This document shows, one piece after another, positions 1 to 36,549 of a stretch of 36,549 nt of DNA. Position 1 is the stretch's first letter. Each line of letters opens with the position of its first letter. The notes under the pieces were generated by a model. That model was not told the origin of the DNA, made no database searches, and saw only the letters and a list, made by a program, of their open reading frames with translations. Origin of the DNA: a virus; the IMG/VR virus record IMGVR_UViG_3300050821_023953, positions 1-36,549 of that record. One strand, 5' to 3'. The translations under genes were made by a program, and so were the position numbers.

Positions 1-1701
1 TTACTGATGGGTCGTTGTCGAGAGGGTCCCACCATAGTTGTATCGAGCCTTCGACCGCAGATAGAACGCCCAATCGTCCGGGAAGTTGAAATGCGATAGA
101 TCGCCGTGGTTGCCGATGGCGTTTGTATTGATGGTGAACTCGCCCACCGCATTTCCGACGAGATTGCTCAAAACAACACTGTTGCTGATCCAATTTACGA
201 TCCCGTCTCCGAAGGAAATGTGCGTGTGGATAGGCGTTCCCTGGTATCGAGACGGATCGTTGAGTCCAAGAACTATTGTGCATGGATCGAAGCCCGCTGT
301 CACAGTCGCCCATGAAGTGTTAGTCAGGGCGGGAAAAGCCGGGAAGTTGGTTAACACGTTCCAAAATCCGTTCGTTTCTGGAACCTGGTCGCAGACGGGA
401 AATAGACCAATCGCGCACACTGGCGGCGAATCCACTTGCTGATTCATCCAATTGAGGCAAACGACAAAGCCCATGCTTTCGCCGAGGGCGACAACTTCTC
501 GGACCGCTCCATGCGCTTTGATCCACGCCAGCAGATTGTGCATATCGTTCACTCCGTTCTGCGAACCCCACGAGCTTCCGCGGGTGTCGGACATGGCCAC
601 GATGAACCCGTTCGTGATCCAACCCAGGAAGTAGTTCGCGTTATTTGTGGCGTTCGGCAATATGTCGTCTGAAGTCTTGCCGCTGCCATGCGCGCAGAGG
701 AGAACAGGCGCGCCTATGGCCGCGTTATAATTCGGAGGCCAGAAAGCTGCCATCACTGCGCCGTTGCCATTGTCAACGGTCTTGGCGTAGGACAATCGAG
801 ATTCATTTGTGTTACCGAGAATGGTGCCGTAGCTCTTGTGCGCTCCTAGCGGGCCAATGCCCAAACCTCCATACGTGCGAGAATCGGAAAGCCATGCTTC
901 GACGTTCCCGAACACAGCAGGCCCCCGAGGCACGCTTATATACTCGACGTTAGTTCCGTTTGGCCAGATCAGTGCCAGGCTGACGTTGGTTTGATCGAGC
1001 GACACAACCACGTCATAGGTTCCAGCGGGGATATTGGTGTTGGACGCGGTGAAGACTCCGTTTGTGACCCACATGAAACCATAGCCCGTAGCGCCGAATG
1101 TGTTGTCCGCAATGCCGACTCCCCACATGCCTCCCAGGCCGCTTGCTGGCGCGCTGTTTGTTGTTCCCGTATTCAGGCCGACCAGCGCATATCCAACCGT
1201 CCCCGTCTCGGTCGGGACGATAAGAGTTGCGCGAACTCGGCCCTGTCCAGTGGTTCCAAGGTTGAATCCCCAATTCACCCCGGCAGGATTGGCGCTTCCG
1301 GACATGGCATACAGTGCGTTATTGCTCGGAGCGGCGACATTGGCGGTGCCAGCCCATGACAAGAGGTTAAACCAGTTTTCGTTGAAGTTCTGATTTGTGT
1401 CGAACGGCTGGGTTAATTGGAAGAGAAGGTTCGAGACGGTCAAGGACGAGTTTGTAAAGTTGGTCTGAGGAAGATTCGTTCCGACACTGGTTGCCGATAA
1501 AAGCTGGTCCCTCAAAGACAATGTGTTGGTAGGAACTTGGATTGCAGCATCGAGGAGTCCCACGTTCTGGGAAAAGAAGTTTGCCGGCGCTGTCAGATTA
1601 CCATTGGTATCGACGCGCACGCCGTAGATCGGTGCATTAGCGGCGCTTCCGCAAAGGGCGGAAGCGACTGAAATGACGCAGGAGAGAAGGAGTTTTTTCA
1701 T
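1..1701 (-). CDS. Secreted alpha/beta hydrolase (esterase-like) with N-terminal beta-rich region
   Basis: The 566-residue product starts with a clear signal peptide (MKKLLLSCVIS..., likely cleaved after SAANA near residue 23). Residues about 90-290 are Thr/Asn/Gly rich and look like a beta-sandwich. Residues 330-545 resemble an alpha/beta hydrolase: oxyanion-type HGSG at 338-341, nucleophile elbow GESMG at 407-411 (Ser409), and candidate acid and base residues in FDP (471-473) and NHGD (531-534). The gene ends at the window edge with TAA. It is the last gene after the tail module, separated by 21 bp from the preceding ORF and led by an A/C-only stretch. It could be a virion receptor-modifying esterase or a lysogenic cargo gene. 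A signal peptide is unexpected for a virion protein and favours export by the host. Substrate unknown. Confidence 0.7.
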   Translation of the reverse strand: MKKLLLSCVISVASALCGSAANAPIYGVRVDTNGNLTAPANFFSQNVGLLDAAIQVPTNTLSLRDQLLSATSVGTNLPQTNFTNSSLTVSNLLFQLTQPFDTNQNFNENWFNLLSWAGTANVAAPSNNALYAMSGSANPAGVNWGFNLGTTGQGRVRATLIVPTETGTVGYALVGLNTGTTNSAPASGLGGMWGVGIADNTFGATGYGFMWVTNGVFTASNTNIPAGTYDVVVSLDQTNVSLALIWPNGTNVEYISVPRGPAVFGNVEAWLSDSRTYGGLGIGPLGAHKSYGTILGNTNESRLSYAKTVDNGNGAVMAAFWPPNYNAAIGAPVLLCAHGSGKTSDDILPNATNNANYFLGWITNGFIVAMSDTRGSSWGSQNGVNDMHNLLAWIKAHGAVREVVALGESMGFVVCLNWMNQQVDSPPVCAIGLFPVCDQVPETNGFWNVLTNFPAFPALTNTSWATVTAGFDPCTIVLGLNDPSRYQGTPIHTHISFGDGIVNWISNSVVLSNLVGNAVGEFTINTNAIGNHGDLSHFNFPDDWAFYLRSKARYNYGGTLSTTTHQ

Positions 1702-1722
1702 TTGTTGGTTGTTGGGTTGTGG
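1702..1722 (-). promoter_or_regulatory. A/C-only leader before the secreted hydrolase
   Basis: CCACAACCCAACAACCAACA directly before the ATG at 1701, with no Shine-Dalgarno. Related leaders precede 13258, 15883, 16975, 17399, 26698 and 35817. Confidence 0.55.
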
Positions 1723-2106
1723 TTATGGGGACGGGGTTAAGAACACGTTTTGCCAGTTGGCTCCGTCGTAGTATTGGCTGATCCATTTCTGCGACGGGAT
1801 CGTGATCAGGTAGTTGACGGGCGGTCCGACAGGGACTGTGGCGACTGTTACGATTGCGGCTTTGACTTGTATCCAGGTGCCAGGCGTGCCGGCTACGGTG
1901 CAACGGAAGATCGCGCGGAGTGAATCGACCCAGAGGAAATCCTGGACGAACGTGCCGACTATCGGAGGGCCGACGATGGCGTTTGGTACGCCATTGACGA
2001 GCGTCGGGGAGAGCGCGAACGCGAGGGAAGCGTCGAGAATCTGGAAGTTGCTTTCGGCGACGGCGGCGCGATCCGCGGCGTTGGTGATGTCGAGGAGATT
2101 GTTCAT
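1723..2106 (-). CDS. Small tail-region protein of unknown function
   Basis: About 127 residues beginning MNNLLDITNAADR. The frame can also start at a TTG at 2136, but those extra ten residues (Ser/Leu repeats) lie over a repeat-like stretch of GGGAC units, so the ATG at 2106 is preferred. No motif is recognised. The C-terminal half (ITIPSQKWISQYYDGANWQ) has the aromatic-rich texture of virion fibre or tail-tip proteins. It directly follows the tail hub gene and precedes the secreted hydrolase, so it is probably a minor tail or distal-tip component; this is inferred from position only. Confidence 0.55.
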   Translation of the reverse strand: MNNLLDITNAADRAAVAESNFQILDASLAFALSPTLVNGVPNAIVGPPIVGTFVQDFLWVDSLRAIFRCTVAGTPGTWIQVKAAIVTVATVPVGPPVNYLITIPSQKWISQYYDGANWQNVFLTPSP

Positions 2107-2143
2107 GGAAAGCGACGAAAGGGACAGCAGTGACAAAAGTATT

Positions 2144-4528
2144 TCATATCTTGGTCACGGCGAGGGAGGTTGACGGGCTGTAATCGTAGAACCAATCGCG
2201 GCTGACCTTGGTTCTGGCGCGGAGGGTGAAGCTGACTTCGCCGCCGAGGAGGGCGACGAGCTGCGCGTTGTTGAGTTGCAGGTTCGCGATACCGGCAGGG
2301 TTGTCGATCAGGACGTTCTGGGTGCCGAGGACGTTGCCCATACCATCGAGGAAATCCAGGACGGTCTGGATGTTGAACAGCAACTGTTCGAAGAGATCGC
2401 GGCCGGCTTCGGTCAGGGTCCATTGGATGCTGATTCCCTGGCCGTGCGAATAGCTGGGCGAGCGCGGGTCGTTATTCACGCGCAAATTGATCGGCGGCGT
2501 TTGCTGATAGATAACGCCAGCCAGCGTCGTATGCACGGCATTCGAAGATTGCGAGGTGCCGATGAGCAGCTTGAACCAGACCAAATTGTTCGGCTGAAAG
2601 GATGGATGCTGCAGCGGCAGGATATTCTTTTGTTCGATCAGGTAAATGGTCGCGCCGGCGTTGTGTTGCGCGACCTGAGTTGCGAAGCGGCCACGCAGGC
2701 AAAAGAATTGGTAAGTGGCGACGTCCAGGACTCGGACTGAAATGACGCTCAGGACTTCAGAGTCAACGAAGATTAGCAACTGGTCTGAGAACGCGACGCC
2801 GAGCGATTCGGGGTCGGCGGTGGGAATGTCCGTGTCAACGCCGGTGAGCTGCACGCGAAGGCCGATCACCTGGTCGATGCAATTCGTGATCGGGTAGGTT
2901 TGCGTGACGGTCCCGGTCCGGGCGAAGCCTGTGCCGGTCGCGAGATTCGCAAACGAACCGGGCTGAAACGGATATGGATGGCCATAAACATCGCCGAGTT
3001 GGATGGTCCAGGACTGATCGCCATGGGTGATGCGCGAAGGCAGACACGCGAGCGAAAGCTTTCCTGACGGACACAATCCAAGCGGAAGCTCGATGATCGG
3101 GATCGACAGATTGACGACGTTAATGGTGCGCAGACCACCACTGCCGCCCGGCTGCGGATCGCTTCCTCCGCCCGCGCCCGGCGTATCGTAGGGAACAAAC
3201 AGATAACTGAGGTCGAGCGTGAAATCGATTTCGAATTCCGGAACCGCGGGATCGGGGACAGTCCGCGCCGTGACGCGAAACACTGTGTTCGGCATTGTGC
3301 GTCCGCTGAAACCGATCACGAACTGCGCGCCAGGCGTGAGGTTTCCGAACAGGACGGAATTGTATCGCAGCTTCAAATGCCCGGTGAAGGTCGGGACGGC
3401 CGACGCCGGGCCGGCTGTGTTCGCGATGGCTTGCGCGACGATCTGTCGCGTCACCGGGTCCCATTGCAATTGGTTGCTGTCGGGCTGCGCCACGAGCGAA
3501 AGCACTCCGGGATCGCGCCAGGCGACGGCGTTTTGGTTGAATGCCATGCTGCGGTCGGTGAAGACGATTTGCGTCGATGTGTAGGCGGTTGTCCAATCGC
3601 TGGGCTTGAGGTCCGGTTTGTCCGCGAGGTCGGAATCGTGGACAATGGGAAGTAGATTGATGGCGGCCGGCGCGCGGACGAGATTGATTTGCAGCAGTCC
3701 TGCATCGCTGATTTTTATGTAGCCCTGGATCATCTGCATCGTATCGCTCAGCAACTGGCTGAAATCCGTGATCGTCGTGAGCAACGGCGAGAGACCGAAG
3801 CCATCGCGCGCCAGAGCGTTTCCGGCCGTTTTGATCGCCAGCGTGTCGAGTTGCGAGGTGTCGATTGCCAGGCCGGTCCGGGAGTTTTGCAGCAAATCGC
3901 TTACGTAAGCGGCGGGATTGATGTCGTCTGCGAGGTTGATCGTGGGCGTGAACCATGAAGTTGTCGCGGGATTGAGAGTCCATTTGCCTAAAACGAATTC
4001 TATATTCTGAAAGTTGGTCTGGTTAAAGCCCAGCGACCATTGGTTCAGGACGCAATAACACACTCCGCGGTAACCGGGATGGTTTGCCTGTGAGAGCAGG
4101 ACAGGATCGGGGTTCTGGGTTTCTGTGCCCCAATAGAAAATGATTTGGCCGGCCGGCACTGTGAGCGTGACGAAGTCTTCGCTTCCGCGCGTGACGGACG
4201 GCGTCGGGTAAGGCGGTTCGCCGTTCGCATTGTTCGGCCAGAGCAAGTCACCGTTGACGTAGATCGCGTAAATGGCATCGACTGGCCCGAGACAGATGAC
4301 AGCGCCAATGGATGCGAAGTAATTGTAACCGGTGATCGCGCTCCCGCCTTTGCCGGCGTTGGCTTCTTGCTGATCGGCGCGCATGTTGAACGGGTCGCAA
4401 AGCCAGGTGGGAGCCAGGCGGCGCTTGCCGAGCAAATAGGTGATGGGATTGCCGTATTGATAATTGACGGTGTAGTTGGTGTTTATGCCGAGCGGCTGGG
4501 CTTCGCGGACAGGGATGCTGCTAAACAT
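2144..4528 (-). CDS. Large tail hub / tail-tip protein (lambda J / GTA gp15 position)
   Basis: 794 residues. The N-terminus (TNYTVNYQYGNPITYLLGKRR) and the repeated statements of NGDLLW, fibronectin-like beta strands and a C-terminal beta-rich receptor-binding-like part fit the central tail fibre or hub that follows the NlpC/P60 protein in siphophages and gene transfer agents. The ATG at 4528 has a good Shine-Dalgarno (GGAGGTG, five bases upstream) and overlaps the stop of the NlpC/P60 gene by 8 bp. The family is not certain from sequence alone; the call rests on size, gene order (BR0599, NlpC/P60, then this gene) and composition. It probably contacts the host surface. Confidence 0.65.
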   Translation of the reverse strand: MFSSIPVREAQPLGINTNYTVNYQYGNPITYLLGKRRLAPTWLCDPFNMRADQQEANAGKGGSAITGYNYFASIGAVICLGPVDAIYAIYVNGDLLWPNNANGEPPYPTPSVTRGSEDFVTLTVPAGQIIFYWGTETQNPDPVLLSQANHPGYRGVCYCVLNQWSLGFNQTNFQNIEFVLGKWTLNPATTSWFTPTINLADDINPAAYVSDLLQNSRTGLAIDTSQLDTLAIKTAGNALARDGFGLSPLLTTITDFSQLLSDTMQMIQGYIKISDAGLLQINLVRAPAAINLLPIVHDSDLADKPDLKPSDWTTAYTSTQIVFTDRSMAFNQNAVAWRDPGVLSLVAQPDSNQLQWDPVTRQIVAQAIANTAGPASAVPTFTGHLKLRYNSVLFGNLTPGAQFVIGFSGRTMPNTVFRVTARTVPDPAVPEFEIDFTLDLSYLFVPYDTPGAGGGSDPQPGGSGGLRTINVVNLSIPIIELPLGLCPSGKLSLACLPSRITHGDQSWTIQLGDVYGHPYPFQPGSFANLATGTGFARTGTVTQTYPITNCIDQVIGLRVQLTGVDTDIPTADPESLGVAFSDQLLIFVDSEVLSVISVRVLDVATYQFFCLRGRFATQVAQHNAGATIYLIEQKNILPLQHPSFQPNNLVWFKLLIGTSQSSNAVHTTLAGVIYQQTPPINLRVNNDPRSPSYSHGQGISIQWTLTEAGRDLFEQLLFNIQTVLDFLDGMGNVLGTQNVLIDNPAGIANLQLNNAQLVALLGGEVSFTLRARTKVSRDWFYDYSPSTSLAVTKI

Positions 4529-5087
4529 CTGACACCTCCGGGGAAGGGACTGAAGGGCTGACCGGACGGTAGATCGCGGTGACGTTTGTGCGATACGTGG
4601 GATCCTGGAGGTTGCCGAAACAGACGCCGTAGCGGTGCATAGCGTGGATGAACATTCGGCCGCTGTGCATGTAGAACAGACCGCAGTGGTGAGGGACTCG
4701 GACGATGTTGAAGCAAATTAGATCTCCCGGAGCGATAGCATCGAGTAGTTGCGACAGACCAAAGGTCGGAGAGTCGTAGTGCAGCTTCTGAAAACTCGGA
4801 TGCGAATCCAGCCAATCAGTCACCAGCGATCGCTGGAGATGACGGCCGCCGTCCATCGTGTAGGCCGGGAATCCGTAGTCAGCGAACAGGCCGCATTCCT
4901 GATAGATGCGCGCGGCCAGGTGGACGCAGTCCACGCCGACGCCACGCATAGCTGCGTGAGGCACGAATTTGGTGTGGACCCATGTGAGCGCGATGGCGCG
5001 GAACTTTTCCAGACGGTCGGGATCGGAAAAGAAGGGGACAGACAAAGTGGATGACAAAGTGGATGACAAAGTGTTGGGCTCGTTCAC
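4521..5087 (-). CDS. NlpC/P60-family tail peptidase
   Basis: 188 residues. Expected to cleave peptidoglycan cross-links at the tail tip during DNA entry or tail assembly. Candidate catalytic Cys54 is in GVDCVHLA, followed by a helix as in the NlpC/P60 fold; His134 is in HHCGLFY, matching the family H-x-G; the third residue may be His148 (FIHAMH). Size matches GTA gp14-type peptidases. It starts at GTG (5087) with a strong Shine-Dalgarno AGGGAGGT, and the GTG overlaps the TGA of the preceding gene. Residues 6-16 (TLSSTLSSTLS) are encoded by the in-frame GACAAAGTG triple repeat, so the first 17 residues are probably a dispensable addition. Confidence 0.88.
   Translation of the reverse strand: MNEPNTLSSTLSSTLSVPFFSDPDRLEKFRAIALTWVHTKFVPHAAMRGVGVDCVHLAARIYQECGLFADYGFPAYTMDGGRHLQRSLVTDWLDSHPSFQKLHYDSPTFGLSQLLDAIAPGDLICFNIVRVPHHCGLFYMHSGRMFIHAMHRYGVCFGNLQDPTYRTNVTAIYRPVSPSVPSPEVSDV
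5041..5073. repeat. GACAAAGTG triple repeat, copy 1
   Basis: Three GACAAAGTG units at 5041-5049, 5053-5061, 5065-5073 with GAT spacers. It lies in frame at the start of the NlpC/P60 gene and encodes TLSSTLSSTLS on the minus strand. Confidence 0.9.
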
Positions 5088-6550
5088 TTCTTACCTCCCT
5101 GGCTTGTGCTGCTGTTGATCGCCTGAAGCGCGGGGTTGCGGAGCGGCAAGAAAGGGAAGCCGAGGAAGTTCGCGTAATTGTTGAACTTGGTCTGGCAGGT
5201 AGATGCCTGACCGTCGCAACCGGGAATCAATTGCATTTGCTGACCGACTTGAGCGAACTGCAGCGGCGCATTGAGCGTGAGCGTCAGCGTGGGCGCGGCG
5301 TAAGTGCTGCCGATGATTGTCCGGACTTCCGCGGTCGCGCCGTAACCGGTTTCGAGCCAGCCCTGCGCGAAGTAGTTCAACGCTTCGAGCGTCGCGCTGG
5401 GAAAGTTAAGCGTGACATTGACGCTGGGCGGAAGGTTCGAATTGCCGAGCGCGCTGATTGTGACCGTGGTTTCGAAATATGCGCGAAGCAGTTTGCAAGT
5501 GTTCGGCTCGAACACGTAGTAGTTGCACGTCGGCTTGATTAACATCCAGGGGACTTTGCGACGGAACACGGACCAGAACGATTCGCAGCTTGCCTTTAGC
5601 TGGTCGCCGGCATCCTCGACCGTCCGGACAGTTCCGGAGAATACGAGCGTCTGTGTGTTCGTGTCCGCGAACGTGACCTGATAGATCGTGATGGTCATCG
5701 GCCGAGGGAACGGCGTCGGAAGGAATAGGCTCAGAGGATGGTTCGCGTTGTAGGCCGCGTCGATCTCCAGCGTTTCGGCTTGCGGATCGGTTCCGCGCGT
5801 GAACGTGCCGTGAGTGATTGACGACGCGTTATAGAAGACGTTGTTCGAAACGACGCTTGCGGCGAAGCTGGTGAAATACCAATCGAGCTGCATGGGAGCA
5901 GCCAGGCTGAAATGGTAAAGGTAGATCGGTGTCTGGCCGGTCTCGACGTTGGTGTATTCGGTCGGAAGCTCAAGCACCTTGAGCGTGCGCGTCTGCCAGC
6001 CTTCGCCAACGAACTTTGCCTGCTCGGTGTCGTCAGCCTGGCGAACATAATGCAAGCGCTGCACGCGCAGGTTCGCGCCGAACGGCGATAGGAACGCGAC
6101 GGCCGTATCGATGGTGATTGTCTCGGTGCCGTCGCCGTTGTTCGCGACGGCCGTGATCTTGGCGGCGACGGGCGCCTGTCCATCCGCGGTGAAGTAAAGA
6201 TAGATGTCCGGATGATCAGCCCAGGTGGCGTTGAGTTCCTCGAACGCGATTTTGAAATGCGTGGTGTCGATTGCCGCAACCGCCTGCCCGGCGTCGAACG
6301 GAGTCGGCAGCCAGAAACCAGATTGCCGGCCGTAAAGCGGGTTGAGGAAGGCGTCGAACGAAGCAATCAGCGCGGGCGTGGTCAGGTTCACGTTGATGTC
6401 GTAGCCCTGGACGGTGTTTTGCTGCGTGCTTTCGAACACTTCTGCGCCGAACCCCAGCATCACTTCGCGCATGTCGTAACTAAACTGCTTCGTGACCGGC
6501 TCGGACCAGTCAACGTCGAACTGAAATACTTGGCGGCCGAGATAGTTCAT
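5084..6550 (-). CDS. Phage BR0599/DUF2163-type tail protein (GTA gp13-like)
   Basis: 488 residues from the ATG at 6550, whose ATGA overlaps the stop of the upstream gene; the open frame extends further but its first 30 residues are out-of-frame shadow. The N-terminal half (FDVDWSEPVTKQFSY) and the C-terminal cysteine-bearing segment (CNYYVFEPNTCKLL ... PGCDGQASTCQTKFNN ... NFLGFPFLP) match the conserved BR0599/DUF2163 family, whose C-terminal GCD...TC...F.N..NF.GFP signature is diagnostic. In gene transfer agents the equivalent hub protein sits between the distal tail protein and the cell-wall peptidase, exactly as here. The Cys residues are positioned to bind metal or form disulphides. Confidence 0.85.
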   Translation of the reverse strand: MNYLGRQVFQFDVDWSEPVTKQFSYDMREVMLGFGAEVFESTQQNTVQGYDINVNLTTPALIASFDAFLNPLYGRQSGFWLPTPFDAGQAVAAIDTTHFKIAFEELNATWADHPDIYLYFTADGQAPVAAKITAVANNGDGTETITIDTAVAFLSPFGANLRVQRLHYVRQADDTEQAKFVGEGWQTRTLKVLELPTEYTNVETGQTPIYLYHFSLAAPMQLDWYFTSFAASVVSNNVFYNASSITHGTFTRGTDPQAETLEIDAAYNANHPLSLFLPTPFPRPMTITIYQVTFADTNTQTLVFSGTVRTVEDAGDQLKASCESFWSVFRRKVPWMLIKPTCNYYVFEPNTCKLLRAYFETTVTISALGNSNLPPSVNVTLNFPSATLEALNYFAQGWLETGYGATAEVRTIIGSTYAAPTLTLTLNAPLQFAQVGQQMQLIPGCDGQASTCQTKFNNYANFLGFPFLPLRNPALQAINSSTSQGGKK

Positions 6551-6975
6551 TTCCAGATTAGGACGTAGGCGTTGACGTTGTTCAGCGCGGACACATCCAG
6601 GTAATTGGCGGTTTGGGCCTGGACAGAGCAGCCCTGGCAAATCGGCTTGTAAGTCGCGTTGCCGAACGGAGTGGTGAAAGTGATGCGATAGTTCGGGCCG
6701 ATGAACGTCACGGAAGCGACGTTCGTTTGATCTCCGCCGCCGCCGATCAAAGTGGGAGCGCCGCTGCCTGTGTTGAAACCGGCTATCACCTGCGGAGCGA
6801 CTTGCTGGATGGCCGTGACGGCGTTGTTGATCAGCGTTTGGGCTGTGTTAAACGAATTGTTGAGCTGCGAGATGTAATAAAACATCGTGCCGATCAGCTC
6901 CAAGTATTGCGCCTGGTTGGGGACGTCGCCGGTCTGGAAATACGACTGCAGGATGTTTTGGGTTTGGGGGATCAT
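6547..6975 (-). CDS. Tail-region protein of unknown function
   Basis: 142 residues. Residues 1-60 are helical and Gln/Asn rich (NQAQYLELIGTMFYYISQLN); the remainder is beta-rich with PNYRITFTTPFGNATYKP and two cysteines (ICQGCS). The ATG overlaps the TGA of the upstream small gene and its own TGA overlaps the next ATG, so it is translationally coupled on both sides. The short N-terminal helix plus beta domain could be a trimeric tail-tip or fibre piece, but I recognise no family. Confidence 0.65.
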   Translation of the reverse strand: MIPQTQNILQSYFQTGDVPNQAQYLELIGTMFYYISQLNNSFNTAQTLINNAVTAIQQVAPQVIAGFNTGSGAPTLIGGGGDQTNVASVTFIGPNYRITFTTPFGNATYKPICQGCSVQAQTANYLDVSALNNVNAYVLIWK

Positions 6976-7346
6976 GGCAGCGCGGGAGCGGGGAGCGGGG
7001 AGCTTGGAGCCTGAGCGGAAGCGACGCAGAGAACGCCCGACAGACGATTGTGGCGGCGGAAACCGCCCGCGGCGTTCAGGAGGATTTCACGGCCGCATTC
7101 AGAACAGAGCCGTCTTTTGTGCGTGTCCATTTTTTGTTCCTCATTTGCGGTGGAAATAATGGACGTTTCTGCGCCCGAGGCGGGCGCGCTCCGCTCGCGA
7201 CTGGCATAAAGCCGTTGCCATAGCGCTTGATCGCGGATTCGCAGGAAGTTTTCGTGCGGGTCGTTTTGCGGGTGGGAGACGTAAACGTAGCCTTCGGGCA
7301 AGACGCGCGTGCCGGCGTTTTGGATGTCAGAGTATTCGGATTTCAT
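6972..7346 (-). CDS. Small composite protein with Cys motif; repeat-derived parts
   Basis: 124 residues. Residues 1-47 (PEGYVYVSHPQNDPHENFLRIRDQALWQRLY) look like a genuine small phage domain. Residues about 50-62 are encoded by a GC-rich palindromic repeat (GCGCCCGAGGCGGGCGCGC). An internal ATG at about 7131 (MDTHKRRLCSECG) follows GAGGAAC and opens a mini-domain with CSECGREI and a later Cys, possibly a zinc ribbon. The last residues (SSPLPAPALP) come from a second repeat of GGGAGCG units. Its stop overlaps the next start. It may be two short genes joined in frame by a repeat insertion; function unknown. Confidence 0.5.
   Translation of the reverse strand: MKSEYSDIQNAGTRVLPEGYVYVSHPQNDPHENFLRIRDQALWQRLYASRERSAPASGAETSIISTANEEQKMDTHKRRLCSECGREILLNAAGGFRRHNRLSGVLCVASAQAPSSPLPAPALP
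6981..7012. repeat. GGGAGCG-type repeat
   Basis: Units of GGGAGCGGGGAGC encode the C-terminus of the 124-residue tail-region protein. A related copy in opposite orientation lies at 31008-31035. Confidence 0.65.
7171..7190. repeat. GC palindrome repeat GCGCCCGAGGCGGGCGCGC, copy 1
   Basis: Encodes part of SAPASGAE in the 124-residue protein. Near-identical copies at 15711-15735 and 24748-24768. Confidence 0.75.
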
Positions 7347-7348
7347 GG

Positions 7349-7381
7349 GACAAAGTGATGGACAAAGTGGGAGACAAAGTG
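7349..7381. repeat. GACAAAGTG triple repeat, copy 2
   Basis: Units at 7349, 7361, 7373 with ATG and GGA spacers. It exactly fills the gap between the distal tail gene stop (7387) and the next start (7346). Confidence 0.9.
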
Positions 7382-7386
7382 TGCGT

Positions 7387-8043
7387 TCATCCTACGATGT
7401 TGGTTGTGCCGACAGTCATCCAGCCGATGCCTGCTCCGGAATGGTTGACGTTGCCGCCGAGTTGCGCGGCGTCGCGGCTGGTGAGTTCCTGGAGTGTGAG
7501 GCTGACTTCGCCGTGCCAGTTGGTAATGAGCGACACGTCCTTCACGGACAGTTTGCCAAACAGCAGCGGAAAGACATACAGACCGTTCGCGACCGGGTAA
7601 GTGCGGCTGACGGCCGCGCCGAGCGTAAGCGTCGCGCCGCCGCCCGTGACGTTCGTAAGCTGGCGCACGTCCCAATTCATCGCGTCGTCCTGCAGGAAAA
7701 TGTAATCACCAATCGCCCACGGCCAGGTTGCGTCGGCGAGGTTGACGGTGACGTTTGTCACGTCGGCCGAGATCGGCGAACCGCGGCCATGGTAAGGCGT
7801 GCAGGCGTTGCCGGATTTGAGCGCGGCGCGAATGCGATCATCGAGTTCGCTTTGTTCCTGCAGCGTGCGCGGCGCGACGGTCCAGGTGAGCGAGATGCGC
7901 GCATTCTGGCGGGTTGCGGCGCGGGCTTCGTTGCCGAGGATGCTTTCGGTGATACCGGTGGACCAGGTGCGCTGCCAGGTCGGCGGCGTCTGCCAGTCCG
8001 CGCGATGCGCGAACAGGACGGAACCGTTGACGAGATCGACCAT
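7387..8043 (-). CDS. Probable distal tail protein (GTA gp12 position)
   Basis: 218 residues. The N-terminus DLVNGSVLFAHRADWQTPPTWQRTWSTGI describes a tail protein of the type located between the tape measure and BR0599 genes, where gene transfer agents encode the distal tail (DUF2460) protein. Later parts are beta-rich (DYIFLQDDAMNWDVRQLTNV) and the C-terminus contains SLTLQELT. I do not see the standard DUF2460 N-terminus, so the family call is positional. It starts two bases after the stop of the small upstream gene and is followed by an intergenic gap filled exactly by a GACAAAGTG triple repeat. Confidence 0.6.
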   Translation of the reverse strand: MVDLVNGSVLFAHRADWQTPPTWQRTWSTGITESILGNEARAATRQNARISLTWTVAPRTLQEQSELDDRIRAALKSGNACTPYHGRGSPISADVTNVTVNLADATWPWAIGDYIFLQDDAMNWDVRQLTNVTGGGATLTLGAAVSRTYPVANGLYVFPLLFGKLSVKDVSLITNWHGEVSLTLQELTSRDAAQLGGNVNHSGAGIGWMTVGTTNIVG

Positions 8044-8045
8044 AA

Positions 8046-8291
8046 TCAGGATTTCACATTTGAGATTTGAGATTTGAAATCGGGAGGGGAATGGCGCTCG
8101 ATGGCGGCGCGGGACCAGAAGAGGACCTCTTCGAGCTTGCGAATGGCCAGACGCTTTTCGGCCGACTCGGGCAGGATATGATCAAGCTTGTCGGCCAGTT
8201 CCTGGCATTGCTTGCGCGCGTCTTCTGTGGCGCGGTTTGTCTCCGGCAACGGCGGACGGTAAATGAAACGGGCTAAAAGCTCGGTTCTCAT
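8046..8291 (-). CDS. Acb2/Tad1 hairpin-type small protein, candidate cyclic-nucleotide sponge
   Basis: 81 residues. Residues about 20-67 form a helical hairpin: RKQCQELADKLDHILPES, then AEKRLAIRKLEEVLFW with SRAAIERH. This P-x-S-x-E-K-x-L-A-x-x-K-L-E-E-x-x-x-W-x-x-A-A-I-x-R pattern is what I know from the Acb2/Tad1 hairpin (former DUF7681) family. Characterised Acb2 proteins bind cyclic nucleotide signals and block CBASS; some also bind Thoeris signals. The last 12 residues (from FKSQ to the end) are encoded by an in-frame interspersed repeat, so the ancestral protein probably ended near RHSPP. It lies inside the tail operon between tape measure and distal tail genes, an unusual place for an anti-defence gene. 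Activity is inferred from the motif only. Confidence 0.6.
   Translation of the reverse strand: MRTELLARFIYRPPLPETNRATEDARKQCQELADKLDHILPESAEKRLAIRKLEEVLFWSRAAIERHSPPDFKSQISNVKS
8049..8081. repeat. TTTGAGA-type interspersed repeat
   Basis: Tandem ATTTGAGATTTGAGATTTG units encode the last residues of the Acb2-like protein (KSQISNVKS). Confidence 0.75.
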
Positions 8292-8293
8292 TC

Positions 8294-8326
8294 GACAAAG
8301 TGCAGGACAAAGTGGAAGACAAAGTG
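8294..8326. repeat. GACAAAGTG triple repeat, copy 3
   Basis: Units at 8294, 8306, 8318 with CAG and GAA spacers. It fills the gap between the tape measure stop and the Acb2-like start. Confidence 0.9.
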
Positions 8327-8331
8327 TGGGA

Positions 8332-10992
8332 TCATGTTGGCACTCCGATCTTGTAGCGGTTTTTGCGGGCGATCCTGACGACGTGGGCTTCGCCTTCGGC
8401 GCTGGACAGGAATTGCTTGATCTCGGAATGGTCGCGAAGCATGGCGATGGACACTTGATGGCCTTCGACGTTTATGCCGGTCGAGGTAGCGCCTGAAGGA
8501 CGAACGCCGTAGCCGGCCGCCGCGCCGGCCGCGCTGGGAGCGTTGGGGAAACGGCGAGCGTTCAAGTCGCGCATGAAGTTCGCGCCGTAGTGCGCGAGCG
8601 CTTCGTTGCGCATGACGAACTCGGGACCGGCTTCGCCCATCATTGTCAGCGTCGGACCGGTGATCAAACCGCCTTGGGCCGCGAATGCCAGACCCTGCCC
8701 TTCCGCCAGCGCCGCGGCCATCAGCGCCGGCGCTTGTGCGGACGCTTCGCCTTCGGTCGCGATGGTTGCGAGCGTGGCAGGCGGGGCCCAGATCGCTGAC
8801 TCTTCGGAAGCCAGCGCGGCGTTCGCGGCCGCTGATGCCTGTCCGGCCGTCTGGCCGGCTACGAGCATTAGCAACTGTTGCGCGACCCAAGTTGTTCCGA
8901 TCTTCACGATTGCCTGGACGACGGAACTAATGATCGAACCGGCAATGTTTCGTAGAGCCTGAGACCACGTCTCGGTTTTGTTGATCACGCCGCTCAGGTT
9001 CGTGCTGACGGAATTGAAGGCGTTCGAAAAGATGGATTGGAACTGGTTTCCAATCTCGTTGAGCGTGTTGAACTGGTTGCGGAGGTTGATCAGCGCCGTG
9101 CTGAACTGTCCGCTCAACGTGAGGCTGGCTTGCGCGCTTTCGAGCTTCTGCGCCAACGCGACCTGCTGGCCCTGGAGCGCGATGTATTCTTTCTGCGCGT
9201 TGAGCCGGGCTTCGTCGTTCAATCTCGGATCGGTCGAACGCTGGCGCAACACGTCCAATTGCTTTTGATCCAGGGCAAGTTCCTGCTGCATCAAAGGAAT
9301 GAGCAGTTTCGTTTTCTCGACGTCGGTCAGGTCGGGATTGCCCGTGATCGCGGACTGTTGGTTCTTGAGCTTGGCCAGGGCGATGTTGTTCGCTTCGTCG
9401 GCTTCCTTGCTGGTCACTTCCAAACGCTTGGCGGCGTAAATCTGGCTGACCTTGAGCTTTTCCTCTTCGCGCTTTTGCTGGTCGGGGATTTCCTCATCCA
9501 GCTTTTTCTTGAGCTTGGCTTCCTCTTCGTTGAGCAGCGCGACTTTGCTCTCGGTGGCTTCGGCGAACGCTTTGTTGACTTCCTCGATGAGCTGGCGCGC
9601 GGCGTCGCTGAGGCCGGCTGGCTTGTTGCCGGCCGGCGATTCACCAGGGACTGAAGGAACGCCAGCGACTGAAGAGCCGGAGCCGAGATTGAAAATCTTC
9701 GCAAGCGCGCCAGCGACTGATTGATCATTCGAGAACAACTGCTTGGCGGCGTCGGAAGCGCGCTGGAATGCGCTGGTGAAGAAATCGGCAATGTGGGCGG
9801 CCGCGGAATTGGAATCGGTCGCCAGGCTCGTGATGTCCTTTTTCAGGCCGGCGACCATTTCCTTTGTGTGCGACCAGGCGTCCCCGACGTGGCCGGTCGC
9901 GGCTTCGGCCATGATTTGGGCGACCTTGCTTTGAGCGGTCGCAAGATCGATGAGCGCGCGGATCGCGTTGACGACTTTGCGTTCGAAGTCGTCCATTAGG
10001 TTGCCGACCAGGTTCAGGCCGTCAGCCAGAATCCCAAACCCCAATTCGGAAACGGTTCCCAAGTCTTCGATTTGCTGCTTAACGATCAGCACGGCCGCCG
10101 CCATGAACTGGAACACGCCGACCAGCGCAGTGCCGATGACCAGATGGCCTTGCTCGCTATTCGCTACGTTCTTGAACCAATCGACCAGATCGCGGAGCGC
10201 CGGCAGCAACGCCGCGGCGACTTCGTTCCAGAGCTGCTCGACGGACTGCCGCAGCTTGACCAGTTCCATGTCGAACTGGCGCGCGTTCTCTGCGGCTTCC
10301 TGCGTGACGCCGTTCGATTCACCCAGCGCGCCCGAGCCCTGGCGTAGCACTTCGAGAATTTCGCGGCCTTGAGGTCCGCGCATGCCGACCAGGTCGCGGA
10401 CCATCGCCGCGCCTCGTTGCGGGTCCATTTCCTTGAGCTGGTCCATCACGGCGCGTAGGACACTCTCGGTGTCCTTTAACGCGCCGTTGGACTGAAAGAT
10501 GCCGATGCCCCAATCGCGAAACACTTTGGCCGCGTCGCCGCCGCGCCGCGCCGCTTCGCTGATGCGGACGTTCAGCAGGTAAAGCGATTGCTCCATCGCT
10601 TCCAACGGCACACGGTTTTGTTCGCCGAGTTCCTTGAGCGCGTTCAGCGTGCGCAACGAGATCCCGATTGCTTCGGCCGCGCGGCCCATTTCGTCGGCGC
10701 GATTGATGGCTTCGTTTACGCTCTCGACGTATTGGAGGACCATCTCCTTGAGGGTTTCCCAGGCTTTCTCAACCGTGAACAACGCGGCGACAGTTGCGCC
10801 CAGGCCAGTGACAAATTCCTCGGCTTGCGTCGCGTCCACGAGCCAGCCGAAAATTCCGCCTTCCTCTTTCTGTTCGTCGGATTTGGCTTTGGTCTCGTCG
10901 ATCTTGCCGTTGACCTTGTCAAAGAAGTCCTGGACTTTGGACATTGCGTCCTGCGTCTCGGCATCGAACGTGATTGTGATTCCGTCGCCCAT
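8332..10992 (-). CDS. Tail tape measure protein
   Basis: 886 residues from the ATG at 10992 (MGDGITITFDAE); the longer open frame starts in a GACAAAGTG repeat and is rejected. Long helical and coiled-coil stretches dominate, including a charged region at roughly 500-600. Hydrophobic segments occur near residue 300 (ALVGVFQFMAAAVLIV) and near 710 (SIISSVVQAIVKIGTTWV). The C-terminus has the tape-measure signature GGLITGPTLTMMGEAGPEFV. Length sets tail length and suggests a tail of roughly 130 nm by the usual 0.15 nm per residue rule. It follows the chaperone genes and precedes the distal tail gene, as in siphophages. Confidence 0.9.
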   Translation of the reverse strand: MGDGITITFDAETQDAMSKVQDFFDKVNGKIDETKAKSDEQKEEGGIFGWLVDATQAEEFVTGLGATVAALFTVEKAWETLKEMVLQYVESVNEAINRADEMGRAAEAIGISLRTLNALKELGEQNRVPLEAMEQSLYLLNVRISEAARRGGDAAKVFRDWGIGIFQSNGALKDTESVLRAVMDQLKEMDPQRGAAMVRDLVGMRGPQGREILEVLRQGSGALGESNGVTQEAAENARQFDMELVKLRQSVEQLWNEVAAALLPALRDLVDWFKNVANSEQGHLVIGTALVGVFQFMAAAVLIVKQQIEDLGTVSELGFGILADGLNLVGNLMDDFERKVVNAIRALIDLATAQSKVAQIMAEAATGHVGDAWSHTKEMVAGLKKDITSLATDSNSAAAHIADFFTSAFQRASDAAKQLFSNDQSVAGALAKIFNLGSGSSVAGVPSVPGESPAGNKPAGLSDAARQLIEEVNKAFAEATESKVALLNEEEAKLKKKLDEEIPDQQKREEEKLKVSQIYAAKRLEVTSKEADEANNIALAKLKNQQSAITGNPDLTDVEKTKLLIPLMQQELALDQKQLDVLRQRSTDPRLNDEARLNAQKEYIALQGQQVALAQKLESAQASLTLSGQFSTALINLRNQFNTLNEIGNQFQSIFSNAFNSVSTNLSGVINKTETWSQALRNIAGSIISSVVQAIVKIGTTWVAQQLLMLVAGQTAGQASAAANAALASEESAIWAPPATLATIATEGEASAQAPALMAAALAEGQGLAFAAQGGLITGPTLTMMGEAGPEFVMRNEALAHYGANFMRDLNARRFPNAPSAAGAAAGYGVRPSGATSTGINVEGHQVSIAMLRDHSEIKQFLSSAEGEAHVVRIARKNRYKIGVPT

Positions 10993-10997
10993 ATCAG

Positions 10998-11030
10998 GAC
11001 AAAGTGGAAGACAAAGTGGAAGACAAAGTG
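10998..11030. repeat. GACAAAGTG triple repeat, copy 4
   Basis: Units at 10998, 11010, 11022 with GAA spacers. It lies between the chaperone second-frame stop (11036) and the tape measure ATG (10992). Confidence 0.9.
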
Positions 11031-11035
11031 TGCAT

Positions 11036-11143
11036 TTACATCTGGGGTTGACCGCGCGGCGGGCGGCCGTCGCCATACATGGCTTTCAGGCGCTCGGTGG
11101 CGGCGTGGGCGAACAGGTCGAATTGTCGAAGAGTGTAACGCAT
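11036..11143 (-). CDS. Second-frame product of the tail chaperone pair (gpGT-like extension)
   Basis: From the ATG at 11143, which shares its A with the upstream TAA (TAATG), the frame gives 35 residues beginning MRYTLRQFDLFAHAATERLK. Good coding character continues upstream of this ATG in the same frame to about 11215 (FADTAAAIDFLLSQGHSLDD), almost every codon ending in C, while the annotated upstream gene has poor third positions there. So this is either the C-terminal extension reached by a -1 frameshift, as in lambda gpG/gpGT, or a coupled small gene with a lost start. It sits directly before the tape measure gene, where that arrangement is expected. Confidence 0.6.
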   Translation of the reverse strand: MRYTLRQFDLFAHAATERLKAMYGDGRPPRGQPQM

Positions 11144-11625
11144 TATGTCGTCGAGGCTGTGTCCTTGACTGAGGAGGAAGTCGATGGCTGCGGCGGTGTC
11201 GGCGAAGCCGTCGCTTTGGACGCGCCCAGCTTGACGCCGATGGCCGCCGTGAAGCGGCCGCCGACTTTTTTTGCGCGGCCAAGGATTTCGGCGTTGAGGT
11301 TGATTTCGAGCGCGGCGTCGAGCAGCTCCAAACCGTCCGCGAAAGAGAGCTTGCGAATTGCTTCCTGAGTCAGGCCGCTGGAATGGATGATCGCGAACTC
11401 AGTCAATTCCTGAGCGCCGCAAATTAGTTTCGTGATCTTATCGATGCGCAGGGAAAACCGGCCCTGATCGTCCATGATTTCCGACGAGTGCTTCGAGAGC
11501 ATGCGGAGGAATTCGAACGTGTCTGACCAGGTGAATTCGGAGACCGTGACTGAGCTTCCGCCGATGTTCAGTTCTTTTCGGCGGCACATGACCGGGAGGG
11601 TTCCGTTGGTTACTTCGTGTTTCAT
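11143..11625 (-). CDS. Tail assembly chaperone (gpG-like)
   Basis: 160 residues, located between the major tail proteins and the tape measure gene. It has a short beta-rich N-terminus (LNIGGSSVTVSEFTWSDTFEFLR) followed by helices, typical of tail chaperones (DRIDKIT, LTQEAIRKLSFADGLELLDAA). From about residue 137 onward the sequence becomes SPTPPQPSTSSSV, which looks like a wrong-frame reading, while the -1 frame carries a well-formed continuation. An A7 run in phase as A-AAA-AAA lies at 11266-11272. The gene starts 35 bp after the major tail protein stop, without a clear Shine-Dalgarno. Confidence 0.7.
   Translation of the reverse strand: MKHEVTNGTLPVMCRRKELNIGGSSVTVSEFTWSDTFEFLRMLSKHSSEIMDDQGRFSLRIDKITKLICGAQELTEFAIIHSSGLTQEAIRKLSFADGLELLDAALEINLNAEILGRAKKVGGRFTAAIGVKLGASKATASPTPPQPSTSSSVKDTASTT
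11266..11272 (-). other. Candidate slippery heptamer A7 in the chaperone gene
   Basis: Seven A residues read in frame as GCA-AAA-AAA-GTC, so the X-XXY-YYZ phasing needed for -1 slippage is met. A -1 shift here leaves the frame open through to the TAA at 11036. The apparent switch in codon character is about 50 bp further downstream near 11215, so this run is a candidate and not proven to be the shift site. Confidence 0.4.
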
Positions 11626-11633
11626 AATAATTT

Positions 11634-11655
11634 GGGCGGCGCGGTAGCACCGCCC
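11634..11655. other. GC-rich hairpin between major tail and chaperone genes
   Basis: GGGCGG and CCGCCC flank a 10-base loop in the 35-bp gap between the major tail protein stop and the chaperone start. There is no T-run after it on the minus strand, so it is not a standard terminator; it could be an RNA processing or attenuation site, or simply another short interspersed palindrome. Confidence 0.4.
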
Positions 11656-11660
11656 TACCT

Positions 11661-12488
11661 TTAATAGGCGCGGACGGCGCGGGTTGCGGGGTTGTGGATG
11701 ACTTCGACGGTGTATTCGTTGAACTTGTCGAGTTTGTTATCGCCCCAGGCGGTGACTTCCACCTGGCCGGAGAAATTTTCGAAGGCGAGCGGGACGGTCG
11801 AGAACTGGTCGTATTCGACGAGCTTGAAGGTGCCGAGCTGCAGGAGCTGCGAGAACCATTGGAAATTGGTCGCCGTAACCTGCGGACAGGAATAGAGCAC
11901 TTCGATTTGGTAGAGCGCCCACGTCTGGCCCTGGTGCGCTCCTTCAGGCACGACCAGGCTGTAAGGACCGAACAGATCGAGCATGCCGCTGCCGAGGTCC
12001 AGTGTGTATTGACCGCCGATGCTGGCGAGGTCCTCGATGAGAAAATCGTTTGGAGCCGCGCCGAAAGAGAAGTAACCGACGACGGTCGCGTTATAGAGAC
12101 CGGTCGCGCCGACAAAGAAGCTGCTCGCCTCGCCGGGCGTCAGGAGCGACAGCTCGTCCACGGTGATGATGAAACGCTGGTTGACGGCCGCGGCCTGAAC
12201 GACCTGGCCGATGTTTGTGCCGAGCGCAAGCAGCGCGACCGTGTCGGCGAAATGCTCATCGAGTGTGAACATCTTCGCTTCCTTGACGTTGCCAACCGGT
12301 TCGAAATCGAGACGACGGATTCCGAGGGACGACGCGAAATGCTGGACGCGCGTGAACTTGGGATCGGATTTGTAGTCGGGAATGTTCCCGAGATCGATCC
12401 ACTGGTTGTCGCCCGCGGCGAGGCCGTTTGGCTGCCAATAGAGGCGGCCGGTTGTCAGCTTGTAGTTCTCTGGATTCCCTAAGTTCAT
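11661..12488 (-). CDS. Major tail protein, second paralogue
   Basis: 275 residues from the ATG at 12488 (MNLGNPENYKLTTGRL); the longer frame upstream is shadow. It is clearly paralogous to the preceding gene product: both begin with NLG-x-P-x-x-x-K-LTTGRL, then a D-(L/M)-GN, then DPK-x-TR-x-x-H, then an FDEH/LDEH-like segment and an A-L-x-GT motif. The two also share the C-terminal WGDNK motif (248-252 here). Position between tail terminator and chaperone supports a tail-tube subunit. The two copies may form alternating or successive parts of the tube, or one may be a tail-tube decoration. Confidence 0.75.
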   Translation of the reverse strand: MNLGNPENYKLTTGRLYWQPNGLAAGDNQWIDLGNIPDYKSDPKFTRVQHFASSLGIRRLDFEPVGNVKEAKMFTLDEHFADTVALLALGTNIGQVVQAAAVNQRFIITVDELSLLTPGEASSFFVGATGLYNATVVGYFSFGAAPNDFLIEDLASIGGQYTLDLGSGMLDLFGPYSLVVPEGAHQGQTWALYQIEVLYSCPQVTATNFQWFSQLLQLGTFKLVEYDQFSTVPLAFENFSGQVEVTAWGDNKLDKFNEYTVEVIHNPATRAVRAY

Positions 12489-12517
12489 AGCGACGTAAGG
12501 GACAAAAGCGACGAAAG

Positions 12518-13258
12518 TTAGTCTTGCCGGGTTTGGACGACTGGGTTGGTGAGCGGGACAGCGTCCACGGTGATGTTGTTGTAGTCCGCTTTGTTGTCGC
12601 CCCACTGCGTCACGTAGAGCTGGCCGTTGAAGGTCGTGGTCTGTCGCGGCGCGATGTTGAACTGATCGGTCTCGACGTATTTGACCGAGCCCTGCAGTAG
12701 CAAGGTTTGAAACGCGGTGAAATTATGATAGGTCAGCGCGGCCGACGTGTAATTGATCGTGACGGTCGAGGCGTTGGCGATGCCGCCGCCGTTCAGGATG
12801 GTCACCGCGCCGCTGCCGAGATCGATGGCGTAATCGACGTTGAGAACCATGGCGATGCCGCCAACCTTCACCGTCACCGCGCTACAGCCTGGCTGCGTCG
12901 TGAAATAGGTTCGGCCTTGCTGTGAATTGTTCGTGAGTTGCTCGGCGACGATCACCGCGCCGGCCTGGACGCTGTCCGCGCCTTGGGTGCCGAGCAATGC
13001 CAGGCTTATCAAGTCGGGAGTGTGTTCGTCGAAAATGAACTGATACATCGGGCTGATCTCGGACACGAGCGAGATGTCCGTGCGCAGGAAACCGCCCGCC
13101 GCTTTCTTGTGTTCTTTGCGCGTGACCTTGGGGTCGATCTTATGTTCCGTGCAATTGCCCATGTCGCGATAGAAGGTATCGACGCTCGGGCTGGTGAGTT
13201 GGATGAACAGCCGGCCTGTTGTTAGTTTCTTTGTGTTGGGAGAGCCTAAGTTTACCAT
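12518..13258 (-). CDS. Major tail protein, first paralogue, with beta insertion domain
   Basis: 246 residues. It shares the N-terminal LTTGRL, DMGN and DPKVTR motifs and the C-terminal QWGDNK motif with the downstream gene. Residues about 115-172 form a beta-rich insertion (TYFTTQPGCSAVTV, VDYAIDLGSGAVTIL, IANASTVTINYTS) that closely matches an insertion in the gp36-like head completion protein encoded at 13872-14507. It is led by an A/C-rich leader (CAACCCTAACCAACAATCACC) without Shine-Dalgarno, and a GACAAAGTG triple repeat lies just upstream. Probably the main tail-tube protein. Confidence 0.75.
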   Translation of the reverse strand: MVNLGSPNTKKLTTGRLFIQLTSPSVDTFYRDMGNCTEHKIDPKVTRKEHKKAAGGFLRTDISLVSEISPMYQFIFDEHTPDLISLALLGTQGADSVQAGAVIVAEQLTNNSQQGRTYFTTQPGCSAVTVKVGGIAMVLNVDYAIDLGSGAVTILNGGGIANASTVTINYTSAALTYHNFTAFQTLLLQGSVKYVETDQFNIAPRQTTTFNGQLYVTQWGDNKADYNNITVDAVPLTNPVVQTRQD

Positions 13259-13290
13259 GGTGATTGTTGGTTAGGGTTGAACGCAAGACC

Positions 13291-13323
13291 GACAAAGTGC
13301 AGGACAAAGTGGGAGACAAAGTG
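13291..13323. repeat. GACAAAGTG triple repeat, copy 5
   Basis: Units at 13291, 13303, 13315 with CAG and GGA spacers, between the tail terminator stop and the A/C leader of the first major tail gene. Confidence 0.9.
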
Positions 13324-13327
13324 CATA

Positions 13328-13870
13328 TCAAATAATGGGCTGCTGACCGAGATCGACGATTTGGTTGCCGCCGCTTAGTTCGAGGTCGAGGTTGTAGAAC
13401 ACGCGGCCTTGTAGTTCATCGCGGACTTTTTGCTGCATCAGGAACTGCTCGCCGTTGGTGGGTTGGATGAAAACGCCTGGCTGACCGGGAAGCACCCCAC
13501 ACACGGCATTGAGAATGGCGTCCTTCAACGGCATTGCGCCCACTGTTTGGGTGACCGTGGGCGTGCCGAGCAGGGCGTAAGTGCGATTGCCGACGTTGAC
13601 GTCGCCGATGATCAGCGTGATGTGATCGATCTTTCGCGTTCGGAGTTCGCGTCCGGCGCGGGTGTTTTCGAATCGTTCGCGATTGTGGACGATGACGCAA
13701 ACGCGCCGGGCCATTTTGAACACTTCCTGCAGCGCCTTGACGGGGTCCATCATGTCGAAGAAATCGACCTTGCCGAACGCGGGCGCGTTGTTGACCTGGA
13801 CAGTAAGCAAGAGCGCCTGAAGCGCCTGCAGGCACGCCGCCGTGTTGTGGAATCCGTAGAGGTTTGCCAT
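13328..13870 (-). CDS. Probable tail terminator / neck protein (Mu gp37 position)
   Basis: 180 residues. Located between the gp36-like connector and the major tail proteins, where tail completion or terminator proteins are found. It contains a mixed alpha/beta core: FKMARRVCVIVHNRERFE and IDHITLIIGDVNVGN, ending in ELQGRVFYNLDLELSGG. No specific family is recognised. It starts one base after the stop of the gp36-like gene (TGATATG), implying coupled translation. The product presumably caps the tail tube and joins it to the head. Confidence 0.6.
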   Translation of the reverse strand: MANLYGFHNTAACLQALQALLLTVQVNNAPAFGKVDFFDMMDPVKALQEVFKMARRVCVIVHNRERFENTRAGRELRTRKIDHITLIIGDVNVGNRTYALLGTPTVTQTVGAMPLKDAILNAVCGVLPGQPGVFIQPTNGEQFLMQQKVRDELQGRVFYNLDLELSGGNQIVDLGQQPII

Positions 13871-13871
13871 A

Positions 13872-14507
13872 TCAATCGTCGTCGTCGTCGCCGAAGCGAG
13901 GACCGCGGGTGAAGCGGACGTGACGCGTGCCGCCGTATGCGCCCTTCGCGGGCGAGAGCTGAGGATCGGGGATCGTCTTCTCGATCAGGTCCGGGAACTT
14001 GCCGTCGCGGATCGCGGTTAGTTCGGCGATGGCATCCTTGTATTGGTCAACGATGTTGCTGGCCCGCGGCCCCATCTGGCCGTAAAGGTCCCAAAGCACG
14101 ATCGGGCGAACGAGACGCTTGAAGCGCGAATCGGACGTGTAGTTGATGAACAGCGCGGTCGGATTCGCGATTGCGCCATTGACAACCACGGTGATTGAAC
14201 CGGCAGCGGCATTCAGCGTGTAATCCGCTGGAGTGTTGAAGACCTGGCCGGAACCTGATTGGACGGAAACGGACGAGAGGTCCTGGCGTTGAGCGAAATA
14301 GGTTTGGCCCTGGACCGATGCCGGCGTGAGCGGTTCCAATTGGATCACTTCGCTGATTTGGTAGCGCAGCGTGTAATCGTTCACCTTCGCGACGGCCGCG
14401 CGGATCGCGACGGCGATGGGATCAGCGTTCTGCAAATTGGCCAGGCGCGACGTAATGTCCGCAATGTCCTGATCGCTGATGTTTAGATCGTCGTCGGTGA
14501 AGGTCAT
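13872..14507 (-). CDS. Head completion / connector protein, Mu gp36 (DUF1320)-like
   Basis: 211 residues from the ATG at 14507 (MTFTDDDLNISDQD); the upstream in-frame part lies over a repeat. The N-terminus (ADITSRLANLQNADPIAVAIRAA) and the segment LVRPIVLWDLYGQ ... YKDAIAELTAIRDGKFPDL fit the DUF1320 pattern of a helical connector ending in Y-x-D-A-I-x-x-L-x-x-I-x-x-GK. Residues about 66-124 are a beta insertion shared with the first major tail protein. The tail end is acidic (GDDDDD). The ATG overlaps the TGA of the cold-shock gene. Gene order after the major capsid gene matches Mu. Confidence 0.7.
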   Translation of the reverse strand: MTFTDDDLNISDQDIADITSRLANLQNADPIAVAIRAAVAKVNDYTLRYQISEVIQLEPLTPASVQGQTYFAQRQDLSSVSVQSGSGQVFNTPADYTLNAAAGSITVVVNGAIANPTALFINYTSDSRFKRLVRPIVLWDLYGQMGPRASNIVDQYKDAIAELTAIRDGKFPDLIEKTIPDPQLSPAKGAYGGTRHVRFTRGPRFGDDDDD

Positions 14508-14782
14508 TCCAGTGCGGAGTTCGGAGTGCGGAGTGCAGAATTCCGAGACGGGCAACGGGTATTAACGCCGGGCTTGTCCGCGCCGACGCGCGCGACGCGT
14601 TGGGCGCAAAGGCCGCGTTCGCCGTGCGTGACGTCGAAGCTGACGCGTTCGCCCTGCTGAAGCGATCGGCGGCCGCGGCCGGGAAGCTCGGAGTAATGGA
14701 CGAACACGTCCTTGTCGCCAGTGTCGGGCGTGATGAACCCGTAACCTTTCTTATCGTCGAACCATTTAACTTTGCCGGTCAT
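14504..14782 (-). CDS. Cold-shock domain protein
   Basis: 92 residues from the ATG at 14782 (MTGKVKWFDDKKGYGFI). RNP1 is KGYGFI (residues 12-17) and RNP2 is VFVHY (27-31), with the usual length of about 65 residues for a single OB-fold nucleic-acid chaperone. It binds single-stranded RNA or DNA. The final 25 residues contain NSALRTPNSALE, read from a repeat, and this extension makes the gene end in an ATGA overlap with the next start. It is unusual to find a cold-shock gene between capsid and tail genes; it may assist late mRNA translation. Confidence 0.9.
   Translation of the reverse strand: MTGKVKWFDDKKGYGFITPDTGDKDVFVHYSELPGRGRRSLQQGERVSFDVTHGERGLCAQRVARVGADKPGVNTRCPSRNSALRTPNSALE
14509..14550. 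repeat. TGCGGAGTTCGGAG-type repeat
   Basis: Units of GTGCGGAGT encode the C-terminus of the cold-shock protein (NSALRTPNSAL) and end at the gp36-like start. Confidence 0.75.
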
Positions 14783-14790
14783 CGCGGGAA

Positions 14791-14818
14791 TGGGGTGTTG
14801 GAGTATTGGAGTGTTGGG
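14791..14818. repeat. TGGAGTATTGGAGTG-type repeat, copy 1
   Basis: Fills the gap upstream of the cold-shock start. Copies at 15071-15112 and 26188-26226. Confidence 0.8.
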
Positions 14819-14873
14819 CTTGCCCGGCGCGGCCATCGGTGTGCCGCGCCAGGCTGTGACCCGAAGCGACCTA

Positions 14874-15065
14874 CTACGCTCCGGAAGTTGGTTCTTTTGG
14901 TTCTTCCTTCTTGCCGGTGGGCTTCGAAGGCGCGGACTCGCGATGTTCAAAGGCGTGCGTGCCGTTGATCAGCAGCTTGCCGTGATGGTCCTGGACTTCG
15001 TGGACTTCGTCCTTCTTGAGGATCTTCCCGTTGAAGATCACATCCTTTGCGATTTTGATTTTCAT
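14874..15065 (-). CDS. Small head-region protein of unknown function
   Basis: 63 residues from MKIKIAKDVIFNGKILKKDE. The pattern KIKIAKDVIFNGKILKKDEV resembles small SH3-like or beta-barrel phage proteins found near capsid genes, but I cannot assign a family. The C-terminus is Lys/Glu/Pro rich (KPTGKKEEPKEP), likely disordered. It is flanked on both sides by repeats of TGGAGT-type units, which occupy the upstream gap and part of the downstream gap. It lies in the Mu gp35 neighbourhood. Confidence 0.6.
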   Translation of the reverse strand: MKIKIAKDVIFNGKILKKDEVHEVQDHHGKLLINGTHAFEHRESAPSKPTGKKEEPKEPTSGA

Positions 15066-15070
15066 AACTC

Positions 15071-15112
15071 GGAATGGAGTGCTGGAGTTTTGGAGCGGTG
15101 GAGTGTTGGTCA
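15071..15112. repeat. TGGAGTATTGGAGTG-type repeat, copy 2
   Basis: Upstream of the 63-residue gene, overlapping the end of the 257-residue ORF. Confidence 0.8.
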
Positions 15113-15883
15113 CTGGTTGGAGTGAGTTTCGACCAGATAGAAGTTGGTGACGTTACCCGAACAGGCGTTGGTCGCCAGAACGGGATAGATTTCCCGGTCG
15201 CCTTCGAGCAGCGTCCAGGGGAAGTTGGTTTTGACTGTGATGTAGTTCGTGCCGTTGAGGCTGATCGACCACGACAGCGGGAAGTTTTGCGACGCGCCCG
15301 ATGCCAGCGCGGCGGTGTTGCCGGTCGTGAAATTGGTATTCGCGCCGGCGCTGTTCGTGTATTGCAGGCCCGTGTTCCATGCGGCCGTGGCGAAGTAGAT
15401 CGTATAAGTGTTGGTTGTGGTCGCTGTCGAACCGCAACCGGACCAATACCAGGTGTCGCCGAATTTCTGGTTGATCGTGAAGTGCTGAACGATCTGGTTC
15501 GACGCGGTGTTGAAGTTCGTGCCAGCGCCGGCCGCCAGGACAATGCCGGTGTAGTTGGAGACGACTGCCGCGAAGTTCGGCTGGCCGGTTTGGTATGGCT
15601 GCGCTGCGCAGTCCAAGGTCCAAAGTCCAAGGTCCAAAGCCGCTAACGCACCGAAGGCGAAAGCCAAAATACGGCCGCGACGGTGCCTGCGTGTGCAATG
15701 GCGATCGCTGTGTCGCCCGAGACGGGCGCGCGCCGCAGGCGGATGGAAGAACGACGCCAGGGTTTGTTTGCGCTTGCGCGCGCGGAGGAATGCCATTGCC
15801 CAAACGCTAAAGAGCGCAAGGACGACGGTGATGAAGATCAGCGCCACGAAGAGCGCGAACGAATTTGCCAAAAGGAAGTTCAT
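15110..15883 (-). CDS. Composite ORF: membrane segment, repeat-derived linker, Thr/Asn-rich beta domain
   Basis: 257 residues. Residues 8-33 form a strong transmembrane helix (ALFVALIFITVVLALFSVW) followed by KRK. Residues about 48-58 come from a GC-rich palindromic repeat and about 82-91 from a TCCAAGG-type repeat (LDLGLWTLD). Residues 92-257 are a Thr/Asn-rich, probably beta domain (FTINQKFGDTWYWSGC). The two ends look like parts of different proteins joined in frame through repeats. The C-terminal part sits right after the major capsid gene, so it may be a capsid accessory protein. An A/C-rich leader precedes the ATG. Confidence 0.5.
   Translation of the reverse strand: MNFLLANSFALFVALIFITVVLALFSVWAMAFLRARKRKQTLASFFHPPAARARLGRHSDRHCTRRHRRGRILAFAFGALAALDLGLWTLDCAAQPYQTGQPNFAAVVSNYTGIVLAAGAGTNFNTASNQIVQHFTINQKFGDTWYWSGCGSTATTTNTYTIYFATAAWNTGLQYTNSAGANTNFTTGNTAALASGASQNFPLSWSISLNGTNYITVKTNFPWTLLEGDREIYPVLATNACSGNVTNFYLVETHSNQ
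15611..15639. repeat. GTCCAAGGTCCAAA-type repeat, copy 1
   Basis: Four tandem GTCCAA(G/A) units in frame in the composite 257-residue ORF. A related copy is at 33814-33848. Confidence 0.8.
15711..15735. repeat. GC palindrome repeat, copy 2
   Basis: TGTCGCCCGAGACGGGCGCG inside the composite 257-residue ORF. Confidence 0.75.
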
Positions 15884-15916
15884 AGTAGTTTCGATTTGTG
15901 GTTCGTTGCGGTTGGT

Positions 15917-16975
15917 TCAGCCGAGCGGGTTCTGCAACAGATAGCCGGCGAGCGGCACGACCAGCTTTTCCGTGACGTAGTGCTCGGTTCGGTGGATGTC
16001 CGACTTAACGGTCTCGTCGCGGTAGGACATCACGCGAACCAGATCGGGCTCGCCGCCGCCGCCGTTGACTTGCATGGCCGGGCCGGTCCCGCCCGTGGCG
16101 TTGGTGACTTCGCTCGTGAACGCCGTCCAATAGAACGTGCGGCCAAAGCTGGGTTCCATGAGGTCGGTCCGGTTTGGCGCGGTGTAACAGAGGAACGCGT
16201 TGTTGCCCCAGATGTCGGCCGGCGAGAAGACCTGGCCTTCGTTGTTGGTCGCGTTGATCGATCGCGCGATGTGAACGTTCGGAATCTGGAAGTATTTCTT
16301 GAGCGCTTCCACGTCCACCACGCCGGTCACGGTGTATTTGAAGAAGTCAACCACCTTCGGATGAACCGAGAGCGCGTTGACGCACGGCTGGGTCAGGACC
16401 AGCGTGTTCGGCATCATGCCGATTTGCGCGCGGACGGCTTCGCGCGCCGCGTCCGTGTCGGTCTTGGGCTGCGAATTGGCGTCGTTCCATTTGATCGCAA
16501 CGCCGGCAGCCGTGACCAGCGCGCCGGTGACCAGGTTGTAAACGCGAATCTCGCGATTGATCTTCATGGTATCGACCAGGCGACGGACCATGGTCTGGTC
16601 GAGATCGAAGTAGTTCGCGTATTTGGCGCGCTCTTCGTCGGCGACCGGTCCTTCAAGCCCGTAGTCCTGGCAGAAGTAGTTGTCGTTATCGATCGACAGC
16701 TTCATGCGCGGATAGGCGGTGCCAGGCGCGCGGGCGACGATGTTCGGGCGCTCGGCGAGTTCGGACGCTTTGAAGCGGTAGAACTGCGCCGCCTGGAGCG
16801 CGGATGGAAACGCGGGCAGGATGTCCTCGGCGACGAATCCTGAATCGTCAGCCATGAACAGGTTGGCGACGGTCGTCAGGATGGGATTGAGCGTCGCGTT
16901 GGTATCGAGCGCTTGCGCCGTGGCGGTCGGAACGAGCACGCCGTTGCGCAGGCGGAAATGTTTGCTGGATTTCAT
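15917..16975 (-). CDS. Major capsid protein (Mu gpT position)
   Basis: 352 residues. The N-terminus (LFMADDSGFVAEDILPAFPS) and central segments such as YFDLDQTMVRRLVDTMKINRE and SHIHRTEHYVTEKLV-like C-terminal residues fit a HK97-fold shell protein of the Mu-like/Rhodobacter type. It follows the protease/scaffold and decoration genes. Its start is preceded by an A/C-only leader (CCAACTAACAA) with no Shine-Dalgarno, a feature of the strongly expressed virion genes here. It should be the most abundant virion protein. Confidence 0.8.
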   Translation of the reverse strand: MKSSKHFRLRNGVLVPTATAQALDTNATLNPILTTVANLFMADDSGFVAEDILPAFPSALQAAQFYRFKASELAERPNIVARAPGTAYPRMKLSIDNDNYFCQDYGLEGPVADEERAKYANYFDLDQTMVRRLVDTMKINREIRVYNLVTGALVTAAGVAIKWNDANSQPKTDTDAAREAVRAQIGMMPNTLVLTQPCVNALSVHPKVVDFFKYTVTGVVDVEALKKYFQIPNVHIARSINATNNEGQVFSPADIWGNNAFLCYTAPNRTDLMEPSFGRTFYWTAFTSEVTNATGGTGPAMQVNGGGGEPDLVRVMSYRDETVKSDIHRTEHYVTEKLVVPLAGYLLQNPLG

Positions 16976-17003
16976 TTGTTAGTTGGGTCGAAGTGGGATG
17001 CGG

Positions 17004-17399
17004 TTAAAAGGCCACGAATTGGGAATCCAGGACCTCGATGAAATCGTTCGCGACGGCGTTCTTCTCGCCGACGAAAACGCCGATAGCGGTGTCGCCCGTG
17101 TTCGCCTGGACAACTGTTCCGCCGTTGACGGGCTTGACGGCGTGGCCGGTCGTGATCGCGCCGCTCGCAATCATGCGAGACGTGCCCTGCTTGCCGAGCA
17201 AGCGGACGTTCCATGCGGTATCGCCTTCGAGCCGCTCGTAAAGCGTGCCGATCGGTTGGATGGTTGCGGTCGCGCTGTAGAGCTGGATGGTGCGCGTGCC
17301 GGGAATGAGTTCGACGAGGTAGCCTTCCTTGCCAACCAGGTTGGCGGGAACCGCGGCGGCAAAGCTGGCGTAACCTCTGTCTGTGTATGGGATTTTCAT
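17004..17399 (-). CDS. Capsid decoration protein (DUF2190-like)
   Basis: 131 residues. The run AVPANLVGKEGYLVELIPG and later IGVFVGEKNAVANDFIEVL show the small beta-barrel pattern of head-decoration proteins, with GxxxGVxV-type turns. It sits between the protease/scaffold gene and the major capsid gene, the usual place for a decoration protein. The ATG at 17399 follows an A/C-rich leader (CAACCGCAACTCAACCACTG). Family assignment is by pattern and position. Confidence 0.65.
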   Translation of the reverse strand: MKIPYTDRGYASFAAAVPANLVGKEGYLVELIPGTRTIQLYSATATIQPIGTLYERLEGDTAWNVRLLGKQGTSRMIASGAITTGHAVKPVNGGTVVQANTGDTAIGVFVGEKNAVANDFIEVLDSQFVAF

Positions 17400-17429
17400 T
17401 TGTCAGTGGTTGAGTTGCGGTTGGGGAGG

Positions 17430-18047
17430 TTAGTTGCGTTGTGCGGCGGCCGCGGCGGTTTTGACCTTGCTCTGCCACGATGCGGCATTCTCGAATCCGC
17501 AGGTTTGCGCATAGAGATCGCGGCCTTCGGAAGTCGCGGCGAAAGCGGTGATCGATTCCTTGTCGGTCTTGCAGTTGCGCGTCTTGCCGTATTCGCGAGC
17601 TTTCGCGATGAACTGCTGATCGGGTTCCATGCCGGACGTAGCCAGCGCGGCGGAATTGCCGGCAGTGGCCGTGGTGAGCGTTCCGCGGCGCAGGCCGGGA
17701 AGCTTGGCCATCTGCGCGCAGGCGGTCGCTTCGTCGGCGATGACCATGTTCGTCCACATCTTGACGGTCTTTTCGTCGGCAGGCGGGATCGCTCCGCGGT
17801 CGATGTGCGGCTGGATTTTCGCCATGGCGGCGGCGGTGGTCGTGCGCTCGTCCATTTTCTCCATGCGCTCGGTGAACGGCTTCATCGCGGCTTGAACGGC
17901 GGCCGTGATCGCGGCGTTGGGATCGGCGGTTGTGATTGCGGTTGTGGCGGCCGCTTGCGCAGTCGCGGGCTTTTCCAGTTTGTCGAGACGGTCGGTCACT
18001 GGCTTGAGGGCCGCGGCGACCGCTGCATTGAGTTCTTCTAGGCTCAT
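17430..18047 (-). CDS. Nested scaffold protein (Mu Z-like), internal in-frame start
   Basis: 205 residues from MSLEELNAAVAAALKPVTDRL, sharing frame and stop with the protease gene. The ATG at 18047 is preceded by GCAACCACAACCAACAAAAAACC, the same A/C-rich leader used by the capsid, decoration and tail genes in this window, though here it lies inside coding sequence. In Mu, scaffold Z is made from such an internal start in gene I. The product is helical, with coiled-coil character at MEKMDERTTTAAA, as expected for a scaffold. Confidence 0.65.
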   Translation of the reverse strand: MSLEELNAAVAAALKPVTDRLDKLEKPATAQAAATTAITTADPNAAITAAVQAAMKPFTERMEKMDERTTTAAAMAKIQPHIDRGAIPPADEKTVKMWTNMVIADEATACAQMAKLPGLRRGTLTTATAGNSAALATSGMEPDQQFIAKAREYGKTRNCKTDKESITAFAATSEGRDLYAQTCGFENAASWQSKVKTAAAAAQRN

Positions 18048-18590
18048 TGGTTTTTTGTTGGTTGTGGTTGCCGCGCTGGCCATGACCGGCGCGTTTTTTG
18101 TGAACGCGGATCGGATCACCAATCCGCCTAAATTTTCCGTGACGTGCGAAAACTCGAACGTGTCCGGGTCCATCTCCCATTGCGGAGAAACTTTTCGGAC
18201 GCGCCGTTCCTTGATTGCCTGGCTCGCCGACGCAGTCCATTTCACGCGCATGCGGATTCCGCCCGTCTTCTCGTCTTCGCCGCCCCACCAGGCTTCGAGC
18301 GGTTCGGCCGAACGTTCCTCGTCCTTGTGGTTGAAATCGAGATACGGTTCGTCGCCATTGCCGGCGCGAGCGGCCGCCCACATGCGTTGCAGGTCGGAGT
18401 TGACGCGCGAGGCCATCTCGGCAGTGACGCGCTGCTTATACGGTTTCTCGGCCGGCGTGCCGTTGATCAGCGGCCGGATCATATGCTCGCCGGGAGCCAT
18501 CCATTGGATCTCGTTGGGCGGTTCGCCGTCCGCGGTGAGCGTCAGATTGTTCGCGAGCGCGCTGCACGTGATGGATTTCGGTTCGTTCAT
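17430..18590 (-). CDS. Mu gpI-like capsid maturation protease
   Basis: 386 residues from the ATG at 18590, which has a strong Shine-Dalgarno (AAAGGAG) and overlaps the stop of the gpG-like gene. The protease core is residues about 70-185: LDFNHKDEERSAEPLEAWW, GGIRMRVKWTASASQAIKER, KVSPQWEMD and the conserved TKNAPVM near 180. This is the Mu I-protein pattern (D-x-x-H, W-T-x-x-A, S-P-x-W). His and Ser in FNHKD and VRKVSPQW are candidate catalytic residues. The C-terminal half is Ala/Thr rich and helical and doubles as scaffold (see nested start). It should cleave scaffold and capsid during head maturation. Confidence 0.8.
   Translation of the reverse strand: MNEPKSITCSALANNLTLTADGEPPNEIQWMAPGEHMIRPLINGTPAEKPYKQRVTAEMASRVNSDLQRMWAAARAGNGDEPYLDFNHKDEERSAEPLEAWWGGEDEKTGGIRMRVKWTASASQAIKERRVRKVSPQWEMDPDTFEFSHVTENLGGLVIRSAFTKNAPVMASAATTTNKKPMSLEELNAAVAAALKPVTDRLDKLEKPATAQAAATTAITTADPNAAITAAVQAAMKPFTERMEKMDERTTTAAAMAKIQPHIDRGAIPPADEKTVKMWTNMVIADEATACAQMAKLPGLRRGTLTTATAGNSAALATSGMEPDQQFIAKAREYGKTRNCKTDKESITAFAATSEGRDLYAQTCGFENAASWQSKVKTAAAAAQRN
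18048..18070 (-). promoter_or_regulatory. A/C-rich internal leader of nested scaffold start
   Basis: GCAACCACAACCAACAAA immediately before the internal ATG at 18047, matching leaders of other virion genes. Confidence 0.55.
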
Positions 18591-19192
18591 TCGGGTGACT
18601 CCTTTTGCAGCAATCGGTTGACGACGCGCTGGCCGCGATCCAAAAGCTGGCGGCTGAATTCGTCGGGATCGGGCAACGCGGTCGGGTCGGCTTCCTGATC
18701 GACCGAAGGCGTGAGCAGGTATTCGACCTGGAGGAATTGCGAATTGGGATCGATGCGCGCGGCGAGGAACGCGTGATCGTTCGCTTTGACGAAGATCAGC
18801 TTGAGGCCGGTCTCGTGTTCGAACACGGACGGCGCGCGATTGTAAGCTTCGTCGCTCTCGGGGATCGCAAGGTTCTGGACGCGCTTCGCCGTGATCGGAC
18901 CGCCGAAAACCTTTTGCGCAATGGTCGGGTCGGCGATGTTGATCGTGATTCTGTCGTCGCTCGGTTGCTCCGGAGAATTGACTGAGTTTGCGATCCTTAA
19001 CCAAAGATGCGAGCGGCGGTCCGGCGCAAGCTTGTTCGCGTCCGATCGATCCTTCGCGCGGAAATGTTGCTTGAGGCGGTTCTGTCCTTCGCGACCGACA
19101 GCGGCCATCACCGGGCGCAGGAAACGCGCGCGATCGATGATCAAGCCCATGTCGCGCTCAAAGCCTTCGTCGTTGATCTGGACGGAGATCAT
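18587..19192 (-). CDS. Mu gpG-like virion morphogenesis protein
   Basis: 201 residues. The N-terminal segment RARFLRPVMAAVGREGQNRLKQHF followed by ANKLAPDRRSHLWLRIA is typical of the phage virion morphogenesis (Phage_tail_S) family. The C-terminal part contains PSVFEHETGLKLIF and ARID, then a charged helix. It follows the portal gene with an ATGA overlap and precedes the protease gene with another ATGA overlap. A GGAGGCG site stands upstream of its ATG. It probably helps join head and tail. Confidence 0.65.
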   Translation of the reverse strand: MISVQINDEGFERDMGLIIDRARFLRPVMAAVGREGQNRLKQHFRAKDRSDANKLAPDRRSHLWLRIANSVNSPEQPSDDRITINIADPTIAQKVFGGPITAKRVQNLAIPESDEAYNRAPSVFEHETGLKLIFVKANDHAFLAARIDPNSQFLQVEYLLTPSVDQEADPTALPDPDEFSRQLLDRGQRVVNRLLQKESPE

Positions 19193-21159
19193 CTCGCGCC
19201 TCCGCGTCTCATGTATGCGCCGACCGCTCCATTGATGGCCGCGGCGCCCATTGCTTTCTCTAAAGCCTGAGCGAGATGCGTCCGATCCAGTTTGTTGAAC
19301 AGTTCGGGAAAATGTTTCTGCGCGCGTTCGAGCGTCGCGATGAACTGGCGGTCGGAGAGATCGCCGTTTTTTGCAGCGGCGATTAGTTCGCGGAAGTATG
19401 GCTTCACGCCGGAGAGCCAGCGCGCCTGAACGCCGGTCAGGTTTTCCATCACGTTGTTTGTGAGCTTGTCCATTGCCGCGGCCGCGGCGGCAGTGGACGT
19501 GAACCGGCCGGACGCGCTGTCGCTCTCGGGATTCGGAACCGTGGGCTTGGGTTCGCTCGGCGGTTTGTCATCGGGCGTGAGCGCCGCGGCCGGCCCGATA
19601 AAGACGGGTTCGCCAGGGGAAGGCACGGGAATGTCGAGCTGCTCGTAAAGATGCTGCTCGGGAACTGGCAAACCCATGCCAACCACGATTTGATATTTCT
19701 GCGCGACGGCGACCTGGTCTTTCGTTTCCTTGGTGGACGGCACGGCAATGGGACATTCGTCGTCGTTGCCGAAGTTCATCCGGCAGCAAGCCGGCAGGAG
19801 TTGATCGTTGAGGACGTCGGCCGTGCGCTGGCCAACCGACTGGACGCGTTCGTTCTCGCCTTCCTTGTGGATCTTGCCGAGCGCCTGGCTGCCGCGCTGG
19901 CCCTGCGAGGTCGTGAGCGTCTGGCCCAGGATGATGATGTCAACGATCTCGTCGCAGGAATCGAGCAACACTTTTTGCGGGTTCTCACGAGCGTTGCCTT
20001 CGCCCTTCTCGAAATTGATTTTCGTTCCGTCCGGGAACACGCCGTAGCCGGCGCTGCCCATTCGACGCATCATGTCGTCGATCAAATCGAGCAAACCCTG
20101 TCGCGCCGGATCGTAAGTAGCCCAGCGCAATGGCGAGCCGAAGATTTGCGCGAAATTGATGAACCATTCCCAGGCGAAGTTTTGCGCGGCCCAATAGAAC
20201 GCCAGGATTCGAAGCATCGCGCCGCTGAGCGGATGCCCGGACTTCTGTTTGAAAATCGAGATGATGAATTTGTTCAGCGGGAACTCGGTCCACATTCCGG
20301 ACTGTTCGGAGTAGTCGGCATTCGAGAACGCGACCTCTTGCGCGAAGAGCATCAACTCGTCTTGCTGCATCTGCGTCGCGCCATAGCCGTAACCGGGATA
20401 GCCGTAGTAACGCGGATGCACCCAGCGCGTCGAACGCGGCGTCCAAAGCTGGATCGGGGTGATCGTGCGCGAATCGGTCGCGGTATTCTGTTTCGGGTTG
20501 CTGCCCGATTTCGATTTCGGGCTGAGATCGAGTTGCAGCGTGCGCAACTCCCAATTGATTTCGAGCACGCTGATTCCCTTGCCGACTGCGTCCATCACAT
20601 CCCGGAGCGTGTTGTCGAAATTATTTTCGTTCTTCTTGACGTCCGGCTTCATTGTCCAGATGAACGCATCAAGTATTCGGCAGCGGCGCTCGGCTTCAGG
20701 ACTCGGCGTTTGTCCGCGCGGGGCGAAGGGTTGCAGGTTCCAATCGAGACCGACCACGCCGTCTTTGAGCTTGTTGAGGTTGGTCGAGAGACGCGGCCAG
20801 GTCTGTTCCATCAGGTCCATTGCCAGCCACGACGCGACCAGGTTGCCGGCCATCATGCCGCGGAAGATGTTTTCCAGGATTCGCGGCGTGTAATAGTGGA
20901 CGTAGGACGCCATCCACCGGTCGCGAGCCGAAGGGAGGATGATGGTCCGAACGGCCTGTTCTTGAGCAGGCCCACTTTGTCCCACACTTTGTCCTGCACT
21001 TTGTCGATTCCCGTTTCCGGATCGGGACGACAAAGTGGGTGACAAAGTGGGTGACAAAGTGTTTTGGGGAGCCGCGGCCTGGACGCGGCCGGGCTGCCAA
21101 TGCTCCGCGCCGATCCGCGGGGCGCGCCAGGATGGGATGACGGTGCTACGCAAGGGCAC
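19189..21159 (-). CDS. Portal protein (DUF935, Mu gp29-like)
   Basis: 656 residues by the GTG at 21159; the start is uncertain because GGGAGG abuts the GTG and the first 70 residues are repeat-rich. Residues about 33-62 are encoded by an inverted pair of GACAAAGTG triple repeats. The conserved DUF935 portion begins near RDRWMASYVHYYTPR: KDGVVGLDWNLQPF, KGISVLEINWE, FPLNKFIISIFKQKSGHPL, FAWEWFINFAQIFGSPLRW, IIILGQTLTTSQGQRGSQALGK. Forms the head vertex channel for DNA. No MuF gene follows it; gpG comes next. Confidence 0.85.
   Translation of the reverse strand: MPLRSTVIPSWRAPRIGAEHWQPGRVQAAAPQNTLSPTLSPTLSSRSGNGNRQSAGQSVGQSGPAQEQAVRTIILPSARDRWMASYVHYYTPRILENIFRGMMAGNLVASWLAMDLMEQTWPRLSTNLNKLKDGVVGLDWNLQPFAPRGQTPSPEAERRCRILDAFIWTMKPDVKKNENNFDNTLRDVMDAVGKGISVLEINWELRTLQLDLSPKSKSGSNPKQNTATDSRTITPIQLWTPRSTRWVHPRYYGYPGYGYGATQMQQDELMLFAQEVAFSNADYSEQSGMWTEFPLNKFIISIFKQKSGHPLSGAMLRILAFYWAAQNFAWEWFINFAQIFGSPLRWATYDPARQGLLDLIDDMMRRMGSAGYGVFPDGTKINFEKGEGNARENPQKVLLDSCDEIVDIIILGQTLTTSQGQRGSQALGKIHKEGENERVQSVGQRTADVLNDQLLPACCRMNFGNDDECPIAVPSTKETKDQVAVAQKYQIVVGMGLPVPEQHLYEQLDIPVPSPGEPVFIGPAAALTPDDKPPSEPKPTVPNPESDSASGRFTSTAAAAAAMDKLTNNVMENLTGVQARWLSGVKPYFRELIAAAKNGDLSDRQFIATLERAQKHFPELFNKLDRTHLAQALEKAMGAAAINGAVGAYMRRGGAR
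20973..21061. repeat. Inverted pair of GACAAAGTG triple repeats, copies 6 and 7
   Basis: CACTTTGTC units at 20973, 20985, 20997 face GACAAAGTG units at 21029, 21041, 21053, with a 23-bp spacer holding its own short palindrome (ATTCCCG/CGGGA). The arms could form a 33-bp stem. It is read in frame inside the portal N-terminus. Confidence 0.9.
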
Positions 21160-21361
21160 CTCCCATGTCGCGTCGTAGCCTTGGAGCGAAGACGGATTGC
21201 AAAATGCCAGACGAGGACCCTTTTTGACCGTTTCCCACTTCCGCGGGAGAGATTTTAATGGCCGCAGCGCGTTGCCGCGTGCGGGCTACAGGCGAAGGGA
21301 CCGCCGAGCGCGGGATAGACACGACCCCAAACGGCCTTGGGCATCCTAGAGCGAAGTCCTG

Positions 21362-21467
21362 AACCACAGAGGCACAGAGACACAGAGATGGAAAGGAACA
21401 TCGACGTCGGGGCCCAAGACCGACACTCCGCAGTCTTTTCTCTGTGCCTCTGTGGCTCTGTGGTGAA
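21362..21467. repeat. Inverted repeat element (CACAGAGGCACAGAGA arms)
   Basis: Arm AACCACAGAGGCACAGAGAC (21362-21388) and its complement TTCTCTGTGCCTCTGTGGCT (21438-21467) flank a 49-bp core. It lies between the terminase stop (21472) and portal start, in the only gene-free stretch of 300 bp in the packaging region. The rest (21160-21361) shows nothing I can assign. This type of element is common in several bacterial genomes. Confidence 0.8.
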
Positions 21468-21471
21468 AATG

Positions 21472-23109
21472 TCATACGAGCCGGTGCGGAACGAACATGC
21501 TGAACCGTTGCGTCTGGACGCCGAGCCGGTAAGTCGCCGGGTCGAGCGATTCGATTGCGTCGGTCTTGCCGATGAGCGCTTCGACGGCGAGCTTGCCGGC
21601 ATCGAAGGTGTCGCCGTGCATCCCGTCCGGCGATGGCTTGCAAACGAATTTGCCGCGGTCCTTCTTGACCAGCCGGTGATCGGTGCGGACATAGACCTGC
21701 GGCGGGAGCGTCAGGCAATTGTCCTCAAGCACGCCGACGTATTGGTCGCCAAGGAATTCCTTCCAGTTGGTCGGCTTCTCCAGGGACGGCCGTTGTTCGG
21801 GCGTGATGCCTTCGCTGGCGACGATCAACCGGACGGCGACTTCCGCGCGGAGCAATCGCCGCAAGTCTTCCGCGAAATACTTTTCGTTCGTCGCATCGAT
21901 GCACATCGACTTAACGCGACCGCCCGGCCGGCGATTGATCACGGTGACGATTTGCGACAAGCGTTCGCGCGCGACTTCCGGATCGCGCGTCTTCCAAACC
22001 ACGAACGCCTTGATCACGACGTCGATGGCGCTGCCCTGGACGATTGCGCAAACCGAAGGGTTGCTCGTGTCTTCGGTCGTGGTTGCAACGTCGAAACCGA
22101 TTGCGGTCGTCGCGTCGGGATCGAGATTGAGCGCGAGCCAGGCAATCGCCGAATCGAAGTCGCCGTCCTCATCGATCAGGAACAGTGAACATTTGTTCAC
22201 CCCGCGTTCCTGCGCGGTTTTGAGCAGCAGCAAATTGCAAGCGGCCGTCCCTCCGACGATCCATTGCAAACCGTGATTGATGCGCCAGCCTTCCTTGCTG
22301 ATCGCGCGCTGGAACGATTGCGTCGGCGTGATTTCTTCGCCGGTCCGGACGTCGAATATTTTCTTGCCAGCCAGGTGCGTGTCGAAAGCGTCGGCGCGCA
22401 GCACGGGAATTCCCGATTCGCTCTCATACCAATTGCCGCGTGGGTTGGGAGTGAACTGCATGCCGGCCGGAGCGGCGAGCAGCTCGAACGAAGCGTGCGT
22501 ATCGTCCTGCGGCGGCGTGGTGGACAAAACGACTTTGAATTCCTGCTGCGTGTCGATGATCGGCTCGATGGCGATCCACAAGTCCATGAACCCGCGAATG
22601 AACGCGATCTCGTCAAGCAGCACAGTCCCGGACCAGCCGCGCGCGGTCGCGACGTTCGGTGCGATGACCTTCGTTCGCGAATAGCGCGTGCGGTCGTGAT
22701 AGACGCGGAATTCGAGCCGCTGTTTTTCAAACAGATCGGCGAAGTCATCCGCGCTCAATGACTGGACAAGCTTGTCCTTGCCGGCATCGGCCGTGGCGAA
22801 TTGCATCCCCGCCTCCCTGGCGTCAGACTGAAATCGTTCGGCCGCGCCCTGCAGGACGCCCGCTTCCTTTTCGATCAAATCACGCGCGGCATTGCTCGAT
22901 GCCTCGGTCGCCTTCAAAACGATTTCCGTGCCGAGCAAAAGCGATGCGCTGGCATAGATGACCGTGTAGTTGGGAATCTTCATCATCTTGAGCAGCGCAA
23001 TGTCCGCCAGCGTGGTGGACTTGCCGGCCTGGCGCTCGAATAGCATCGCGAAGACGCGGCGCAATTTCATGGCGCGGATCGCTTCGGATTGGTAAGGACG
23101 GCGCTTCAC
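21472..23109 (-). CDS. Terminase large subunit (Mu gp28-like)
   Basis: 545 residues from the GTG at 23109, which overlaps the TGA of the small terminase gene (GTGA) and follows GGGGAGGATT; the open frame upstream is antisense-like shadow. ATPase: Walker A ERQAGKST (25-32), Walker B VLLDE (163-167), coupling motif STT (196-198). RNase H-like nuclease acidic residues: Asp340 in GFDVATT, Asp405 in CIDATNE, Asp500/Asp503 in HGDTFDAGK. Length is normal for the family. It packages DNA into the prohead. The stop lies 4 bp from an inverted repeat element. Confidence 0.9.
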   Translation of the reverse strand: MKRRPYQSEAIRAMKLRRVFAMLFERQAGKSTTLADIALLKMMKIPNYTVIYASASLLLGTEIVLKATEASSNAARDLIEKEAGVLQGAAERFQSDAREAGMQFATADAGKDKLVQSLSADDFADLFEKQRLEFRVYHDRTRYSRTKVIAPNVATARGWSGTVLLDEIAFIRGFMDLWIAIEPIIDTQQEFKVVLSTTPPQDDTHASFELLAAPAGMQFTPNPRGNWYESESGIPVLRADAFDTHLAGKKIFDVRTGEEITPTQSFQRAISKEGWRINHGLQWIVGGTAACNLLLLKTAQERGVNKCSLFLIDEDGDFDSAIAWLALNLDPDATTAIGFDVATTTEDTSNPSVCAIVQGSAIDVVIKAFVVWKTRDPEVARERLSQIVTVINRRPGGRVKSMCIDATNEKYFAEDLRRLLRAEVAVRLIVASEGITPEQRPSLEKPTNWKEFLGDQYVGVLEDNCLTLPPQVYVRTDHRLVKKDRGKFVCKPSPDGMHGDTFDAGKLAVEALIGKTDAIESLDPATYRLGVQTQRFSMFVPHRLV

Positions 23110-23633
23110 CAATCCTCCCCGAACATTATCTGGCCCAGTTTCTCCAGCTTCTCTGCGTTCGGCATCGATGACGACGCGACCTTCGCGGCTTCCTTGTCCG
23201 CATACCACTTGATGAACAGTTCGGCCGTCTCGCGCTGGAATTGCTTGCGTTCGCGGTCCTCGGCATCGCGTTTGATCTGGACTGCCTGGACTTTGACCCA
23301 GTCCTCGGCGTTCTGCTGTTTGATCGCCAGCATCCCGAAGATTCTCTGGCCGAAGCTGAAGAGCTGCTCGTCGCTCAGGTTCGGAACCTCGCGCTTGATT
23401 TCCTCCAGGACCGTTTCCGTATCCGCTTCGTTCTGCCGCGATGCCGCACGTAAAAAGTAACGTGAGCGCCAGCGCGAAAGTAAATTCTCCGACACAGCGA
23501 TCCCATCGGCGGCCAGATGCTTGCGGACGGCCGCGTAGGATTTCTTGTCCAGCATGGCGAAGATTTCCGCCTGCCGTTCCTCCGGCAAGTGGTCGAGAAT
23601 CGCGTCGGGTCGGGTTTTGCGTTCGGGGTTCAT
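23106..23633 (-). CDS. Terminase small subunit-like (Mu gp27, DUF3486)
   Basis: 175 residues. The N-terminus (LDHLPEERQAEIFAMLDKKSYAAVRKHLAADGIAVSENLLSRWRSRY) is the DNA-binding helix-turn-helix part of the DUF3486 family, followed by a long helical charged tail. It ends in GTGA overlap with the large terminase and begins four bases downstream of another ATG in a different frame. Position just before the large terminase is diagnostic in Mu-like phages. It likely recognises the phage end for packaging. Confidence 0.8.
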   Translation of the reverse strand: MNPERKTRPDAILDHLPEERQAEIFAMLDKKSYAAVRKHLAADGIAVSENLLSRWRSRYFLRAASRQNEADTETVLEEIKREVPNLSDEQLFSFGQRIFGMLAIKQQNAEDWVKVQAVQIKRDAEDRERKQFQRETAELFIKWYADKEAAKVASSSMPNAEKLEKLGQIMFGEDW

Positions 23634-23915
23634 TCATGACTCGGCGGTCTGTTGCGCGACGAAGTCCATGCCGGCCTTGGTGATCTGCCAGGTCTGCACT
23701 TCAGGGCTGATGGTTTTGTCGCGAACTTTGATCAGGCCGGCGCTTTCGAGGTAATGCAGTTCGGCGCTGATTTCGGCGAGCGACGGAGCGAAGCCATATT
23801 GGTTGCAGAGCAACGCAATCGACGCGCGGCCGAACATCTTGCCGCTCGGGTTCGTATCGAGGACGCGCAGGACCGCGATGCGCAGAAGTTCGCGCTGTTG
23901 TGGATTGGCGATCAT
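23634..23915 (-). CDS. Winged-helix protein at Mu gp26 position
   Basis: 93 residues. Helical N-terminus followed by a winged-helix pattern: LCNQYGFAPSLAEISAELHYLESAGLIKVRDK and the wing EVQTWQITKAGMDFV. Mu-like phages carry a similar small HTH-type gene between gp25 and gp27. Its ATG overlaps the stop of the gp25-like gene and its TGA overlaps the next start. May bind DNA near the packaging site; role not known. Confidence 0.7.
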   Translation of the reverse strand: MIANPQQRELLRIAVLRVLDTNPSGKMFGRASIALLCNQYGFAPSLAEISAELHYLESAGLIKVRDKTISPEVQTWQITKAGMDFVAQQTAES

Positions 23916-24253
23916 TGCTGGCGGTTCTTCCTTTCGATCAATCGATCAAGCTTGGCGTCCATATTGCAGAGTTGCGCGTTTTGTAGCCGGGTCTCGGTTT
24001 CCAGACGGGCGAGCGCCTGCCCGTTGGCTTCACTTCGCCTGTAGAGTTCACGAATCGAATTTTCGTTGCGCGAAGTGCGGTCGCTAAGCGCCGAATGTTG
24101 CACTCCCAGTTCCTCGTTCGGAGGCTGGCGCTTGAACGCTTTGCGTCCTTCGTTGTAGAGCCACAGCAATGCGCCCAGGCAGACGAGGAACGCCGCGATG
24201 TCCTTCGTCATGTCCGGCGTGAGTTGGGCAATCATGTGTGGATCGATCTTCAT
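23912..24253 (-). CDS. Mu gp25-like (DUF2730-type) membrane protein with coiled coil
   Basis: 113 residues. One transmembrane helix at about 18-34 (TKDIAAFLVCLGALLWLY), then a basic stretch and a long coiled coil ending with LCNMDAKLDRLIERKNRQQ. This helix plus coiled-coil design matches the DUF2730 family, found just upstream of the terminase genes in Mu-like phages. Could act in lysis or head assembly at the membrane. ATGA overlaps on both sides suggest coupled translation. Confidence 0.65.
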   Translation of the reverse strand: MKIDPHMIAQLTPDMTKDIAAFLVCLGALLWLYNEGRKAFKRQPPNEELGVQHSALSDRTSRNENSIRELYRRSEANGQALARLETETRLQNAQLCNMDAKLDRLIERKNRQQ

Positions 24254-24459
24254 GCGGTGATGTCGCGTGTGATGAGCAGGACGGGTTCTTCCTTTGCGAG
24301 CGGCGCGAACAGCCGCGCGGCGTGTTTGCGGATTGTCTCGATGTTCGGTGCCGTGGACGCAATCTCGGCGCAGATGGGAATCAGTTTGCCGGTGCGTTCA
24401 TTCTCAATGAAGCCCTGGCTGACGAACTTGCGCTGGATGGTGATTGTGTCGCCCATCAT
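24250..24459 (-). CDS. Small protein of unknown function
   Basis: 69 residues from the ATG at 24459 (MMGDTITIQRKFVSQGF); a GGAG precedes it by about ten bases. The sequence has beta character at FVSQGFIENERTGKLIPICAE followed by a helix. It lies in the lysis-to-packaging stretch, overlapping the gp25-like start. No family recognised. Confidence 0.55.
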   Translation of the reverse strand: MMGDTITIQRKFVSQGFIENERTGKLIPICAEIASTAPNIETIRKHAARLFAPLAKEEPVLLITRDITA

Positions 24460-24995
24460 TGGATTTTCTCCAGTCGATAGAATTGCGTGGGGTTTGTGGC
24501 GCGGCCGGCCGGCCAATCGATTGTTCCGTAGCCTGGCGGGAACGTGGTGACGTGGACCCACTCGCGAAAATCCGGGCTGGCTTCCAGAATCAAAGTGTTA
24601 GTGTGCAGCCCGAAATATTTCACTTCGACACGTGGCAACCCATTTGTGGGCGGAACCCTCACGTCGGCCACGACGCTGCGTTTTCCAGACACTAGCGGCA
24701 TCGGAGGATCGGGATTTGTGTGCGCGTCCCGGAGTGAGGGCATTGCAGCGCCCGAGGCGGGCGCGCGCCGGGAGATTTGAAATGATGCGCGCAGGACAGG
24801 AGGCGTCGGAATAAGAACAAGGTTCGTTCCCCTGGACGGCGGCGGGACCGGGCCGAAGTGATATTGCGTGTTGTCCGTGACGCAACCGCACATCAGCAAA
24901 ACCAGCAACACCAGGATCGCGAGGCCAGTGAGCCACAGAGGACCGGCCTTCGCTGAGAAGATACTGCCCGGCAAGTGGAACGTTGGGGTGCGCAC
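24456..24995 (-). CDS. Lipoprotein with Verrucomicrobial-type C-terminal domain
   Basis: About 179 residues from a GTG at 24995; a TTG at 24974 is also possible and neither has a clear Shine-Dalgarno. A hydrophobic core (LTGLAILVLLVLLMCGC) ends in a lipobox around Cys at GC, so it should be lipidated after export. The C-terminal part NTLILEASPDFREWVHVTTF with later NPTQFYRLEKIQ matches the pattern LEAS-x-D-x-x-x-W...FYR seen on many secreted proteins of Verrucomicrobiota. A GC-rich repeat encodes ISRRAPASGAA in mid-protein. It lies between lipase and packaging genes; possibly an outer-membrane lysis or exclusion factor. Confidence 0.6.
   Translation of the reverse strand: MRTPTFHLPGSIFSAKAGPLWLTGLAILVLLVLLMCGCVTDNTQYHFGPVPPPSRGTNLVLIPTPPVLRASFQISRRAPASGAAMPSLRDAHTNPDPPMPLVSGKRSVVADVRVPPTNGLPRVEVKYFGLHTNTLILEASPDFREWVHVTTFPPGYGTIDWPAGRATNPTQFYRLEKIQ
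24748..24768. repeat. GC palindrome repeat, copy 3
   Basis: GCGCCCGAGGCGGGCGCGCG in frame in the lipoprotein gene (RRAPASGAA). Confidence 0.75.
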
Positions 24996-25081
24996 GGCTT
25001 CACACGGTTGTTGGAACCCGCGACCCGTTCTGTCTTCCTCTCTCTGTGGCTCGATGGCCCCGCGATGAAGTGTGCAAGGTT

Positions 25082-25921
25082 TCACGCGCTTAGCCTTTCG
25101 ATGTATCGGTCGATGTGATGCTTGGTGATCAGGACGTCGCGTTTGAATCTCCATGCCAGCCAGAGTCCATAAGCATCGGACACGAGCTTTCTCCACCACG
25201 GCGGATTCAACCACGAGCCGGCGCTGCGAATGCCAGGCAACAGTTCGGCAAAGAAGATTTCCTGTCCGCAATGGCGGAACCCTGCGAGGACACCAGGCAC
25301 ACGCGGGACGATGTCTTCTTCGTTGACCACACGAAAAGTGCGCGAGCCTTTTTCGAGGTCATAGGTATGCGCCCATTGCTTGTCTCCGACCCGCGGCTGT
25401 CCAAAAGTATAAACCGAGGTGATCGGCCAGCTAAGAAGTGTCCAGCGATCTGCGATGAGCGCTGCAATTGCGCCCCCAAGGGAATGACCGGTTATATAGA
25501 GCGGTTTTCCCCCGCCTGTCATCGTAAGCGCAAGCTGTATGACCTGGACTTCAATGGCGTTCCAACACTTCTCGAAACCATGGTGGACTTTGCCGCTTAC
25601 GAATGGAACTTTCCAAACGTCCGCGTCTTCGAGGAAGTTATGCAGCGACGCGGTGCCCCGAACAGCAATCACCACATAGCTTCCGCAGTCGCGCACAATA
25701 GCGTGCGTGTCCGTCTCGGCGTCCGATATGTCCGCTTCCTCGTAGGCACGCTTCGACCAGGCGGCGGAAGCGCGCGCCATGGCAATATCGAATCCGCCTT
25801 CGCTGGGAAGCTTCTGCGCGACAAGTGCGGGCGGCGGCGGATCAGAAACACCGCCGCCCGCGGCAGAGCCGGCGCTGGGTGTCGCATCGCCGGACATTTG
25901 AGTTGAGCGCAGATCGTTCAC
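25082..25921 (-). CDS. Class 3 lipase (alpha/beta hydrolase)
   Basis: 279 residues from a GTG directly after the upstream TAA; an ATG at 25897 is an alternative. The Lipase_3 fold is clear: AVRGTASLHNFLEDADV, HHGFEKCWNAIE, nucleophile elbow GHSLGG with Ser147, GQPRVGD, acid Asp203 in EEDIVPRVP, and C-terminal KHHIDRYIERL giving His268 or His269. It hydrolyses acylglycerols or phospholipids. Residues 10-40 are Gly/Pro/Ala rich. Its location in the lysis slot suggests envelope lipid breakdown at lysis, as no endolysin is seen there. No signal peptide is visible, so export would need a holin or another route. Confidence 0.85.
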   Translation of the reverse strand: MNDLRSTQMSGDATPSAGSAAGGGVSDPPPPALVAQKLPSEGGFDIAMARASAAWSKRAYEEADISDAETDTHAIVRDCGSYVVIAVRGTASLHNFLEDADVWKVPFVSGKVHHGFEKCWNAIEVQVIQLALTMTGGGKPLYITGHSLGGAIAALIADRWTLLSWPITSVYTFGQPRVGDKQWAHTYDLEKGSRTFRVVNEEDIVPRVPGVLAGFRHCGQEIFFAELLPGIRSAGSWLNPPWWRKLVSDAYGLWLAWRFKRDVLITKHHIDRYIERLSA

Positions 25922-26179
25922 TTAGGAACCGGAAGCTTCGGTCGTGGGCGCAGGCGTGGTATGAGCTGCGGTCGCAGCCGCGTTCAACGCCGGGATTGCG
26001 CTTTGTGGCACGAACTGGGAGTAAGACTCGCCAGCGACTTTCGTGCGGAGTGTGTCGAAGTCAGCGTCGGTCGGAGGATCGCCGTTGAACAGAGTTTCGA
26101 AATCGGCGACGAGTGCCGGCTCAGCCTTGATGGCTTCCTGAATCCCGAAAACGAGCAATTGCAGAAGTTGTGGTGACAT
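25922..26179 (-). CDS. Small acidic protein of unknown function
   Basis: 85 residues: MSPQLLQLLVFGIQEAIK, then acidic FNGDPPTDADFDTLRTKVAG, ending Ala/Thr rich. A single amphipathic N-terminal helix but no real transmembrane helix, so a holin role is not supported. It lies directly upstream of the lipase (TAA immediately followed by GTG), so the two are coupled. A third TGGAGT-type repeat covers its upstream gap. Confidence 0.55.
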   Translation of the reverse strand: MSPQLLQLLVFGIQEAIKAEPALVADFETLFNGDPPTDADFDTLRTKVAGESYSQFVPQSAIPALNAAATAAHTTPAPTTEASGS

Positions 26180-26187
26180 AAGGAAAT

Positions 26188-26226
26188 GGATTGTTGGAAT
26201 GTTGCGGTTTTGGAGTTTTGGTTGTG
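26188..26226. repeat. TGGAGTATTGGAGTG-type repeat, copy 3 (diverged)
   Basis: GGATTGTTGGAATGTTGCGG and following TTGGAG units fill the gap between the 156-residue lipoprotein and the 85-residue gene. Confidence 0.65.
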
Positions 26227-26227
26227 G

Positions 26228-26698
26228 TCAGTTCGGGGACGGAGTTGGGACAGGCGCAAAGGGTGTCGCTGCCGTTCCGGTTGTGATCTTGATGCCGAAG
26301 CCCTGGATCAATGCGATCAGGTCAGCGAGCGCTTGCGCCTCCGCGGCCACTGCTTGAGTCACCTTGGCTTGCGCGGTCGCGGATGATACTGCGTTGGTCG
26401 AGCCGGCCGTTGCCGAGTTCGTTGACGTTAGATCGAACAACGAATGCGTGGCATCCACCGCCAGGATTTCCGCGGCCTGATATTTCTCGAACGCGGCTTT
26501 GACCTGGAGTTCCTGCGAGACGGGCGGATGGTATTGGGCGACGTAGTTGCCCCACGCAGTCATTGCGGCCGAGACAGTGATGTCCGCGGCTTTCTCGGTT
26601 TTGTAGGAAGTCGCGCAGCCGGAGCCGGTGAGCCAGGCGGCCGCGCCGAGCAGAACGGTCATCGTCGCGGCAAGGACAAGGGAACGGTATTTCTTCAT
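26228..26698 (-). CDS. Lipoprotein of unknown function
   Basis: 156 residues. Signal peptide with lipobox: MKKYRSLVLAATMTVLLGAAAWLTGSGC, Cys28 being the lipidation site. The mature part is helical and Ala rich (AVAAEAQALADLIALIQ), ending in Pro-rich FAPVPTPSPN. It is the first gene of the probable late region on the minus strand after a 283-bp intergenic stretch. An A/C-rich leader (CCATAACCCTCAACCGAAAG) is upstream. An outer spanin role is possible from position but unproven. Confidence 0.65.
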   Translation of the reverse strand: MKKYRSLVLAATMTVLLGAAAWLTGSGCATSYKTEKAADITVSAAMTAWGNYVAQYHPPVSQELQVKAAFEKYQAAEILAVDATHSLFDLTSTNSATAGSTNAVSSATAQAKVTQAVAAEAQALADLIALIQGFGIKITTGTAATPFAPVPTPSPN

Positions 26699-26981
26699 TG
26701 TATTGCTTTCGGTTGAGGGTTATGGACGTAAGAACGGCCGCGCTGGTTTTGTTCGAGTGCAGCCGCAAGTGATGAGCCGGAGGAAACACTCAATGGAAAA
26801 TCCAACGCGACCAAAATCGCTTGTGAATGGCGACCGACTCATCATGCAGCGACGGTAGGTGCTCACCCCATTACCCGTCTAACGGCTGCGCGGACTATCA
26901 CGGCTCGCGCGGAGGAAATCTTTGGGCGCGCAAAATCCGAAGCCAGAAATCAGAAATCCGAAGGAAGCCCGAAATCCGAAA
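26699..26981. other. Largest intergenic region; probable late promoter area
   Basis: 283 bp without a supported minus-strand gene, between the HTH gene and the late genes. It ends (26931-26984) in a repeat of AAATCMGAA units. I could not assign confident -35/-10 boxes. A 21-codon plus-strand ORF at 26793-26858 has a good GGAGGAA site upstream and could be a small peptide or coincidence. Confidence 0.4.
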
Positions 26982-26984
26982 TCA
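26931..26984. repeat. AAATCMGAA-type repeat
   Basis: Tandem units such as CAGAAATCAGAAATCCGAAG end exactly at the stop of the HTH gene at 26982. Confidence 0.8.
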
Positions 26985-27272
26985 GTCGTGTAGCTTGAGG
27001 AACTTTTCTTGAAGCACCGGGACGGCCGCGGCGGCGATGCGGAGCCGCCGCATGCCGGCAGCGGAGACGTGTTCGGCGGGAATGACCTCTTCGCGAATCC
27101 AGCGATATACCGAATCTTCGTTGACGTGGAACTGCGCGGCCAATTGCTGGACGGTCAGCGTGCCATTAACCAGCGGCTTGCCAGGCGTGACAATGAACGA
27201 GCCGTCGCCGCGCGGCGTGATCGTCGGCGCGAACGTGAGGGTCAGTTGGTTCGAGTCGTCCTTGTGCTTCAC
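26982..27272 (-). CDS. Excisionase/MerR-type helix-turn-helix protein
   Basis: 96 residues from GTG at 27272 overlapping the upstream stop (GTGA). The C-terminal half is a helix-turn-helix with wing: LTVQQLAAQFHVNEDSVYRWIREEVIPAEHV followed by MRRLRI, the excisionase/helix_turn_helix_17 pattern. The N-terminus is a short Thr/Pro-rich strand region. It ends where an interspersed repeat begins, next to the main intergenic gap, so it may control the late genes. Confidence 0.7.
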   Translation of the reverse strand: MKHKDDSNQLTLTFAPTITPRGDGSFIVTPGKPLVNGTLTVQQLAAQFHVNEDSVYRWIREEVIPAEHVSAAGMRRLRIAAAAVPVLQEKFLKLHD

Positions 27273-27517
27273 AGCCTGATATTCGATTGGTCAGGGAGTT
27301 CAACGTCTTTCCAAAGCAACGGCTGGTAAATAATTCCGTGGTCGCGACTGAAGTCAGGATGATCGCAATAGCTCCGACGCCACTCTTTGCCGTTCCACCA
27401 GCCGACTGTGAATTCGAAGAATCGGCACCAGGGCCGAAGCCGATGATAAATCAAAACTCGACGGCCGACATCCGGCAGCCGTTGCTTACATGGTGTCCAT
27501 TGCAGGTTCAGGCTCAT
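27269..27517 (-). CDS. DUF551-like small protein
   Basis: 82 residues: LQWTPCKQRLPDVGRRVLIYHRLR opens with the W-x-P...LPD-x-G-x-x-V-L-I pattern of DUF551 domains, followed by FTVGWWNGKEW and a C-terminal PLLWKDVELPD close to the usual W-x-P-L-P-x-P-P ending. Such proteins are common in phage early regions; role unknown. ATGA overlap with the upstream gene. Confidence 0.65.
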   Translation of the reverse strand: MSLNLQWTPCKQRLPDVGRRVLIYHRLRPWCRFFEFTVGWWNGKEWRRSYCDHPDFSRDHGIIYQPLLWKDVELPDQSNIRL

Positions 27518-27756
27518 TCCTCAACGTCGTAGTTGCCTTCGTCATTGATCGCCACGTTCGCATGCAATTCGCGCGCGAGGTTTTTGAACAGGATGCGCAG
27601 AAGCGGCGGCGCTGCGGTCGTGAAGCGGCGATCCCGCGGGATCAGTTCCACCTGGCCGGAATAGATCACATGGCCATCCTGGTAAGGCGTCGAAACCGAG
27701 ACGCGGCCCGTGACCGACTTTTCGCCCAGCGTCAATTTGCAAGTTGTGGTAACCAT
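27514..27756 (-). CDS. Small protein of unknown function
   Basis: 80 residues, mainly beta (CKLTLGEKSVTGRVSVST, VIYSGQVELIPRDRRF) with a C-terminal helix. TAATG overlap with the MuF-peptidase gene upstream and ATGA overlap downstream suggest it is co-translated with both. No family recognised. Confidence 0.55.
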   Translation of the reverse strand: MVTTTCKLTLGEKSVTGRVSVSTPYQDGHVIYSGQVELIPRDRRFTTAAPPLLRILFKNLARELHANVAINDEGNYDVEE

Positions 27757-29354
27757 TAAAACAGCCCTTTCAAAACGATCTTCATAGTCTCACGAAAATC
27801 CGGGTCGTTCCACTTCTCAGCCATTTTCTCCGGAGTCAAGGTGAGCCATTCCATGTAACGCGTCGGCACTTCGAGACCTTCAGGGTCCGTGCCTTCGAAC
27901 GAATACACCTTGCCGGCATACGCGTCATACCATTTGTCTTTCTTGCCGACCGAGCTTGCGTAGTTGGGCAATTGCTTGACCTTCTCGCCGGCCGTGCGCG
28001 CGTCGAAATGCTTTTTGATCTCCTGCTGCCACGCCTTGTCGCCCTGGCGATGCAGCCAGTGCGTCAATTCGTGGAACGAGTTTCGGCGAAGTTCATCGCT
28101 GTTATGCGCTAGGTAATTGTGACTGAAGCTCAACTTCCCGCCCATGCCATACGTGCCGATGTTGTTCGGATCGTTCACGACGTTGATGTCCAGGACCGGC
28201 ATGCGCGCGATCTTCGCGGGCGGAATGAAGTCGAGGAACTCCTGCACCTTCGCGCGGATGTTCGCGTCGGTCAACGCGCCGGCCGGCTGCGCGCCTTTGA
28301 TGCTCTTGATGACGCGCGTCTCGGGCGTTGGCGTGGTTTCCTTCAACGCATCGCGGAGCGCGAGCATGTTGTCGCGCGTGGCGGGCTGCGCGGCATCCAG
28401 GCCGACTTGCTGCAGGACGTCGTCGAGCGTGGGCGCGGGCAAAGCGGGGCCAGCGACGGAAGGGACAACGGCAGGGACCGAAGGGGTCGGAGCTGCGGGA
28501 ATCGTAGGAGAGGTCGGGATCGGCTGCTGCACCCAATTTACCGTGTCTTCCTCGTTATCAAAATCCACCTGTTTTCCGAACGCGGACTTAAGCCGGGCTT
28601 TCATATCCGGATCGAGTCCCTTCGTGCTCGCCTGCAGGCGCTCGTTGAAATCCTTGTCGATGGGCGTGACCCTCTGGCCGGGATCGATCAGGCCGGCTTG
28701 TTCGGCCGTGTCGCGATCCTCGTCCTGGACTCCCATGCCGCTGCCAAATCCCCACGGACCCCACGGCACGCCGAACCCGCCAAACACCGGATAGTTCATC
28801 GCCATCCAGAAACCAAGGTCCGTCTTGAGCCGGATCACGTCCTCGTTCTGCTGATGGACGATGCGCGGCTGTTTCACGTCGCGCACGCGGATGAATCGTT
28901 GCGCGGGGAATTCGGCCAGAACGTCCGGGTCCTGCCCTTGCTTCCAATCCGCGTAATCCTCGGCCGCCTGCGTGTTGATGTCGAAGATCAGGCCGAGGCG
29001 CCCTTCACTCGTGATGTCTTTGAGCGTGCCGGCTTCCGATGCATCGAGCGGACCCATTCCTTCCGCGATGGCAAAATCCTGCATTTGCTTGATGAACTGT
29101 TGCCGGCTGCCGGTCGCCAGCGCCTTGTCGCCGTTCGGCAACGTCTCGACCTGGCTCGACAGATAATCCGTGATCGAATCGCGCGCGCGTTGAAGGAAGC
29201 GGACGTTCTCAACCGTGGCGGAAAAGAACGCGCGCTCACGCAACGCCAGCGGCAATTGCGACCACTGCTCGGAATCCAGCGCCGAACCGATCAGCGACTT
29301 GTCGCCGATCTTGTCCAGGGCATCGTCCCAAAGTATGGGTTGGATGAATTGCAT
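27756..29354 (-). CDS. MuF-like minor head protein fused to HExxH metallopeptidase
   Basis: 532 residues from the ATG at 29354 (TGATG overlap with the preceding gene). Residues about 1-225 look like a Mu F / SPP1 gp7-type minor head protein: KDITSEGRLGLIFDINTQAA, YADWKQGQDPDVLAEFPAQ, RFIRVRDVKQPR, GVPWGPWGFGSGM. Residues 278-309 are a Pro/Val-rich linker that coincides with a repeat of GGGAC units. Residues 310-532 contain HELTH (428-432), a zinc-metallopeptidase motif, with Glu495 or Glu502 as possible third ligand. Fusions of MuF heads to C-terminal effector domains are known, so this could be an injected effector. Its place is far from the portal gene. Confidence 0.7.
   Translation of the reverse strand: MQFIQPILWDDALDKIGDKSLIGSALDSEQWSQLPLALRERAFFSATVENVRFLQRARDSITDYLSSQVETLPNGDKALATGSRQQFIKQMQDFAIAEGMGPLDASEAGTLKDITSEGRLGLIFDINTQAAEDYADWKQGQDPDVLAEFPAQRFIRVRDVKQPRIVHQQNEDVIRLKTDLGFWMAMNYPVFGGFGVPWGPWGFGSGMGVQDEDRDTAEQAGLIDPGQRVTPIDKDFNERLQASTKGLDPDMKARLKSAFGKQVDFDNEEDTVNWVQQPIPTSPTIPAAPTPSVPAVVPSVAGPALPAPTLDDVLQQVGLDAAQPATRDNMLALRDALKETTPTPETRVIKSIKGAQPAGALTDANIRAKVQEFLDFIPPAKIARMPVLDINVVNDPNNIGTYGMGGKLSFSHNYLAHNSDELRRNSFHELTHWLHRQGDKAWQQEIKKHFDARTAGEKVKQLPNYASSVGKKDKWYDAYAGKVYSFEGTDPEGLEVPTRYMEWLTLTPEKMAEKWNDPDFRETMKIVLKGLF
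28450..28495. repeat. GACGGAAGGGAC-type repeat
   Basis: AGCGACGGAAGGGACAACGG and following GGGAC units encode the Pro/Val linker of the MuF-peptidase. Similar units occur at 29689-29716, 36386-36418, 12489-12516 and 2107-2136. Confidence 0.6.
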
Positions 29355-29581
29355 CAGGAATGCCTGGCGCGCCAGGTGAACAGACGATGCGCAGCGTCGG
29401 GCCGGCGCGCGAGAATGGTTGACGACCGGATGGCCATCATGAGCTGCCGGAATTTCGGAATGTCTGCGTCGCCCAATTCCACCAACTCGCCAGCGAGCAA
29501 ATGCCAGGCGATTGCGGACTGCTTTTCGTCCAGGCGCTGAGCCTGAGTTCCGGCGATGTGGCATTTGTCGCGGCGGGTCAT
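29354..29581 (-). CDS. Small protein of unknown function
   Basis: 75 residues with a helical core (QRLDEKQSAIAWHLLAGELVELGDADIPKFRQLM). The stop forms TGATG with the MuF-peptidase start and its own ATG overlaps the previous stop, so it belongs to this operon. It could be an immunity or chaperone partner of the downstream effector-like protein, but only position suggests this. Confidence 0.5.
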   Translation of the reverse strand: MTRRDKCHIAGTQAQRLDEKQSAIAWHLLAGELVELGDADIPKFRQLMMAIRSSTILARRPDAAHRLFTWRARHS

Positions 29582-29952
29582 ACGTGATGAGACCAGTGCA
29601 GTGGAGAGACGTATTCAACTTCGCGCTCGGCGAGTTTTCGAGCGATGACGCTCCAGTTTATTGTTAGCGGTTTATCCGGTGTGCCATAGAAGGGACTGGA
29701 GCGACGGAAGGGACAAAAGTTTGCGGGCAGTTGGCTCAAGTCGGCAGGCCGGCTGATTACGTGAAAATGTTTGCAGAATCCGCACCCGCCAATTTTTACA
29801 ATCTCGTAGCCTTCACCAACCCATTTGCGCGCCGCGGCTTCCGTTTGGAATGACGGAAGGTTAGTCTTCAGACAAATGGGCGGACAGCCCTTGAACCGCG
29901 GGCGCGGCTCGAAGACGTCGGACCAGACTTGGGCGGTTTCGCTCATTATCAT
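29578..29952 (-). CDS. Cys/His-containing protein of unknown function
   Basis: 124 residues from the ATG at 29952, which overlaps the upstream TGA. It has an internal GCGFCKHFHV motif (about residue 55), paired with CPPIC near residue 22 and CPF near residue 78, suggesting metal binding. The segment FRRSSPF near residue 80 is encoded by GGGAC-type repeat units. No family recognised. Confidence 0.5.
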   Translation of the reverse strand: MIMSETAQVWSDVFEPRPRFKGCPPICLKTNLPSFQTEAAARKWVGEGYEIVKIGGCGFCKHFHVISRPADLSQLPANFCPFRRSSPFYGTPDKPLTINWSVIARKLAEREVEYVSPLHWSHHV

Positions 29953-30149
29953 TCGATTTGCTTGGGGTTCGGGTTGCCCATGACATTCCCGGAGTGGTAT
30001 GGGCAATAGCATTTTCGCCCTTGTCTCACCCAGCCTTCCTTCAAGGTTATGTTGATTTCGCGCGAGGCTGTCTCGATGCTTACGGATAGGTCCTTAATTG
30101 TGCGACACTCCGGCGCGTCGCATCTGAATTGGATGGAGATAAGGATCAT
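29949..30149 (-). CDS. Small zinc-ribbon-like protein
   Basis: 66 residues with two Cys pairs, CDAPEC (10-15) and CYCPYH near residue 47, fitting a small zinc ribbon. Between them is a helical or strand region ending in WVRQGRKC. Common type in phage early regions, often nucleic-acid binding; no specific role. Ends in ATGA overlap. Confidence 0.6.
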   Translation of the reverse strand: MILISIQFRCDAPECRTIKDLSVSIETASREINITLKEGWVRQGRKCYCPYHSGNVMGNPNPKQIE

Positions 30150-30161
30150 AGGTTTTGGTGT

Positions 30162-30539
30162 TTATGCGGCTTCCGCCCAGCGTTCGCCGGGATGCGTGCG
30201 GAGCCACTCGGCGCGGAATTCTTCGGCGCGGCGTTTGGTGTCGTCGGACATGGCGATCAACCGATTGTAGTTGTGATGGGCTTCGTCTTTGGGGATGGCG
30301 CGGGTCAGTCGGTAGCCGCGCGCGCCGCCCGCGATGATGCCGCCGCTGGCCGACGCCAGGTCGCGGATCAGGCGGTCGGAGAATTGCGCCATGCCGATCA
30401 GGTATTTCAACCGCTCCGCGATCTCGCCGGCCGTGGTCCAGTCCGTGCAGCCGTCCAGGAAGCCGATCAGCGTGTCGATGCGCGGGTCCTCGCATTCGAC
30501 GCGGGAGAAGACCAACTCGGGTTGGAAGGCGGCGGTCAT
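30162..30539 (-). CDS. Winged-helix protein of unknown function
   Basis: 125 residues. The central part WTTAGEIAERLKYLIGMAQFSDRLIRDLASASGGIIAGG with GYRLT is a winged helix with the wing loop typical of phage regulators or replication accessory proteins. The C-terminal helix contains TKRRAEEFRAEW. It starts at a TAATG junction with a possible 55-codon ORF upstream. Likely early regulator. Confidence 0.6.
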   Translation of the reverse strand: MTAAFQPELVFSRVECEDPRIDTLIGFLDGCTDWTTAGEIAERLKYLIGMAQFSDRLIRDLASASGGIIAGGARGYRLTRAIPKDEAHHNYNRLIAMSDDTKRRAEEFRAEWLRTHPGERWAEAA

Positions 30540-30706
30540 TATTGGAATGGAATCCTCCGTGCAGCATCGCTTCCCGACGTGACTTCATCAGCAAATCCGC
30601 CGGCACGTTGGCAAGACGCGCGCGCGAGACTTCTTTGACCTAGCCTCGGTCTGTGCTGACTACCGATTAGGGTTGCCCCTTCTGCTCGGAGGAAATTTAA
30701 GATCAT
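30539..30706 (-). CDS. Possible small coupled ORF (55 codons)
   Basis: Begins with ATGA overlap at 30706 and ends with TAATG overlap at 30539, so both ends show the coupling seen for real genes here. But the codon use is unlike its neighbours (few C/G third positions) and no motif is visible. Another frame has weak coding character near its end. Alternatively this is a 160-bp non-coding gap. Confidence 0.3.
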   Translation of the reverse strand: MILNFLRAEGATLIGSQHRPRLGQRSLARASCQRAGGFADEVTSGSDAARRIPFQ

Positions 30707-30978
30707 GCGTGGATGCCCATCGCTCTTAGGGCGCGACGGATTTTGAACCATGCCCGTTTCTCGGTGGACTCGGCCGCCTGACGCGTGCATCCCATCAATT
30801 CGGCGATTTCGGAAAAGGAGAGTATTGCGATGCTATCCATCGAATGCGGAGTGTGGTCTCGTCGGAGCTTACGGCTGTATGCGCACTGATACTTTTTTAC
30901 CTTTGCGCTGTTTCGCGCCTGGTAACGTTTGACGGCCGCGAGTTGGGCTGGAGATGTTTTCACTTTCAAAACGGGCAT
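30703..30978 (-). CDS. Sigma-70 region 4-like HTH protein
   Basis: 91 residues. A basic N-terminus (AVKRYQARNSAKVKKYQ) precedes a sigma-4-type helix-turn-helix: ILSFSEIAELMGCTRQAAES followed by TEKRAWFKIRRAL. It resembles the HTH in the upstream 78-residue protein (LSEIGEIFGMTKQNAYT). Such proteins could act like Mor/C-type activators of middle or late transcription in Mu. Overlaps the preceding gene by 13 bp. Confidence 0.65.
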   Translation of the reverse strand: MPVLKVKTSPAQLAAVKRYQARNSAKVKKYQCAYSRKLRRDHTPHSMDSIAILSFSEIAELMGCTRQAAESTEKRAWFKIRRALRAMGIHA

Positions 30979-31616
30979 TCGATTCCTGCGGTTTCGCGTT
31001 GGCGCCGCGGCTCCCGGCTCCCTGCTCCCCGCTTCTTGAGCGTGTAAGTCAGGTTGCGCAGTTGGGACAGCGTGAGATCGGCGGGGTCGGTCACTTTGTA
31101 TTTGTCACGGAGCAGGGCCGACAAAGTGGGAGACAAAGTGGATGACAAAGTGCGGAGGAAGGCCAGATGCCGGCGACGTTCGCCGGGATGGTCCGGGAGC
31201 TTTTCGTCGCACTCGATGCCGAGGCGTTTGGCTTCGGCGATTCGGCGGCTGACGGTGTCGAACTTTTCGTAAGCCAGGCGGTCATGGACGGCGCGGAGGT
31301 CCTCGGGATTGATCAGGAGCGCGAAGGCGTTCAGGACGCGGTCGAGGTCCTCGTTGTCGAACTGCGTGAGAGACTTTAGCGTTCCGAGCGCGAACAAGTA
31401 GCAGCCCTTCCGCAGCCGGTCCGCGGCCGGGAAGCGGAGCAGCGACGGCATGTCCGCGTAAGCCCAGACGCGTTCGTGCCACTGCGAGCGGTCCGGGCCT
31501 ACCGCGCCCGGCACGAGCAACCCGCCTTCCATCCGCCAGTTGTTCACGCCGCACACACGGCCCCAGCCGTGCTCGTTATTCCAATGCAGGGAGATTTGGG
31601 GTTGGGTTAGGCTCAT
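30966..31616 (-). CDS. Protein of unknown function with two repeat-derived segments
   Basis: 216 residues from the ATG at 31616 (MSLTQPQISLHWNNEHG). Residues 1-150 appear genuine, with LRKGCYLFALGTLKSLTQFDNEDLDRV. Residues about 156-166 (LSSTLSPTLSA) come from an in-frame GACAAAGTG triple repeat, then ALLRDKYKVTDPADLTLSQLRNLTY resumes, and the C-terminus (GAGSREP) comes from another repeat. The insertion keeps the frame because 33 bp is a multiple of 3. Function unknown. Confidence 0.55.
   Translation of the reverse strand: MSLTQPQISLHWNNEHGWGRVCGVNNWRMEGGLLVPGAVGPDRSQWHERVWAYADMPSLLRFPAADRLRKGCYLFALGTLKSLTQFDNEDLDRVLNAFALLINPEDLRAVHDRLAYEKFDTVSRRIAEAKRLGIECDEKLPDHPGERRRHLAFLRTLSSTLSPTLSALLRDKYKVTDPADLTLSQLRNLTYTLKKRGAGSREPRRQRETAGIECPF
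31008..31035. repeat. GGGAGCG-type repeat, reverse orientation
   Basis: GGCTCCCGGCTCCCTGCTCC encodes GAGSREP at the end of the 216-residue protein. Confidence 0.65.
31120..31152. repeat. GACAAAGTG triple repeat, copy 8
   Basis: Units at 31120, 31132, 31144 with GGA and GAT spacers, in frame inside the 216-residue unknown protein. Confidence 0.9.
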
Positions 31617-31849
31617 ATCAAATCCTCCCATGCCCGATGTTCTGGCACTTCCCTGCGAAGGCCATGAACGATTTTACCAAGTATGACGACCACTTCGGTA
31701 TAAGCGTTTTGTTTCGTCATCCCGAATATCTCTCCGATTTCTGACAGCGTAAGAACCCGGCTATTATACAATCGCCGGTCGAGCTGAACGCCTAACCGGT
31801 AATAAAGGCAGAAGCCCGGTTTGCGCGTCTTGCTTTTAAGCATGTTCAT
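31613..31849 (-). CDS. Sigma-70 region 4-like HTH protein, paralogue
   Basis: 78 residues: VLTLSEIGEIFGMTKQNAYTE followed by a second helix IVHGLRREV. The same type of HTH as the 91-residue protein two genes downstream. Its start overlaps the DUF2786 gene by 14 bp. Probable transcription regulator of the early/middle switch. Confidence 0.6.
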   Translation of the reverse strand: MNMLKSKTRKPGFCLYYRLGVQLDRRLYNSRVLTLSEIGEIFGMTKQNAYTEVVVILGKIVHGLRREVPEHRAWEDLI

Positions 31850-32540
31850 AGCCCGCAGTGAGCAGTTTGCGTTCGCCGGGTTTGCCGTTCAGTCCCTTGT
31901 TGATTTCGGTGTCCTGGCCTTGGCGGAAACCATCCATGAGCGCGTCGCGATTTCTACGGCCGATGTCGGCGAAGTTCGGAACTTTAACCGTCGGGATATG
32001 GTCCTTGATGTATTTGTCGCGGTTCTCCTTATCCCTCAACGCGACGGCCGTCTTAGTCTCCCCGATAGCAAGAGTTTCCCTGGATTCGTGGAGCTTGGCG
32101 AAAATTCCATACATGAAGCCGGCGATGAAGCTGTTGCGCTTCGTGGTCGAAAGCTTGCGGGCGAATTCGTCCTGATATTTGCGCAAGCAACGGGAGCACG
32201 CCGAGACCAGAAACCCATGGACGTAAATCGCGATCTCGACGTCGGTCTCAGTGCCCACAAAAAGCCAGCTTGGCCGCGCGAGAACGATGCGCACGTTGAA
32301 GTAGTTCTCCAGGATCGAAAGCGTCAGCTTGCGAATGAGGCTGAATCGCGCGCCAATTCCGAAAGCCTTGTGCAGGATGCGTTTAGTTTGTTCGTCAACG
32401 TCCACATCGGCCATGTCGATGTTGTGGCGCGCCGCCAATTCGAAGGCGCGCTGCATCGCAAGCTCGGCTTCGTGGCGATTGGAACTTTGCGCCAGGCGCA
32501 GAAGCTTCTTGATCTTTTCCAGAACTGATTCGTTGATCAT
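31836..32540 (-). CDS. DUF2786 family protein
   Basis: 234 residues from the ATG at 32540, which follows AAAGGA and overlaps the previous TGA. The N-terminus INESVLEKIKKLLRLAQSSNRHEAELAM followed by RAFELAARHNIDM is the DUF2786 signature (KI..LL.LA.S.N.HEA..A...A..L..+..+). The rest, with SLIRKLTLSILENYF and RCLRKYQ, is the usual longer C-terminal half. Common in phages and prophages; biochemical role unknown. Confidence 0.8.
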   Translation of the reverse strand: MINESVLEKIKKLLRLAQSSNRHEAELAMQRAFELAARHNIDMADVDVDEQTKRILHKAFGIGARFSLIRKLTLSILENYFNVRIVLARPSWLFVGTETDVEIAIYVHGFLVSACSRCLRKYQDEFARKLSTTKRNSFIAGFMYGIFAKLHESRETLAIGETKTAVALRDKENRDKYIKDHIPTVKVPNFADIGRRNRDALMDGFRQGQDTEINKGLNGKPGERKLLTAGYEHA

Positions 32541-32803
32541 GCGGCTTTTTTCCTTTCGAACGGTGCGCGCAAGCGCGGCGCGCCGGGCGGCAGTTTGCGA
32601 ACCTTTTCCAGTCCTCGTGCGCGAAGGCTTTCCTCCCATCGGCGATGGCGGATCGTGGCAAAGGAAAGGCCGGCATCGATTTCATCTTTGCGAAAGATGA
32701 ACGGCCGGAAATACGTCCTGCGCTCGAATCGCGCAGGGATACCGAAGCGAACGGCGCGCAGGTAGCGCGCAATCGTTTCTGGTTTTGGGAGGTCGAGGAG
32801 CAT
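32537..32803 (-). CDS. Small basic protein of unknown function
   Basis: 88 residues, strongly basic: LRAVRFGIPARFERRTYF and RHRRWEESLRARGLEKVRK. ATGA overlap with DUF2786 downstream and TGATG overlap upstream. Possibly nucleic-acid binding by charge; no family recognised. Confidence 0.5.
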   Translation of the reverse strand: MLLDLPKPETIARYLRAVRFGIPARFERRTYFRPFIFRKDEIDAGLSFATIRHRRWEESLRARGLEKVRKLPPGAPRLRAPFERKKAA

Positions 32804-33027
32804 CAGAGCGGCCTTCGTTTGGCGCAGGCATTTGCCAACCGGTATGCGATTCCGGAAATAACCACGCGCTGATGCTCGCGATCCGAGCCGACTTCCGTCG
32901 CAGCCACATTAGTAAGCGCCTGATCTCCGCGGCGCGACAGAATTTCAGTTTGCACGTCGAACTTGTCGTGTGCCTCGACCAGTTCGCCTAGCAACGCTCG
33001 CACTTTTGCGTTGACGACGATTTTCAT
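32803..33027 (-). CDS. Small protein of unknown function
   Basis: 74 residues: NAKVRALLGELVEAHDKFDV then beta-like HQRVVISGIAYRLANA. Joined to its neighbours by ATGA and TGATG overlaps. No family recognised. Confidence 0.5.
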   Translation of the reverse strand: MKIVVNAKVRALLGELVEAHDKFDVQTEILSRRGDQALTNVAATEVGSDREHQRVVISGIAYRLANACAKRRPL

Positions 33028-33314
33028 TTCGCTTCAGGCCATTCAACCAGCCATGTGCTGGCGTGGATGGATTGGGTGATTTGCTCGACGGCGATGCCTT
33101 CCTGCTCCAGCCGGCTTTGAGTGGCGTAGGCGACTTTCTTGATTCCGAGCTTGGACTTGAGCGCGACTTTGGCGACGGCCTTGAACGCGCTGCCGGTGTT
33201 GCTGGCGGTAACGCCGTTGGCGGCGCGGGCGACGTAGCCCTGGCCGCTGTGCCGGACGTGGATGACGAGAGAGCAGCGGAGAGGGGAGAGAGGAGAGGGT
33301 AGAGTGGAACTCAT
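33024..33314 (-). CDS. Small phage protein with repeat-derived N-terminus
   Basis: 96 residues. Residues 1-16 (SSTLPSPLSPLRCSL) are encoded by a GAGAGGRGAG-type repeat. The conserved-looking part starts at VIHVRHSGQGYVARAANGVTAS and continues through SAFKAVAKVALKSKLG, a small alpha/beta fold like many short phage proteins near Gam. The ancestral start may lie within or just after the repeat. Confidence 0.55.
   Translation of the reverse strand: MSSTLPSPLSPLRCSLVIHVRHSGQGYVARAANGVTASNTGSAFKAVAKVALKSKLGIKKVAYATQSRLEQEGIAVEQITQSIHASTWLVEWPEAK
33267..33306. repeat. GAGAGGGGAGAG-type repeat
   Basis: Purine-rich GAGAGGRGAG units encode the first residues of the 96-residue phage protein (STLPSPLSPLR). 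Confidence 0.7.
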
Positions 33315-33850
33315 GGCGCGACTTCCTTTCCGCGGATGAAGAATTGATCGTCGCGGGCGAAACAGATGCCGGCGCGTTCGAGTTGATCGGTTGTGAGTTT
33401 TTCACGATCACGCAGAAGCGCATCCTTGTCGGGTTGCGGCTCGGGATGGCGCACGTAATCCTTGCCCCACACGAGGCCGAGGAGGCTTTGGACGACGACT
33501 TTCCAGGTGACTTTTCGCCCGGTGGTTTCAACGCGGTATGGCGTCCATTCGAAGCCAATGACGGCGGTGAGGGTTTCGCGGCTTTTCTTTTCGGCGAACA
33601 GTTCGGCGCGGTGCGTGAGACAATACGCGGTTACCGCTTCCTCACGGGCGGAAATGTTGTCACTGAGATCGCCGATGGGTTTGGCGTATTCCTGTTGGAT
33701 GGCCGCGATCCGGGCCTCCATCTGTGCGAACCGCTCGGCGCGGAAGGCGCGCAGGCGGATGATCTCGCAGGTGTGCATATCGAGAGACTCAATCGACGTG
33801 ATGCTGACACCGGGCTTTGGACTTTGGACTTTGGACTTTGGACTTTTCAT
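33311..33850 (-). CDS. gam: Host-nuclease inhibitor Gam (Mu Gam-like)
   Basis: 179 residues. The central coiled coil (AQMEARIAAIQQEYAKPIGDLSDNI then YCLTHRAELF) and FAEKKSRETLTAVIGFEW, then TWKVVVQSLLG, YVRHPEPQPDKDALLRDR and FFIRGKEV match the Gam family in order. Gam binds double-stranded DNA ends and protects them from host exonucleases; Mu keeps it in the early region. Residues 1-12 (KSPKSKVQSPKP) and the ATG at 33850 lie in a TTTGGACT-type repeat; an ATG at 33778 (MHTCEII) is the likely ancestral start. Confidence 0.85.
   Translation of the reverse strand: MKSPKSKVQSPKPGVSITSIESLDMHTCEIIRLRAFRAERFAQMEARIAAIQQEYAKPIGDLSDNISAREEAVTAYCLTHRAELFAEKKSRETLTAVIGFEWTPYRVETTGRKVTWKVVVQSLLGLVWGKDYVRHPEPQPDKDALLRDREKLTTDQLERAGICFARDDQFFIRGKEVAP
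33814..33848. repeat. TTTGGACT-type repeat, copy 2 of the GTCCAAAG family
   Basis: CTTTGGACTTTGGACTTTGG tandem units at the start of gam; they encode KSPKSKVQSPK and carry the start codon. Confidence 0.85.
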
Positions 33851-34041
33851 TTTGGTTTTGTGTGTTTCGGGCAGTTTTGGTTCCTCTCCATTTCCGCCGT
33901 CGTGAAATTCAAATGGGACCCGTCCTCCGTAGCAGACTTACTGCGGAGGGTGGATGCGCGAATGAAAACCCAGAGGCAGAGCGCGACAGCGACGAACGCG
34001 TAAGCCAGGAACCAGCGCTCCAAAAGGGTGTGGGTTTTCAT
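33847..34041 (-). CDS. Small single-pass membrane protein
   Basis: 64 residues from the ATG at 34041 (ATGA overlap). One transmembrane helix at about 9-26 (WFLAYAFVAVALCLWVFI), followed by a polar tail. Could be an early superinfection-exclusion protein or holin-like, but it is located among replication-type early genes. No family recognised. Confidence 0.55.
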   Translation of the reverse strand: MKTHTLLERWFLAYAFVAVALCLWVFIRASTLRSKSATEDGSHLNFTTAEMERNQNCPKHTKPK

Positions 34042-34259
34042 GTCTTTGTTGTGCCACATGGAACAACCTTGAAATTGTTCTCCAAGCCTACGAATGCCTT
34101 CCGCGCAACTCTGAGGCAAATGATGGTCCGGGCGATCACAGGATCGCGGACCACGCCGTCAGCTTCCTGGAAGGACCGCTGGTAACTGTCGATTGCGAGG
34201 GTTAATGCGCGTCGGACTTGGTGGGACGTGATGAGTGGGGGTTTGCGAGATTTGCTCAT
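34038..34259 (-). CDS. Small helical protein of unknown function
   Basis: 73 residues, mainly helical (ALTLAIDSYQRSFQEADGVV and ARTIICLRVARKAF). ATGA overlaps on both sides show it is part of the early operon. No family recognised. Confidence 0.5.
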   Translation of the reverse strand: MSKSRKPPLITSHQVRRALTLAIDSYQRSFQEADGVVRDPVIARTIICLRVARKAFVGLENNFKVVPCGTTKT

Positions 34260-34552
34260 ATCAGCGTTGGCGTTCGGGTTGCGGCGAGTTCCTGGCCGAG
34301 TTCTTTGGCGTGGCGTTTGAGCGCGTCCTGGCGCTTGCGCAGGCGAACGGCGTCGGCGCGCAGTTCGTTAGCCTGGTGAAACTTGGTTTTGTATTGGTCG
34401 TTGTCGCGCTTGTTGGGCGGGACGGAGTTGAGCCAAAGGATAAGGAGGTTCGCTTCCTGATCCTTCGCCTCAGCTTCGCGGCATTCGCGGGCTTGTTGCT
34501 CGCGGTTTTTGTCGAGCAGGTTGAGCAGGAGATTTTCGGGGCGCGCTTTCAC
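34256..34552 (-). CDS. Coiled-coil protein of unknown function
   Basis: 98 residues from the GTG at 34552, with a Shine-Dalgarno GGAGGGAAT about nine bases upstream and GTGA overlap with the 57-residue gene. Highly charged coiled coil (NREQQARECREAEAKDQEAN, RLRKRQDALKRHAKELGQEL). Small coiled-coil proteins are common in phage early operons. Role unknown. Confidence 0.6.
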   Translation of the reverse strand: MKARPENLLLNLLDKNREQQARECREAEAKDQEANLLILWLNSVPPNKRDNDQYKTKFHQANELRADAVRLRKRQDALKRHAKELGQELAATRTPTLI

Positions 34553-34722
34553 AATTCGATTCCCTCCAGGTCCTTGGGTTTGATGCCGAGCGTCTTGCGC
34601 CACCATTCCAGGTGGAGCGGGCTAAGCGTTTCCAGCTTGAGGCCGGTGTTTCGGCAGGCGGTGCAGCGCAGCGCCTGGATGCGCTTGCGCCGCCCGCAAC
34701 GGCATTTGTCGTAGTGGACCAT
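34549..34722 (-). CDS. Zinc-ribbon miniprotein (57 residues)
   Basis: MVHYDKCRCGRRKRIQALRC then TACRNTGLKLETLSPLHLEW, ending TLGIKPKDLEGIEL. Two Cys pairs (CRC at 7-9 and C20/C23) fit a zinc ribbon. It is below common ORF length cut-offs but has a GGAGG site upstream of the ATG at 34722 and a GTGA overlap at its end. It lies between MuB and the coiled-coil gene. Confidence 0.7.
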   Translation of the reverse strand: MVHYDKCRCGRRKRIQALRCTACRNTGLKLETLSPLHLEWWRKTLGIKPKDLEGIEL

Positions 34723-34725
34723 GGG

Positions 34726-35817
34726 TCACTCCTCCCCGAGCGCTTCGCGCAGATGGTCGATGGTGAGTTTGTTGTCCTCGGCGATCTGCTTGGCGGTCTG
34801 GAACGCCTGGAAGAAGGTGCGGACGCGTCCGGACCGGCGCGCGAGGTCCTCAAGGTATTTGGCGTGTTTCTCGGCGTGTTGCAGGCCGAAGGCGTCGGCG
34901 ATCTGGAGCGCGTCTTCGCGCGGGGTGTAGGCCGGCAATTCCAGGAACTCAGCGGAACCGCCGCATCGGCCGACGAATTGCTCGAAATATCCGCGGTCCT
35001 CGCCGGCCATGATCGCGCCTTTGAAATCCGGGCTGGCGCTCATGATGATGGTGCAGCGGGTTTCGTCCTGGAGTTTTTGGAGGTAACCGAAGACGGGTTG
35101 GTTCGCGCCGTCGCGGGAGCGGTAGAGGCGCTGGATGTTATCGACGATGATCGTACGCTTGGCGTTGACGCATTCGCGGATGCGGAGTTTTTTGCGCGTG
35201 GTGGGCATGTAGGCGCTGACGCCGTAGCAGCTCGCCAGGTCGGTGATGAATTGGGTGAAGTGCGAGGTTTCGGGCGCTTCGAGCCAAACGCAACTGCCGT
35301 GATTGTTTTCCAGGCAATACTGGTGGTAACACGCGGTCTTCTGCGCGCCGGTCGGGCCGATGACCAAACCAAATTTGCAAATGCGATCCGCGGCGCGGCG
35401 AACGTCGATGTAGTTTTTGATCAGCTCCCATGTGCCGGTCTTGACGAACGGGACGCGGCCGGCCATGGCGCTGATGTTGCAATCCGCGCGGAGCCGGTCA
35501 ACGAGCTGGAGGAAGTTGCGCAGCTTCATAACGGGCGCGTCGAGCGGGTTTCCGCTGGCGTCCTTCTGCCAGCGGCCGCGCAGGATTTTGGCGAACGTGC
35601 TGGCGGTGGTTTCGAACCCGAGCGATTTTACGCGGGCTTCGAGGACTTCGAGGTTGCGGTCGCATTCACGCGACACGTAGGAGCCGAGCCAGACGAACGG
35701 TTCGCGCATCGGCTCGGGGTAGAGTTGCGCGGTCGTTTCGAGGTGGGACGTTTCGAGCTGAAGGACTTGGTTGCCTCCGTTGTGAGTGCGGCCGTCGATT
35801 TTGCTTAGTGTCTCCAT
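34726..35817 (-). CDS. MuB-like AAA+ transposition ATPase
   Basis: 363 residues. Walker A is GPTGAQKT (154-161), Walker B is IIVDN (223-227, Asp226), sensor-like IIMSASPDF (257-265), then a C-terminal AAA+ lid with YLEDLARRSGRVRTFFQA (321-338). In Mu, MuB selects the target DNA and delivers it to the MuA transposase; it is the second early gene. The N-terminal 100 residues lack a recognisable HTH. An A/C-rich leader precedes the ATG at 35817. The Glu of the usual Walker B DE is Asn here. Confidence 0.8.
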   Translation of the reverse strand: METLSKIDGRTHNGGNQVLQLETSHLETTAQLYPEPMREPFVWLGSYVSRECDRNLEVLEARVKSLGFETTASTFAKILRGRWQKDASGNPLDAPVMKLRNFLQLVDRLRADCNISAMAGRVPFVKTGTWELIKNYIDVRRAADRICKFGLVIGPTGAQKTACYHQYCLENNHGSCVWLEAPETSHFTQFITDLASCYGVSAYMPTTRKKLRIRECVNAKRTIIVDNIQRLYRSRDGANQPVFGYLQKLQDETRCTIIMSASPDFKGAIMAGEDRGYFEQFVGRCGGSAEFLELPAYTPREDALQIADAFGLQHAEKHAKYLEDLARRSGRVRTFFQAFQTAKQIAEDNKLTIDHLREALGEE

Positions 35818-35861
35818 GGGTTTATTGCGGTTAAGTGTTTCCGGTTGTGATTCGTGGACGG

Positions 35862-36263
35862 TTACCGCGGGGCATGCGGCGCGCGGCCGGGATCGAAGTG
35901 CGGGCCGTGTGGGACGGGATCGCTTCCGCCGCCCATGCCGGGCCGGTCATCGCAGTAGCAGCCGGTTAGGGTGGACAGGCCCAACAACAGCAGCGCGAAG
36001 GCCAGCGCGCGCGCCAGCAATTTCGATTTGGTGTCATCGGGACGTTTCCACTTCCAATTCGAGACGATCCGTTCAACTTGGCGATCTTCGCCGACGAATT
36101 GAACGGACCAGCGCGGACACTCGTCATCGGCGCGCACCAGGCGTTTTAACACGGCCTCGCCCTCCGGGGTTTTCTGTGAGAGTGGATCGTGATAGATGGT
36201 CACCGTCATGCCCGGCTTGAGCTTCATGCTCTCGCGCTGCTGGATTGTTGCTTCGGTTTTCAT
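35862..36263 (-). CDS. Protein with soluble N-terminal domain and internal lipobox-like membrane segment
   Basis: 133 residues. The N-terminal part (KPGMTVTIYHDPLSQKTPEGEAVLKRLV and WSVQFVGEDRQVERIV) looks like a small SH3/KOW-like domain. At 81-102 a sequence typical of lipoprotein signals follows: KLLARALAFALLLLGLSTLTGC. So it may be a type II membrane protein or a fusion of a small protein with a lipoprotein. The ATG has AGGAG upstream plus an A/C leader. It is in the early operon between MuB and the right edge. Confidence 0.6.
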   Translation of the reverse strand: MKTEATIQQRESMKLKPGMTVTIYHDPLSQKTPEGEAVLKRLVRADDECPRWSVQFVGEDRQVERIVSNWKWKRPDDTKSKLLARALAFALLLLGLSTLTGCYCDDRPGMGGGSDPVPHGPHFDPGRAPHAPR

Positions 36264-36294
36264 TGGTTCTCCTGTTGTGGTGGTTTCTGGTTGA

Positions 36295-36540
36295 TTACGA
36301 AATCAGGTTGAGGTTGCGCGCGCGTTCGGCCTGGCGCGCGAGGCGTTCGCGGCGTTTCCGGAAGGCGTCATCGCCGGACTCTGGAGCAGCGACGGCAGGG
36401 ACTTCAGGGACGGAAGGGCGAGGCGCTGGCGTTTCCGGCAGTGATGCCCGGATGGTCCTGGCTTCGGCGCGGCGCGCGGCGATCTCGGGCGGCAACTGAC
36501 GGGACGGCGCGTGTTTGACGATTGTGCCGTAGCCGGCCAT
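36295..36540 (-). CDS. C-terminal fragment or small protein at right edge, possibly of MuA transposase
   Basis: 81 residues from MAGYGTIVKHAPS; the frame stays open to the window edge, so this may be the C-terminal end of a larger protein. The sequence (IAARRAEARTIRASLPETPAPRPSVPEV and AFRKRRERLARQAERARN) is charged and helical, as at the end of Mu-like transposases. The Pro/Val stretch coincides with GGGAC repeat units. As MuB usually follows MuA, MuA is expected just beyond the edge. Confidence 0.45.
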   Translation of the reverse strand: MAGYGTIVKHAPSRQLPPEIAARRAEARTIRASLPETPAPRPSVPEVPAVAAPESGDDAFRKRRERLARQAERARNLNLIS

Positions 36541-36549
36541 GACGGCGTC

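Follow-up and report, generated by a model that had tools for sequence, protein, structure and literature searches.

The window, by which we mean the whole 36,549-nt stretch of DNA that was analysed, encodes a MuB-like transposition ATPase (34726..35817, minus strand), a marker of Mu-like phages, and we therefore regard the record as that of a Mu-like phage. Along it lie eight arrays of 33 bp, each of three GACAAAGTG units with 3-bp spacers, and this pattern, which had been described before the present analysis, was confirmed exactly for all eight. Counting both strands, the window has 24 GACAAAGTG units, every one of them in these arrays, against 0.30 units expected by shuffling. A more permissive search, allowing no more than 6 mismatches in 27 positions or accepting a near-exact dimer, returned the same eight arrays in the window and none in the reversed window sequence, which served as control. 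The spacers are variable as stated in the original prediction, but of seven kinds and not five (GAT, GGA, GAA and CAG three times each, GGT twice, ATG and TGG once each). None of the 216 unit bases varies in the phage and 22 of the 48 spacer bases depart from the consensus, in agreement with the proposed constraint on the units. Since the spacers differ from copy to copy, the arrays did not arise by simple recent copying of a single master.

Four arrays lie in gaps between a stop and the next start. The array at 7349..7381 (plus strand, spacers ATG/GGA) occupies 33 of the 40 nt between the TGA at 7387-7389 and the next ATG at 7344-7346, the one at 8294..8326 (plus, CAG/GAA) 33 of the 40 nt between the tape-measure TGA at 8332-8334 and the next ATG at 8289-8291, and the one at 10998..11030 (plus, GAA/GAA) 33 of the 43 nt between an upstream TAA at 11036-11038 and the tape-measure ATG at 10990-10992. 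These three gaps are filled almost exactly, as had been claimed for all four, but the array at 13291..13323 (plus, CAG/GGA) does not fill its gap in this way, since it takes up 33 of the 69 nt that separate the TGA of 13328-13870 (minus strand) from the major tail protein's ATG.

The remaining four arrays are in frame, as predicted. The array at 5041..5073 (plus, GAT/GAT) is read as TLSSTLSSTLS and lies N-terminally in a tail protein (4521-5087, minus strand) with a weak NlpC/P60 match below the curated cut-off, and the array at 31120..31152 (plus, GGA/GAT) gives TLSSTLSPTLS inside a GemA-like protein (30966-31631, minus strand; weak Pfam match, E 0.043), which has a homologue at 60% identity in the G117 prophage discussed below. 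The other two form the inverted pair already noted in the original prediction, with 23 bp between the arms, in the N-terminal linker of the portal protein: the distal arm at 20973..21005 (minus, CAG/TGG) is read as QSAGQSVGQS and the proximal arm at 21029..21061 (plus, GGT/GGT) as TLSPTLSPTLS. This sole pair sits within the portal gene instead of following a stop, and each of the other six phage arrays stands without an inverted partner array.

Other repeats are also found in the record. Directly after the terminase stop codon an inverted pair (21365..21463), built of three 8-bp units of the CACAGAG type, represents a second repeat family with a layout like that of the arrays, and another heptamer array of host type, (CTTTGGA)4.6, lies at 33815-33846 in the sequence for the N-terminus of a Mu Gam-like protein (33311..33850, minus strand). 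We considered a phage cold-shock-domain protein (14504-14950) as a candidate reader of the repeats.

Distribution and homologous loci

The original prediction pointed to Verrucomicrobiota, and indeed 30 of the 33 array-bearing stretches of the genome scan belong to one uncultured Verrucomicrobia MAG, which holds 134 dimers in 7.7 Mb, with none in the control. All 96 relatives that were scanned for dimers were negative. The counts given below for 78 MAG arrays come from a sample that covers 117 of the 134 dimers and was taken from stretches chosen for carrying arrays, with 43 dropped as duplicates by a script rule on identical flanks. The number of units, which was said to be always three, is three in all eight phage arrays, while in the MAG three is no more than the commonest number (56 of 78; the others have 2 to 6 units). 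Arrays with other unit numbers in relatives had been named in advance as evidence against the prediction, and the range in the MAG thus goes part of the way in that direction. Arrays are about 19 times as dense in the phage, which has 8 in 36.5 kb, as in the MAG, for which we estimate 89 in 7.7 Mb. Of 80 exact units in 294 kb of retrieved MAG stretches, 10 lie outside arrays, and beyond the 33 bp the only conserved base is an A or C at position -1, found for 69 of the 78 arrays.

Elsewhere, Sphingobacterium and Caldilineaceae yielded one three-unit array each, with a single spacer throughout. Matches in the Loclat genome (G002) were rejected as solo arrays, being copies of a longer dispersed repeat (77 + 147 bases in common with one copy). 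The dimer scan of viral contigs gave eight stretches, none with three exact units in register; the stretch L120 has a degenerate third unit, GACAAAGTT. Two viral contigs from a three-unit scan with free gaps, L009 and L010, were also rejected, as their matches, 27 and 29 bp in extent, lack the 12-bp pitch. Literature searches by repeat strings found nothing, and those on Verrucomicrobia repeats gave no account of the arrays among the entries listed. The IMG/VR search, which may pass over near records, found only distant or partial relatives of the phage (seven tape-measure loci at 26-36%, one terminase at 59% and one portal at 28%) and none for MuB.

The proposed comparison of homologous loci could be made with the syntenic G117 prophage (68-75% DNA identity), whose 37-kb stretch is without arrays and contains no GACAAAGTG. 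At the site of the 10998 array the G117 junction measures 3 nt against 43 nt in the window, and at the site of the 13291 array 19 nt against 69 nt. The GemA and portal sites show a net +5 and +18 codons relative to G117 together with other local changes, and no clean insert. In the host, an array forms an in-frame insert in MnmE (466 codons against 456 in the closest relative) and another in a GlcF-like protein, each absent from nine aligned relatives. These sequence comparisons support the view that arrays are gained or lost as blocks; the short junctions could reflect loss of arrays in G117.

One explanation to be weighed here is that of common microsatellite slippage, or of a DKVx coding repeat, without dispersal. 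Short tandem repeats are indeed abundant in the MAG, and one reading frame, DKVx, is shared by 16 of 20 in-gene arrays. Still, the same 9-mer triple recurs with variable spacers at eight places in 36 kb, three units are the norm, there are non-coding sites and the G117 junctions are short, and we find this explanation hardly credible. Slippage alone, or chance, is refuted by the repeated triple, its spacing and the short junctions; the earlier statement that random slippage is not at work is also borne out by the block differences at these junctions and by the MnmE and GlcF-like inserts.

Placement, pairing and folding

Genes in the MAG were called by a simple dicodon script of our own, in which starts are less sure than stops. 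In the sample of 78, arrays with the CACTTTGTC strand as sense lie within 40 nt of a stop 17 times against 5.5 expected, while antisense arrays do so only twice against the same expectation. Within 40 nt of a start, where the calls are less sure, 3 arrays in both orientations were found against 10.4 expected. We also considered a translation-initiation element upstream of starts, like the TAACTGA repeats of Beggiatoaceae. The four phage junction arrays, which lie 2, 2, 5 and 32 nt upstream of the next start, would suit such an element, but the scarcity of MAG arrays near starts disfavours it, and we regard it as very unlikely.

Close pairs in the MAG mostly follow one order. Among the 29 close pairs (300 nt or less apart) 23 are inverted in hairpin order, one is in the reverse order and five are on the same strand, and 37 of the 78 sampled arrays have an inverted partner in hairpin order. 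Several other repeat families of the MAG, as seen in stretches selected for arrays, have the identical layout, with one strand just after the stop and the complement further on. A different array, of 35 bp, occurs in two related prophages and has the same orientation in eight of eight cases. Within called genes of at least 80 codons we find 18 of the 78 arrays.

The inverted pair of the window folds at -57.8 kcal/mol (z -7.0) and the L042 pair at -62.3 kcal/mol (z -11.2), whereas the folding of the four phage junction arrays is no stronger than that of shuffled sequences (z 0.6 to 1.8) and that of the GemA array is close to chance (z -0.6). In the phage the folding thus covered the arrays other than that at 5041. 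No T-tract follows the hairpins, with a mean of 1.85 T per 10 nt (largest 6) at the 46 ends of 23 pairs against a background of 2.13. An intrinsic (Rho-independent) terminator was rejected, as the hairpins lack a U-tract.

These results could be read as a cis-acting RNA element of 3' ends, whose sense strand after the stop, alone or paired, would affect termination, RNA stability or translation coupling between phage genes. The post-stop bias and polarity in the MAG, the single order of the inverted pairs, the strong folding of both pairs, the repetition of the layout by several other families and the uniform orientation of the 35-bp array all speak for such a role. It is harder to reconcile with the four of eight phage arrays and the 18 of 78 MAG arrays that lie in genes, with the shared reading frame of most in-gene arrays, with the unremarkable folding of the junction and GemA arrays, and with the missing T-tracts. 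We consider this role possible, yet rather unlikely.

Relation to known elements and proposed origin

REP/REPIN, the intrinsic terminator and the classical transposon were each tried as the identity of the arrays, and the arrays failed the tests for all three. REP/REPIN, which are GTAG palindromes moved by RAYTs, resemble the arrays in being short, dispersed and intergenic and in occurring as singlets and as inverted pairs capable of forming hairpins, and they too are reported inside genes (PMC3116915, PMC3733652). An arm of REP/REPIN is, however, one palindrome, while an arm of the array consists of three spaced direct repeats. The inverted doublets with hairpin potential that are typical of REPINs are present here, but include less than half of the arrays (37 of 78). 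Within 8 nt of an array GTAG was found at 0 of 78 MAG and 0 of 8 window arrays, CTAC at 1 and 0, CGTC at 1 and 0, and GACG at 0 and 0. A linked host transposase had also been suggested. The MAG has five matches to Y1_Tnp, the RAYT type of gene, four of them above the family cut-off and one below it. In the stretches of 6-10 kb around them no array adjoins any match, and the single array there lies about 1.4 kb from its match; for one match the contig starts only 356 bases upstream. The original interpretation is partly supported, as regards the dismissal of slippage, the gain or loss in blocks, the invariant units and the Verrucomicrobiota link; among the Y1_Tnp matches no linked transposase was found.

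Flank repeats of at least 5 nt accompany 9 of the 78 arrays against 6.0 in shuffled pairings, and a classical transposon or MITE was rejected, as target-site duplication is hardly above chance. The Rfam search of the window gave no matches at the gathering threshold. Rickettsia palindromic elements, which form in-frame inserts, are small repeats tolerated inside protein genes, as are the arrays, and their palindromes are longer; we know of no triple-unit arm in them.

The arrays might also be a DNA recognition site of a host system, such as an uptake-like tag or a site for a partition or nucleoid protein, where the array of three sites is the bound unit and phages gain by carrying the host dialect. 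Invariant 9-mers between varied spacers in the phage, the usual three units at 12-bp pitch and the 19-fold density in the phage would all fit; on the other hand, we know of no protein that binds the triple array, and several other families have the same layout in the MAG. The uptake sequences (DUS/USS) of Neisseriaceae and Pasteurellaceae are described as lineage-specific, short, paired in inverted order after genes and biased in orientation within frames (PMC1852404, PMC2346458), in all of which the arrays resemble them. Uptake sequences are reported to number hundreds to thousands (PMC2346458), while the arrays number only about 90 (134 dimers) in 7.7 Mb and are usually triplets at 12-bp pitch. 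On balance we find a recognition site of this kind doubtful.

The TAACTGA repeat of marine Beggiatoaceae also forms lineage-specific sets of 2-6 short direct repeats that favour one orientation relative to genes, in distant taxa too (PMC4679880), and in these small oriented sets it resembles the arrays. The same paper describes contiguous heptamers, some split by a related heptamer, that mostly end just upstream of starts (PMC4679880), whereas the arrays have 3-bp spacers and in the MAG lie after stops.

We suggest, with a probability of about one half, that the arrays are a lineage-specific small dispersed element common to the Verrucomicrobia host lineage and the Mu-like phage. In its favour are the presence in both phage and MAG with none in the relatives, the block differences, the usual size of three units, the constancy of units beside varied spacers, the polarity after stops, the order of the inverted pairs and the high density in the phage. 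Against it speak the near-chance flank repeats, the poverty of conserved sequence outside the 33 bp, the spacer differences between copies, the unpartnered phage arrays and the GemA and portal sites. The element would be a 33-bp copy in which 9-bp recognition units recur three times at a pitch of 12 bp. It would belong to the repeat complement of the host lineage, and the phage may have acquired copies by living there. In the host it is often an arm of an inverted repeat, with the CACTTTGTC strand just after a stop and the reverse complement some 11-274 nt further on, and about half of the sampled MAG arrays are partnered in this manner. Copies inside genes persist where an in-frame insert is tolerated, in protein linkers and termini. 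We infer that whole arms may be copied by a trans-acting factor, probably one that acts on hairpins or single strands and reads the 9-mers. Such copying would hold the units identical and let the spacers drift, and selection against damage might account for the rest of the placement.

Further, we speculate that the arrays could represent a new class of interspersed repeats whose arms carry several spaced sites (here three 9-mers at 12-bp pitch and, in other phages, five 7-mers), placed and kept by a putative dedicated protein that reads the units, and that the phages of each lineage carry its dialect densely for some advantage in identity, regulation or DNA transfer; we hold this wider view to be improbable at present.

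Seen as a dispersed element, the array is a lineage-specific short sequence that a transposable phage has in common with its likely host lineage, and a related phage is at hand for comparison. One uncultured Verrucomicrobia genome keeps several repeat families under a single rule, one strand after the stop and the complement further on, and the array common to phage and MAG connects a viral record that had been an orphan with a candidate host lineage. Should a protein read the triple unit, it would represent a novel type of system for reading DNA or RNA, and a directly testable one.

The arrays of the phage

Judged from its predicted proteins, the virus record (36,549 bases) is a Mu-like phage, with MuB-like, Gam-like and GemA-like proteins (the last a weak match, E 0.043) alongside terminase, portal, capsid, major tail, tape measure and baseplate-type proteins, and its main genes lie on the minus strand. 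It also encodes a cold-shock-domain protein (14504-14950; Pfam CSD, E 1.9e-26), which might bind single-stranded nucleic acid.

Eight exact 33-bp arrays were found, each with three GACAAAGTG units and 3-bp spacers. All 24 units of the window fall inside these arrays and none elsewhere, with 0.30 expected, and a lenient search of the window gave no further arrays. Read in the sense of the genes, seven of the arrays are CACTTTGTC and one is GACAAAGTG. Four occupy gaps that separate a stop from the following start, beginning 4-5 nt past the stop codon in the same sense, and four are in frame within coding sequence. The units are invariant across all phage copies (216 bases), while 22 of 48 spacer bases deviate from the position consensus. 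The original prediction of variable spacers between constant units was thus right, but the 16 spacers represent seven types and not the five named. Something may read the units, or the copies may stem from sources already differing in their spacers.

Arrays in a Verrucomicrobia genome

The original suggestion to look in Verrucomicrobiota proved productive. The three-unit pattern scan, run on one genome per species, returned 33 stretches. Thirty came from a single metagenome-assembled genome (MAG), Verrucomicrobia bacterium isolate Amazon FNV 2010 0 4 (7.7 Mb). Two-unit dimers numbered 134 in this MAG against 0 in the reversed control, and none of 96 relatives had one (97 genomes searched, the MAG included). 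The lineage of this MAG is likely the host lineage of the phage. We do not take the MAG itself for the exact host, as the spacers differ (AAA and GAG prevail in the sampled MAG arrays, and phage arrays have neither) and a search of the MAG gave no relative of the phage terminase.

From fetched stretches of the MAG we collected 78 distinct arrays. The predicted constant count of three holds in the phage, but in the MAG, with two mismatches permitted in further units, it applies to 56 arrays only, the others having two (10), four (10), five (1) or six (1) units; three is therefore the mode in the host and no rule. The unit most often degenerate was the one after an exact pair (GACGAAGTG, GACAAAGTT), in a search that favoured exact pairs.

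Counting only called genes of 80 codons or more, 60 of the 78 arrays lay outside genes. With arrays distributed at random over this intergenic space as the expectation, those in CACTTTGTC sense were enriched within 40 nt past a stop codon (17 vs 5.5 expected), antisense arrays were not (2 vs 5.5), and arrays near starts totalled 3 vs 10.4. Where a sense array had a stop within 400 nt (30 arrays), the distance never exceeded 106 nt; among 30 antisense arrays two overlapped a gene end and 28 were 51-349 nt from the stop. Close pairs (up to 300 nt) were in hairpin order, the post-stop strand first and its complement further on, in 23 cases (21 intergenic), with one in reverse order and five on the same strand. 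Such a partner within 300 nt was present for 37 of the 78 arrays and absent for 41. Both inverted pairs folded (n=2) gave strong folding, and no T-tract followed the 23 hairpin-order pairs (1.85 T per 10 nt vs 2.13 in the background). Arrays within genes read DKVx in 16 of 20 cases, QSER in two and TLS in two, some of the ORFs being short and weakly supported. As the one inverted pair of these arrays in the phage lies within the portal linker, the host grammar is obeyed there only in part.

Loci with and without the array

Homologous loci differing in the array, a comparison also proposed originally, were found in a prophage syntenic with the window (genome G117; DNA matches of 68-75% identity), whose 37-kb stretch contains no GACAAAGTG. 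The gap at the major-tail-protein junction is 69 nt in the window and 19 nt in G117, and that at the tape-measure junction 43 and 3 nt; the flanking gene ends align at both. The GemA and portal sites, where the window has 5 and 18 extra codons plus other local changes, are less clean, and the comparison leaves out the junctions at 5041, 7349 and 8294 because the G117 contig stops before them. The arrays may instead have been lost in G117, though this is the less simple account.

The MnmE of the MAG includes GQSERQSERQS and has 466 codons vs 456 in its closest relative; in a GlcF-like protein the array reads DKVSDKVEDKVKDKVKDKVK. All nine relatives aligned for each protein are without the motif; three of these (L081, L089, L093) have other inserts at roughly equivalent places. 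Putative in-frame inserts of other repeat families were seen in host proteins which by eye are FolC-like (L034 4411-5997), alcohol-dehydrogenase-like (L069 6872-8218) and QueA-like (L039 3768-5252).

Related families and the proposed element

Many tandem families occur in the MAG stretches that were fetched; among the 30 largest, which were listed, period 7 is commonest. The 12-bp GACAAAGTG, 10-bp AACACGAATG and 8-bp ACACAGAG families stay near three units; heptamers and other 8-bp families reach higher counts. In several families one strand hugs stop codons with the complement further on, most clearly in GGTGTTT (12 of its 13 close pairs ordered alike), and no clear polarity was seen for GGACTTT, CGGATTT and CAGTGGT. 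Inverted pairs of the AACACCA family span about 80-190 bp with heptamer variants (e.g. L064 12255, L062 8019, L043 4520). In the phage, a CACAGAG-type inverted pair of three 8-bp units (21365-21463), of another family built on the same hairpin plan of three units, follows directly past the terminase stop codon. Heptamer arrays of the CTTTGGA/GTCCAAG family, which is frequent in the host-like MAG too, occur at 33815-33846, within the N-terminus of the Gam-like gene, and at 15610-15641.

The more distant prophages of genomes G066 and G126 had no GACAAAGTG in the stretches read; each carries four copies of a 35-bp array of five 7-bp units (L112 2029, 3765, 5490, 7207; L113+L114, reverse complement, 1913, 6182, 8567, 9836). 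All eight share one orientation, lie at or near gene ends where placeable and are preceded by GGAA or GGGA; six approximate ACATCGA ACATCCA ACATCGA ACTCYGA ACATCGA. The core pattern gave 22 and 16 matches in the two whole genomes, prophage copies counted and some overlapping. In the Loclat genome a longer dispersed repeat that contains GACAAAGTG/GACGAAGTG units occurs six times or more (L131-L136).

A classical transposon was rejected, target-site duplications being hardly above chance, as was REP/REPIN membership, GTAG and CGTC tags occurring in just 1/78 arrays each and no RAYT gene being seen with flanking arrays. Of the rival readings, an RNA 3'-end element we regard as unlikely and a host DNA-recognition site as less likely still. 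Going by passages of PMC full text, the nearest published relatives include the Beggiatoaceae TAACTGA repeats (PMC4679880), REPINs (PMC3116915), GTAG/CGTC repeats (PMC3733652) and uptake-sequence hairpins (PMC1852404, PMC2346458); these passages contain no description of spaced triple arrays.

The sharing of arrays between host and phage and their block difference from G117 are well supported; the factor that would copy them we only infer. With a probability of about 0.5, we suggest that the array is a small dispersed element which host and phage share and which forms one arm of inverted repeats placed after stops, and it may work in a REPIN-like manner.

What the first reader, a model, noticed from the sequence alone, without database searches (positions are those of the whole stretch)
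8046..8291. Candidate Acb2/Tad1-type nucleotide sponge inside the tail operon
The helical hairpin with LPES-x-EKRLAIRKLEEVLFW and AAIERH matches my knowledge of the Acb2/Tad1 hairpin family that binds cyclic nucleotides and blocks CBASS. Here it would be expressed late, together with tail proteins, which is unexpected for an anti-defence gene unless the protein is packaged or acts late when CBASS fires.
Basis: partly seen in the sequence, partly recalled or inferred. Interest (0 to 1): 0.75.

Follow-up and report, generated by a model that had tools for sequence, protein, structure and literature searches.

The report
Acb2-type anti-defence protein in phage
A phage of a poorly studied group of bacteria (Verrucomicrobiota) carries, slipped between two tail genes, a small protein of the Acb2 family that probably soaks up the alarm molecules of the bacterial CBASS immune system; this extends a known family to a new phage lineage rather than revealing a new kind of system.

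Summary
The ORF is real and is a true member of the Acb2/Tad1 hairpin family: PF24729 46.7 bits against a cut-off of 27, and phrog_1454 E=1.7e-19. The proven sponges T4 Vs.4 and PaP2 gp26 ring in the same model. The predicted fold is Acb2-like (short N-terminal helix, then a two-helix hairpin, no Tad1 beta domain). It sits between the tape-measure gene and a DUF2460-like tail gene. A 64%-identical copy lies at the same place in a prophage of another verrucomicrobial genome (dN/dS about 0.2), while four related prophages have these two tail genes without acb2. It is therefore an accessory gene carried in the tail operon, not a tail part. A rare repeat links the phage to one verrucomicrobial lineage. 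That genome and the one with the prophage both encode CBASS operons (Cap15, NucC, CapV-type effectors), so a CBASS signal sponge is the best reading (about 0.78; binding not tested). Late-module placement is not unusual in the family. Unusual are changes at five near-invariant positions, including R at the position of T4 T68 (T68M weakens binding), which may mean altered ligand preference. A new member of a known kind, possibly a variant.

The parts
8046..8291 (-). acb2-like gene, 81 aa
   Evidence: PF24729 46.7 bits, cut-off 27; phrog_1454 1.7e-19; 64% identical syntenic copy; dN 0.30, dS 1.5
8094..8261 (-). Acb2/Tad1 hairpin domain, residues 11-66
   Evidence: PF24729 positions 2-58 of 58; predicted helices 16-39 and 44-67
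8259..8261 (-). Y11 codon, aligned with T4 Acb2 Y8 and PaP2 Acb2 Y11 (cyclic dinucleotide contact)
   Evidence: alignment A1; Y8A abolishes function (PMC12657218, PMC12657230)
8139..8141 (-). R51 codon, aligned with T4 Acb2 T68; T in 51 of 55 IMG/VR relatives
   Evidence: T68M lowers T4 Acb2 binding (PMC12657230)
8294..8326 (-). (CACTTTGTC NNN)x3 array filling the gap between the tape-measure stop and the acb2 start; one of 8 in the window
8050..8077 (.). 7-bp GATTTGA tandem repeat that encodes most of the C-terminal tail of the ORF
8332..11076 (-). tape-measure protein gene, directly upstream of acb2 (true start probably downstream of the array at 10998-11030)
   Evidence: tape-measure PHROGs, e.g. 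phrog_8125 9.5e-24
7387..8043 (-). tail gene directly downstream (weakly DUF2460-like; phrog_1082 tail assembly)
   Evidence: phrog_1082 1.2e-13, DUF2460 below cut-off

Best explanation
The gene encodes an Acb2-type cyclic-oligonucleotide sponge. Shown here: it belongs to the PF24729 hairpin family, has the Acb2 layout, keeps the base-contacting tyrosine (Y11) and a basic residue at the K26 position (R26), is kept under purifying selection, and is an accessory gene placed between two tail genes. Inferred: it assembles into a homo-oligomer (hexamer in known Acb2), binds cyclic di- and/or trinucleotides made by host CD-NTases when the phage grows or is induced, and so keeps CBASS effectors such as Cap15, NucC or the CapV-type phospholipase from killing the cell before release. 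Being in the tail operon would give high copy number late in infection, which suits a stoichiometric sponge; transcription was not measured.
For: PF24729 46.7 bits, cut-off 27; the proven sponges T4 Vs.4 and PaP2 gp26 ring in the same model with 70 and 65 bits. Profile A3 finds the solved 'Acb2 homolog 43' at 2e-9 and Tad1 at 1.6e-4. Model pLDDT 83.7 with helices 2-9, 16-39, 44-67; top Foldseek rows are T4 Vs.4 with cGAMP, prob 0.85. Same gene at the same place in G105; empty sites in four related prophages. Genomes linked to the phage carry CBASS: G105 has a CapV-type phospholipase + CD-NTase and E2 + CD-NTase; G001 has CD-NTase + Cap15 and NucC + CD-NTase + E2. The CD-NTase model PDLC00801 rings in only 3 of 196 genomes of the order, and G001 and G105 are two of them.
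Against: No binding data. Five family positions that are near-invariant in 55 IMG/VR relatives are changed (H12R, R44A, T51R, N61R, A65E); T51 is also T in T4, PaP2 and Tad1, and T68M weakens T4 Acb2. The Foldseek E-value is 1.3, because a short helical hairpin is not distinctive. The host link is indirect, the CD-NTase model was chosen after seeing G105, and metagenome bins can be impure.
Confidence: 0.78

Rival explanations
1. It is a small tail or tail-assembly protein that reuses the hairpin fold; its place between tape measure and distal tail genes reflects a structural job.
For: Lies inside the tail operon in two phages whose tail proteins are 50-75% identical; keeps pace with its neighbours in divergence.
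Against: Four related prophages of the same order have the tape-measure gene next to the DUF2460-like gene without it: three with the two genes abutting or overlapping, one with about 130 bp of non-acb2 sequence; an A3 profile finds no relative elsewhere in those regions. Family relatives lie in many non-tail places.
Confidence: 0.08
2. It is a decaying or inactive sponge: the changed pocket positions mean binding is lost.
For: T51R at the position of T4 T68, plus four other near-invariant positions changed; repeat sequence stands where the syntenic homologue has a C-terminal extension of about 60 residues.
Against: The G105 homologue shares R12, R61 and E65, the first 21 residues are 20/21 identical, and dN/dS is about 0.2. 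H12, R44, N61 and A65 are not conserved in proven T4 Acb2 either.
Confidence: 0.09
3. It is a Tad1-type anti-Thoeris protein that binds gcADPR.
For: Same Pfam hairpin family; profile matches Tad1 chains at 1.6e-4.
Against: Only ten residues precede the hairpin and the model has no strand, whereas Tad1 has an N-terminal four-strand beta sheet (PMC12043709).
Confidence: 0.03

Closest known systems
Acb2 of phage T4 (Vs.4) and Pseudomonas phage PaP2 (gp26)
   Same: Same Pfam hairpin family; short N-terminal helix plus two long helices; Tyr at the base-stacking position; basic residue at K26
   Different: 16-19% overall identity; shorter loop between the helices; R instead of T at T4 T68; E instead of F at T4 F82; lies in a tail operon, while vs.4 lies in a T4 block with regB and denV and PaP2 gp26 lies on the replication-gene strand
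Actinophage and other IMG/VR proteins matching the window protein (e.g. Mycobacterium prophage prophi91-3 gp62; StellaBean gp101, annotated 'cyclic nucleotide sequestering protein')
   Same: Closest sequence group outside Verrucomicrobiota, about 35-52% identity over the hairpin; some also beside late genes
   Different: They keep H12, R44, T51, N61, A65, which the window protein and its G105 homologue have lost
Tad1 (anti-Thoeris)
   Same: Homologous helical hairpin
   Different: No N-terminal beta domain in the window protein
Acb2 homolog 43 (PDB 9ptq)
   Same: Best solved sequence match, 2e-9 with profile A3
   Different: Single-sequence match not significant (E 0.39); the N-terminal segment with Y11 is not covered by the match

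Membership tests
Acb2/Tad1 hairpin family (PF24729) | Profile score above the curated cut-off over the whole domain | tested here: met
   46.7 bits against 27, positions 2-58 of 58; positive controls T4 and PaP2 70 and 65 bits
[quoted passage not shown]
   Helices 2-9, 16-39, 44-67, pLDDT 95-98 in the hairpin core; description of the Acb2 protomer in PMC10419184
Acb2 | Base-contacting Tyr (T4 Y8, PaP2 Y11) and basic residue at the PaP2 K26 position | tested here: met
   Y11 and R26 (conservative) in alignment A1; the role of K26 is from own knowledge of the primary papers
Acb2 | Thr at the T4 T68 position (conserved in most members; not shown to be required in all, so not treated as defining on its own) | tested here: not met
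   R51 in the window protein, L in G105; T in 51 of 55 relatives. T68M lowers T4 affinity (PMC12657230)
Acb2 | Homo-hexamer with dinucleotide and trinucleotide pockets | not testable with these tools
   Only single-chain prediction available
Acb2 | Sequesters cyclic oligonucleotides and protects phage from CBASS | not testable with these tools
   Needs purified protein and plaque assays; linked genomes do encode CBASS
Tad1 | N-terminal beta-sheet domain before the hairpin | tested here: not met
   Hairpin starts at residue 11, no strands in the model

The most novel reading that the evidence does not exclude
The verrucomicrobial phage branch is an Acb2 subfamily with a rebuilt pocket (R12, A/P44, R/L51, R61, E65) whose ligand differs from those known for Acb2, fitted to the signals of the CD-NTases (PDLC00801 clade with Cap15 or CapV-type effectors) in its hosts.
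Probability: 0.3. Interest if true: 0.6.

Novelty: new member of a known kind. Interest (0 to 1): 0.38.

Why it matters
It brings a known anti-CBASS sponge family to phages of Verrucomicrobiota. It offers a testable pair (sponge subfamily and a CD-NTase clade in the presumed host lineage), and it shows acb2 as an accessory insertion in a tail operon with natural empty sites. The changed pocket positions give a direct way to ask how ligand choice evolves in this family.

Tried and rejected
Single-protein and two-sequence pattern scans of IMG/VR found no close relative; neighbour genes gave only distant ones. Alignment A1 with T4 and PaP2 was too diverse to scan with. A phylum-wide scan with A2 found nothing, an empty answer that shows nothing by itself. 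The SMODS Pfam model missed the CBASS of G001; the PADLOC cyclase models found it. VIA-align rows are all below Z 8, as expected for a helical hairpin, so they do not discriminate. Structural tail role rejected on the empty sites. Two searches were of no use: a Cas12f/TnpB family check in the window and a PDB search with an Acb2-like string recalled from memory, which is not used as evidence.

Full report
Observation. Its stop is followed 2 bp later by the start of the next tail gene (8043), and 40 bp separate its ATG from the stop of the tape-measure gene (8332). It is not a chance ORF: it scores 46.7 bits against PF24729 Acb2_Tad1_hairpin (cut-off 27) and 1.7e-19 against phrog_1454. tblastn finds relatives in 343 phage records, and the IMG/VR scan with alignment A2 confirmed 415 encoding stretches, of which the best 80 were kept. 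As a check of the model, T4 Vs.4 and PaP2 gp26, both proven sponges, ring with 70 and 65 bits.

Fold. With 56 sequences AlphaFold2 gives pLDDT 83.7 (95-98 in the core), with a short N-terminal helix (2-9) and two long helices (16-39, 44-67). This is the published Acb2 protomer (PMC10419184). Foldseek ranks T4 Vs.4 with cGAMP first (prob 0.85) but with a weak E-value of 1.3, as expected for a small helical hairpin; the second look by VIA-align does not discriminate. A profile from A3 finds the solved Acb2 homolog 43 at 2e-9 and Tad1 at 1.6e-4 by sequence.

Place and history. The window is a Mu-like phage (MuB-like ATPase; Gam-like protein) with a siphophage-type late block. A search of 196 genomes of one verrucomicrobial order found one other acb2 over the cut-off, in G105. 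It lies in a tail operon of the same order: tape measure, an extra 81-aa ORF, acb2, DUF2460-like gene, and four further tail genes, with 50-75% identity to the window's. Host-like genes follow on the same contig (read by eye), so this looks like a prophage. acb2 itself is 64% identical over 69 aa, and its dN/dS (0.30 over 1.52) is like that of its neighbours (dS is near saturation). Related tail proteins occur in 12 of the 196 genomes. In the four other prophages where both flanking genes can be seen, acb2 is absent: in G184, G015 and G140 the tape-measure stop and the next start abut, lie 3 bp apart or overlap, and in G052 about 130 bp without an acb2 relative lie between. So acb2 is an accessory gene at a fixed place, most simply older than the split of window and G105, and not a needed tail part.

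Is late placement strange? Among known Acb2 genes, T4 vs.4 lies in the regB-denV block and PaP2 gp26 on the strand of the replication genes. But close relatives lie between lysin B and holin (prophi91-3), right after the portal gene (Schomber), and beside endolysin, portal and head-tail adaptor genes in IMG/VR contigs. The late position is therefore real but not exceptional, and timing was not measured.

Host and CBASS. The gap before acb2 is filled by an array of three CACTTTGTC units with 3-bp spacers. The window holds eight such arrays, where shuffles give 0.01 matches. Among about 85,000 bacterial and archaeal species genomes, the three-unit array occurs in one verrucomicrobial MAG (PSRM01, 'Amazon FNV 2010') in 30 stretches and in three other records once each; no IMG/VR contig searched has it. 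The two-unit pattern occurs 134 times in that MAG (G001) and never in reversed form. Tetranucleotide usage of the window fits G001 and G105 (r 0.87 and 0.89), though one other genome fits as well. This points to G001's lineage as host, by inference. G001 encodes a CD-NTase next to a Cap15 effector, and NucC + CD-NTase + E2 with a second CD-NTase. G105 encodes a CapV-type phospholipase + CD-NTase and, nearby, E2 + CD-NTase. The CD-NTase model PDLC00801 rings in only three of 196 genomes of the order, G001, G105 and G171. The model was picked after G105 had been seen, so only the G001 hit counts as a test (2 of the 195 other genomes ring, so about 1 in 100 by chance).

Pocket. Y11 aligns with the base-contacting Tyr of T4 (Y8) and PaP2 (Y11), and R26 with PaP2 K26 (Y8A kills function, PMC12657218, PMC12657230). 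Against 55 relatives, five near-invariant positions are changed: H12R, R44A, T51R, N61R, A65E. The G105 homologue shares R12, R61 and E65 and also departs at 44 and 51. The scan pattern covered columns 53-61 and so inflates conservation there, though it allowed R at 61. T4 Acb2 also lacks H12, R44, N61 and A65, so only the loss of T51 departs from both proven members aligned here; T4 T68M lowers binding (PMC12657230). The T4 F82 that stacks on the ligand bases (PMC12657218) aligns with E65 here and with A in PaP2 and most relatives. The careful reading is a working sponge whose ligand choice may differ; a dead sponge is less likely given the constraint.

Verdict. A new member of the Acb2 family, carried as an accessory gene in the tail operon of a Mu-like phage of Verrucomicrobiota, most likely acting as a CBASS signal sponge. 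Family and synteny are shown; oligomer, ligand, timing and anti-CBASS effect are inferred.

Noticed in passing
5041-5073, 7349-7381, 8294-8326, 10998-11030, 13291-13323, 20973-21005 and 21029-21061 (inverted pair), 31120-31152: Eight arrays of exactly three CACTTTGTC units with 3-bp spacers, mostly at gene junctions just before starts of minus-strand genes. The core is perfect in all 24 copies, the spacers vary. Absent from IMG/VR contigs searched and nearly confined to one verrucomicrobial MAG (134 two-unit matches), which suggests a protein-binding site or a lineage-specific genome-wide element.
   Followed up: partly
6972-7346: A second ORF with no PHROG match sits between the DUF2460-like gene and the next tail gene, also right after one of the arrays, and is absent from the G105 operon: perhaps another accessory insertion.
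   Followed up: partly
L087:2162-2407: In the G105 prophage an 81-aa ORF without Pfam or PHROG match lies directly before acb2, overlapping it by 4 bp; a candidate partner or further anti-defence gene.
   Followed up: partly
L173:2736-6125: G001 CBASS locus with two DncV-like CD-NTase genes around one E2 gene, plus NucC; a tandem of two cyclases in one operon looks unusual.
   Followed up: no
14504-14950: A cold-shock-protein gene (phrog_729) inside the head-tail block.
   Followed up: no
1-1701: 566-aa ORF at the end of the late block with an alpha/beta-hydrolase-like stretch (by eye); the G105 prophage has a GDSL-like protein (L087:8809-10830, below cut-off) with a very similar N-terminus at the same place: perhaps exchangeable esterase domains behind a shared N-terminal part, as in tail-tip enzymes.
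   Followed up: no
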